Shown piece by piece: positions 1 to 64,000 of a stretch of DNA of 64,000 nucleotides (the first letter of the stretch is position 1; each line of letters starts with the position of its first letter). The position numbers were made by a program, and so were the translations under genes. Origin of the DNA: Theocolax elegans. Taxonomy: Eukaryota > Arthropoda > Insecta > Hymenoptera > Cerocephalidae. Under the pieces are notes generated by a model. That model was not told the DNA's origin. It was given only the letters and a program-made list of their open reading frames with translations, and made no database searches. Location of the stretch: positions 39,262,118 through 39,326,117 of the forward strand of contig CM047425.1 of the NCBI GenBank assembly GCA_026168455.1, written 5' to 3'.

Positions 1-2219
1 ATATTTCGGGAATTTCTGACATATTTTTGAATGTCTCCACTAATTATGGAACTTCCTGGATATTTCGGGAATTTCTGAGGAAATTAGGGATAACACCAAT
101 AATAACGGGATTTTCTGGATACTTCGGGAATTTCTGAGATATTTCGAAATGTCTCCACTAATTATGGTATTTCCTGGATATTTCGGGAATTCCTGAGGTA
201 TTTCTTGATAACTCTACTAATTAAGGGATTTCCTGGACATTTCGGGAATTTCCTAGGTATTTCGAAATGTCTCAACTAATTGTGGAATTTCCTGGATATT
301 TCGGGAATTTCTGAGGAAATTAGGGATAACACCAATAATAACGGGATTTTCTGGATACTTCGGGAATTTCTGAGATATTTCGAAATGTCTCCACTAATTG
401 TGGAATTTCCTGGATGTTTCGGGAATTTCTGATCTATTTCGGGATGACGCTGCTAATTTCGGGATTTCCTGGATATTTCGGGAATTTCTGAAGAAATTCG
501 GGATGAGTATAATAATTACTGAATTTCCTGGATATTTCGGGAATTTCTGAAAGATTTCAGCTAGGCTCCACTAATTATGGTATTTCCTGGATATTTGGGG
601 AATTTCTGAGGTATTTCTGGATAACTCTACTAATTACGGGATTTCCAGGATATTTCGAGAATTTCTGAGATATTTCGAAATGACGCTACTAATTACGGGA
701 TTTCCTTGATATTTCGGGAATATCTGACGAAATTCGTGATGACTCTACCAATTACGGGATTTCCTGGATCTTTCGGGAATTTCTGAGGAAATTCGAGATA
801 ACACCAATAATAACGGAATTTCCTGGATATTTCGTGAATTTCTGAGGTATTTCTGGATAACTCTACTAAATAAGGGATTTCCTGGATATATCGGGAATTT
901 CTAAAATACTACAGAAAGACTCCACTAATTACGGGATTTCCCGGATATTTCGGGAATATCTGAGGAATTTCGTGATGATTCTACCAAATACGGGATTTCC
1001 TGGATCAGTCGGTTATTGCTGAGGAATTTAAAAAAAAACTCCACTAATTATGGTTTTTCCTGGATATTTTGAGAATTTCTGTGGTATTTTTGTATAACTC
1101 TACAAATTAAGGGATTTTCTGGATATTTCGGGAATTTCTGAGGTATTACTGGATAACTCTAATAAATAAGGGATTACCTGGATATTTCTGGAATTTCTGA
1201 AATATTTCAGAAAGGCTCCACTAATTATGGGATTTCCTGGATATTTCGGGAATATCTAAGGAAATTCGGGATGAATCTACCAATTACGGGATTTCCTGGA
1301 TCTTTTGGGAATTCCGAGGTATATCGGGATGATTCTACCAATTACGGGATTTCCTGGATATTACGCGAATTTCTGTGGAAATTCGGGATGAATCTACTAA
1401 TTACGGAATTTCCCTTATATTTCGGGAATTTCTGAAATATTTCAGAGAGACTCCACTAATTACGGGCTTTCCTGGATATTTCGGGAATTTCTGAAATATT
1501 TCTGAAAGGCTCCACTAATTATGGTATTTCCTGGATATTTCGGGAATATCTAAGGAAATTCGGGATGAATCTACCAATTACGGGATTTCCTGGATCTTTT
1601 GGGAATTCCTAGGTATATCGGGATGATTCAACCAATTACGGGATTTCCTGGATATTACGCGAATTTCTGTGGAAATGCGGGATGAATCTACTTATTACGG
1701 AATTTCCCTTATATTTCGGGAATTTCTGAAATATTTTAGAGAGACTCCACTAATTACGGGATTTCCTGGATTTTTCGGAAATTTCTGATGTATTTCGAAA
1801 TGTCTCCACTAATTGTAGTATTTCCTGGATATTTCGGAAATTTCTGATTTATTTCGCGATGACGCTACTAATTACGGGATTTCCTGGATATTTCGGGAAT
1901 TTCTGAGGTATATCTGGATAACTCTACTAAATAAGGGATTTCCTGGATATTTCGGGAATTTCTGAAATATTTCAGAAAGACTCCACTAATTACGGGATTT
2001 TCTGGATATTTCGGAAATATCTGAGGAATTTCGTGACGATTCTACCAATTACGGAATTTTCTGGATCTTTCGGTAATTGCTGAGGTATTTAAAAAAAACT
2101 ACACTAATTATGGTATTTCCTGGATATTTCGAGAATTTCTGTGGTATTTTGGATAACTCTACAAATTAAGGGATTTCCTGGATATTTGGGGAATTTCTGA
2201 GGTATTTCTGGATAACTCT

Positions 2220-4430
2220 ACTAATTACGGGATTTCCAGGATATTTCGAGAATTTCTGAGATATTTCGAAATGACGCTACTAATTACGGGATTTCATTGA
2301 TATTTCGGGAATATCTGAGGAAATTCGTGATGACTCTACCAATTACGGGATTTCCTGGATCTTTTGGGAATTCCGAGGTATATCGGGATGATTCTACCAA
2401 TTACGGGATTTCCTGGATATTACGCGAATTTCTGTGGAAATTCGGGATGAATCTACTAATTACGGAATTTCCCTTATATTTCGGGAATTTCTGAGGTATA
2501 TCTGGATAACTCTACTAAATAAGGGATTTCCTATATCTGAGGAAATTCGTGGTGACTCGACCAATTACGGGATTTCCTGGATCTTTCGGTAATTGCTGAG
2601 GTAAAAAAAAAACTCCACTAATTATGGTATTTCCTGGATATTTCGGGAATTTCTGTGGTATTTTTGGATAACTCTACAAATTAAGGGATTTCCTGGATAT
2701 TTCGGGAATTTCTGAAATATTTCAGAGAGACTCCACTAATTACGGGATTTCCTGGATCTTTCGGGAATTTCTGAGGACATGCGGGATAACACCAATAATA
2801 ACGGATTTGCCTGGATATTTCGGGAATTTCTGAGATATTTCTGAAAGACTCTACTAAATATGGGATTTCCTGGATATTTCGGGAATTTCTGAGGATATTC
2901 GGGATAAATCTACCAATTACGGGATTTCCTGGATCTTTTGGGAATTCCGAGGTACTTCGGGATGTTTCTACCAATTACTCGATTTCTACTAGATCTACTA
3001 ATTACGGAATTTCCTGGATCTTTTGGTAATTGCTGAGGTATTTATAAAAAAACTCCACTAATTATGGTATTTCCTGGATATTTCGGGAATTTATGTGGTA
3101 TTTTTGGATAACTCTACAAATTAAGGGATTTCCTGGTTATTTCGGGAATTTCTGAGGTATTTCGAAATGTCTCCGCTAATTGTGGAATTTCCAGGATATT
3201 TCGGGAATTTATGAGGTATTTCAGGATAACTCTACTAATTCCGAGGTATATCGGGATGATTCAACCAATTACGGGATTTCCTGGATATTACGCGAATTTC
3301 TGTGGAAATTCGGGATGAATCTACTAATTACGGGATTTCCAGGATATTTCGAGAATTTCTGAAATATTTCGAAATGACGCTACTAATTACGGGATTTCAT
3401 TGATATTTCGGGAATATCTGAGGAAATTCGTGATGACTCTACCAATTACGGGATTTCCTGGATCTTTTGGGAATTCCGAGGTATATCGGGATGATTCTAC
3501 CAATTACGGGATTTCCTGGATATTACGCGAATTTCTGTGGAAATTCGGGATGAATCTACTAATTACGGAATTTCCCTTATATTTCGGGAATTTCTGAGGT
3601 ATATCTGGATAACTCTACTAAATAAGGGATTTCCTATATCTGAGGAAATTCGTGGTGACTCGACCAATTACGGGATTTCCTGGATCTTTCGGTAATTGCT
3701 GAGGTATAAAAAAAACTCCACTAATTATGGTATTTCCTGGATATTTCGGGAATTTCTGTGGTATTTTTGGATAACTCTACAAATTAAGGGATTTCCTGGA
3801 TATTTCGGGAATTTCTGAAATATTTCAGAGAGACTCCACTAATTACGGGATTTCCTGGATCTTTCGGGAATTTCTGAGGACATGCGGGATAACACCAATA
3901 ATAACGGAATTTCCTGGATATTTCGGGAATTTCTGAGATATTTCTGAAAGACTCTACTAAATATGGGATTTCCTGGATATTTCGGGAATTTCTGAGGATA
4001 TTCGGGATAAATCTACCAATTACGGGATTTCCTGGATCTTTTGGGAATTCCGAGGTACTTCGGGATGATTCTACCAATTACTCGATTTCTACTAGATCTA
4101 CTAATTACGGAATTTCCTGGATCTTTTGGTAATTGCTGAGGTATTTATAAAAAAACTCCACTAATTATGGTATTTCCTGGATATTTCGGGAATTTATGTG
4201 GTATTTTTGGATAACTCTACAAATTAAGGGATTTCCTGGTTATTTCGGGAATTTCTGAGGTATTTCGAAATGTCTCCACTAATTGTGGAATTTCCAGGAT
4301 ATTTCGGGAATTTATGAGGTATTTCAGGATAACTCTACTAATTACGGGATCTCCTTGATGTTTCGAGAATATCTGAGTAAATTTGTGATGCCTCTACCAA
4401 TTACGGGATTTCCTGGATCTTTCGGGAATT
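2220..4430. repeat. 1103-bp higher-order repeat pair in satellite A (first occurrence)
   Basis: Two near-identical 1103-bp blocks lie in tandem: matching runs at 2297/3400 and 2681/3784 give the same offset. Each block contains the odd unit with an A-run (GAGGTA followed by A8-10, then CTCCACTAATTATGG), which serves as a marker. The pair differs from its 3.65-kb partner by only a few substitutions, so the larger duplication is younger than, or has been homogenised with, this one. Confidence 0.85.
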
Positions 4431-5869
4431 TCTGGGGAAATTCGGGATAACACCAATAATAACAGAATTTGCTGGATATTTCGGGAATTTCTGAGATATT
4501 TCAGGATAACTCTACTAAATAAGAGATTGCCTGAATATTTCGGGAATATCTGAGGAAATTCGGGATGAATCTACCAATTGCGGGATTTCCTGGATCTTTA
4601 GGGAATATCTGAGGAATTTCGTGATGATTCTACCAAATACGGGATTTCCTGGATCAGTCGGTTATTGCTGAGGAATTTAAAAAAAAACTCCACTAATTAT
4701 GGTTTTTCCTGGATATTTTGAGAATTTCTGTGGTATTTTTGTATAACTCTACAAATTAAGGGATTTTCTGGATATTTCGGGAATTTCTGAGGTATTACTG
4801 GATAACTCTAATAAATAAGGGATTACCTGGATATTTCGGGAATTTCTGAAATATTTCAGAAAGGCTCCACTAATTATGGGATTTCCTGGATATTTCGGGA
4901 ATATCTAAGGAAATTCGGGATGAATCTACCAATTACGGGATTTCCTGGATCTTTTGGGAATTCCGAGGTATATCGGGATGATTCTACCAATTACGGGATT
5001 TCCTGGATATTACGCGAATTTCTGTGGAAATTCGGGATGAATCTACTAATTACGGAATTTCCCTTATATTTCGGGAATTTCTGAAATATTTCAGAGAGAC
5101 TCCACTAATTACGGGCTTTCCTGGATATTTCGGGAATTTCTGAAATATTTCTGAAAGGCTCCACTAATTATGGTATTTCCTGGATATTTCGGGAATATCT
5201 AAGGAAATTCGGGATGAATCTACCAATTACGGGATTTCCTGGATCTTTTGGGAATTCCGAGGTATATCGGGATGATTCAACCAATTACGGGATTTCCTGG
5301 ATATTACGCGAATTTCTGTGGAAATTCGGGATGAATCTACTAATTACGGAATTTCCCTTATATTTCGGGAATTTCTGAAATATTTTAGAGAGACTCCACT
5401 AATTACGGGATTTCCTGGATTTTTCGGAAATTTCTGATGTATTTCGAAATGTCTCCACTAATTGTAGTATTTCCTGGATATTTCGGAAATTTCTGATTTA
5501 TTTCGGGATGACGCTACTAATTACGGGATTTCCTGGATATTTCGGGAATTTCTGAGGTATATCTGGATAACTCTACTAAATAAGGGATTTCCTGGATATT
5601 TCGGGAATTTCTGAAATATTTCAGAAAGACTCCACTAATTACGGGATTTTCTGGATATTTCGGAAATATCTGAGGAATTTCGTGACGATTCTACCAATTA
5701 CGGAATTTTCTGGATCTTTCGGTAATTGCTGAGGTATTTAAAAAAAACTACACTAATTATGGTATTTCCTGGATATTTCGAGAATTTCTGTGGTATTTTT
5801 GGATAACTCTACAAATTAAGGGATTTCCTGGATATTTGGGGAATTTCTGAGGTATTTCTGGATAACTCT

Positions 5870-8080
5870 ACTAATTACGGGATTTCCAGGATATTTCGAG
5901 AATTTCTGAGATATTTCGAAATGACGCTACTAATTACGGGATTTCATTGATATTTCGGGAATATCTGAGGAAATTCGTGATGACTCTACCAATTACGGGA
6001 TTTCCTGGATCTTTTGGGAATTCCGAGGTATATCGGGATGATTCTACCAATTACGGGATTTCCTGGATATTACGCGAATTTCTGTGGAAATTCGGGATGA
6101 ATCTACTAATTACGGAATTTCCCTTATATTTCGGGAATTTCTGAGGTATATCTGGATAACTCTACTAAATAAGGGATTTCCTATATCTGAGGAAATTCGT
6201 GGTGACTCGACCAATTACGGGATTTCCTGGATCTTTCGGTAATTGCTGAGGTATAAAAAAAACTCCACTAATTATGGTATTTCCTGGATATTTCGGGAAT
6301 TTCTGTGGTATTTTTGGATAACTCTACAAATTAAGGGATTTCCTGGATATTTCGGGAATTTCTGAAATATTTCAGAGAGACTCCACTAATTACGGGATTT
6401 CCTGGATCTTTCGGGAATTTCTGAGGACATGCGGGATAACACCAATAATAACGGATTTTCCTGGATATTTCGGGAATTTCTGAGATATTTCTGAAAGACT
6501 CTACTAAATATGGGATTTCCTGGATATTTCGGGAATTTCTGAGGATATTCGGGATAAATCTACCAATTACGGGATTGCCTGGATCTTTTGGGAATTCCGA
6601 GGTACTTCGGGATGTTTCTACCAATTACTCGATTTCTACTAGATCTACTAATTACGGAATTTCCTGGATCTTTTGGTAATTGCTGAGGTATTTATAAAAA
6701 AACTCCACTAATTATGGTATTTCCTGGATATTTCGGGAATTTATGTGGTATTTTTGGATAACTCTACAAATTAAGGGATTTCCTGGTTATTTCGGGAATT
6801 TCTGAGGTATTTCGAAATGTCTCCGCTAATTGTGGAATTTCCAGGATATTTCGGGAATTTATGAGGTATTTCAGGATAACTCTACTAATTCCGAGGTATA
6901 TCGGGATGATTCAACCAATTACGGGATTTCCTGGATATTACGCGAATTTCTGTGGAAATTCGGGATGAATCTACTAATTACGGGATTTCCAGGATATTTC
7001 GAGAATTTCTGAGATATTTCGAAATGACGCTACTAATTACGGGATTTCATTGATATTTCGGGAATATCTGAGGAAATTCGTGATGACTCTACCAATTACG
7101 GGATTTCCTGGATCTTTTGGGAATTCCGAGGTATATCGGGATGATTCTACCAATTACGGGATTTCCTGGATATTACGCGAATTTCTGTGGAAATTCGGGA
7201 TGAATCTACTAATTACGGAATTTCCCTTATATTTCGGGAATTTCTGAGGTATATCTGGATAACTCTACTAAATAAGGGATTTCCTATATCTGAGGAAATT
7301 CGTGGTGACTCGACCAATTACGGGATTTCCTGGATCTTTCGGTAATTGCTGAGGTATAAAAAAAACTCCACTAATTATGGTATTTCCTGGATATTTCGGA
7401 ATTTCTGTGGTATTTTTGGATAACTCAGCCACTTAAGGGTTCCTGGATATTTCGGGAATTTCTGAAATATTTCAGAGGAATCCACTAATTACAGGTGGAT
7501 TTCCTGGATCTTTCCGGAATTTCTGAGGACAATGCGGATACACCAATAATAACGTAATTTCCCGGATATTTCGGAATTTTCTGAGATATTGCTGAAAGAC
7601 TCTACTAAATATGGGATTTTCCTGGATATTTCGGAATTTCTGAGGATATTCGGGATAATCTACATTACGGGATTCCTGGATCTTTTTTGGGAATTCCGAG
7701 GTACTTCGGGATATCTATCTACCAATACTCGATTTCTATACTATATTCTACTAAGTTACGGAATTTCCTGGATCGTTTCGGTAATTGCTGAGGTATTATA
7801 AAAAACGCCACTAATTATGGTATTTCCTGGATATTTCGGGAATTTATGTGGTATTTTTGGATACTCTACAAATTAGGGATTTCCCTGGTTATTTCGGGAA
7901 TTTCTGAGGTATTTCGAAATGTCTCCACTAATTGTGGAATTTCCAGGATATTTCGGGAATTTATGAGGTATTTCAGGATAACTCTACTAATTACGGGATC
8001 TCCTTGATATTTCGAGAATATCTGAGTAAATTTGTGATGCCTCTACCAATTACGGGATTTCCTGATCTTTCGGGAACTTC
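5870..8080. repeat. 1103-bp higher-order repeat pair in satellite A (second occurrence)
   Basis: This is the counterpart of the 2220-4430 pair, offset by 3650 bases, with its own internal 1103-bp offset (5947/7050). The second member decays from about 7400 onward, with many one-base insertions and deletions. Confidence 0.8.
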
Positions 8081-9895
8081 TGGGGAAATTCGGGATAACA
8101 CCAATAATAACAGAATTTGCTGGATATTTCGGGAATTTCTGAGATATTTCATGATAAGACTCTACTAATATAGAGTATTTCCTGAATATTTCGAGAATAT
8201 CTGAGGAAATTCGGGATGAATCTACCAATTAGCGGGATTTCCTGGATCTTTAGGGAATTCCGAGGTACTTCGGGATGATTCTACCAATTACGGGATTTCC
8301 TGGATATTACGCGAATTTCTAGTGGAAATTCGGGATGAATCTACTAATTACGGAATTTCCTGTATATTTCGGGAATTTCTGAAATATTTCAGAGAGACTC
8401 CACTAATTACGGGATTTCCTGGATATTTCGGGAATTTCTGAGGAATTTCTGGATAACTTTACAGATTAAGGGATTTCCTGGATATTTCGAGAATTTCTGA
8501 GGTATTTCGAAAAGTCTCCACTAATTGTGGTATTTCCTGGATATTTCGGGAATTTCTGATTTATTTCGGGATGGTACGCTACTAATTACGGGATTTCCTG
8601 TATATTTCGGGAATTTCTGAGGTATTGCGTAATGTCTCCACTAATTGTGGTATTTCCTGGATATTTCGGAAATTTCTGATTAGTTCGGGATGACGCTACT
8701 AATTACGGGATTTCCTGGATATTTCGGGAATTTCTGTGGTATTTTTGGATAACTCTACAAATTAAGGGATTTCCTGGATATTTGGGGAATTTCTGAGGTA
8801 TTTCTGGATAACTCTACTAATTACGTGATTTCCAGTATATTTCGGGAATTTCTGAGATATTTCCGAATGACGCTACTAATTACGGGATTTCCTTGATATT
8901 TCGGGAATATCTGAGGAAATTCGTGATGTCTCTACCAATTACGGGATTTCCTGGATCTTTCGGGAATTTCTGAGGAAATTCGGGATAACACCAATAATAA
9001 CGGAATTTCCTGGATATTTCGGGAATTTCTGAGGTATTTCTGGTTAACTCTACTAAATAAGGGATTTCCTGGATATTTCGGGAATTTCTGAGGTATTTCT
9101 GGTTAACTCTACTAAATAAGGGATTTCCTGGATATTTCGGGAATTTCTGAAATATTTCAGAAAGACTCCACTAATTATGGTATTTCCTGGATATTTCGGG
9201 AATATCTGAGGAAATTCGGGATGAATCTACCAATTACGGGATTTCCTGGATCTTTTGGGAATTCCGAGGTATTTCGGGATGATTCTACCAATTACGGGAT
9301 TTCCTGGATATTACGCGAATTTCTGTGGAAATTCAGGATGAATCTTCTAATTACGGAATTTCCTGTATAATTCGGGAATTTTTGAAATATTCAGAAAGAC
9401 TCGACTAATTACGGGATTTCCTGGATATCTCGGGAATTTCTGAGGAATTTCTGGATAACTCTACAAATTAAGGGATATTTTAGAAATTTCTGATTTATTT
9501 CGTGATGACGCTACTAATTACGGGATTTCCTGGATATTTTGGGAATTTCTGAGGAAATTCGGGATGAGTATACTAATTACGGAATTTCCTGGATCTTTCG
9601 GTAATTGCTGAGGTATTTAAAAAAAAACTCCACTAATTATGGTATTTCCTGGATATTTCGGGAATTTATGTGGTATTTTTGGATAACTCTACAAATTAAG
9701 GGATTTCCTGGTTATTTCGGGAATTTCTGAGGTATTTCGAAATGTCTCCACTATTTGTGGAATTTCCAGGATATTTCCGGAATTTATGAGGTATTTCGGG
9801 ATGACGCTACAAGTTACGGGATTTTCTAGAAATTTTGGGAATTGCTGAAATATTTCAGAAAGACTCCACTAATTACGGGATTTCCTGGATATTTT

Positions 9896-10728
9896 TTATT
9901 TTAATACCTTGTTTTAATATATTAATATTTTTGTCTTCAATATAATTTTTGTTGACAATTTCTTGTTTTTGTTTTCTGTCAATACTTATTTTTACAGTAT
10001 CTTTGTTTTTAATTCTTCTTGATAATTTTGAGATTCTTCTATTACATTTTCTTTCGATATTGTATTTTTGTCAATATTGTGTCCGAAACCTTGTTTTAAT
10101 CGCGAGCGAAGCGAGCGTTTTTGGCTAGTTTGATTTAAATGATTATAATTACTTTGAAAGAAAAGAATTTTATTAAATATTATTATATAAATTTTTTTCC
10201 GTACTCATTCAACTTTAAAAACTGCTGAAAATACACGTATTTGCAACTTGAGATTAGCATATATTAATTCTATTTTTAATCTAGCAAATTATTGAATTAT
10301 TAATTTATTGTATAAGGCTTGAAGGTCGAATGGTGATATTGGTACTTGATGATCCCTAGTACAATTCTTGGTTTGACGATTGATACAAGTACTACTGTAA
10401 GATGTTATTTTAATAAGTGGTTTCGCAAATACATCACATGTCTTTCTTGTTGATTAGCAGCAATTTAGAAGCAAAGTGCAGGTTTTTAAAATATTCTGAA
10501 AAGTTGTCATGCAGTATTAAACTAGAAACCTAATGATAAATTATTTTGTTTTATATTTATTAGTTTTTATTAACGATAAGAGATTAAAGTACTAGAGACA
10601 AAAGGTTATAAGCTAGTATTTATTATTTTCATCGATCAATGTTTTTAAGATTCTTTTGTAGATTTGTTTTAATTTTTTAATTTTTGTGTAATTAAAAATT
10701 TATTTATTTATTTTTTACATGTACCTGA
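9896..10728. other. AT-rich intergenic DNA
   Basis: No gene seen. The stretch is T-rich at first. A 12-base run CCTTGTTTTAAT occurs twice (near 9906 and 10089). A short GC-rich motif, CGCGAGCGAAGCGAGCG (~10100), is a small imperfect palindrome. Confidence 0.6.
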
Positions 10729-11104
10729 AGAGGAGTTTTACAATGTCTCGTAGAAAAGCATTTCCCAGCACCAGATAGAAATCGAATAAACCGTGTATTA
10801 GGTTTAGATTTGCCGAAAACAATTCTTCCTGATTTATCTGAAACTGGAAATACAGCCAGTTGTTCGACAAATAGCAATAAACGAAAGACTATCCGTCAGG
10901 CGGCTCAACGAGCATCTAAAAAAGTACGTACTTGGTCCTCGGAAGAGGAGCCTTCAGAAGAAGGGAAAATTGAAGCCCTTAATTCTGGTTCAGAATTTAA
11001 TATAAGCTTTTCTGAAACGGAAGAAGAAGTGCGGTCCGATGAGGATTTCAGTAACCCTAGCTCAGATTATAATCCGTTTGACAGCGATAGTGATTCAGAC
11101 GTTG
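10729..11104 (+). CDS. Possible coding exon (partial) of an unrecognised protein, serine- and acid-rich
   Basis: A frame is open from just after a TGA at 10726 to a TAA at 11137, about 136 codons, with no in-frame ATG near its start. It encodes a basic/polar stretch (KRKTIRQAAQRASKKVRTW), then an acidic, serine-rich tail (SSEEEPSEE, ETEEEVRSDED, then SDYNPFDSDSDSD). A near-ideal splice donor, G|GTAAGT, lies at 11105, so the coding part probably ends at 11104 and the remaining codons to the TAA are intron. The upstream acceptor is uncertain: AG at ~10730 or ~10753. An ATG at 10743 is in another frame and meets a stop after 11 codons. Basic then acidic low-complexity N-terminal exons are common in nuclear proteins and in some domesticated or active transposases, but no diagnostic motif is present and no following exon was found. 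It could be a fossil. Confidence 0.4.
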
Positions 11105-11912
11105 GTAAGTGGTTTTCGCATAATTATTTAATCTATTAATATTAATATTTCAGTAAAAGTTATTTATGCTAAATAATTATGATTGGCGTATCTGCACTCC
11201 TGTATAAAAATTTAAATAAGGCGCTGTTTACTTGTACCTCATAGTGCTGTATAACACTTAGTGAAGTAATCAAATTTTATAACTAATTTTAAGTAAAATT
11301 ATTTTTATATTTCTAGTGCAATTATACAATATCGGTGTGCATTTAACAATAAATATTTAGATAACGAAATGGGCATTTATATAATACACATAACTTTTTC
11401 TAAAACGAGAATAAATAGTTCTTGATTTAGGTTTATGAGGTCTCTGATTACTTTTGTGAAGTAAATATATTAAAATTCTCGATGATAAATGAATATGTCA
11501 GATATATTATACTGTTTTTAATAATTTACATTCTATCTATTTACAAATGCTTTACATTTTCACACATACTTTACTTTTTGGACACGACCGCTATACGAGA
11601 GAGCCTTATATTTTTATCGTCGCAAAATGCATGATGAATCGAAATATAGTAGATAATGGGTTGTCAGAAAATTTTCTGTGTATTAGAACTCATTTAAGGC
11701 TCTCCCTAAAATGTATGTTCGGATGTATGTACGTATGTTATCATGTATTTAAGATAACACAGTCAATTTTCGACCGATTTAGCTGAAATTTACAGGATAA
11801 CTTTGTCATAATATATTTAAATAATGGTTCTGTTTCTACATATACAGTACAGGAACAGTTAAAGTTATGGCATATGATTATGAAGCATTATCTTGAAATG
11901 TATTGTGACCAC
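11105..11912. other. AT-rich DNA, possible intron
   Basis: This lies downstream of the putative splice donor. No credible next exon was found. A stretch near 11690-11800 contains CGACCGATTTAGCTGAAATT, a wording that resembles dispersed insect repeats, but I could not define an element. The last 8 bases (GTGACCAC, 11905-11912) are the left target duplication of the adjacent transposon. Confidence 0.5.
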
Positions 11913-12165
11913 CAGGGTTGCAAATATCTAGATAACAAAAATTATCTAAATCGTATTTAAATCATAGATAAAATTTCACTTATGACAATAAATAATACAT
12001 AATAAATAATAATATATCTACTATTAGATTAAAATTCATCATGTCCGGCGTCCGTCCGACCAAAATTGAAAATACTTTTTTTTATTAATTTTTATACACA
12101 TGCGCATTCCCATACATGTCCACACCTACAGTACACACCCCTTGCTCCTCCAAACACATGTGTAT
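11913..12165 (+). repeat. Left terminal inverted arm of the hAT-like element
   Basis: Pairs imperfectly with 12815-13143. Shared landmarks, read outward to inward, are the terminus, TAATAAATAATAATA, ATTAGATTAAAATTCATCATG, GTCCGTCCGAC, and CATGCGCATTCCCATACATG. The right arm is longer because of extra copies of an ATTATCTATTATTCGTAG unit. Confidence 0.8.
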
Positions 12166-12388
12166 TGTACGTTGGACAAATTGTACGTTGGAGACGCGCT
12201 GCTGGCAGAAATCGTCGGCAGTATTATTATCAGCGCGGCCAGCAATATCGTATTGTCGCGTACGTTCGGTGTTTTTAAAATCAATAAAATTATGAAATTA
12301 ATAAATTATATATATTAATATACAAAATTACTTTTTAATTTGACCTTCAATCAATATTCCTCTATACTTTCCTCGTCAGACGGTTACT

Positions 12389-12586
12389 ATAAATTTGATC
12401 TTGAACCATCTACCCACGCCACACCTCGCCGACCAAGAAGAAAATTAACTTTATATTCGGAATTAGCGCCTCTAAAAACTCTTGAAATGTAATTCTCACC
12501 AAAATATATGTAACATATACAACGAATTTGACCCTTAACCATCCACCCACGAGACACCACGCCGGCCAAGAAGATAATTAATCTAA
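12389..12586. repeat. Imperfect direct repeat pair (~60 bp each) inside the hAT-like element
   Basis: 12389-12450 and about 12525-12586 are alignable copies: AATTTGA(T/C)C(T)T(A/G)AACCAT, then C(T/C)ACCCACG, then GCC(G/A)(A/G)CCAAGAAGA. They lie about 136 bases apart in the internal, unpaired part of the element. Confidence 0.7.
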
Positions 12587-12814
12587 AAATATCCAAAGTT
12601 TTTTATCAATGTTTAAAACAAGAAAATGTTTAATAAAAAAATGTTTATAAAACGCATACAAATGCACCTGCAAGTGCATCTGAGTGCATTCAAAAATTTT
12701 TTATCAATGTTAATAAAACATAAATCATAAATAACTAATGAAGTTAAAAAAATATATATATGAAGTTAGTTCATATGAATGCATTTAACAAATGCATTAA
12801 AAAAATGCAAATGT

Positions 12815-13143
12815 CAGTTCATGGACACATATTTTTGGAGGAGCGAGGGGTGTGTACTGTAGGCGTGGCATGTATGGGAATGCGCATGTATAAAAACATT
12901 AATCAAAAAGGATTTTCAATTTTTGTCGGACGGGCGCTGAACATGATGAATTTTAATCTAATAGTAGATAGATTATTATTATTTATTATGCATTATTAAT
13001 TGTCATAAATAAAATGTTATCTATTATTCGTAGCCCATGTAAATCTAAAATAATATTTTATCTATTATTCGTAGCCCTTGTAAATAAAAAAAAATATTAT
13101 CTATTATTCGTAGTCCATTCTAAATAAAGATTTTGCAACTCTG
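12815..13143 (-). repeat. Right terminal inverted arm of the hAT-like element
   Basis: Reverse complement of the left arm (see 11913-12165). It holds three near-repeats of a ~55-base unit containing CTATTATTCGTAG, at about 13020, 13070 and 13100, so the arm itself has begun to grow by tandem duplication. Confidence 0.8.
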
Positions 13144-13456
13144 GTTACCACCTGGTATACGTATAATGTATAATCCTTATATAAAAAAGTGATTGCCGGA
13201 TGTTGTGAAGCCAAGTGAAACGGCTGTGTGATTGGTTTACGTTTTGCGCATGCGTCTAAAATTGTAGGTTAGATTTGGCAGCGCGGGAAACGTAATGTTC
13301 GAATTTTCTTGACAAAATCGGAGTATAATAAATCATGAATAAATATATTATTAAAAATTATGTTTTCAGTAAATAAAACAGCATAATATTTCAAATAATG
13401 ACTGTTAAAAAACGTAAGAGCGCGCGGAGCGCGCATGGTTAATTCTAGTAGAAGCA
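13144..13456. other. Intergenic DNA with a GC palindrome
   Basis: Nothing coding seen. GCGCGCGGAGCGCGC at about 13420-13434 is a near-perfect palindrome in otherwise AT-rich DNA. Confidence 0.5.
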
Positions 13457-13527
13457 AATAAGTGATAGCGTAGCGGTTAACGTATACTCTTGTCATACTG
13501 AACAACCGAGTTCGAATCTTGGCAAGA
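13457..13527 (+). other. tRNA-like sequence (tRNA relic or head of a tRNA-derived SINE)
   Basis: A box A-like run, TAGCGTAGCGG (13466-13476), is followed 43 bases later by a box B-like run, GAGTTCGAATCTT (~13508-13520). A T-arm CCGAG/CTTGG closes around TTCGAAT. I could not pair a 5-bp anticodon stem, and no clear acceptor stem closes the molecule, so a working tRNA is unlikely. AT-rich DNA follows, with no clear poly-A tail or target duplication. Confidence 0.4.
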
Positions 13528-13530
13528 GAA

Positions 13531-14276
13531 CAATTTTTTTATTTAATAAAATTAAATTATTCGGTTGTACAATTATTAAAATTAATAAAAATTATAAATA
13601 ATTTAATTTAATTTTTATTTTTTGTATAAAACGAACTTTTAATCATATTATTCATAAATTTAAAGCATTTTTGTGAAAGTTGCGAAATTTGTAAATAATA
13701 AATAATAATTACTTAAATATTATTATTTATTATTAATAATATAAGTGTAATAAAAGAATTATTGTTAATCTAAATATAATTTATAGGTACAACCGATAGG
13801 GGGATTTAGTATAAGATAAGGAGCTAGCAAGTAAGAATAGTAAGTAAGGTAATATAAGGACAGAAGAATGGAAGAAAAGCGGGGGATTCTTCTCAAACAC
13901 TATTATATTTCGTTTTGACGATGTCTTATACAGCATTGTATTATACAGCAATGTGCGTGGTCCACTTCCTTAATATGATAGAGTTTCATTTTTGTAAATG
14001 TTGTAAGACATTTTTTTTGTATTAAGCCTCGTAGTGACACCAGCTTTGCGCGTAGTTCACTTCCTTGGTACAATACACTTACCGTAGTAATAAATTGTAT
14101 TCTCTAAACTTTATTTCTTTCTTTTTTCTTTGTTCAGATAAGAATCGATTCTTCACACTTGCCCACACACACGTACATTACGAACTGCCGCTGAGATGGC
14201 AAGGTGCGCATCTTAGTATTTTGATTCGTAACACAAACATTACAAAAATTAATAAAATACTGACACATTAAAATGC
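13531..14276. other. AT-rich intergenic DNA
   Basis: No gene seen. Two related ~28-base runs, CAGCAATGTGCGTGGTCCAC at ~13948 and CAGCTTTGCGCGTAGTTCAC at ~14040, both followed by TTCCTT, form an imperfect direct repeat about 92 bases apart. Confidence 0.5.
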
Positions 14277-14306
14277 CCTAAAGAGAGCAAGGCGCGTCTC
14301 TTTAGG
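14277..14306. other. Perfect 10-bp-stem hairpin
   Basis: CCTAAAGAGA (14277-14286) pairs with TCTCTTTAGG (14297-14306) around a 10-base loop. CTGACAC occurs on both sides (14260 and ~14311). It may be an element footprint or an RNA hairpin; no function can be assigned. Confidence 0.5.
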
Positions 14307-14878
14307 TTTTCTGACACTTGTAATTTCGGGTATTTAACATGTGATATAAAAGTATGTACGTTACAGTATTAATCCTACACAAAAACTTTAAACGAATGAA
14401 ATGTTCGTTTCTAAATAACAAAACTTTTTCCTATTTTACACTTTACGCTTGAAACAATATTTTCAAACATAAAAAAGAGAAACTGCAAAAATAAAGGAAC
14501 AAGTACAAAAGAATCACATTTTTTCACAAAACAATTAAATATATTGCAGTGCGAGTGAGTTTTGACATGATCTGAAGGCGAATACAATAAGCAGATAATT
14601 AAAAGTTAGATTTTTATAATTATCTTTCATGATGTGTATTATATTTTGTAACATTAGGTTAGAAATCCCGAGCTTTGAGAACATTAATATAAGTTGAATT
14701 GTTGAGTAATGTATTTTACCAAATACTCGCAAACGGTGTGAGCGCGAAGCGCGAGCTTTACACGGTTGTGTCTTATATGTAAAAAGCAAAGCTTCGCTTA
14801 TTGCATGCCTTCCACCGCATAGCGAACGCGTTCGATCTAGAGCTTCGAAGCGGAGAGTCACGACGATTTTAAGGCGTG
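14307..14878. other. Intergenic DNA flanking the foldback element
   Basis: No gene seen. The last ~140 bases are less AT-rich and hold several self-complementary GCGAAGC-type motifs (for example GAGCGCGAAGCGCGAGCT near 14742 and GAGCTTCGAAGCGGAG near 14840). A long minus-strand open frame crossing from here into the element is incidental. Confidence 0.5.
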
Positions 14879-14886
14879 TGACAAAA
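14879..14886 (+). repeat. Left 8-bp target-site duplication of the foldback element
   Basis: TGACAAAA, identical to 56787-56794. Confidence 0.8.
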
Positions 14887-15058
14887 ATGATACTGAAGTT
14901 CACATCGTTCGTAACGAACGAAAATCGAAAAAAAAAATTTTTTTTATAAATAAAAAAAAAAGCTAAATCTGCACTAAATATAAACTGTTGTAGGTAAAAA
15001 ATAGATATATATATATCATAATATAGTCCCAGGGCCCAATGAACACACAATAATCGCA
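14887..15058 (+). repeat. Left terminal inverted repeat, unique (non-satellite) part
   Basis: About 172 bases precede the first monomer. They contain a nested palindrome, CGTTCGT-A-ACGAACG, 20 bases from the tip; an A-tract/T-tract/A-tract run (14927-14970); a (TA) run; and CCCAGGGCCC. The first partial satellite monomer follows without a gap at ~15059. Confidence 0.85.
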
Positions 15059-16199
15059 TTTCCGAGAAACGAAAAATTCGTACGGGTTTATAAATGATTT
15101 ACCTAGCATGAAACCAAATCGATTGTACTTTACTAAAGTAGAGAAGGTTAAAAAAAAATTAAGAAAGATTTCTACCGTACCATTTTTTTGCAATGGGCCT
15201 GTAAATGGACAATTTTAGTCGTTTTCCAAGCAATTTAAAAAATTTCGAGGAACAAAAAATTCGCACGGGTTTATAAATCATTTACCTAGCAAGAAACCAA
15301 ATCGATTGTACTTTAATAAGGTAGAGAAGGTTACAAAAAAATTATAAACGATTTCTACCGTACCATTTTTCTGCAGTGGGCCTGTAAATGGACAATATTA
15401 GTCGTTTTCCAAGCAATTTTAAAAATTTCAAGGAACAAAAAATTCGTACGGCCTTATAAATCATTTACCTAGCACGAAACCTAATCGATTGTACTTTAAT
15501 AAGGTAGAGAAGGTTACAAAAAAATTATAAACGATTTCTACCGTACCATTTTTCTGCAGTGGGCCTGTAAATGGACAATTTTAGTCGTTTTCCAAGCAAT
15601 TTAAAAAATTTCGAGGAACAAAAAATTCGTACGGGTTTATAACTCATTTACCTAGCACGAAACCTAATCGATTGTACTTTAATAAGGTAGAGCAGGTTAC
15701 AAAAAAATTATAAACGATTTCTACCGAACCATTTTTCTGCAGTGGGCCTATAAAGGGACATTTCTAGTCGTTTTGCAAGCAATTTGAATAATTCCAAGGA
15801 ACAAAAAATTCGCACGGGTTTATAAATCATTTACCTAGCACGAAACCAAATCGATTGTACTTTAATAAGGTAGAGAAGGTTACAAAAAAATTAAAAAAGA
15901 TTTCTACCGTACCATTTTTCTGTAGTGGGCCTGTAAATGGACAATTTTAGTCGTTTTCCAAGCAATTTTAAAAATTTCAAGGAACAATAAATTCGTACGG
16001 GCTTATAAATCATTTACCTAGCACGAAAACGAATCAATTGTACTTTAATAAGGTAGAGAAGGTTACAAAAAAATTATAAACGATTTCTACCGTACCATTT
16101 TTCTGCAGTGGGCCTATAAAGGGACAATTCTAGTCGTTTTCCAAGCTATTTAAATAATTCCAAGGAACAAAAAATTCGTACGGGTTTATAAATCATTTA

Positions 16200-17100
16200 C
16201 CTAGCACGAAACCAAATCGATTGTACTTTACTAAGGTAGAGAAGGTTACAAAAAAATTACGAAAGATTTCTACCGTACCATTTTTTTGCAATGGGCCTAT
16301 AAAGGGACATTTTCAGTCGTTTTTCTAGCAATTTGAAAAAATTTCGAGGAACAAAAAATTCTTACGGGTTTCTAAATGATTTACCTAGCACGAAACCAAA
16401 TCGATTGTACTTTAATAAGGTAGAGAAGGTTACAAAAAAATTATAAACGATTTCTACCGTACCGTTTCTTTTCAGTGTGCCAATAAAGGGACATTTCCAC
16501 CGTTTCCCAATCAACTTTGAAAAATTTCGCGGAACAAAAAATTCGCACGGGCTTATAAATCATTTACCTAGCACGAAACCTAATCAATTGTACTTTAATA
16601 AGGTAGAGAAGGTTACAAAAAAATTATAAACGATTTCTACCGTACCATTTTTCTGCAGTGGGCCTATAAAGGGACAATTCTAGTCGTTTTCCAAGCAATT
16701 TAAATAATTCCAAGGAACAAAAAATTCTTACGGGTTTATAAATCATTTACCTAGCACGAAACCAAATCGATTGTACTTTACTAAGGTAGAGAAGGTTACA
16801 AAAAAATTAAGAAAGATTTCTACCGTACCATTTTTTTGCAATGGGCCTATAAAGGGACATTTTCAGTCGTTTTTCTAGCAATTTGAAAAAATTTCGAGGA
16901 ACAAAAAATTCTTACAGGTTTCTAAATGATTTACCTAGCACGAAACCAAATCGATTGTACTTTAATAAGGTAGAGTAGGTTACAAAAAAATTATAAACGA
17001 TTTCTACCGTACCGTTTCTTTTCAGCGTGCCAATAAAGGGACATTTCCGCCGTTTCCCAATCAACTTTGAAAAATTTCGAGGAACAAAAAATTCGCACGG
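16200..17100 (+). repeat. Three-monomer (~547-bp) higher-order repeat in satellite B
   Basis: The distinctive run TTTTTCTAGCAATTTGAAAA followed by TTCTTACGGGTTTCTAAATG recurs at about 16320 and 16867, with the intervening monomers also matched (TATAAACG type, CAGTG(T)GCCAATAAAG type, then the AAGAAAG type). Confidence 0.7.
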
Positions 17101-20100
17101 GTTTATAAATCATTTACCTAGCACGAAACTAAGTCGATTGTACCTTACCAAGGTAGAGAAGGTTAGAAAAAAATTATAAACAATATCTACCGTACCATTT
17201 TTTTGCAATGAGCCTATAAAGGGACATTTTCAGACGTTTTCCTAGCAATTTGAAAAATTTCGAGGAACAAAAAATTCGTACGGGTATATAAATGATTTAC
17301 CTAGCACGAAACCAAATCAATTGTACTTTACTAAGGTAGAGAAGGTTACAAAAAAATTAAGAAAGATTTCTACCGTACCATTTTTTTGCAATGGGCCTAT
17401 AAATGGACATTTCCGCCGTTTTCTAGCAATTTGAAAAATTTCGAGGAACAAAAAATTCGCACGGTTTATAAATCATTTACCTAGCACGAAACTAATCGAT
17501 TGTACTTTAATGAGGTAGAGAAGGTTACAAAAAAATTATAAACGATTTCTACCGTACCATTTTTCTGCAGTGGGCCTATAAAGGGACAATTCTAGTCGTT
17601 TTCCAAGCAATTTGAATAATTCCAAGGAACAAAAAATTCGTACGGGTTTATAAATCATTTACCTAGCACGAAACCAAATCGATTGTACTTTACTAAGGTA
17701 GAGAAGGTTACAAAAAAATTAAGAAAGATTTCTACCGTACCATTTTTTTGCAATTGGGCCTATAAAGGGACATTTTCAGATCGTTTTTCTAGCAATTTGA
17801 AAAAATTTCGAGGAACAAAAAATGTCGTACGGGTTTCTAAAGAGTTACCTAGCACGAAACCAAATCGATTGTACTTTACTAAGGTAGAGAAGGTTACAAA
17901 AAAATTATAAACGATTCTACCGTACCATTTTCTGCAGTGGGCCTATAAAGGGACAATTCTAGTCGTTTTCCAAGCAATTTGAATAATTCCAAGGACAAAA
18001 AATTCGTACGGGTTTATAATCATTTACCTAGCACGAAACCAAATCGATTGTACTTACTAAGGTAGAGAAGGTTACAAAAAAATTAAGAAAGATTTCTACC
18101 GTACCATTTTTTTGCAATGGGCCTATAAAGGGACATTTTCAGACGTTTTTCTAGCAATTTGAAAAAATTTCGAGGAACAAAAAATTCTTACGGGTTTCTA
18201 AATGAATTACCTAGCACGAAACCAAATCGATTGTACTTTAATAAGGTAGAGAAGGTTACAAAAAAATTATAAACGATTTCTACCGTACCGTTTTTCTGCA
18301 GTGGGCCTGTAAATGGACAATTTTAGTCGTTTTCCAAACAATTTAAAAAATTTCAAGGAACAAAAAATTCGTACGGGTTTATAAATCATTTACCTAGCAC
18401 GAAACCTAATCGATTGTACTTTAATGAGGTAGAGAAGGTTACAAAAAAATTATAAACGATTTCTACCGTACCATTTTTCTGCAGTGGGCCTATAAAGGGA
18501 CAATTCTAGTCGTTTTCCAAGCAATTTGAATAATTCCAAGGAACAAAAAATTCGTACGGGTTTATAAATCATTACCTAGCACGAAACCAAATCGATTGTA
18601 CTTTAATAAGGGTAGAGAAGGTTACAAAAAAATTATAAACGATTTCTACCGTACCGTTTCTTTTCAGTGTGCCAATAAAGGGACATTTCCGCCGTTTCCC
18701 AATCAACTTTGAAAAATTTCGAGGAACAAAAAATTCGCACGGGCTTATAAACCATTTACCTAGCACGAAACCTAATTAATTGTACTTTAATAAGGTAGAG
18801 AAGGTTACAAAAAAATTATAAACGATTTCTACCGTACCATTTTTCTGCAGTGGGCCTATAAAGGGACAATTCTAGTCGTTTTCCAAGCAATTTAAATAAT
18901 TCCAAGGAACAAATAATTCGTACGGGTTTATAAATCATTTACCTAGCACGAAACCAAATCGATTGTACTTTACTAAGGTAGAGAAGGTTACAAAAAAATT
19001 ATAAACGATTTCTACCGTACCATTTTTCTGCAGTGGGCCTGTAAAGGGACAATTTTAGTCGTTTTCCAAGCAATTTAAAAAATTTCGAGGAACAAAAAAT
19101 TCGTACGGGTTTCTAAATGATTACCTAGCACGAAACCAAATCGATTGTACTTTAATAAGGTAGAGAAGGTTACAAAAAAATTATAAACGATTTCTACCGT
19201 ACCATTTTTCTGCAGTGGGCCTATAAAGGGACAATTTAGTCGTTTCCAAGCAATTTAAAAATTTCGAGGAACAAAAAATTCGTACGGGTTATAAATCATT
19301 TACCTAGCACGAAACCTAAATCGATTGTACTTTAATAAGGTAGAGAAGGTTACAAAAAAATTATAAACGATTTCTACCGTACCATTTTTCTGCAGTGGGC
19401 CTGTAAATGGACAATTTTAGTCGTTTTCCAAGCAATTTGAAAAATTTCGAAGGAACAAAAAATTCGTACGGTTTATAAATCATTACCTAGCACGAAACCA
19501 AATCGATTGTACTTTAATAAGGTAGAGAAGGTTACAAAAAAATTATAAACGATTTCTACCGTACCATTTTTTTGCAGTGGGCCTATAAATGGACAATTCT
19601 AGTCGTTTTCCAAGCAATTTGAATAATTTCCGAGGAACAAAAAATTCGCACGGGTTTATAAATCTTTACCTAGCACGAAACCAAATCGATTGTACTTTAC
19701 TAAGGTAGAGAAGGTTACAAAAAAATTATAAACGATTTCTACCGTACCATTTTTTTGCAGTGGGCCTATAAAGGGACAATTTCTAGTCGTTTTCCAAGCA
19801 ATTTGAAATAATTCCGAGGAACAAAAAATTCGCACGGGTTTATAAATCATTTACCTAGCACGAAACCAAATCGATTGTACTTTACTGAAGGTAGAGAAGG
19901 TTACAAAAAAATTATAAACGATTTCTACCGTACCATTTTTCTGCAGTGGGCCTATAAAGGGACAATTCTAGTCGTTTTCCAAGCAATTTGAATAATTCCA
20001 AGGAACAAAAAATTCGCACGGGTTTATAAATCATTTACCTAGCACGAAACCAAATCGATTGTACTTTACTAAGGTAGAGAAGGTTACAAAAAAATTATAA

Positions 20101-23100
20101 ACGATTTCTACCGTACCATTTTTCTGCAGTGGGCCTATAAAGGGACAATTTAGTCGTTTTTCCTAGCAATTTGAAAAAATTTCGAGGAACAAAAAATTCT
20201 CACGGGTTTATAAATGCATTTACCTAGCACGAAACCAAATCGATTGTACTTTAATAAGGTAGAGAAGGTTACAAAAAAATTATAAACGATTTCTACCGTA
20301 CCATTTTTCTGCAGTTGGGCCTGTAAATGGACATTTTAGTCGTTTTCCAAGCAATTTAAAAATTTCAAGGAACAAAAAATTCGTACGGGTTTATAAATCA
20401 TTTACCTAGCACGAACCTAATCGATTGTACTTTAATAAGGTAGAGCAGGTTACAAAAAATTATAAACGATTTCTACCGTACCATTTTTTTTGCAGTGGGC
20501 CTATAAAGGGACAATTCTAGTCGTTTTCCAGCAATTTGAATAATTCAAGAACAAAAAATTCGCACGGGTTTATAATCATTTACCTAGCAAGAAACCAAAT
20601 CGTTGTACTTTATAAGGTAGAGAAGGTTACAAAAAATTATAAACGATTTCTACCGTACCATTTTTTGCAGTGGGCCTATAAAGGGACATTTCCTAGTCGT
20701 TTTGCCAAGCAATTTTGAAAAATTCGAGGAACAAAAAATTCGCACGGTTTATAAATCATTTACCTAGCAAGAACCAAATCGATTGTACTTTAATAAGGTA
20801 GAGAAGGTTACAAAAAAAATTATAAACGATTTCTACCGTAACCATTTTTCTGCAGTGGGCCTATAAAGGGACAATCTAGTCGTTTTCCAAGCAATTTAGA
20901 AAATTCCAAGGAACAAAAATTCGACGGTTATAAATCATTACCTAGCACGAAACCAAATCGATTGTACTTTAATATGGAGAGAAGGTTACAAAAAAATTAT
21001 AAACGATTTCTACCGGTACCATTTTTCTGCAGTGGGCCTGTAAATGGACAATTTTAGTCGTTTCCAAGCAATTTAAAAAATTTCGAGGAACAAAAAATTC
21101 GTACGGGTTTATAACTCAGTTACCTAGCACAAACCTAATCGATTGTACTTTAATAGGTAGAGCAGGTTACAAAAAATTATAAACGATTTCTACCGTACCA
21201 TTTTTTGCAGTGGGCCTATAAAGGGACATTTCTAGTCGTTTGCAAGCAATTTGAAATAATTCCAAGGAACAAAAAATTCGCACGGGTTTATAAATCATTT
21301 ACCTAGCACGAAACCAAATCGATTGTACTTTAATAAGGTAGAGAAGGTTACAAAAAAAATTATAAACATTTCTACCGTACCGTTTCTTTTCAGTGTGCCA
21401 ATAAAGGGACATTTCCGCCGTTTCCCATCAACTTTGAAAAATTTCGAGGAACAAAAAATTCGTACGGGTTTATAAATCATTTACCTAGCACGAAACCTAA
21501 TCGATTGTACTTTAATAAGGTAGAGAAGGTTACAAAAAAATTATAAACGATTTCTACCGTACCATTTTTCTGCAGTGGGCCTATAAAGGGACATTTCTAG
21601 TCGTTTTCCAAGCAATTTGAATAAATTCCAAGGAACAAAAAATTCGTACGGGTTTATAAATCATTTACCTAGCACGAAACCAAATCGATTGTACTTTAAT
21701 AAGGTAGAGAAGGTTACAAAAAAATTATAAACGATTTCTACCGTACCATTTTTCTGCAGTGGGCCTGTAAAGGGACAATTTTAGTCGTTTTCCAAGCAAT
21801 TTGAAAAATTTCGAGGAACAAAAAATTCGTACGGGTTTATAAATCATTTACCTAGCACGAAACCTAATCGATTGTACTTTAATAAGGTAGAGAAGGTTAC
21901 AAAAAAATTATAAACGATTTCTACCGTACCATTTTTCTGCAGTGGGCCTATAAAGGGACAATTTCTAGTCGTTTTCCAAGCAATTTGAATAATTCCAAGG
22001 AACAAAAAATTCGCACGGGTTTATAAATCATTTACCTAGCACGAAACCAAATCGATTGTACTTTAATAGGTAGAGAAGGTTACAAAAAATTATAAACGAT
22101 TCTACCGTACCATTTTTCTGCAGTGGGCCTATAAAGGGACAATTCTAGTCGTTTTCCAAGCAATTTGAATAATTCCAAGGAACAAAAAATTCGTACGGGT
22201 TTATAAATCATTTACCTAGCACGAAACCTAAATCGATTGTACTTTAATAAGGTAGAGAAGGTTACAAAAAAATTATAAACGATTTCTACCGTACCATTTT
22301 TCTTGCAGTGGCCTATAAAGGGACAATTTCTAGTCGTTTTCCAAGCAATTTGAAAATTTCCGAGGAACAAAAAATTCGCACGGGTTTATAAATCATTTAC
22401 CTAGCACGAAACCAATCGATTGTACTTTAATAAGGTAGAGAAGGTTACAAAAAAATTATAAACGATTTCTACCGTACCATTTTCTGCAGTGGGCCTAGTA
22501 AATGGACAATTTAGTCGTTTTCCAAGCAATTTTAATAATTCAAGGAACAAAAATTCGTACGGGTTTATAAATCATTTACTAGCACGAAACCAATCGATTG
22601 TACTTTAATAAGGTAGAGAAGGTTACAAAAAAATTATAAACGATTTCTACCGTACCATTTTTCTGCAGTGGGCCTGTAAATGGACAATTTTAGTCGTTTT
22701 TCCAAGCAATTTAAAAATTTCGAGGAACAAAAAATTAGTACGGGTTATAAATGATTTACCTAGCACGAAACCAAATCGATTGTACTTTAATAAGGTAGAG
22801 AAGGTTACAAAAAAATTATAAACGATTTCTACCGTACCATTTTTCTGCAGTGGGCCTATAAATGGACAATTTCTAGTCGTTTTCCAAGCAATTTAAAAAT
22901 TTCGAGGAACAAAAATTCGCACGGGTTTATAAATCATTTACCTAGCACGAAACCAAATCGATTGTACTTTACTAAGGTAGAGAAGGTTACAAAAAATTAT
23001 AAACGATTTCTACCGTACCATTTTTCTGCAGTGGGCCTGTAAATGGACAATTTTAGTCGTTTTCCAAGCAATTTTAAAAATTTCGAGGAACAAAAAATTC

Positions 23101-26100
23101 GTACGGGTTTATAAATCATTTACCTAGCACGAAACCTAATCGATTGTACTTTAATAAGGTAGAGAAGGTTACAAAAAAATTATAAACGATTTCTACCGTA
23201 CCATTTTTCTGCAGTGGGCCTATAAAGGGACAATTTCTAGTCGTTTTCCAAGCAATTTAAATAATTCCAAGGAACAAAAAATTCGTACGGGTTTATAAAT
23301 CATTTACCTAGCACGAAACCTAATCGATTGTACTTTACTAAGGTAGAGAAGGTTACAAAAAAATTATAAACGATTTCTACCGTACCATTTTTCTGCAGTG
23401 GGCCTATAAAGGGACAATTTTAGTCGTTTTCCAAGCAATTTGAAAAATTTCGAGGAACAAAAAATTCGTACGGGTTTATAAATCATTTACCTAGCACGAA
23501 ACCAAATCGATTGTACTTTAATAAGGTAGAGAAGGTTACAAAAAAATTATAAACGATTTCTACCGTACCATTTCTTTGCAGTGGGCCTAATAAGGGACAA
23601 TTTCTAGTCCGTTTCCCAAGCAACTTTGAAAATTCCAGGAACAAAAAATTCGCACGGGTTATAAATCATTTACCTAGCACGAAACCTAATCGAATTGTAC
23701 TTTAATAAGGTAGAGAAGGTTACAAAAAAATTATAAACGATTTCTACCGTACCATTTTTCTGCAGTGGGCCTATAAAGGGACAATTCTAGTCGTTTTCCA
23801 AGCAATTTAAATAATTCCAAGGAACAAAAAATTCGTACGGGTTTATAAATCATTTACCTAGCACGAAACCAAATCGATTGTACTTTACTAAGGTAGAGAA
23901 GGTTACAAAAAAAATTAAGAAAGATTCTACCGTACCATTTTTTCTGCAGTGGGCCTATAAATGGACAATTTTCAGTCGTTTTTCCTAGCAATTTAAAAAT
24001 TCGAGGAACAAAAATTCTTACGGGTTTATAAATCATTTACCTAGCACGAAACCAAATCGATTGTACTTTAATAAGGTAGAGAAGGTTACAAAAAAATTAT
24101 AAACGATTTCTACCGTACCATTTTTCTGCAGTGGGCCTATAAAGGGACATTTCTAGTCGTTTTCCAAGCAATTTGAAAAATTTCGAGGAACAAAAAATTC
24201 GCACGGGTTTATAAATCATTTACCTAGCACGAAACCAAATCGATTGTACTTTAATAAGGTAGAGAAGGTTACAAAAAAATTATAAACATATTCTACCGTA
24301 CCATTTTTCTGCAGTGGGCCTATAAAGGGACAATTTAGTCGTTTTCCAAGCAATTTAAAAATTTCGAAGGAACAAAAAATTCGTACGGGTTTATAAATCA
24401 TTTACCTAGCACGAAACCTAATCGATTGTACTTTAATAAGGTAGAGAAGGTTACAAAAAAATTATAAACGATTTCTACCGTACCATTTTTCTGCAGTGGG
24501 CCTATAAAGGGACATTCTAGTCGTTTTCCAAGCAATTTGAATAATTCCAAGGAACAAAAAATTCGCACGGGTTTATAAATCATTTACCTAGCACGAAACC
24601 AAATCGATTGTACTTTACTAAGGTAGAGAAGGTTACAAAAAATTATAAACGATTCTACCGTACCATTTTTCTGCAGTGGGCCTATAAAGGGACAATTTAG
24701 TCGTTTTCCAAGCAATTTGAAAAATTTCGAGGAACAAAAAATTCGCACGGGTTTATAAATCATTTACCTAGCACGAAACCTAATCGATTGTACTTTAATA
24801 AGGTAGAGAAGGTTACAAAAAAATTATAAACGATTTCTACCGTACCATTTTTCTGCAGTGGGCCTATAAAGGGACAATTCTAGTCGTTTTCCAAGCAATT
24901 TGAATAATTCCAAGGAACAAAAAATTCGTACGGGTTTATAAATCATTTACCTAGCACGAAACCTAATCGATTGTACTTTAATAAGGTAGAGAAGGTTACA
25001 AAAAAATTATAAACGATTTCTACCGTACCATTTTTCTGCAGTGGGCCTATAAAGGGACATTTTCTAGTCGTTTTCCAAGCAATTTGAATAATTTCCAAGG
25101 AACAAAAAATTCGCACGGGTTTATAAATCATTTACCTAGCACGAAACCAAATCGATTGTACTTTACTAAGGTAGAGAAGGTTACAAAAAATTATAAACGA
25201 TTTCTACCGTACCATTTTTCTGCAGTGGGCCTGTAAATGGACAATTTTAGTCGTTTTCCAAGCAATTTAAAAAATTTCGAGGAACAAAAAATTCGTACGG
25301 GTTTATAACTCATTTACCTAGCACGAAACCTAATCGATTGTACTTTAATAAGGTAGAGCAGGTTACAAAAAAATTATAAACGATTTCTACCGTACCATTT
25401 TTCTGCAGTGGGCCTATAAAGGGACATTTCTAGTCGTTTTGCAAGCAATTTGAATAATTCAGAGGAACAAAAAAATTCGTACGGTTTATAAATCATTTAC
25501 CTAGCACGAAACCTAAATCGATTGTACTTTAATAAGGTAGAGCAGGTTACAAAAAAATTATAAACGATTTCTACCGTACCATTTTTCTGCAGTGGGCCTA
25601 TAAGGGACAATTCTAGTCGTTTTCCAAGCAATTTGAATAATTCCAAGGAACAAAAAATTCGTACGGGTTTATAAATCATTTACCTAGCACGAAACCAAAT
25701 CGATTGTACTTTACTAAGGTAGAGAAGGTTACAAAAAAATTATAAACGATTTCTACCGTACCATTTTTCTGCAGTGGCCTATAAAGGGACATTTCTAGTC
25801 GTTTTCCAAGCAATTTGAAAAATTCGAGGAACAAAAATTCGTACGGGTTTATAAATGCATTTACCTAGCACGAAACCAAATCGATTGTACTTTACTAAGG
25901 TAGAGAAGGTTACAAAAAAATTATAAACGATTTCTACCGTACCATTTTTCTGCAGTGGGCCTATAAAGGGACAATTCTAGTCGTTTTCCAAGCAATTTAA
26001 ATAATTCCAAGGAACAAAAAATTCGTACGGGTTTATAAATCATTTACCTAGCACGAAACCAAATCGATTGTACTTTACTAAGGTAGAGAAGGTTACAAAA

Positions 26101-29100
26101 AAATTATAAACGATTTCTACCGTACCATTTTTCTGCAGTGGGCCTATAAAGGGACAATTCTAGTCGTTTTCCAAGCAATTTTAAAAATTTCGAGGAACAA
26201 AAAATTCGTACGGGTTTATAAATCATTTACCTAGCACGAAACCAAATCGATTGTACTTTACTAAGGTAGAGAAGGTTACAAAAAAATTATAAACGATTTC
26301 TACCGTACCATTTTTCTGCAGTGGGCCTGTAAATGGACAATTTTAGTCGTTTTCCAAGCAATTTAAAAATTTCGAGGAACAAAAAATTCGTACGGGTTTA
26401 TAAATCATTTACCTAGCACGAAACCAAATCGATTGTACTTTAATAAGGTAGAGAAGGTTACAAAAAAATTATAAACGATTTCTACCGTACCATTTTTCTG
26501 CAGTGGGCCTGTAAATGGACAATTTTAGTCGTTTTCCAAGCAATTTAAAAATTCGAGGAACAAAAAATTCGTACGGGTTTATAACTCATTTACCTAGCAC
26601 GAAACCTAATCGATTGTACTTTAATAAGGTAGAGCAGGTTACAAAAAAATTATAAACGATTTCTACCGTACCATTTTTCTGCAGTGGGCTATAAAGGGAC
26701 ATTTCTAGTCGTTTTTCCAAGCAATTTGAATAATTCCAAGGAACAAAAAATTCGCACGGGTTTATAAATCATTTACCTAGCACGAAACCAAATCGATTGT
26801 ACTTTAATAAGGTAGAGAAGGTTACAAAAAAATTATAAACGATTTCTACCGTACCGTTTCTTTTCAGTGGGCCTATAAATGGACAATTTAGTCGTTTTCC
26901 AAGCAATTTGAAAAATTTCGAGGAACAAAAAATTCGTACGGGTTTATAACTCATTTACCTAGCACGAAACCTAATCGATTGTACTTTAATAAGGTAGAGC
27001 AGGTTACAAAAAATTATAAACGATTTCTACCGTACCATTTTTCTGCAGTGGGCCTATAAAGGGACATTTCTAGTCGTTTTGCAAGCAATTTGAATAATTC
27101 CAAGGAACAAAAAATTCGCACGGGTTTATAAATCATTTACCTAGCACGAAACCAAATCGATTGTACTTTAATAAGGTAGAGAAGGTTACAAAAAAATTAT
27201 AAACGATTTCTACCGTACCATTTTTCTGCAGTGGGCCTATAAAGGGACATTTCTAGTCGTTTTCCAAGCAATTTGAAATAATTCGAGGAACAAAAAATTC
27301 GTACGGGTTTATAAATCATTTACCTAGCACGAAACCAAATCGATTGTACTTTACTAAGGTAGAGAAGGTTACAAAAAAATTATAAACGATTTCTACCGTA
27401 CCATTTTTCTGCAGTGGGCCTATAAAGGGACAATTTCTAGTCGTTTTCCAAGCAATTTGAAAAATTTCCGAGGAACAAAAAATTCGTACGGGTTTATAAA
27501 TCATTTACCTAGCACGAAACCAAATCGATTGTACTTTACTAAGGTAGAGAAGGTTACAAAAAATTATAAACGATTTCTACCGTACCATTTTCTGCAGTGG
27601 GCCTGTAAATGGACAATTTTAGTCGTTTTCCAAGCAATTTAAAAATTCGAGGAACAAAAAATTCGTACGGGTTTATAACTCATTTACCTAGCACGAAACC
27701 TAATCGATTGTACTTTAATAAGGTAGAGCAGGTTACAAAAAAATTATAAACGATTTCTACCGTACCATTTTTCTGCAGTGGGCCTATAAAGGGACATTTC
27801 TAGTCGTTTTGCAAGCAATTTGAATAATTCCAAGGAACAAAAAATTCGCACGGGTTTATAAATCATTTACCTAGCACGAAACCAAATCGATTGTACTTTA
27901 CTAAGGTAGAGCAGGTTACAAAAAAATTATAAACGATTTCTACCGTACCAGTTTCTTTGCAGTGGGCCTATAAAGGGACATTTCCGTCCGTTTCCCAAGC
28001 AACTTTGAAAAATTTCGAGGAACAAAAAATTCGTACGGGTTTATAATGCATTTACCTAGCACGAAACCAAATCGATTGTACTTTAATAAGGTAGAGAAGG
28101 TTACAAAAAAATTATAAACGATTTCTACCGTACCATTTTTCTGCAGTGGGCCTATAAATGGACAATTTAGTCGTTTTCCAAGCAATTTATAAATTCCAAG
28201 AACAAAAAATTCGTACGGGTTTATAATCATTTACCTAGCACGAAACCTAAATCGATTGTACTTTACTAAGGTAGAGAAGGTTACAAAAAAATTATAAACG
28301 ATTTCTACCGTACCATTTTTCTGCAAGTGGGCCTATAAAGGGACATTTTCAGTCGTTTTCTAGCAATTTGAAAATAATTCGAAGGAACAAAAAATTCTTA
28401 CGGGTTTATAAATCATTTACCTAGCACGAAACCAAATCGATTGTACTTAATAAGGTAGAGAAGGTTACAAAAAAATTATAAACGATTTCTACCGTACCAT
28501 TTTCTGCAGTGGGCCTATAAAGGGACAATTCTAGTCGTTTTCCAAGCAATTTAAAAATTTCAAGGAACAAAAAATTCGTACGGGTTTATAAATCATTTAC
28601 CTAGCACGAAACCTAATCGATTGTACTTTAATAAGGTAGAGAAGGTTACAAAAAAATTATAAACGATTTCTACCGTACCATTTTTCTGCAGTGGGCCTAT
28701 AAAGGGACAATTTCTAGTCGTTTTCCAAGCAATTTGAATAATTCCAAGGAACAAAAAATTCGCTACGGGTTTATAAATCATTTACCTAGCACGAAACCAA
28801 ATCGATTGTACTTTAATAAGGTAGAGAAGGTTACAAAAAAATTATAAACGATTTCTACCGTACCATTTTTCTGCAGTGGGCCTATAAAGGGACAATTTTA
28901 GTCGTTTTCCAAGCAATTTAAAAATTTCGAGGAACAAAAAATTCGTACGGGTTTATAAATCATTTACCTAGCACGAAACCTAATCGATTGTACTTTAATA
29001 AGGTAGAGAAGGTTACAAAAAAATTATAAACGATTTCTACCGTACCATTTTTCTGCAGTGGGCCTATAAAGGGACATTTCTAGTCGTTTTCCAAGCAATT

Positions 29101-32100
29101 TGAAATAATTCCAAGGAACAAAAAATTCGCACGGGTTTATAAATCATTTACCTAGCACGAAACCAAATCGATTGTACTTTACTAAGGTAGAGAAGGTTAC
29201 AAAAAAATTATAAACGATTTCTACCGTACCATTTTTCTGCAGTGGGCCTATAAAGGGACAATTCTAGTCGTTTTCCAAGCAATTTGAATAATTTCGAAGG
29301 AACAAAAAATTCGTACGGGTTTATAAATCATTTACCTAGCACGAAACCAAATCGATTGTACTTTAATAAGGTAGAGAAGGTTACAAAAAATTATAAACGA
29401 TTTCTACCGTACCATTTTTCTGCAGTGGGCCTATAAATGGACAATTTTAGTCGTTTTTCCAAGCAATTTGAAAAATTTCGAGGAACAAAAAATTCGTACG
29501 GGTTTATAAATCATTTACCTAGCACGAAACCAAATCGATTGTACTTTACTAAGGTAGAGAAGGTTACAAAAAAATTATAAACGATTTCTACCGTACCATT
29601 TTTCTGCAGTGGGCCTGTAAATGGACAATTTTAGTCGTTTCCAAGCAATTTAAAAATTTCGAGGAACAAAAAATTCGTACGGGTTTATAAATCATTTACC
29701 TAGCACGAAACCTAATCGATTGTACTTTAATAAGGTAGAGAAGGTTACAAAAAAATTATAAACGATTTCTACCGTACCATTTTTCTGCAGTGGGCCTATA
29801 AAGGGACAATTCTAGTCGTTTTGCCAAGCAATTTGAATAATTCCAAGGAACAAAAAATTCGCACGGGTTTATAAATCATTTACCTAGCACGAAACCAAAT
29901 CGATTGTACTTTAATAAGGTAGAGAAGGTTACAAAAAATTATAAACGATTTCTACCGTACCATTTTTCTGCAGTGGGCCTATAAAGGGACATTTCAGTCG
30001 TTTTCCAAGCAATTTGAAAAATTTCGAGGAACAAAAATTCGCACGGGTTTATAAATCATTTACCTAGCACGAAACCTAAATCGATTGTACTTTAATAAGG
30101 TAGAGAAGGTTACAAAAAAATTATAAACGATTTCTACCGTACCATTTTTCTGCAGTGGGCCTATAAAGGGACAATTTAGTCGTTTTCCAAGCAATTTGAA
30201 AAATTCGAAGGAACAAAAAATTCGTACGGGTTTATAAATCATTTACCTAGCACGAAACCTAAATCGATTGTACTTTACTAAGGTAGAGAAGGTTACAAAA
30301 AAATTATAAACGATTTCTACCGTACCATTTTTCTGCAGTGGGCCTATAAAGGGACATTTCAGTCGTTTTTCCAAGCAATTTGAAAAATTTCGAGGAACAA
30401 AAAATTCGTACGGGTTTATAAATCATTTACCTAGCACGAAACCAAATCGATTGTACTTTAATAAGGTAGAGAAGGTTACAAAAAAATTATAAACGATTTC
30501 TACCGTACCATTTTTCTGCAGTGGGCCTATAAAGGGACAATTTTAGTCGTTTTCCAAGCAATTTAAAAATTCGAGGAACAAAAAATTCGTACGGGTTTAT
30601 AAATCATTTACCTAGCACGAAACCTAATCGATTGTACTTTAATAAGGTAGAGCAGGTTACAAAAAAATTATAAACGATTTCTACCGTACCATTTTTCTGC
30701 AGTGGGCCTATAAATGGACAATTTCTAGTCGTTTTCCAAGCAATTTGAAAAATTCCAAGGAACAAAAAATTCGTACGGGTTTATAAATCATTTACCTAGC
30801 ACGAAACCTAATCGATTGTACTTTAATAAGGTAGAGAAGGTTACAAAAAAATTATAAACGATTTCTACCGTACCATTTTTCTGCAGTGGGCCTATAAAGG
30901 GACAATTTCTAGTCGTTTTCCAAGCAATTTGAAATAATTTCCAAGGAACAAAAAATTCGTACGGGTTTATAAATCATTTACCTAGCACGAAACCTAATCG
31001 ATTGTACTTTAATAAGGTAGAGAAGGTTACAAAAAAATTATAAACGATTTCTACCGTACCATTTTCTGCAGTGGGCCTATAAAGGGACAATTCTAGTCGT
31101 TTTCCAAGCAATTTGAAATAATTTCCAAGGAACAAAAAATTCGCACGGGTTTATAAATCATTTACCTAGCACGAAACCTAATCGATTGTACTTTAATAAG
31201 GTAGAGAAGGTTACAAAAAAATTATAAACGATTTCTACCGTACCATTTTTCTGCAGTGGGCCTATAAAGGGACAATTTCTAGTCGTTTTCCAAGCAATTT
31301 GAAAAATTCAAGGAACAAAAATTCGTACGGGTTTATAAATCATTTACCTAGCACGAAACCAAATCGATTGTACTTTAATAAGGTAGAGAAGGTTACAAAA
31401 AAATTATAAACGATTTCTACCGTACCATTTTTCTGCAGTGGGCCTGTAAATGGACAATTTTAGTCGTTTTCCAAGCAATTTTAAAAATTTCGAGGAACAA
31501 AAAATTCGTACGGGTTTATAAATCATTTACCTAGCACGAAACCTAATCGATTGTACTTTAATAAGGTAGAGAAGGTTACAAAAAAATTATAAACGATTTC
31601 TACCGTACCATTTTTCTGCAGTGGGCCTATAAAGGGACAATTCTAGTCGTTTTCCAAGCAATTTGAATAATTCCAAGGAACAAAAAATTCGTACGGGTTT
31701 ATAAATCATTTACCTAGCACGAAACCTAAATCGATTGTACTTTAATAAGGTAGAGAAGGTTACAAAAAAATTATAAACGATTTCTACCGTACCATTTTTC
31801 TGCAGTGGGCCTATAAATGGGACAATTTAGTCGTTTTCCAAGCAATTTGAAAAATTTCGAGGAACAAAAATTCGTACGGGTTTATAAATCATTTACCTAG
31901 CACGAAACCTAATCGATTGTACTTTAATAAGGTAGAGAAGGTTACAAAAAAATTATAAACGATTTCTACCGTACCATTTTTCTGCAGTGGGCCTATAAAT
32001 GGACAATTCTAGTCGTTTTCCAAGCAATTTAAAAATTTCGAAGGAACAAAAAATTCGTACGGGTTTATAAATCATTTACCTAGCACGAAACCTAATCGAT

Positions 32101-35100
32101 TGTACTTTAATAAGGTAGAGAAGGTTACAAAAAAATTATAAACGATTTCTACCGTACCATTTTTCTGCAGTGGGCCTATAAAGGGACAATTTCTAGTCGT
32201 TTTCCAAGCAATTTAAAAATTTCCAAGGAACAAAAAATTCGTACGGGTTTATAATCATTTACCTAGCACGAAACCTAATCGATTGTACTTTAATAAGGTA
32301 GAGAAGGTTACAAAAAAATTATAAACGATTTCTACCGTACCATTTTTCTGCAGTGGGCCTATAAATGGACATTCTAGTCGTTTTCCAAGCAATTTAAAAT
32401 TTCAAGGAACAAAAAATTCGTACGGGTTTATAAATCATTTACCTAGCACGAAACCAAATCGATTGTACTTTACTAAGGTAGAGAAGGTTACAAAAAAATT
32501 ATAAACGATTTCTACCGTACCATTTTTCTGCAGTGGGCCTATAAAGGGACAATTCTAGTCGTTTTCCAAGCAATTTGAAATAATTCCAAGGAACAAAAAA
32601 TTCGTACGGGTTTATAAATCATTTACCTAGCACGAAACCTAAATCGATTGTACTTTAATAAGGTAGAGAAGGTTACAAAAAAATTATAAACGATTTCTAC
32701 CGTACCATTTTTCTGCAGTGGGCCTATAAAGGGACATTTCTAGTCGTTTTCCAAGCAATTTGAAAAATTTCAAGGAACAAAAAATTCGCACGGGTTTATA
32801 AATCATTTACCTAGCACGAAACCAAATCGATTGTACTTTAATAAGGTAGAGAAGGTTACAAAAAAATTATAAACGATTTCTACCGTACCATTTTTCTGCA
32901 GTGGGCCTATAAATGGACAATTCTAGTCGTTTTCCAAGCAATTTAAATAATTCAAGGAACAAAAATTCGTACGGGTTTATAAATCATTTACCTAGCACGA
33001 AACCTAAACGATTGTACTTTAATAAGGTAGAGAAGGTTACAAAAAAATTATAAACGATTTCTACCGTACCATTTTTCTGCAGTGGGCCTATAAAGGGACA
33101 TTTCTAGTCGTTTTCCAAGCAATTTGAATAATTCCAAGGAACAAAAAATTCGCACGGGTTTATAAATCATTTACCTAGCACGAAACCAAATCGATTGTAC
33201 TTTACTAAGGTAGAGAAGGTTACAAAAAAATTATAAACGATTTCTACCGTACCATTTTTCTGCAGTGGGCCTATAAAGGGACAATTCTAGTCGTTTTCCA
33301 AGCAATTTGAAAAATTTCGAGGAACAAAAAATTCGCACGGGTTTATAAATCATTTACCTAGCACGAAACCTAATCGATTGTACTTTAATAAGGTAGAGAA
33401 GGTTACAAAAAAATTATAAACGATTTCTACCGTACCATTTTTCTGCAGTGGGCCTATAAAGGGACAATTCTAGTCGTTTTCCAAGCAATTTGAATAATTC
33501 CAAGGAACAAAAAATTCGCTACGGGTTTATAAATCATTTACCTAGCACGAAACCTAATCGATTGTACTTTAATAAGGTAGAGCAGGTTACAAAAAAATTA
33601 TAAACGATTTCTACCGTACCATTTTTCTGCAGTGGGCCTATAAAGGGACATTTCAGTCGTTTTCCAAGCAATTTGAAAAATTTCGAGGAACAAAAAATTC
33701 GCACGGGTTTATAAATCATTTACCTAGCACGAAACCAAATCGATTGTACTTTACTAAGGTAGAGAAGGTTACAAAAAAATTATAAACGATTTCTACCGTA
33801 CCATTTTTCTGCAGTGGGCCTATAAAGGGACAATTCTAGTCGTTTTCCAAGCAATTTGAATAATTCCAAGGAACAAAAAATTCGTACGGGTTTATAAATC
33901 ATTTACCTAGCACGAAACCTAATCGATTGTACTTTAATAAGGTAGAGAAGGTTACAAAAAAATTATAAACGATTTCTACCGTACCATTTTTCTGCAGTGG
34001 GCCTATAAAGGGACAATTTCTAGTCGTTTTCCAAGCAATTTGAAAAATTTCGAGGAACAAAAAATTCGTACGGGTTTATAAATCATTTACCTAGCACGAA
34101 ACCTAAATCGATTGTACTTTAATAAGGTAGAGAAGGTTACAAAAAAATTATAAACGATTTCTACCGTACCATTTTTCTGCAGTGGGCCTATAAAGGGACA
34201 ATTCTAGTCGTTTTCCAAGCAATTTTAAAAATTTCAAGGAACAAAAAATTCGTACGGGTTTATAAATCATTTACCTAGCACGAAACCTAAACGATTGTAC
34301 TTTAATAAGGTAGAGAAGGTTACAAAAAAATTATAAACGATTTCTACCGTACCATTTTTCTGCAGTGGGCCTATAAAGGGACAATTTCTAGTCGTTTTCC
34401 AAGCAATTTGAATAATTCCAAGGAACAAAAAATTCGTACGGGTTTATAAATCATTTACCTAGCACGAAACCAAATCGATTGTACTTTAATAAGGTAGAGA
34501 AGGTTACAAAAAAATTATAAACGATTTCTACCGTACCATTTTTCTTGCAGTGGGCCTATAAAGGGACATTTCCGTCGTTTTCCAAGCAACTTTGAAAAAT
34601 TTCGAGGAACAAAAAATTCGCTACGGGTTTATAAATCATTTACCTAGCACGAAACCAAATCGATTGTACTTTAATAAGGTAGAGAAGGTTACAAAAAAAT
34701 TATAAACGATTTCTACCGTACCATTTTTCTGCAGTGGGCCTATAAATGGACAATTTAGTCGTTTTCCAAGCAATTTGAAAATTTCGAGGAACAAAAAATT
34801 CGTACGGGTTTATAAATCATTTACCTAGCACGAAACCTAATCGATTGTACTTTACTAAGGTAGAGAAGGTTACAAAAAAATTATAAACGATTTCTACCGT
34901 ACCATTTTTCTGCAGTGGGCCTATAAAGGGACAATTTCTAGTCGTTTTCCAAGCAATTTGAAATAATTCAAGGAACAAAAAATTCGTACGGGTTTATAAA
35001 TCATTTACCTAGCACGAAACCTAAATCGATTGTACTTTAATAAGGTAGAGAAGGTTACAAAAAAATTATAAACGATTTCTACCGTACCATTTTTCTGCAG

Positions 35101-38100
35101 TGGGCCTATAAAGGGACAATTTCTAGTCGTTTTCCAAGCAATTTGAAAATTTCAAGGAACAAAAAATTCGTACGGGTTTATAAATCATTTACCTAGCACG
35201 AAACCTAATCGATTGTACTTTAATAAGGTAGAGAAGGTTACAAAAAAATTATAAACGATTTCTACCGTACCATTTTTCTGCAGTGGGCCTATAAATGGAC
35301 AATTTCTAGTCGTTTTCCAAGCAATTTGAATAATTTCCAAGGAACAAAAATTCGTACGGGTTTATAAATCATTTACCTAGCACGAAACCAAATCGATTGT
35401 ACTTTACTAAGGTAGAGAAGGTTACAAAAAAATTATAAACGATTTCTACCGTACCATTTTTCTGCAGTGGGCCTATAAAGGGACAATTCTAGTCGTTTTC
35501 CAAGCAATTTGAAATAATTCCAAGGAACAAAAAATTCGTACGGGTTTATAAATCATTTACCTAGCACGAAACCTAATCGATTGTACTTTAATAAGGTAGA
35601 GCAGGTTACAAAAAAATTATAAACGATTTCTACCGTACCATTTTTCTGCAGTGGGCCTATAAAGGGACATTTCTAGTCGTTTTCCAAGCAATTTGAAATA
35701 ATTTCCGAGGAACAAAAAATTCGTACGGGTTTATAAATCATTTACCTAGCACGAAACCAAATCGATTGTACTTTACTAAGGTAGAGAAGGTTACAAAAAA
35801 ATTATAAACGATTTCTACCGTACCATTTTTCTGCAGTGGGCCTATAAAGGGACAAATTTAGTCGTTTTCCAAGCAATTTAAAAATTTCGAGGAACAAAAA
35901 ATTCGTACGGGTTTATAACTCATTTACCTAGCACGAAACCTAATCGATTGTACTTTAATAAGGTAGAGCAGGTTACAAAAAAATTATAAACGATTTCTAC
36001 CGTACCATTTTTCTGCAGTGGGCCTATAAAGGGACATTTCTAGTCGTTTTGCAAGCAATTTGAATAATTCCAAGGAACAAAAATTCGCACGGGTTTATAA
36101 ATCATTTACCTAGCACGAAACCAAATCGATTGTACTTTAATAAGGTAGAGAAGGTTACAAAAAAATTATAAACGATTTCTACCGTACCATTTTTCTGCAG
36201 TGGGCCTATAAATGGACATTTCAGTCGTTTTCCAAGCAATTTTAAAAATTTCGAGGAACAAAAAATTCGCTACGGGCTTATAAATCATTTACCTAGCACG
36301 AAACCTAATCAATTGTACTTTAATAAGGTAGAGAAGGTTACAAAAAAATTATAAACGATTTCTACCGTACCATTTTTCTGCAGTGGGCCTATAAAGGGAC
36401 AATTCTAGTCGTTTTCCAAGCAATTTAATAATTTCAAGGAACAAAAAATTCGTACGGGTTTATAAATCATTTACCTAGCACGAAACCAAATCGATTGTAC
36501 TTTACTAAGGTAGAGAAGGTTACAAAAAAATTATAAACGATTTCTACCGTACCATTTTTCTGCAGTGGGCCTATAAAGGGACAATTTCAGTCGTTTTCCA
36601 AGCAATTTGAAAAATTTCAAGGAACAAAAAATTCGTACGGGTTTATAAATCATTTACCTAGCACGAAACCAAATCGATTGTACTTTAATAAGGTAGAGAA
36701 GGTTACAAAAAAATTATAAACGATTTCTACCGTACCATTTTTCTGCAGTGGGCCTATAAAGGGACAATTCTAGTCGTTTTCCAAGCAATTTTAATAATTC
36801 CAAGGAACAAAAAATTCGTACGGGTTTATAAATCATTTACCTAGCACGAAACCTAAATCGATTGTACTTTAATAAGGTAGAGAAGGTTACAAAAAATTAT
36901 AAACGATTTCTACCGTACCATTTTTCTGCAGTGGGCCTATAAAGGGACATTTCTAGTCGTTTTCCAAGCAATTTGAATAATTCCAAGGAACAAAAAATTC
37001 GTACGGGTTTATAAATCATTTACCTAGCACGAAACCAAATCGATTGTACTTTACTAAGGTAGAGAAGGTTACAAAAAAATTATAAACGATTTCTACCGTA
37101 CCATTTTTCTGCAGTGGGCCTATAAAGGGACAATTTCAGTCGTTTTCCAAGCAATTTGAAAATTTCCGAGGAACAAAAATTCGCACGGGTTTATAAATCA
37201 TTTACCTAGCACGAAACCAATCGATTGTACTTTACTAAGGTAGAGAAGGTTACAAAAAAATTATAAACGATTTCTACCGTACCATTTTTCTGCAGTGGGC
37301 CTATAAAGGGACATTTCTAGTCGTTTTCCAAGCAATTTGAAAATTTCGAGGAACAAAAAATTCGTACGGGTTTATAAATCATTTACCTAGCACGAAACCT
37401 AAATCGATTGTACTTTAATAAGGTAGAGAAGGTTACAAAAAAATTATAAACGATTTCTACCGTACCATTTTTCTGCAGTGGGCCTATAAAGGGACAATTT
37501 CTAGTCGTTTTCCAAGCAATTTGAATAATTCAAGGAACAAAAATTCGCACGGGTTTATAAATCATTTACCTAGCACGAAACCTAATCGATTGTACTTTAA
37601 TAAGGTAGAGAAGGTTACAAAAAAATTATAAACGATTTCTACCGTACCATTTTTCTGCAGTGGGCCTATAAATGGACAATTCTAGTCGTTTTCCAAGCAA
37701 TTTAAAAATTCCAAGGAACAAAAAATTCGTACGGGTTTATAAATCATTTACCTAGCACGAAACCTAAATCGATTGTACTTTAATAAGGTAGAGAAGGTTA
37801 CAAAAAATTATAAACGATTTCTACCGTACCATTTTTCTGCAGTGGGCCTATAAAGGGACATTTCTAGTCGTTTTCCAAGCAATTTGAATAATTTCCAAGG
37901 AACAAAAAATTCGTACGGGTTTATAACTCATTTACCTAGCACGAAACCTAATCGATTGTACTTTAATAAGGTAGAGCAGGTTACAAAAAAATTAAGAAAG
38001 ATTTCTACTGTACCATTTTTTTGCAATGGGCCTATAAATGGACATTTCCGCCGTTTTCCAAGCAACTTTGAAATATTTCGAGGAACAAAGAATTCGCACG

Positions 38101-41100
38101 GGTTTATAAATCATTTACCTAGCACGAAACCAAATCGATTGTACTATACTAAGGTAGAGAAGGTTACAAAAAAATTATAAACGATTTCTACCGTACCATT
38201 TTTCTGCAGTGGGCCTGTAAATGGACAATTTAGTCGTTTTCCAAGCAATTTAAAAAATTTCGAGGAACAAAAAATTCGTACGGGTTTATAACTCATTTAC
38301 CTAGCACGAAACCTAATCGATTGTACTTTAATAAGGTAGAGCAGTTTACAAAAAAATTATAAACGATTTCTACCGTACCATTTTTCTGCAGTGGGCCTAT
38401 AAAGGGACATTTTCAGTCGTTTTTCTAGCAATTTGAAAAAATTACGAGGAACAAAAAATTCTTACGGGTTTCTAAATGATTTACCTAGCACGAAACCAAA
38501 TCGATTGTACTTTAATAAGGTAGAGAAGGTTACAAAAAAATTATAAACGATTTCTACCGTACCATTTTTCTGCAGTGGGCCTATAAATGGACAATTTCTA
38601 GTCGTTTTCCAAGCAATTTAAAAATTTCGAAGGAACAAAAAATTCGTACGGGTTTATAAATCATTTACCTAGCACGAAACCTAATCGATTGTACTTTAAT
38701 AAGGTAGAGAAGGTTACAAAAAAATTATAAACGATTTCTACCGTACCATTTTTTTGCAGTGGGCCTATAAAGGGACATTTCTAGTCGTTTTGCAAGCAAT
38801 TTGAATAATTCCAAGGAACAAAAAATTCGCACGGGTTTATAAATCATTTACCTAGCACGAAACCAAATCGATTGTACTTTACTAAGGTAGAGAAGGTTAC
38901 AAAAAAATTATAAACGATTTCTACCGTACCGTTTCTTTTCAGTGTGCCAATAAAGGGACATTTCCGCCGTTTCCCAATCAACTTTGAAAAATTTCGAGGA
39001 ACAAAAAATTCGCACGGGCTTATAAATCATTTACCTAGCACGAAACCTAATCAATTGTACTTTAATAAGGTAGAGATGGTTACAAAAAAATTATAAACGA
39101 TTTCTACCGTACCATTTTTCTGCAGTGGGCCTATAAAGGGACAATTCTAGTCGTTTTCCAAGCAATTTTAAAAATTTCAAGGAACAAAAAATTCGTACGG
39201 GTTTATAAATCATTTACCTAGCACGAAACCAAATCGATTGTACTTTAATAAGGTAGAGAAGGTTACAAAAAAATTATAACAATATTCTACCGTACCATTT
39301 TTCTGCAGTGGGCCTATAAAGGGACAATTTTCAGTCGTTTTTCCTAAGCAATTTGAAAAATTCAAGGAACAAAAAATTCGTACGGGTTTCTAAATGATTT
39401 ACCTAGCACGAAACCAAATCGATTGTACTTTAATAAGGTAGAGAAGGTTACAAAAAAATTATAAACGATTTCTACCGTACCATTTTTCTGCAGTGGGCCT
39501 ATAAAGGGACAATTCTAGTCGTTTTCCAAGCAATTTGAATAATTCCAAGGAACAAAAAATTCGCACGGGTTTATAAATCATTTACCTAGCACGAAACCAA
39601 ATCGATTGTACTTTACTAAGGTAGAGAAGGTTACAAAAAAATTATAAACAATATCTACCGTACCATTTTTCTGCAGTGGGCCTATAAAGGGACAATTCAA
39701 GTCGTTTTCCAAGCAATTTGAATAATTCCAAGGAACAAAAAATTCGCACGGGTTTATAAATCATTTACCTAGCACGAAACCAAATCGATTGTACTTTACT
39801 AAGGTAGAGAAGGTTACAAAAAAATTATAAACGATTTCTACCGTACCATTTTTCTGCAGTGGGCCTATAAAGGGACAATTCTAGTCGTTTTCCAAGCAAT
39901 TTGAATAATTCCAAGGAACAAAAAATTCGCACGGGTTTATAAATCATTTACCTAGCACGAAACCTAATCGATTGTACTTTACTAAGGTAGAGAAGGTTAC
40001 AAAAAAATTATAAACGATTTCTACCGTACCATTTTTCTGCAGTGGGCCTATAAAGGGACAATTCTAGTCGTTTTCCAAGCAATTTGAATAGTTCCAAGGA
40101 ACAAAAAATTCGCACGGGTTTATAAATCATTTACCTAGCACGAAACCAAAACAATTGTACTTTACTAAGGTAGAGAAGGTTACAAAAAAATTATAAACGA
40201 TTTCTACCGTACCATTTTTCTGCAGTGGGCCTATAAAGGGACAATTCTAGTCGTTTTCCAAGCAATTTAAATAATTCCAAGGAACAAAAAATTCGTACGG
40301 GTTTATAACTCATTTACCTAGCACGAAACCTAATCGATTGTACTTTAATAAGGTAGAGCAGGTTACAAAAAAATTATAAACGATTTCTACCGTACCATTT
40401 TTCTGCAGTGGGCCTATAAAGGGACATTTCTAGTCGTTTTGCAAGAAATTTGAATAATTCCAAGGAACAAAAAATTCGTACGGGTTTATAACTCATTTAC
40501 CTAGCACGAAACCTAATCGATTGTACTTTAATAAGGTAGAGCAGGTTACAAAAAAATTATAAACAATATCTACCGTACCGTTTTTAAGCAGTGGGCCTAT
40601 AAATGGACATTTTCAGTCGTGTCCTAGCAATTTGAAAAATTTCGAGGAACAAAAAATTCTTACGGGTTTCTAAATGATTTACCTAGCACGAAACCAAATC
40701 GATTGTACTTTACTAAGGTAGAGAAGTTTACAAAAAAATTATAAACAATATCTACCGTACCGTTTTTAAGCAGTGGGCCTATAATAAGACATTTTCAGTC
40801 GTTTTTCCTAGCAATTTGAAAAATTTCGAGTAACAAAAAATTCTTACGGGTTTCTAAATGATTTACCTAGCACGAAACCTAATCGATTGTACTTTAATAA
40901 GGTAGAGAAGGTTACAAAATAATTATAAACGATTTCTACCGTACCATTTTTCTGCAGTGGGCCTGTAAATGGACAATTTTAGTCGTTTTCCAAGCAATTT
41001 AAAAATTTCGAGGAACAAAAAATTCGTACGGGTTTATAACTCATTTACCTAGCACGAAACCTAATCGATTGTACTTTAATAAGGTAGAGCAGGTTACAAA

Positions 41101-41859
41101 AAAATTATAAACGATTTCTACCGTACCATTTTTTCTGCAGTGGGCCTATAAAGGGACAATTTCTAGTCGTTTTTCCAAGCAATTTGAATAATTCAAGGAA
41201 CAAAAAATTCGTACGGGTTTATAAATCATTTACCTAGCACGAAACCTAAATCGATTGTACTTTAATAAGGTAGAGAAGGTTACAAAAAAATTATAAACGA
41301 TTTCTACCGTACCATTTTCTTGCAGTGGGCCTATAAAGGGACAATTTCTAGTCGTTTTCCAAGCAATTTGAAAAATTTCAAGGAACAAAAATTCGTACGG
41401 GTTTATAAATCATTTACCTAGCACGAAACCTAATCGATTGTACTTTATAAGGTAGAGAAGGTTACAAAAAAATTATAAACGATTTCTACCGTACAGTTTC
41501 TTTCAGTGTGCCAATTAAAGGGACATTTCCGCCGTTTCCCAATCAACTTTGAAAAATTTTCGAGGAACAAAAAATTCTTACGGGTTTATAAATCGATTTA
41601 CCTAGCACGAAACCTAATCGATTGTACTTTAATAAGGTAGAGAAGGTTACAAAAAAATTATAAACGATTTCTACCGTACCATTTTTCTGCAGTGGGCCTG
41701 TAAATGGACAATTTTAGTCGTTTTCCAAGCAATTTGAATAATTCCAAGGAACAAAAAATTCGGACGGGTTTATAAATCATTTACCTAGCACGAAACTAAG
41801 TCGATTGTACCTTACCAAGGTAGAGAAGGTTACAAAAAAATTATAAACAATATCTACCG

Positions 41860-42480
41860 TACCATTTTTTTGCAATGAGCCTATAAAGGGACATTTTCAG
41901 ACGTTTTCCTAGCAATTTGAAAAATTTCGAGGAACAAAAAATTCGTACGGGTATATACATGATTTACCTAGCACGAAACCAAAACAATTGTACTTTACTA
42001 AGGTAGAGAAGGTTACAAAAAAATTATAAACGATTTCTACCGTACCATTTTTCTGCAGTGGGCCTATAAAGGGACAAATCTAGTCGTTTTCCAAGCAATT
42101 TAAATAATTCCAAGGAACAAAAAATTCGTACGGGTTTATAACTCATTTACCTAGCACGAAACTTAATCGATTGTACTTTAATAAGATAGAGCAGGTTACA
42201 AAAAAATTATAAACGATTTCTACCGTACCATTTTTCTGCAGTGGGCCTATAAAGGGACATTTCTAGTCGTTTTGCAAGAAATTTGAAAAATTTCGAGGAA
42301 CAAAAAATTCGTACGGGTATATACATGATTTACCTAGCACGAAACCAAAACAATTGTACTTTACTAAGGTAGAGAAGGTTACAAAAAAATTATAAACGAT
42401 TTCTACCGTACCATTTTTCTGCAGTGGGCCTATAAAGGGACAAATCTAGTCGTTTTCCAAGCAATTTAAATAATTCCAAG
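41860..42480 (+). repeat. Two-monomer (364-bp) tandem duplication in satellite B
   Basis: The rare variant GGGTATATACATGATTTACC followed by AAACCAAAACAATTG occurs at ~41949 and ~42313, each time followed by the rare GGGACAAATCTAGTCG. Confidence 0.7.
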
Positions 42481-44899
42481 GAACAAAAAATTCGTACGGG
42501 TTTCTAAATGATTTACCTAGCACGAAACCAAATCGATTGTACTTTACTAAGGTAGAGAAGGTTACAAAAAAATTATAAACAATACCTACCGTACCGTTTT
42601 TAAGCAGTGGGCCTATAAATGGACATTTTCAGTCGTTTTCCTAGCAATTTGAAAAATTTCGAGGAACAAAAAATTCTTACGGGTTTCTAAATGATTTACC
42701 TAGCACGAAACCTAATCGATTGTACTTTAATAAGGTAGAGAAGGTTACAAAAAAATTATAAACGATTTCTACCGTACCATTTTTCTGCAGTGGGCCTGTA
42801 AATGGACAATTTTAGTCGTTTTCCAAGCAATTTAAAAAATTTCGAGGAACAAAAAATTCGTACGGGTTTATAACTCATTTACCTAGCACGAAACCTAATC
42901 GATTGTACTTTAATAAGGTAAAGCAGGTTACAAAAAAATTATAAACGATTTCTACCGTACCATTTTTCTGCAGTGGGCCTATAAAGGGACATTTCTAGTC
43001 GTTTTGCAAGCAATTTGAATAATTCCAAGGAACAAAAAATTCGCACGGGTTTCTAAATGATTTACCTAGCACGAAACCAAATCGATTGTACTTTAATAAG
43101 GTAGAGAAGGTTACAAAAAAATTATAAACGATTTCTACCGTACCATTTTTCTGTAGTGGGCCTGTAAATGGACAATTTTAGTCGTTTTCCAAGCAATTTT
43201 AAAAATTTCAAGGAACAATAAATTCGTACGGGCTTATAAATCTTTACCTAGCACGAAACCTAATCAATTGTACTTTAATAAGGTAGAGAAGGTTACAAAA
43301 AAATTATAAACGATTTCTACCGTACCATTTTTCTGCAGTGGGCCTATAAAGGGACAATTCTAGTCGTTTTCCAAGCAATTTAAATAATTTCAAGGAATAA
43401 AAAATTCGTACGGGTTTATAAATCATTTACCTAGCACGAAACCAAATCGATTGTACTTTACTAAGGTAGAGAAGGTTACAAAAAAACTAAGAAAGATTTC
43501 TACCGTACCATTTTTTTGCAATGGGCCTATAAAGGGACAATTCTAGTCGTTTTCCAAGCAATTTAAATAATTCCAAGGAACAAAAAATTCGTACGGGTTT
43601 ATAAATCATTTACCTAGCACGAAACCTAATCAATTGTACTTTAATAAGGTAGAGAAGGTTACAAAAAAATTATAAACGATTTCTACCGTACCATTTTTCT
43701 GCAGTGGGCCTATAAAGGGACAATTCTAGTCGTTTTCCAAGCAATTTGAATAATTCCAAGGAACAAAAAATTCGCACGGGTTTATAAATCATTTACCTAG
43801 CACGAAACCAAATCGATTGTACTTTACTAAGGTAGAGAAGGTTACACAAAAATTATAAACGATTTCTACCGTACCATTTTTCTGCAGTGGGCCTGTAAAT
43901 GGACATTTCCACCGTTTTCCAAGCAACTTTGAAAAATTTCGAGGAACAAAAAATTCGCACGGGTTCATAAATCATTTACCTAGCACGAAACCAAATGGAT
44001 TGTACTTTACTAAGGTAGAGAAGGTTACAAAAAAATTATAAACGATTTCTACCGTACCGTTTCTTTTCAGTGTGCCAATAAAGGGACATTTCCGCCGTTT
44101 CCCAATCAACTTTGAAAAATTTCGAGGAACAAAAAATTCGCACGGGTTTATAAATCATTTACCTAGCACGAAACTAAGTCGATTGTACCTTACCAAGGTA
44201 GAGAAGGTTACAAAAAAATTATAAACAATATCTACCGTACCATTTTTTTGCAATGAGCCTATAAAGGGACATTTTCAGACGTTTTCCTAGCAATTTGAAA
44301 AAATTTCGAGGAACAAAAAATTCGTACGGGTATATAAATGATTTACCTAGCACGAAACCAAATCGATTGTACTTTAATAAGGTAAAGAAGGTTACAAAAA
44401 AATTATAATCGATTTCTACCGTACCGTTTATTTGCAGAGGGCCTATAAAGGGACATTTACAGTCGTTATCCAAGTAATTTGAAAAATTTCAAGGAACAAA
44501 AAATTCGTACGGGTATATAAATGATTTACCTAGCACGAAACCAAATCAATTGTACTTTACTGAGGTAGAGAAGGTTACTAAAAAATTAAGAAAGATTTCT
44601 ACCGTACCATTTTTTGCAATGGGCCTATAAATGGACATTTCCACCGTTTTCCAAGCAACTTTGAAAAATTTCGAGGAACAAAAAATTCGCACGGGTTTAT
44701 AAATCATTTACCTAGCACGAAACCAAATGGATTGTACTTTGCTAAGGTAGAGAAGGTTAAAAAAAAATTAAGAAAGATATCTACCGTACCATTTTTTTGC
44801 AATGGGCCTATTTAGGGACATTTTCAGTCGTTTTCCAAGCAATTTGAAAAATTTCGAGGAACAAAAAATTCGCACGGGTTTATAACTCAATTACCTAGC

Positions 44900-47800
44900 A
44901 CGAAACCAAATGGATTGTACTTTACTAAGGTAGAGAATGTTACAAAAAAATTAAGAAAGATTTCTACCGTACCATTTTTTTGCAATGGGCCTATAAATGG
45001 ACATTTCCGCCGTTTTCCAAGCAACTTTGAAAAATTTGGAGGAACAAAAAATTCGCACGGGTTTCTAAATGATTTACCTACTACGAAACCAAATCGATTG
45101 TACTTTACTAAGGTAGAGAAGGTTACAAAAAAATTATAAACAATATCTACCGTACCGTTTTTAAGCAGTGGGCCTATAAATGGCCATTTTCAGTCGTTTT
45201 CCTAGCAATTTGAAAAATTTCGAGGAACAAAAAATTCGCACGGGTTTATAAATCATTTACCTAGCACGAAACTAAGTCGATTGTACCTTACCAAGGTAGA
45301 GTAGGTTACAAAAAAATTATAAACAATATCTACCGTACCGTTTTTTTTCAGTGTGCCAATAAAGGGACATTTCCGCCGTTTCCCCATCAACTTTGAAAAA
45401 TGTCGAGGAACAAAACATTCGCACGGGTTTATAAATCATTTACCTAGCACGAAACTAAGTCGATTGTACCTTACCAAGGTAGAGAAGGTTACAAAAAAAT
45501 TATAAACAATATCTACCGTACCATTTTTTTGCAATGAGCCTATAAAGGGACATTTTCAGCCGTTTTCATAGAAATTTGAAAAATTTCGAGGAACAAAAAA
45601 TTCGCACGGGTTTATAAATCATTTACCTAGCACGAAACCAAATGGATTGTACTTTACTAAGGTAGAGAAGGTTAAAAAAAAATTAAGAAAGATTTCTACC
45701 GTACCATTTTTTGCAATGGGCCTATAAATGGACATTTCCGCCGTTTCCAAGCAACTTTGAAAAATTTCGAGGAACAAAAAATTCGTACGGGTATATAAAT
45801 AATTTACCTAGAACGAAACCAAATCCATTGTGCTTTACTAAGGTAGAGAAGGTTACAAAAAAATTAAGAAAGATTTCTACCGTACCATTTTTTTGCAATG
45901 GGCCTATAAATGGACATTTCCGCCGTTTTCCAAGCAACTTTGAAATATTTCGAGGAACAAGAATTCGCACGGGTTTATAAATCATTTACCTAGCACGAAA
46001 CTAAGTCAATTGTACCTTACCAAGGTAGAGAAGGTTACAAAAAAATTATAAACAAAATCTACCGTACCATTTTTTGCAATGGGCCTATAAAGGGACATTT
46101 TCAGACGTTTTTCTAGCAATTTGAAAAATTTCGAGGAACAAAAAATTTGCACGGGTTTATAAATCATTTACCTAGCACGAAACCAAATGGATTGTACTTT
46201 ACTAAGGTAGAGAATGTTACAAAAAAATTAAGAAAGATTTCTACCGTACCATTTTTTTGCAATGGGCCTATAAATGGACATTTCCGCCGTTTTCCAAGCA
46301 ACTTTGAAAAATTTCGAGGAACAAAAAATTCGCACGGGTTTATAAATCATTTACCTAGCACGAAACCAAATGGATTGTACTTTACTAAGGTAGAAAAGGT
46401 TAAAAAAAAATTATAAACAATATCTACCGTACCGTTTTTAAGCAGTGGGCCTATAAATGGACATTTCTAGTCGTTTTGCAAGCAATTTGAATAATACCAA
46501 GGAACAAAAAAGTCGCACGGGTTTATAAATCATTTACCTAGCACGAAACCAAATGGATTGTACTTTACTAAGGTAGAGAAGGTTACAAAAAAATTATAAA
46601 CGATTTCGACCGTACCGTTTTTTTTCAGTGTGCCAATAAAGGGACATTTCCGCCGTTTCCCCATCAACTTTGAAAAATTTTCGAGGAACAAAAAATTCGC
46701 ACGGGTTTATAAATCATTTACCTAGCACGAAACTAAGTCGATTGTACCTTACCAAGGTAGAGAAGGTTACAAAAAAATTATAAACAATATCTACCGTACC
46801 ATTTTTTTGCAATGAGCCTATAAAGGGACATTTTCGTACGGGTATATAAATGATTTACCTAGCACGAAACCAAATCAATTGTACTTTACTAAGATAGAGA
46901 ATGTTACAAAAAAATTAAGAAAGATTTCTACCGTACCATTTTTTTGCAATGGGCCTATAAATGGACATTTCCGCCGTTTTCCAAGCAACTTTGAAAAATT
47001 TCGAGGAACAAAAAATTCGCACGGGTTTCTAAATGATTTACCTACTACGAAACCAAATCGATTGTACTTTACTAAGGTAGAGAAGGTTACAAAAAAATTA
47101 TAAACAATATCTACCGTACCGTTTTTAAGCAGTGGGCCTATAAATGGCCATTTTCAGTCGTTTTCCTAGCAATTTGAAAATTTCGAGGAACAAAAAATTC
47201 GCACGGGTTTATAAATCATTTACCTAGCACGAAACTAAGTCGATTGTACCTTACCAAGGTAGAGTAGGTTACAAAAAATTATAAACAATATCTACCGTAC
47301 CGTTTTTTTTTCAGTGTGCCAATAAAGGGACATTTCCGCCGTTTCCCCATCAACTTTGAAAAATGTCGAGGAACAAAACATTCGCACGGGTTTATAAATC
47401 ATTTACCTAGCACGAAACTAAGTCGATTGTACCTTACCAAGGTAGAGAAGGTTACAAAAAATTATAAACAATATCTACCGTACCATTTTTTTGCAATGAG
47501 CCTATAAAGGGACATTTTCATAGAAATTTGAAAAATTTCGAGGAACAAAAAATTCGCACGGGTTTATAAATCATTTACCTAGCACGAAACCAAATGGATT
47601 GTACTTTACTAAGGTAGAGAAGGTTAAAAAAAAATTAAGAAAGATTTCTACCGTACCATTTTTTTGCAATGGGCCTATAAATGGACATTTCCGCCGTTTT
47701 CCAAGCAACTTTGAAAAATTTCGAGGAACAAAAAATTCGTACGGGTATATAAATAATTTACCTAGAACGAAACCAAATCCATTGTGCTTTACTAAGGTAG

Positions 47801-50800
47801 AGAAGGTTACAAAAAAATTAAGAAAGATTTCTACCGTACCATTTTTTTGCAATGGGCCTATAAATGGACATTTCCGCCGTTTTCCAAGCAACTTTGAAAT
47901 ATTTCGAGGAACAAAGAATTCGCACGGGTTTATAAATCATTTACCTAGCACGAAACTAAGTCAATTGTACCTTACCAAGGTAGAGAAGGTTACAAAAAAA
48001 TTATAAACAAAATCTACCGTACCATTTTTTTGCAATGGGCCTATAAAGGGACATTTTCAGACGTTTTTCTAGCAATTTGAAAAATTTCGAGGAACAAAAA
48101 ATTTGCACGGGTTTATAAATCATTTACCTAGCACGAAACCAAATGGATTGTACTTTACTAAGGTAGAGAATGTTACAAAAAAATTAAGAAAGATTTCTAC
48201 CGTACCATTTTTTTGCAATGGGCCTATAAATGGACATTTCCGCCGTTTTCCAAGCAACTTTGAAAAATTTCGAGGAACAAAAAATTCGCACGGGTTTATA
48301 AATCATTTACCTAGCACGAAACCAAATGGATTGTACTTTACTAAGGTAGAAAAGGTTAAAAAAAATTATAAACAATATCTACCGTACCGTTTTTAAGCAG
48401 TGGGCCTATAAATGGACATTTCTAGTCGTTTTGCAAGCAATTTGAATAATACCAAGGAACAAAAAAGTCGCACGGGTTTATAAATCATTTACCTAGCACG
48501 AAACCAAATGGATTGTACTTTACTAAGGTAGAGAAGGTTACAAAAAAATTATAAACGATTTCGACCGTACCGTTTTTTTTCAGTGTGCCAATAAAGGGAC
48601 ATTTCCGCCGTTTCCCCATCAACTTTGAAAAATTTCGAGGAACAAAAAATTCGCACGGGTTTATAAATCATTTACCTAGCACGAAACTAAGTCGATTGTA
48701 CCTTACCAAGGTAGAGAAGGTTACAAAAAAATTATAAACAATATCTACCGTACCATTTTTTTGCAATGAGCCTATAAAGGGACATTTTCGTACGGGTATA
48801 TAAATGATTTACCTAGCACGAAACCAAATCAATTGTACTTTACTAAGATAGAGAATGTTACAAAAAAATTAAGAAAGATTTCTACCGTACCATTTTTTTG
48901 CAATGGGCCTATAAATGGACATTTCCGCCGTTTTCCAAGCAACTTTGAAAAATTTCGAGGAACAAAAAATTCGTACGGGTATATAAATAATTTACCTAGA
49001 ACGAAACCAAACCAAATCCATTGTGCTTTACTAAGGTAGAGAAGGTTACAAAAAAATTAAGAAAGATTTCTACCGTACCATTTTTTTGCAATGGGCCTAT
49101 AAATGGACATTTCCGCCGTTTTCCAAGCAACTTTGAAATATTTCGAGGAACAAAGAATTCGCACGGGTTTATAAATCATTTACCTAGCACGAAACTAAGT
49201 CAATTGTACCTTACCAAGGTAGAGAAGGTTACAAAAAAATTATAAACAAAATCTACCGTACCATTTTTTTGCAATGGGCCTATAAAGGGACATTTTCAGA
49301 CGTTTTTCTAGCAATTTGAAAAATTTCGAGGAACAAAAAATTTGCACGGGTGTATAAATCATTTACCTAGCACGAAACCAAATGGATTGTACTTTACTAA
49401 GGTAGAGAATGTTACAAAAAAATTAAGAAAGATTTCTACCGTACCATTTTTTTGCAATGGGCCTATAAATGGACATTTCCGCCGTTTTCCAAGCAACTTT
49501 GAAAAATTTCGAGGAACAAAAAATTCGCACGGGTTTATAAATCATTTACCTAGCACGAAACCAAATGGATTGTACTTTACTAAGGTAGAAAAGGTTAAAA
49601 AAAATTATAAACAATATCTACCGTACCGTTTTTAAGCAGTGGGCCTATAAATGGACATTTCTAGTCGTTTTGCAAGCAATTTGAATAATACCAAGGAACA
49701 AAAAAGTCGCACGGGTTTATAAATCATTTACCTAGCACGAAACCAAATGGATTGTACTTTACTAAGGTAGAGAAGGTTACAAAAAAATTATAAACGATTT
49801 CGATTGTACCGTTTTTTTTCAGTGTGCCAATAAAGGGACATTTCCGCCGTTTCCCCATCAACTTTGAAAAATTGCGAGGAACAAAAAATTCGCACGGGTT
49901 TATAAATCATTTACCTAGCACGAAACTAAGTCGATTGTACCTTACCAAGGTAGAGAAGGTTACAAAAAAATTATAAACAATATCTACCGTACCATTTTTT
50001 TGCAATGAGCCTATAAAGGGACATTTTCAGCCGTTTCATATAAATTTGAAAAATTTCGAGGAACAAAAAATTCGTACGGGTATATAAATGATTTACCTAG
50101 CACGAAACCAAATCAATTGTACTTTACTAAGATAGAGAATGTTACAAAAAAATTAAGAAAGATTTCTACCGTACCATTTTTTTGCAATGGGCCTATAAAT
50201 GGACATTTCCGCCGTTTTCCAAGCAACTTTGAAAAATTTCGAGGAACAAAAAATTCGTACGGGTATATAAATAATTTACCTAGAACGAAACCAAATCCAT
50301 TGTGCTTTACTAAGGTAGAGAAGGTTAAAAAAAAATTAAGAAAGATTTCTACCGTACCATTTTATTGCAATGGGCCTATAAAGGGACATTTCCGCCGTTT
50401 TCCAAGCAACTTTGAAATATTTCGAGGAACAAAGAATTCGCACGGGTTTATAAATCATTTACCTAGCACGAAACTAAGTCAATTGTACCTTACCAAGGTA
50501 GAGAAGGTTACAAAAAAATTATAAACATAATCTACCGTACCATTTTTTTGCAATGGGCCTATAAAGGGACATTTTCAGACGTTTTTCTAGCAATTTGAAA
50601 AATTTCGAGGAACAAAAAATTTGCACGGGTTTATAAATCATTTACCTAGCACGAAACCAAATGGATTGTACTTTACTAAGGTAGAGAATGTTACAAAAAA
50701 ATTAAGAAAGATTTCTACCGTACCATTTTTTTGCAATGGGCCTATAAATGGAAATTTCCGCCGTTTTCCAAGCAACTTTGAAAAATTTCGAGGAACAAAA

Positions 50801-50950
50801 AATTCGCACGGGTTTATAAATCATTTACCTAGCACGAAACCAAATGGATTGTACTTTACTAAGGTAGAAAAGGTTAAAAAAAAATTATAAACAATATCTA
50901 CCGTACCGTTTTTAAGCAGTGGGCCTATAAATGGACATTTTCAGTCGTTT
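44900..50950 (+). repeat. Complex higher-order repeat zone in satellite B (periods ~1.24-1.96 kb)
   Basis: Blocks headed by AATTTGCACGGG(T/G)TTATAAATC recur at about 46147, 48103, 49342 and 50621. Blocks with TACTTTACTAAGATAGAGAATG recur at 46879, 48833 and 50117. Most blocks hold a monomer reading AACGAAACCAAATCCATTGTGC. Two copies (46829, 48781) carry the same internal deletion, where CATTTTC joins directly to GTACGGGTATATAAATG, and a third (~50020) keeps the longer form. The blocks therefore differ by whole-monomer gains and losses, as expected from unequal crossing-over. Confidence 0.8.
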
Positions 50951-51287
50951 TCCTGGCAATTTGAAAAATTTCGAGGAACAAAAAAATTTTTTACGGGTTT
51001 CTAAATGATTTACCTAGCACGAAACTAAATGGATTGTACTTTACTAAGGTAGAGAAGGTTAAAAAAAAATTAAGAAAGATTTCTACCGTACCATTTTATT
51101 GCAATGGGCCTATAAAGGGACATTTTCAGTCGTTTTTCTAGCAATTTGAAAAAGTTTCGAGGAACAAAAGTTCGTACGGGTATATAAATGATTTACCTAG
51201 CACGAAACCAAATCGATTGTACTTTACCAAGGTAGAGAAGGTTACAAAAAAATTATAATCGATTTCTACCGTACCATTTCTCTGCAG

Positions 51288-54200
51288 TTCCTCGAAATTT
51301 TTTCAAATTGCTAGAAAAACGACTGAAAATGTCCCTTTATTGGCACACTGCAAAAAAACGGTACGGTAGAAATCGTTTATAATTTTTTTATAACCTTCTC
51401 TACCTTAGTAAAGTACAATCCATTTGGTTTCGTGCTAGGTAATCATTTATAAACCCGTACGAATTTTTTGTTCCTCTAAATTTTTTAAATGCTTGGAAAA
51501 CGACTAAAATTGTCCATTACAGGCCCACTGCAGAAAAATGGTACGGTAGAAATCGTTTATAATTTTTTTGTAACCTTCTCTACCTTAGTAAAGTACAATC
51601 GATTTCGTTTCGTGCTAGGTAATGATTTATAAACCGTACGAATTTTTGTTCACAATCAAATAGAATTTCCTTGGAATTATTCAAATTGCTTGGTAAACGA
51701 TTAGAATTGTCCCTTTATTGGCACCCTGCAAAAAAACGGTACGGTAGAAATCGTTTATAATTTTTTTATAACCTTCTCTACCTTAGTAAAGTACAATCCA
51801 TTTGGTTTCGTGCTAGGTAAATCATTTATAAACCCGTACGAATTTTTTGTTCCTCGAAATTTTTTAAATTGCTTGGAAAACGACTAAAATTGTCCATTTA
51901 CAGGCCCACTGCAGAAAAATGGTACGGTAGAAATCGTTTATAATTTTTTTGTAACCTTCTCTACCTTAGTAAAGTACAATCGATTTCGTTTCGTGCTAGG
52001 TAAATGATTTATAAACCCGTACGAATTTTTTGTTCCACAAAATTTTTTCAAATTGCTAGAAAAACGACTGAAAATGTCCCTTTATTGGCACACTGCAAAA
52101 AAACGGTACGGTGGAAATCGTTTATAATTTTTTTGTAACCTTCGCTACCTTAGTAAAGTACAATCCATTTGATTTCGTGCTAGGTAAATGAATTATAAAC
52201 CCGTGCGAATTTTTTGTTCCTTGGAATTATTCAAATTGCTTGGTAAACGATTAGAATTGTCCCTTTATTGGCACCCTGCAAAAAAACGGTACGGTAGAAA
52301 TCGTTTATAATTTTTTTGTAACCTTCTCTACCTTAGTAAAGTACAATCCATTTGGTTTCGTGCTAGGTAAATCATTTATAAACCCGTACGAATTTTTTGT
52401 TCCTCGAAATTTTTTCAAATTGCTAGAAAAACGACTAAAAATGTCCCTTTATAGGCCCATTGCAAAGAAATGGTACGGTAGAAATCTTTCCTAATTTTTT
52501 TGTAACCTTCTCTACCTTAGTAAAGTACAATCGATTTGGTTTCGTGCTAGGTAAATGATTTATTAACCCGTGCGAATTTTTTGTTCCTTGGAATTATTCA
52601 AATTGCTTGGAAAACGACTAGAATTGTCCCTTTATAGGCCCACTGCAGAAAAATGGTACGGTAGAAATCGTTTATAATTTTTTTGTAACCTTCTATACCT
52701 TAGTAAAGTACAATCGATTTGATTTCGTGCTAGGTAAATGAATTATAAACCCGTGCGAATTTTTTGTTCCTTGGAATTATTCAAATTGCTTGGAAAACGA
52801 TTAGAATTGTCCCTTTATAGGCCCACTGCAGAAAAATGGTATGGTAGAAATCGTTTATAATTTTTTTGTAACCTTCTCTTCCTTAGTAAAGTACAATCGA
52901 TAGGTTTCCTGATAGGTAAATCATTTAGAAACCCGTAAGAATTTTTTGTTCCTTGGAATTATTTAAATTGCTTGGAAAACGGCGGAAATGTCCCTTTATT
53001 GGCACACTGCAAAAAAACGGTATGGTAGAAATCGTTTATAATTTTTTTGTAACCTTCTCTACCTTAGTAAAGTACAATCGATTTGGTTTCGTGCTAGGTA
53101 AATCATTTATAAACCCGTACGAATTTTTTGTTCCTTGAAATTTTTCAAATTACTTGGATAACGACTGTAAATGTCCCTTTATAGGCCCACTGCAAAAAAA
53201 CGGTACGGTAGAAATATTTCTTAATTGTTTTGTAACCTTCTCTACCTTATTAAAGTACAATCGATTAGGTTTCGTGCTAGGTAAATGATTTATAAACCCG
53301 TACGAATTTTTTGTTCCTCGAATTTTTTTCAAATTGCTAGAAAAACGACTGAAAATGTCCCTTTATAGGCCCATTGCAAAAAAATGGTACGGTAGAAATC
53401 TTTCTTAATTTTTTGGTAACCTTGTCTACCTTAGTAAAGTACAATCGATTCGGTTTCGTGCTAGGTAAATGATTTATAAACCCGTGCGAATTTTTTGTTC
53501 CTCGAAATTTTTCAAAGTTGCTTGGAAAACGGCGGAAATGTACCTTTATTGGCACACTGCAAAAAAACGGTACGGTAGAAATCGATTATAATTTTTTTGT
53601 AACCTTCTCTACCTTAGTAAAGTACAATCGATTTGGTATCGTGCTAGGTAAATCATTTAGAAACCCGCAAGAATTTTTTGTTCCTTGAAATTTTTTCAAA
53701 TTGCTAGAAAAACGACTAAAAATATCCGTTTATTGGCACACTGCAAAAAACGGTACGGTAGAAATCGTTTATAATTTTTTTGTAACTTTCTCTAACTTAG
53801 TAAAGTACAATCCATTTGGTTTCGTGCTAGGTAAATGATTTATAAACCCGTACGAATTTTGTGTTCCTTGGAATTATTTAAATTGCTAGGAAAACCTCTA
53901 AAATGTCCGTTTATAGGCCCACTGCAGAAAAATGGTACGGTAGAAATCGTTTATAATTTTTTTGTAACCTGCTCTACCTTATTAAAGTACAATCGATTAG
54001 GTTTCGTGCTAGGTAAATGAGTTATAAACCCGTACGAATTTATTGTTCCTCGAAATTTTTTAAATTGCTTGGAAAACTTCTAAAATTGTCCATTTACAGG
54101 CCCACTGCAGAAAAATGGTACGGTAGAAATCGTTTATAATTTTTTTGTCACCTTCTCTACCTTATTAAAGTACAATCGATTAGGTTTCGTGCTAGGTAAA

Positions 54201-56626
54201 TGATTTATAAGGCCGTACGAATTTTTTGTTCCTTGAAATTTTTAAAATTGCTTGGAAAACGACTAGAAATGTCCCTTTATAGGCCCACTGCAGAAAAATG
54301 GTACGGTAGAAATCGTTTATAATTTTTTTGTAACCTGCTCTACCTTATTAAAGTACAATCGATTAGGTTTCGTGCTAGGTAAATGATTTATAAACCCGTG
54401 CGAATTTTTTGTTCCTCGAAATTTTCAAATTGCTAGAAAAACGTCTGAAAATGTCCCTTTATAGGCCCATTGCAAAAAAATGGTACGGTAGATATTGTTT
54501 ATAATTTTTTTGTAACCTTCTCTACCTTGTTAAGGTACAATCGACTTACTTTCGTGCTAGGTAAATGATTTATAAACCCGTGCGAATTTTTTGTTCCTCG
54601 AAATTTTTCAAAGTTGCTTGGAAAACGGCGGAAATGTCCATTTATAGGCCCATTGCAAAAAAATGGTACGGTAGAAATCTTTCTTAATTTTTTTGTAACC
54701 TTCTTTACCTTAGTAAAGTACAATTGATTTGGTTTTGTGCTAGGTAAATCATTTATATACCCGTACGAATTTTTGTTCCTCGAAATTTTTCAAATTACTT
54801 GGATAACGACTAAAATTGTCCATTTACAGGCCCACTGCAGAAAAATGGTACGGTAGAAATCGTTTATAATTTTTTTGTCACCTTCTCTACCTTATTAAAG
54901 TACAATCGATTAGGTTTCGTGCTAGGTAAATGATTTATAAGGCCGTACGAATTTTTTGTTCCTTGAAATTTTTAAAATTGCTTGGAAAACGACTAGAAAT
55001 GTCCCTTTATAGGCCCACTGCAGAAAAATGGTACGGTAGAAATCGTTTATAATTTTTTTGTAACCTGCTCTACCTTATTAAAGTACAATCGATTAGGTTT
55101 CGTGCTAGGTAAATGATTTATAAACCCGTGCGAATTTTTTGTTCCTCGAAATTTTTCAAATTGCTAGAAAAACGTCTGAAAATGTCCCTTTATAGGCCCA
55201 TTGCAAAAAAATGGTACGGTAGATATTGTTTATAATTTTTTTGTAACCTTCTCTACCTTGTTAAGGTACAATCGACTTACTTTCGTGCTAGGTAAATGAT
55301 TTATAAACCCGTGCGAATTTTTTGTTCCTCGAAATTTTTCAAAGTTGCTTGGAAAACGGCGGAAATGTCCATTTATAGGCCCATTGCAAAAAAATGGTAC
55401 GGTAGAAATCTTTCTTAATTTTTTTGTAACCTTCTTTACCTTAGTAAAGTACAATTGATTTGGTTTTGTGCTAGGTAAATCATTTATATACCCGTACGAA
55501 TTTTTTGTTCCTCGAAATTTTTCAAATTACTTGGATAACGACTGTAAATGTCCCTTTATAGGCCCACTGCAAATAAACGGTACGGTAGAAATCGATTATA
55601 ATTTTTTGTAACCTTCTCTACCTTAGTAAAGTACAATTGATTTGGTTTCGTGCTAGGTAAATCATTTATATACCCGTAAGAATTTTTTGTTCCTTGGAAT
55701 TATTTAAATTGCTTGGAAAACGACTAGAATTGTCCCTTTATAGGCCCACTGCAGAAAAATGGTACGGTAGAAATCGTTTATAATTTTTTTGTAACCTTCT
55801 CTACCTTATTAAAGTACAATCGATTTGGTTTCGTGCTAGGTAAATGATTTATAAACCCGTGCGAATTTTTTGTTCCTTGGAATTATTCAAATTGCTTGCA
55901 AAACGACTAGAAATGTCCCTTTATAGGCCCACTGCAGAAAAATGGTACGGTAGAAATCGTTTATAATTTTTTTGTAACCTGCTCTACCTTATTAAAGTAC
56001 AATCGATTAGGTTTCGTGCTAGGTAAATGAGTTATAAACCCGTACGAATTTTTTGTTCCTCGAAATTTTTTAAATTGCTTGGAAAACGACTAAAATTGTC
56101 CATTTACAGGCCCACTGCAGAAAAATGGTACGGTAGAAATCGTTTATAATTTTTTTGTAACCTTCTCTACCTTATTAAAGTACAATCGATTAGGTTTCGT
56201 GCTAGGTAAATGAGTTATAAACCCGTACGAATTTTTTGTTCCTCGAAATTTTTTAAATTGCTTGGAAAACGACTAAAATTGTCCATTTACAGGCCCACTG
56301 CAGAAAAATGGTACGGTAGATATTGTTTATAATTTTTTTTTAACCTTCTCTACCTTAGTAAAGTACAATCCATTTGGTTTCGTGCTCGGTAAATGATTTA
56401 TAAACCCGTGCGAATTTTTTGTTCCTCGAAATTTTTCAAAGTTGCTAGAAAAACGACTGAAAGTGTCCCTTTATAGGCCCATTGCAAAAAAATGGTACGG
56501 TAGAAATCTTTCTTAATTTTTTTTTAACCTTCTCTACCTTAGTAAAGTACAATCGATTTGGTTTCATGCTAGGTAAATCATTTATAAACCCGTACGAATT
56601 TTTCGTTTCTCGGAAATGCGATTATT
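51288..56626 (-). repeat. Satellite B, reverse arm: ~182-bp tandem repeat, about 29 copies
   Basis: Same monomer and the same subtypes as the forward arm, but in reverse complement. The switch is at 51287/51288, where forward CTGCAG joins reversed TTCCTCGAAATT, so both flanking monomers are cut. The arm is much shorter than the forward arm (5.3 against 36.2 kb). An aberrant 17-base insertion, ACAATCAAATAGAATTT, lies at ~51652. Confidence 0.95.
54180..55650 (-). repeat. Four-monomer (731-bp) tandem duplication in the reverse arm of satellite B
   Basis: About 54120-54850 is repeated at about 54851-55580 with almost no change. The markers are TTATAAGGCCGTACG, AAACGTCTGAAAATG, TACCTTGTTAAGGTACAATC with CGACTTACTTTCG, and GGTTTTGTGCTAGG, each 731 bases apart. 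Confidence 0.8.
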
Positions 56627-56786
56627 GTGTGTTCATTGGGCCCTGGGACTATATTATGATATATATATCTATTTTTTACCTACAACAGTTTGTATGTAGT
56701 GCAGATTTAGCTTTTTTTTTTATTTATAAAAAAAATTTTTTTTTTCGATTTTCGTTCGTTACGAACGATGTGAACTTCAGTATCAT
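56627..56786 (-). repeat. Right terminal inverted repeat, unique (non-satellite) part
   Basis: Reverse complement of 14887-15058 with a few differences: a shorter TA run, small changes in tract length, and CTACATACAAACTG against CTAAATATAAACTG. The match continues into the adjoining monomers. Confidence 0.85.
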
Positions 56787-56794
56787 TGACAAAA
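56787..56794 (+). repeat. Right 8-bp target-site duplication of the foldback element
   Basis: TGACAAAA, identical to 14879-14886 and directly abutting the terminal CAGTATCAT. Confidence 0.8.
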
Positions 56795-57390
56795 AGTGAC
56801 CGTCACATGTTAACGAAGAACTCGTTCCCAGGGTTCTTTATAACATAAACTCCCGCGTAGGGTCAATGAGTCCTCAAGCGAAATTTTATTATGAAAACAA
56901 AGATATCTAATACTCCAACCAGAAAATTTTTTTTGATACACCCGTATGTACGTTTGATAAGATACAACTGTGGTCAACACCGACTTTTTTACGTTACCAA
57001 AAATAATATAATAAAATAAAATTAAAAAAAATGAATGAAGAAAATTTTGATTGATAATTGCTAGGGTCAGTTTGAGCATCTAGGAACGAGTAAGGGATAA
57101 TCGTAAATTTAGTACAGAAATGTGTTAATACAATCAACTAAACTGATTTGGAAATTCTATAATTTTTAATTTTGACGATTGTAATATGGTATATTAAAAA
57201 GGAAATCCTAAAGATCATTGTACTACTCTTATTCTAGCCAATCCTAAATTTTTAGATATCATCCTTTGAAAAAATTTAATTATATCAAAATCAAAATTTC
57301 AAAAATTTTTAGTTTGTGCTTGAGAAATTGAAGGCCTATCCTGCATTTGCTACGCGTGTTTGAAGCGGCAACGTATTAACATACAACCGC
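56795..57390. other. AT-rich intergenic DNA
   Basis: No gene or recognisable element seen. Confidence 0.5.
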
Positions 57391-57552
57391 ACCATGCGTA
57401 TATTGTTATGAGAAATTGATTGATTGATTAAGAACTTTATTGGTTACTATGGATAGAAACCCCGAGAAACCTATAAGAATGCAACTGAATATTACACTAA
57501 AAATGTAAAATATATCAAAATAAAAGATAAGCGCTGTTATAAACAGATCTAA
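57391..57552 (-). repeat. Inverted copy 1 of a ~160-bp 3'-end-like repeat (partner at 59890-60053)
   Basis: Read on the minus strand it ends CCAATAAAGTTCTTAATCAA followed by TCAATCAAT, i.e. a polyadenylation-like AATAAA followed by an (AATC)n tail, which is a common non-LTR retrotransposon 3' end. It matches 59890-60053 at all but a few positions. The match runs ~23 bases past the tail (TTCTCATAACAATATACGCA, then TGG). The upstream part of the same repeat continues at 58049-58120 after a 496-bp insertion. Confidence 0.75.
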
Positions 57553-58048
57553 CAATAAAGAAAGTTTCAACGTTCGCTACAGATTATTTCAATATAAAAT
57601 TTATCGGGATTTGTGAACGTACATGCTTTATTAAGCGAGGCTTTTATAATACTCTTCATCCACTATGGTCGGTGGAAGTCCAAGAGTATGCCCTTCCAAC
57701 AAATTAAAAAAAATAATTGTAAATTGGCGTTTTGACCACAGCTCTCTAGCTTTGGTCTCCTCAGTAAGGAGCTAGAGGCCTTCCTTAGACACCCGTCGCA
57801 GATGGAAAGCGACGACAAATGAATGTAATGCGGCTATATTTATGCCTTGTTCTCAACTGTTTCTTTAGCCTCGCTTCGCTCGAGCGGCAAATCCGACTCG
57901 TGTGGGAATCACCTATTTTGCGCACTTGTATCGTAATGTACTATTTCGACACTCCGTGCGTGAGGCTCGATTCCGCGTACGCGAAACAAAAGACGCATGC
58001 GTTAGATTGAGTCCCTCACACGTCGGATCGAAAAATACTATATTGAAG
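57553..58048. mobile_element. 496-bp insertion of unknown type with 9-bp target duplication
   Basis: CAGATCTAA flanks it on both sides (57544-57552 and 58049-58057). The sequence outside aligns continuously with the uninterrupted copy at ~59830-60053, which lacks this segment. Its ends are not inverted repeats (CAATAAAGAAAG against ...TATTGAAG), and it has no poly-A tail. It holds a stem CTCTAGCT/AGCTAGAG near 57750 and a GC-richer half (57800-58030). Nothing coding is convincing. Confidence 0.65.
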
Positions 58049-58120
58049 CAGATCTAAGAATATTTACAATTTTAACATTAATAAAATCTATAACCAAGTG
58101 CAACTCGAATAATTTAACAA
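58049..58120 (-). repeat. Upstream part of inverted copy 1 of the 3'-end-like repeat
   Basis: On the minus strand, the ATTATTCGAGTTGCACTTGG and ATTGTAAATATTCTTAGATC stretches align with ATTATTTGAGTTGCATTAGA and ATTGTAAATATTGGTAGATT at 59837-59900. It is continuous with 57391-57552 once the insertion is removed. Confidence 0.6.
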
Positions 58121-58350
58121 TTTAGAAAACTGCAATAAATAAAAATAAAACATAGAAATACATTAATAAATAAATGTATAAATAAATAAATATATAAGTA
58201 AATATAATAAAATATATAATAAAATAAAATACATTGAAAATAAGTGAGATGCATTAAAATATTATATTTTTACATAAAATTAAACTAAAGATACGCAAAT
58301 AAATAAAAATCAATAACACAGAGAGATAAAAAAGTAGTAAAGATAAAATT
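58121..58350. repeat. Low-complexity A/T-rich stretch
   Basis: Mostly AAATA/AATAAAT repeats; no gene. Confidence 0.7.
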
Positions 58351-58693
58351 AAAAATAAGTTTAGGGAGATGATGCAGTGAAATCAGAAATGGGTTGAGCA
58401 ACAATACCCTGGCGCTGGACTGTGGTTGTCTATGCTGCCTGGTGAGCTCAAACAACTGAGTGGTTAATGTTTGTTTAAATGAATTAACCCGTTAACGCCC
58501 AAGCGCACCAATTTTTTAGCGACTTTTTAACGCGATTATTTTTTATTATTGTATTGAAAAAATTTTGCTTCCACGCATTCTGACGTAAAATTTTGTGCAA
58601 TTCAAAATCTATAGTCAAAATTTTTGCCAGATTTAGTGAAAAAATTTAGAAAAAGATGTTTGTTTGATTTTTTATCAAAATGTTATCGCAAAT
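58351..58693. other. Intergenic DNA with a possible piggyBac-like end
   Basis: TTAA followed by CCCGTTAACGCCC (58484-58500) resembles the TTAA target plus CCC-starting termini of piggyBac-type elements. No matching opposite end was found, so this may be chance. On the minus strand, the part near 58370-58440 could be residual retrotransposon C-terminal coding sequence, but no motif decides it. Confidence 0.3.
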
Positions 58694-58705
58694 AATTTTT
58701 ACTGA
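58694..58705 (+). repeat. Left target-site duplication of the SINE
   Basis: AATTTTTACTGA, identical to 59160-59171. Confidence 0.9.
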
Positions 58706-59159
58706 GTAGAGCCGCGGTGGCTCATGGGTAGAGCTCCCGACTCTCACACCGAGGGTCGTGGGTTCGATCCCAGACGTGTACCTCTGAAAATTTTTTCATG
58801 TGCATTTTTCGAACACCGTGACTCAGTGGCTCGGCGTGTCACTATAATGTGACGCCAGTTCAGGTGCGCGTGCGTTTCGTGCACTTGTCAGTGCAAGAGA
58901 GGCACGGGCATCTGAACTATAGGGATCGTTAGGACGCGAAGATGTAAAGAGGATCGCGGTGGTTCCATCGGGAGGACAGGAAACTGTGTAATTATTAGAC
59001 TAATTACAGTGACCGATGATATCTTCCGATGGACACAAGCACCACTGTTTCAACTACATGTGCTTTGTTTACAGACACACCGTTCACCTCCGTCGCTGAT
59101 TAGCCCTGGCAGCATAAATAGAGCGACGTTAAATAACATAAAAAAAAAAAAAAAAAAAA
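58706..59159 (+). mobile_element. tRNA-derived SINE (~455 bp) with poly-A tail and 12-bp target duplication
   Basis: The head looks like a tRNA: box A TGGCTCATGGG (58718-58728) and box B GGGTTCGATCCC (58760-58771), spaced as in RNA polymerase III promoters. A ~330-bp unrelated body follows, then a ~20-base A-run ending at about 59159. AATTTTTACTGA lies on both sides (58694-58705 and 59160-59171), a 12-bp target duplication that marks retrotransposition by LINE machinery. The tail before the A-run (AAATAGAGCGACGTTAAATA) may be the part recognised by the partner LINE. The intact duplication and the near-pure A-tail suggest a fairly recent insertion. Confidence 0.92.
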
Positions 59160-59171
59160 AATTTTTACTGA
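59160..59171 (+). repeat. Right target-site duplication of the SINE
   Basis: AATTTTTACTGA, directly after the A-tail. The first two A bases cannot be told apart from the tail. Confidence 0.88.
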
Positions 59172-59254
59172 AAATATGAAGAAAGGTAATATGAATAGTT
59201 GTAAAAAATATCACGTTTTTCGCGAAAAAAATTTTAAAAATCGTATAAATTGTA

Positions 59255-59685
59255 TTTTAAATATTTATCCTTTTGGGTTAGACTTTCTAATCTCGAGGTC
59301 AATGTCACATAAACTATATGTCAATATTCAACGTAAAAAAAGTGTAAGTACATCCGAATTGATTTTTTCATACAAAAGTCTAAAAAGAAAGCTTGAAGCA
59401 ATATCCTTTAAACCGTCTGTTGCTTATTAATAGCCTTTTATTCTGTAAAAAGTTATGATAATTTAAAGAAAGACAAAACTTTTTAATAATTAACATAGTT
59501 ATTCCCATTTTAATTTCCAAAAAAATATGGTGTCAATTTAAATTATCATAACATTTTACAGAATTAAAGGCCATTAATTAGCTACAGATCGTTTAAAAGG
59601 TATTGCTTACATTTATTGACATGTAGTTTATGTGACATTGACCTTGAGATTAGAAATTCTAACCCAGAAGGATTAAAGACAATTA
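59255..59685. repeat. Imperfect palindrome (inverted arms ~59255-59465 and ~59538-59685), probable MITE
   Basis: The inner stem pairs GCCTTTTATTCTGTAAAAAG (59433 on) with the reverse complement of TTTTACAGAATTAAAGGC (~59554-59572). Further out, AGGTCAATGTCACATAAACT pairs with AGTTTATGTGACATTGACCT, and CCTT(T/C)TGGGTTAGA pairs with TCTAACCCAGAAGG. The left arm carries an extra ~70 bases, including the A-run near 59334. The unpaired loop is ~72 bases. No target duplication was identified, and the outer limits are unclear. An 84-codon open frame on the left arm is not supported as a gene. Confidence 0.75.
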
Positions 59686-59828
59686 GCAACCAATATTACA
59701 TTTAGTGTTCTATAGTAAAAGTTGATACATTTTGAGATAAATAACGGTAAACGCAGCTGGTGTTGAAAAAAATTTTCAAAAAACTCTCTTGCTAAGGTTT
59801 GAATTATTTATTGTTATATTATTATACA

Positions 59829-60053
59829 TAGTAAAATTATTTGAGTTGCATTAGATTGTTAGATCTTATTATTGCTACAATTGTAAATATTGGTAGATTT
59901 GTTTATAATTGCGCTTATCTTTTATTTTGATATATTTTACATTTTTAGTGTAATATTCAGTTGCATTCTTATAGGTTTCTCGGGGTTTCTATCCATAGTA
60001 ACCAATAAAGTTCTTAATCAATCAATCAATTTCTCATAACAATATACGCATGG
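59829..60053 (+). repeat. Inverted copy 2 of the 3'-end-like repeat (partner at 57391-57552 plus 58049-58120)
   Basis: A plus-strand copy: GTTGCATTCTTATAGGTTTC, CTATCCATAGTAACCAATAA, then AGTTCTTAATCAATCAATCA, then the shared TTCTCATAACAATATACGCA. AATAAA followed by (AATC)n looks like the 3' end of a non-LTR retrotransposon. It abuts the minus-strand reverse-transcriptase relic directly. Confidence 0.75.
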
Positions 60054-61900
60054 TTACCTGTAAGCGGCCACCGGTATTGACCGAACCAGCTTAACACCGT
60101 GTGAAAGCGACCTATAATATAAAGTTTATTTAAGAGGGGACCACGCGGCACAGTGTCGAACGCCTTTGTAAAATCGAACAGAACTAAACTTATGATTATA
60201 CAAATATCAGTTACTTTACGAATTCGTTAATGACAGCCAAGCGTGCTGGCTGGGTACTGTAACTCTTGCGAAACCCCACTTGACGTGATGTTAAGAGATT
60301 GTTGCATTCTAGGTGGAGTGAAAGCTGTTCATGTACAAGCCGCTCGAGGATTTTAGATAACTCACGGAGTTTCGCAATGGGGCGAGTGTCAGAACACGCG
60401 TCAATCATGCTCGACTTTGCTAGGGGAACCAAAAGTGTACGCTTCCAACAATCAGGAAAAATGTTCCTATTCAGCAAATCATTGAACAAGTCCGCCAAAA
60501 ACGGTGATAACTGCGGCTCCAGCATTTTTATCATCCTCACTAATATCCCATCCACACCCACTGCCCTGGAGGAGGTTCTAGAAATAATCTTCTAGACACT
60601 TTTGATGGTGACAAAGGAGAATTTAAACAGCGGAGAGGTGATAGACGAATGATCCAGCCAAAAAGGGAAAAAGTTAAGAAAATGAGGAGAAAGCGGTGAG
60701 GCGGCATTAGAGATAGAAGCATAATAAAGGTTAAGTTGACGAGTGGAAAAGTATGTTAAAGGTGATAGTGGAGATCTGGCACCCAGGCCGATATTTTTAA
60801 GATTTTTCCATTTCTTCGATGAGTCACACGCGTTGCCAAGCCTATCTGTAAGGTACCGGAATTTCATTGAGTCTACGGCATTAGAAACACGACTGCAAAG
60901 CGACTAAACATTTGATAGTCAGAGGACAGACTCGTCCTTTTGAATTTGTTATACGCAGCATTCCTTTCCCCAATAACAAGCCTAATCTCACGTATAACCT
61001 AGGGTTTGAACGAGAGTTTAATAGTAGGGAGTCTTCTAGGTGTCGGGATGTCAAAAGTAGATCTAATTGAATTATTGAGATAAGAGATGACAATATTCAT
61101 ATGATGAGAAGGATCGATGGAAAATATTAATGATTAATGATAATAGACAGTCGAAGGGTAAGTAGAATTAAATAAAGATGTATGACTAGAAAAAGCCGAA
61201 TAGAAATGAGAAATATTTTGCTGGTCGAGCCTTAGAAGATTATTTACAGATGGTGACGAAGAGGAATTAAATGAGATAGATAAGGGGGTGAGTGATGGTT
61301 CAATCCAAGTATAGCATGGCTACATGGTGGAGATTAATCCCTTTAAGATTACGCGACCAAAACCTTTTCACCTTAGATAGCAGACTAGTGAAGTTAAGCG
61401 GAAGTTCAATGGCATTGTGTCTAGCAGCAAAAGGCACATTAGACTTTTTATATTCATAGTACTGAGTAGTGTGACGAACCATGAAGAGATCCAACCATGT
61501 ATGTGAGACCCTAGTTGATGTTATTGCATGATGGGTTGGCTCAGAGGGAACCAGTGTTAAACCTACTGCAGTCATATTAGCGCCCATCAGAGCAGTAGCA
61601 CCACCAGAGACCCCAATGTCTATGTTAAAATCACCCGCAACTACGACATTCTCATGTAAATGTATTACGTCCGAAAGAGCATTAAAGAAAGAAGTGAGAT
61701 ACGCAGCTGTAGGTCTAAGATAAACAACGGCCAATAATATTGAATCACACTTTCCAGATAGTGGAAGAATAAGAAGTAGAATTAGAAAATACTGGGTCAG
61801 AGTGTGAGATTACTCTGACGCTATATTCCTCATGGACGTAGGTCGCTACTCTCCCTCCCTCTTTACTAACCCTGTCAAGTCGATGAAGTACACACAGTGT
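60054..61900 (-). pseudogene. Non-LTR (LINE) retrotransposon relic: AP-endonuclease and truncated reverse transcriptase
   Basis: On the minus strand the order is the start of an endonuclease domain (GGRVATYVHEEYSVRVI, ~61840), then VVAGDFNIDI (the GDFN motif of APE-type LINE endonucleases, ~61640), SHTWLDLFMV (~61510) and AARHNAIELPL (~61420). A linker follows (~60600-60900: RLGNACDSSKKW, GLGARSPLSPL), then reverse-transcriptase finger motifs in 60211-60561: GVDGILVRMI, FPDCWKRTLLVPLAK, RPIAKLRELSKILERLV, QVGFRKSYST. The palm motif FDFTKAFDTVPRG (~60135-60185) comes next in another frame. Coding sequence stops at ~60054, before the catalytic YxDD box. At least four frameshifts or stops break it, so it is dead. 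Such elements copy themselves by target-primed reverse transcription. The exact clade was not assigned. Confidence 0.9.
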
Positions 61901-62458
61901 TCCTCAAGCATGTAAAAGTGGTCCAAAAATGGATCCAAAAACAGCTAATGCAGAAAGTTTCTATATTGTTTTTAGATGAAAAAAATGTAAAATTGAAAAT
62001 CCTAAATGATCGGCTTCCCAAGTTATGGACGCTTTTCTGTTACGCTAAGCGCATTCACGAATAGCCAATTAGACCATTTGAGTTCACACGTATAATTCGT
62101 TTTCTAACTCCAAATAAAAGAAATTGAGTATGTATTGATTACTTATTATTAAGAGTATTATTGTTTTTTGATAATTTGAATATTATCTATTAAAATGTTG
62201 ATATGATGGCTTAATAAACAAATCCATATTTCAATTGTTTCGTCGTTTCTCCGACGTATTTCAAAATGCATCATCTAATTTTCATAGAGTTGGTGTTTTA
62301 TAAATATATGACACAATTAAAAGTTTATTTTGATACCGCTAAGTGGCGCATGGAAACCCGTAATCGAAAAATGTATGTCGAAGTCATATATACATCAGAG
62401 GAAAAGCCATCCAACCCTCCCGAGTTTCAGTTGCATTTTTTAAACTTACGTTTTTAAA
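61901..62458. other. Intergenic / 5' flank of the following gene
   Basis: No convincing gene. A 63-codon open frame (62266-62457) ends just before the next gene's ATG, but has no recognised motif and ordinary AT-rich composition. Confidence 0.5.
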
Positions 62459-64000
62459 ATGCCTCCTCGGTATTCTCATCATGATAATAGAAAGAAAGTA
62501 TGAGGAGCTTGTGGTCGTAAAATTGTTTTTGGAAAAAAAAACCAAATAAATTTTTCATAAGTAAATCTACTGAAAAACTCATAAAGAAGTTTATATCTAT
62601 GGATTTCCATTTAAACGATGAAAGATATCCTGTGAGCATATGTAGGACTTGTTATTTGACACTACTTGATATTGAAAAAGAAATTTTCAATCGGCAAGTA
62701 CCAACTATGGCTAACTACAAAGAGATAGTAGTGGCAAAAGAAACTCGTTTAAATAACGCTTGTAATTGTTACGTATGTTTGACTGCTCAGTCCAAAGGAC
62801 ACATAAAAGTTGAAAAAGACAGAAGAAACTTTAGGGATTTAAATAAAGAAATTGACATTTCTACTGGATATTATGAATCACATAAATCAGAGAAGCTCGA
62901 ACTTAATAAAAGTTATGATTCTGTTGATTCAATAAAATATTGCATTAAATGTTTTCAAGAAATTGGCAAAGGTAAAGCTCATGAATGCAAAAATCTCAGG
63001 GATAATGCCATAAAAATAGTTAAAAAACTTCCTCAGAAAATCCAACAGCAAATTGCAACTCATGTTATAAAATGCAATGTAGAATCCAATCAGGATGAAA
63101 GTGGCAGGCATTTCGTTAACTGTAATAATTCCAAGAAGAAAATACTCTACTCTGAAGGAGGTCGTCTAAGCAAAAAAGGTAAGCTATCTAGTGTAAATAG
63201 GTTGCTATTGTTGTGTGTGGTTCCTGGAATAAAAGAAACTCACGCAAATATTAAGCTTTTATTTGACTTGGCCCAACTCAATACTATCTCTTTCAACTTT
63301 GTTGCAGACTTCAAGCTTTTGCTGATAGTTAATGGACAACAAACCGCAACATCAACATTTCCTTGTCCATATTGTTTTGTCTCCTTAAGTGATTTAAGAT
63401 ACAAATTGACTTCTGGAACCAGTTCCAATGATAATGCTACTACAAGGGTATCTGATAGTGAAGAAATGGAAAATTGTACAAATTTGAAAACCTATGGCGA
63501 CTTGAGAAGAGATTATGAAAGATACCGCCTCCTAAGGAACCAAGGAGAAGAGAAGGAATGTAGTAGAAAGTGTCATAGCACTATCAATCTTCCTATTTTC
63601 GATGAAGATGATAATGTCTATGTTTTACAGAAATGTGTGATACCTGAATTACATGTCCTGCAAGGCTTTGTAAATCATGTATTTTGGCAAGGCTTGGATC
63701 CCCTGTTAGGTCTAGAGAAAGCTATATCGTGGCCACGCAAGCTCAATTTAGTTTCGAAAAACTATCATGGTGATGCTTTTGAAGACAATGCATGTAGGAA
63801 ATTGCTGAAAGAGTCAGATAGGCTAAAAGATCCAGAAATATATAAAGATGTAGGTATTTTTAAAGTTATACCGTACATTGCAGCTTTCAAAGCTATGGAT
63901 AAGGTGGTAAATTGTTGTTTCACCTCTGGAAAAGTAGGACCTTCACTTGATAATTATATTAAAGAACTGAAAGCAGCTTTGGAAAGTCTTGAAAACTTTC
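62459..64000 (+). pseudogene. Cysteine-rich, probably transposase-derived protein; N-terminal part broken; runs off the window
   Basis: From ATG 62599 to the window end there are 467 codons without a stop, so the frame is large and partial. The start of the family protein is probably ATG 62459 (MPPRYSHHDNRKK). That frame meets TGA at 62501, in the position where the first cysteine of a C-x2-C pair is expected, and it is out of register with the main frame at an A9 run (62533-62541), where one missing base would explain the shift. Residues counted from 62599 show several features: metal-binding-like pairs C-x2-C (residues ~15-18), C-N-C-x2-C (~55-60) and C-x2-C-x9-H-x-C (~115-130); FVADFKLLLIVNGQQ (234-248) followed by CPYC (256-259); PELHVLQGFVNHVFW (350-363); and NLVSKNYHGDAFEDNACRK (383-401). 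The order D-x-K, G-x-Q, P-C-x2-C, P-x-L-H matches, from memory, a widespread uncharacterised arthropod/cnidarian protein family thought to derive from DNA transposons. Introns or assembly error could also explain the N-terminal breaks. Confidence 0.7.

What the first reader, a model, noticed from the sequence alone, without database searches (positions are those of the whole stretch)
14879..56794. A whole satellite array bounded by transposon ends and a target-site duplication
Satellite B is not just flanked by random DNA. Its two outer edges carry the same ~172 bases of non-satellite sequence in inverted orientation, and directly outside both lies TGACAAAA. Sequence beyond differs. The simplest reading is that a foldback transposon inserted here and its internal tandem repeats then grew to ~42 kb, or that it moved as a large unit. 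FB, Galileo and Tetris elements of Drosophila are precedents for tandem repeats inside inverted arms giving rise to satellites, but I know of none this long with both termini and the duplication intact.
Basis: partly seen in the sequence, partly recalled or inferred. Interest (0 to 1): 0.92.

Follow-up and report, generated by a model that had tools for sequence, protein, structure and literature searches.

The report
Jumping gene that became a satellite
A 42,000-base stretch of repeated DNA in what is probably an insect genome is a single inserted jumping gene whose inner repeats have grown enormously, and the same genome holds sister insertions from about 1,000 to 65,000 bases long, so the making of satellite DNA from a transposon can be followed step by step.

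Summary
Confirmed and extended. The 41,900-bp array (14887-56786) is one foldback transposon: a 172-bp cap, 199 monomers on the + strand, one strand switch at 51288/51289, 29 monomers on the - strand, the cap inverted, and TGACAAAA on both sides. No non-satellite core.

The genome is held (unnamed, 658 Mb). Of 15 cap pairs tested, 12 (window included) carry their own 8-bp duplication at exactly offset 0 (9 exact, 3 with one mismatch). These 12 run from 1.1 to 65.4 kb. A 49-kb sibling sits in a tandem repeat whose next unit is an empty site with one TGTTGGCC.

Growth after insertion is best supported: two copies of one insertion point share flank (96.5%) but their array edges are out of register; the window and a near sister share the strand-switch joint, yet three samples show no collinear array; homogeneity peaks mid-arm. 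Movement as a 42-kb unit is not excluded.

A Mutator-like transposase is the likely engine (one related end lies beside a PF20700 frame; second end not found). Tetris and Rehavkus-1_TC are precedents; size, completeness and the size series are what is new.

The window's own empty site could not be tested.

The parts
14879..14886 (+). left copy of the 8-bp target-site duplication TGACAAAA
14887..15058 (+). left terminal inverted repeat (cap), begins ATGATACTGAAGTTCACATCGTTCGTAACGAACG; no similarity to the monomer above shuffled controls
15060..51288 (+). long arm: 199 + monomers of about 183 bp; homogeneity peaks mid-arm (monomers 61-110 mean 0.953), outer 16 monomers 0.897, joint-proximal 39 monomers 0.868 (0.888 when the cut monomers are left out)
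51288..51289 (.). strand-switch joint, monomer cut at about position 135 and followed at once by the inverted arm; the same joint sequence lies in two other elements with other target duplications (and in the probable artefact C501:503819-506857)
51289..56615 (-). short arm: 29 - monomers, diverse (mean 0.892), with one 4-monomer duplication (m07-m10 / m11-m14)
56617..56786 (-). right terminal inverted repeat (cap)
56787..56794 (+). right copy of the 8-bp target-site duplication TGACAAAA

Best explanation
The array is one non-autonomous foldback DNA transposon. Shown: it has inverted caps, an 8-bp target duplication, unequal inverted arms of satellite monomers and no core, and eleven sister insertions of other sizes share caps and 8-bp duplications of their own. 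Inferred with fair support: it inserted as a shorter element of the same plan, cut and pasted by a Mutator-like (PF20700) transposase acting in trans on the caps, and then the long arm grew in place by unequal exchange or replication-based amplification of blocks of monomers, mostly in the middle of the arm, leaving caps and edges old. The two arms stay alike near the caps, probably through exchange between the arms. A satellite array is thus the late stage of a transposon insertion whose ends are still readable.
For: Caps and duplication. Of 15 cap pairs, 12 show the 8-bp duplication (9 exact, 3 with one mismatch), only at offset 0; of 210 mismatched pairings one reaches 7 of 8 or more, and it uses a duplicated flank. 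Five more elements of related subfamilies: 4 exact, one 6 of 8. Size series of the 12: 1.1, 1.4, 1.6, 4.3, 10.6, 22.2, 27.8, 30.3, 41.9, 42.8, 49.4, 65.4 kb. Interior samples of six of the large ones are satellite in 13 of 15; the other 2 hold nested foreign DNA. Empty site for the 49.4-kb copy. Growth in place: C835 and the 10.6-kb C5 copy share the same insertion nucleotide (right flank 96.5% over 680 bp, cap 97.6%), yet the outer five monomers are only 86-93% alike in register, and C835's adjacent monomers 3 and 4 match adjacent C5 monomers about 7.5 kb from its right end at 99.5%. The window and the C501 42.8-kb copy share the joint (next 183 bp 98.9% on one side, 93.4% on the other) and caps 97.5-98.9% alike, but three interior samples find no collinear stretch (best 0.966, 0.918, 0.950, off the diagonal). 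Arm lengths at the shared joint differ: 36.4/5.5, 2.7/40.1, 3.4/0.9 kb (from coordinates). Mid-arm homogeneity peak. Transposase: PF20700 frame, E 3.6e-63, 2.5 kb inside a related end, beside which a subterminal repeat is shared (85-86%) with two foldbacks of the wider family.
Against: 3 of 15 cap pairs show no duplication: C4 110-kb (5 of 8), C501 3.0-kb (probably an assembly palindrome) and C639 (contig end, nested caps). Cap sites whose partner I did not identify were not entered. The window's own empty site was never tested. The transposase-bearing element shows one end only, with no second end in 16 kb. With 674 candidate transposase places in 658 Mb, one lying 2.5 kb from one of 72 cap ends could be partly chance; among the 96 places I compared, the next nearest is 18 kb away. 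Middle monomers of the window and of C501 are closer to each other (0.917) than the window's are to five other elements (0.84-0.89; two more elements left out for too few monomers), and the two elements are of like size, as expected if a large unit had moved and was then reshuffled. Mean monomer divergence mid-arm (about 5%) exceeds cap divergence (about 1.2%), so much monomer diversity predates the insertion or was carried in. Arrays are assembled sequence and may be mis-sized.
Confidence: 0.8

Rival explanations
1. The element moved as a giant unit of about 42 kb (others up to 65 kb) and was only reshuffled later; growth mostly preceded insertion.
For: Duplications are exact on giant copies (41.9, 42.8, 65.4 kb). 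The window and C501 copies are of like size with caps 97.5-98.9% alike, and their middle monomers are closest to each other. The review of giant transposons notes that 100-200 kb cargoes have been moved in artificial constructs (PMC6431247, passages seen).
Against: No collinear stretch between the two long arms in three interior samples of 800 bases. The shared joint lies on opposite sides of the long arm, though an inversion between the arms could do that. One insertion point holds two different array edges. A homogeneity peak lies inside one arm. The same review says transposition falls off above about 6 kb.
Confidence: 0.17
2. The caps are ordinary boundary sequence of the satellite (or arose by inverted segmental duplication), and the 8-bp match is coincidence.
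For: Caps occur at many satellite edges. Some caps lie inside satellite (C639, C45). The C501 3.0-kb copy has inverted flanks instead of a duplication.
Against: 12 of 15 pairs with different duplications, at offset 0 only. Empty site for a sibling. Elements of 1.1-1.6 kb with only a few monomers per arm, whose immediate flanks are not satellite.
Confidence: 0.02
3. The engine is not Mutator-like but another superfamily with 8-bp duplications (hAT, P or an undescribed one).
For: No transposase lies between two caps of this family in anything read. The cap begins ATGATACTG, not the G/C-rich start reported for most arthropod MULEs (PMC13359780, passages seen). hAT and P also make 8-bp duplications (recalled).
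Against: A related end sits 2.5 kb from a PF20700 transposase frame and shares a subterminal repeat with foldbacks. Target duplications show no hAT-like pattern (16 sites; pattern recalled). Five of five transposase places examined have tandem arrays within about 3-7 kb.
Confidence: 0.25
4. Assembly artefact: arrays joined wrongly so that caps face each other.
For: C501:503819-506857 looks like a read-through palindrome with single-base gaps. Long satellite arrays are hard to assemble.
Against: Short copies (1.1-4.3 kb) need no long assembly and show the same plan and duplications. A wrong joint would not produce matching 8-bp flanks in 12 of 15 cases.
Confidence: 0.03

Closest known systems
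Tetris, Drosophila virilis (PMC4079207; passages seen)
   Same: Foldback element with inverted ends, a tandem repeat (TIR-220) in the arms, 8-10 bp target duplications, no transposase found; tandem repeats amplified into satellite arrays inside the element; fibre-FISH showed long arrays between two flanking domains.
   Different: Tetris had three structurally complete copies, arrays of up to 66 repeats in the assembly, a middle domain, and a 37-bp stretch shared between flanking domain and repeat. Here complete elements reach 41.9-65.4 kb (228 monomers in the window), the window copy has no middle domain, the cap shares no sequence with the monomer, and an empty site is seen.
Rehavkus-1_TC carrying satellite TCsat23, Tribolium castaneum (PMC10218199; passages seen)
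   Same: A satellite-length unit (164 bp) in the inverted ends of a DNA transposon.
   Different: [quoted passage not shown] Rehavkus makes 9-bp duplications and carries a minisatellite before the 3' end (PMC6446971, passages seen); here duplications are 8 bp and both arms are satellite.
Galileo and FB elements, Drosophila
   Same: Long inverted repeats that are internally repetitive (Galileo: abstracts in listings; FB: recalled).
   Different: Galileo belongs to the P superfamily (same abstracts); I recall none of tens of kb.
Tm1 Mutator/foldback family of root-knot nematodes (PMC3169594; title and start of abstract in listing only)
   Same: Foldback family placed in the Mutator superfamily by its title.
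   Different: Details not read.
MITE-with-satellite model, miDNA4 of Xenopus (through the review PMC12628747; passages seen)
   Same: A transposon whose internal tandem array grows and later becomes a plain satellite once its ends decay.
   Different: A Tc1/mariner MITE; here the array is in two inverted arms and the stage with ends intact is seen at many sizes.

Membership tests
Foldback (FB-like) DNA transposon | inverted termini bounding the whole element | tested here: met
Foldback (FB-like) DNA transposon | tandem repeats inside the inverted arms, arms variable in length | tested here: met
Foldback (FB-like) DNA transposon | target-site duplication at independent insertions | tested here: met
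   12 of 15 pairs; empty site of a sibling
Foldback (FB-like) DNA transposon | mobilised by a transposase | not testable with these tools
   needs an excision or insertion assay
Mutator superfamily (MULE) | 8-11 bp target duplication | tested here: met
   8 bp; range from PMC6446971 (passage)
Mutator superfamily (MULE) | Mutator-type transposase between matching ends | tested here: inconclusive
   PF20700 frame 2.5 kb inside one related end, second end not found in 16 kb; subterminal repeat shared with foldbacks
Rehavkus | 9-bp target duplication | tested here: not met
   8 bp; taking 9 bases, 0 of 15 pairs match (at most 5 of 9)
Rehavkus | minisatellite before the 3' terminus | tested here: inconclusive
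   both arms are satellite here; a 59-bp minisatellite lies right of a PF20700 transposase at C3:56.71M, but that element's ends were not reached
Tetris | sequence homology to Tetris caps or TIR-220 | not tested
   I had no Tetris sequence to compare
hAT superfamily | terminus beginning CAG-like and nTnnnnAn target pattern (both recalled) | tested here: not met
   terminus ATGATACTG; of 16 targets 3 have T at position 2 and 2 have A at position 7

The most novel reading that the evidence does not exclude
In this genome, satellites are largely the arms of Mutator-like transposons: each transposon lineage carries its own tandem unit (59 and 359, about 98/293, 213, about 245 and 263 bp near the five transposases looked at; 183 bp in the window's family, which has lost its gene), arrays spread as transposon insertions and then inflate in place by tens of kilobases. 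Both large arrays of this window would then be of that origin: satellite B (14887-56786) shown to be an insertion, satellite A (1-9894) through its relative near a transposase on C3.
Probability: 0.4. Interest if true: 0.82.

Novelty: new variant of a known kind. Interest (0 to 1): 0.66.

Why it matters
How satellites arise from transposons is usually inferred from decayed remains. Here one genome holds the stages side by side with ends intact: 1-kb foldbacks with a few monomers, and insertions of 4, 11, 22, 42, 49 and 65 kb with caps and target duplications. Each insertion is bounded, so array growth can be measured as length and sequence change since a defined event, and alleles of one insertion can be compared. 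The C835/C5 pair already suggests an array edge turning over faster than its flank. The 8-bp duplications also show that a satellite block this large can sit in the genome as a simple insertion, which matters for assembly, for annotation, and for the question of whether giant arrays can themselves move.

Tried and rejected
Rfam found nothing in the window. An exact cap pattern gave nothing in viral contigs, and a monomer-core pattern gave nothing in viral contigs or in bacterial and archaeal genome contigs (those tools may leave out the window's own genome). Cap-monomer homology: none above shuffled sequence. Collinearity of the window and C501 arrays, tested as evidence for movement as a large unit: not found in three 800-base samples. 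In-register homology between elements is clear for the cap (0.940) and monomer 1 (0.894 against 0.871 out of register) and absent or nearly so beyond (C501 3.0-kb and C639 were left out of these means). Second end of the C557 transposase element: not found in 16 kb. Caps near transposases: 1 of 72 cap ends lies within 10 kb of any of the 96 transposase places that I copied from the 148 matches (674 candidates, 147 scored). Right-flank ORF 62521-63999 as the element's own transposase: rejected, because it lies outside the duplication and has no Pfam match above cut-off. Uncapped arrays: pattern search not answered. Papers opened without a use for the argument: PMC10783647 and PMC12910113 (passages).
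Full report
What is there. A protein in the right flank has its named relatives in beetles and a parasitoid wasp, so the host is most likely an insect, though one mobile protein does not fix it. Between 14887 and 56786 lie 228 monomers of about 183 bp, 199 on the + strand and 29 on the - strand, with one switch at 51288/51289 and no other sequence beyond gaps of at most 29 bp. The outer edges are the same 172 bp inverted, 97.7% alike, and TGACAAAA stands directly outside both.

Is it an insertion? The cap was searched in the whole genome (40 scored of 66 candidates) and its first 26 bases as a pattern (62 sites, 0 for the reversed control). A looser pattern gave 72 sites, again 0 for the control. 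Many caps occur as facing pairs. For the 15 pairs that I made I compared the outer 8 bases: 9 are identical, 3 differ by one base, 3 do not match; at every other offset from -6 to +6 none of 15 reaches 7 of 8, and mismatched pairings reach it once in 210, in a pair that shares a duplicated flank. The twelve duplications differ from one another. The failures are a 110-kb pair on C4 (5 of 8), a palindromic 3.0-kb copy on C501 with single-base gaps that look like sequencing errors, and C639, whose left cap lies inside satellite near a contig end. Single caps whose partner I did not identify were not entered. Five elements of related subfamilies add four exact duplications and one of 6 in 8.

Empty site. 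The 49.4-kb copy on C2 lies in a tandem repeat of about 440 bp. The next unit, in its right flank, is uninterrupted: the joined flanks align through the joint for 341 bp at 88%, with a single TGTTGGCC. The element's own two copies read TGATGGCC and TGTTGGCC, so the left one has probably mutated.

Size series. The twelve elements with duplications measure 1.1, 1.4, 1.6, 4.3, 10.6, 22.2, 27.8, 30.3, 41.9, 42.8, 49.4 and 65.4 kb. The four shortest, read in full, are cap, a few monomers per arm and cap, up to 4.3 kb with 4 and 18 monomers. From eight large elements I read 20 samples of 800 bases: 17 are 85% or more satellite. Of the 15 that come from six of the twelve, 13 are satellite; of the 5 from the C4 110-kb pair and C639, 4 are. 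The 3 misses hold other DNA; one of them looks by eye like a retroelement integrase (not searched), and they lie in copies with the more diverged caps.

How it grew. (a) In the window's long arm the monomers are most alike in the middle (0.953 for monomers 61-110) and least alike next to the joint (0.868; 0.888 without the cut monomers) and, less so, at the outer edge (0.897). (b) The joint sequence of the window was found in two other elements with other duplications, the 42.8-kb C501 copy and the 4.3-kb C638 copy (and in the C501 palindrome), but arm lengths on its two sides are 36.4/5.5, 2.7/40.1 and 3.4/0.9 kb. The window and C501 caps are 97.5-98.9% alike, yet three interior samples of C501 have no collinear partner in the window. 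Recombination between inverted arms can flip a joint, so the side of the long arm is weaker evidence than the lack of collinearity, and three samples cover only 2.4 kb. (c) Contig C835 carries an element end at the same nucleotide as the 10.6-kb C5 copy, with 680 bp of right flank at 96.5% and caps at 97.6%; but the outer five monomers are 86-93% alike in register, and two adjacent C835 monomers match adjacent C5 monomers about 7.5 kb from its right end at 99.5%. So one insertion has two different array edges. Whether C835 is an allele or a duplicated locus is not known, and its left end was not found. Together these favour growth and turnover in place. Against: the middle monomers of the window and C501 are closest to each other (0.917; the window to five others 0.84-0.89), and mean monomer divergence exceeds cap divergence, so part of the array or its diversity was probably present before insertion. 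I put movement as a giant unit at about one in six.

Arms and ends. Within an element the two arms are alike in register over the first five monomers (0.931, 0.905, 0.893, 0.896, 0.886; 11, 11, 9, 9 and 6 elements) more than elements are to each other (0.894, 0.877, 0.874, 0.877, 0.870), as expected if arms exchange sequence near the caps. Two elements (C3 22-kb, C638) have left and right caps that group with different elements although their duplications are exact, which suggests conversion between elements or chimaeras made before insertion.

Engine. 8 bp fits Mutator-like elements (8-11 bp; PMC6446971, passage). One related end, on C557, is followed after 2.5 kb by a PF20700 Mutator-like transposase frame (E 3.6e-63); its first 40 bases match a foldback end at 97.5% and a repeat just inside it matches arms of two foldbacks with exact duplications at 85-86%. 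Its second end was not found. The genome has at least 148 such transposase matches. At five of five places looked at (picked by me from the ten best matches, not at random), a tandem array lies within about 3-7 kb: 263 bp (C557), 359 and 59 bp (C3), 98/293 bp and 245/295 bp (two places on C7), 213 bp (C6). As a control, 2 of 20 3-kb windows, some overlapping, have one, and one of these two is itself related to the C6 array. At C3:56.71M the 359-bp unit forms at least 12.5 copies left of the transposase and one inverted copy right of it, followed by a 59-bp array related to the window's satellite A. This looks like autonomous elements of the same build, but their termini were not reached.

Against what is known. 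Foldbacks seeding satellites are known: Tetris (arrays of up to 66 repeats, three complete copies; passages seen), TCsat23 in Rehavkus-1_TC (mostly five and eight monomers; passages seen), and the MITE model reviewed in PMC12628747 (passages seen). In the titles, abstract starts and passages returned by my paper searches I saw no case of complete foldback elements of tens of kb with both ends and duplication; subscription papers and preprints are not in that library. Hence a new variant of a known kind. The Rehavkus label is not given: its 9-bp duplication is not met. Mutator membership is likely but not proved.

Noticed in passing
1-9894: Satellite A: a 59-bp minisatellite with a higher-order period of about 3,650 bp (several repeat rows recur at +3,649 or +3,650). 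A related array (best matches 75-82% identical) lies right of a Mutator-like transposase at C3:56.72M.
   Followed up: partly
11960-13028: A MITE-like element in the left flank: inverted ends of about 204 bp, 88% alike.
   Followed up: no
57391-60054: Inverted repeats of 167 bp, 97.6% alike, bound about 2.66 kb in the right flank.
   Followed up: no
60211-61809: Weak remnants of a reverse transcriptase and an endonuclease on the - strand, below the Pfam cut-offs.
   Followed up: no
62521-63999: Open frame of a repeated protein family, many members about 740 aa, without a Pfam domain above cut-off; 134 relatives found (120 listed), named ones in Brassicogethes, Psylliodes and Leptopilina.
   Followed up: partly
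L011 (C501:503819-506857): A 3.0-kb copy whose two flanks are the same sequence inverted, carrying single-base gaps against the neighbouring 42.8-kb copy: a hairpin-type rearrangement or, more likely, an assembly artefact.
   Followed up: partly
L062 (C5:15.32M): An arm in which blocks of monomers and a non-satellite piece of about 1 kb are repeated together with a period of about 2.3 kb.
   Followed up: no
L014 (C639:1308), L039 (C45:10940): Caps lying inside satellite of the same strand: nested insertions or internal exchange.
   Followed up: no
L012/L013 (C3:50.62M), L016 (C638): Elements whose left and right caps group with different elements although the duplication is exact.
   Followed up: partly
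G000 genome-wide: At least 148 PF20700 transposase matches, many with long open frames; tandem arrays of different units near all five places looked at.
   Followed up: partly
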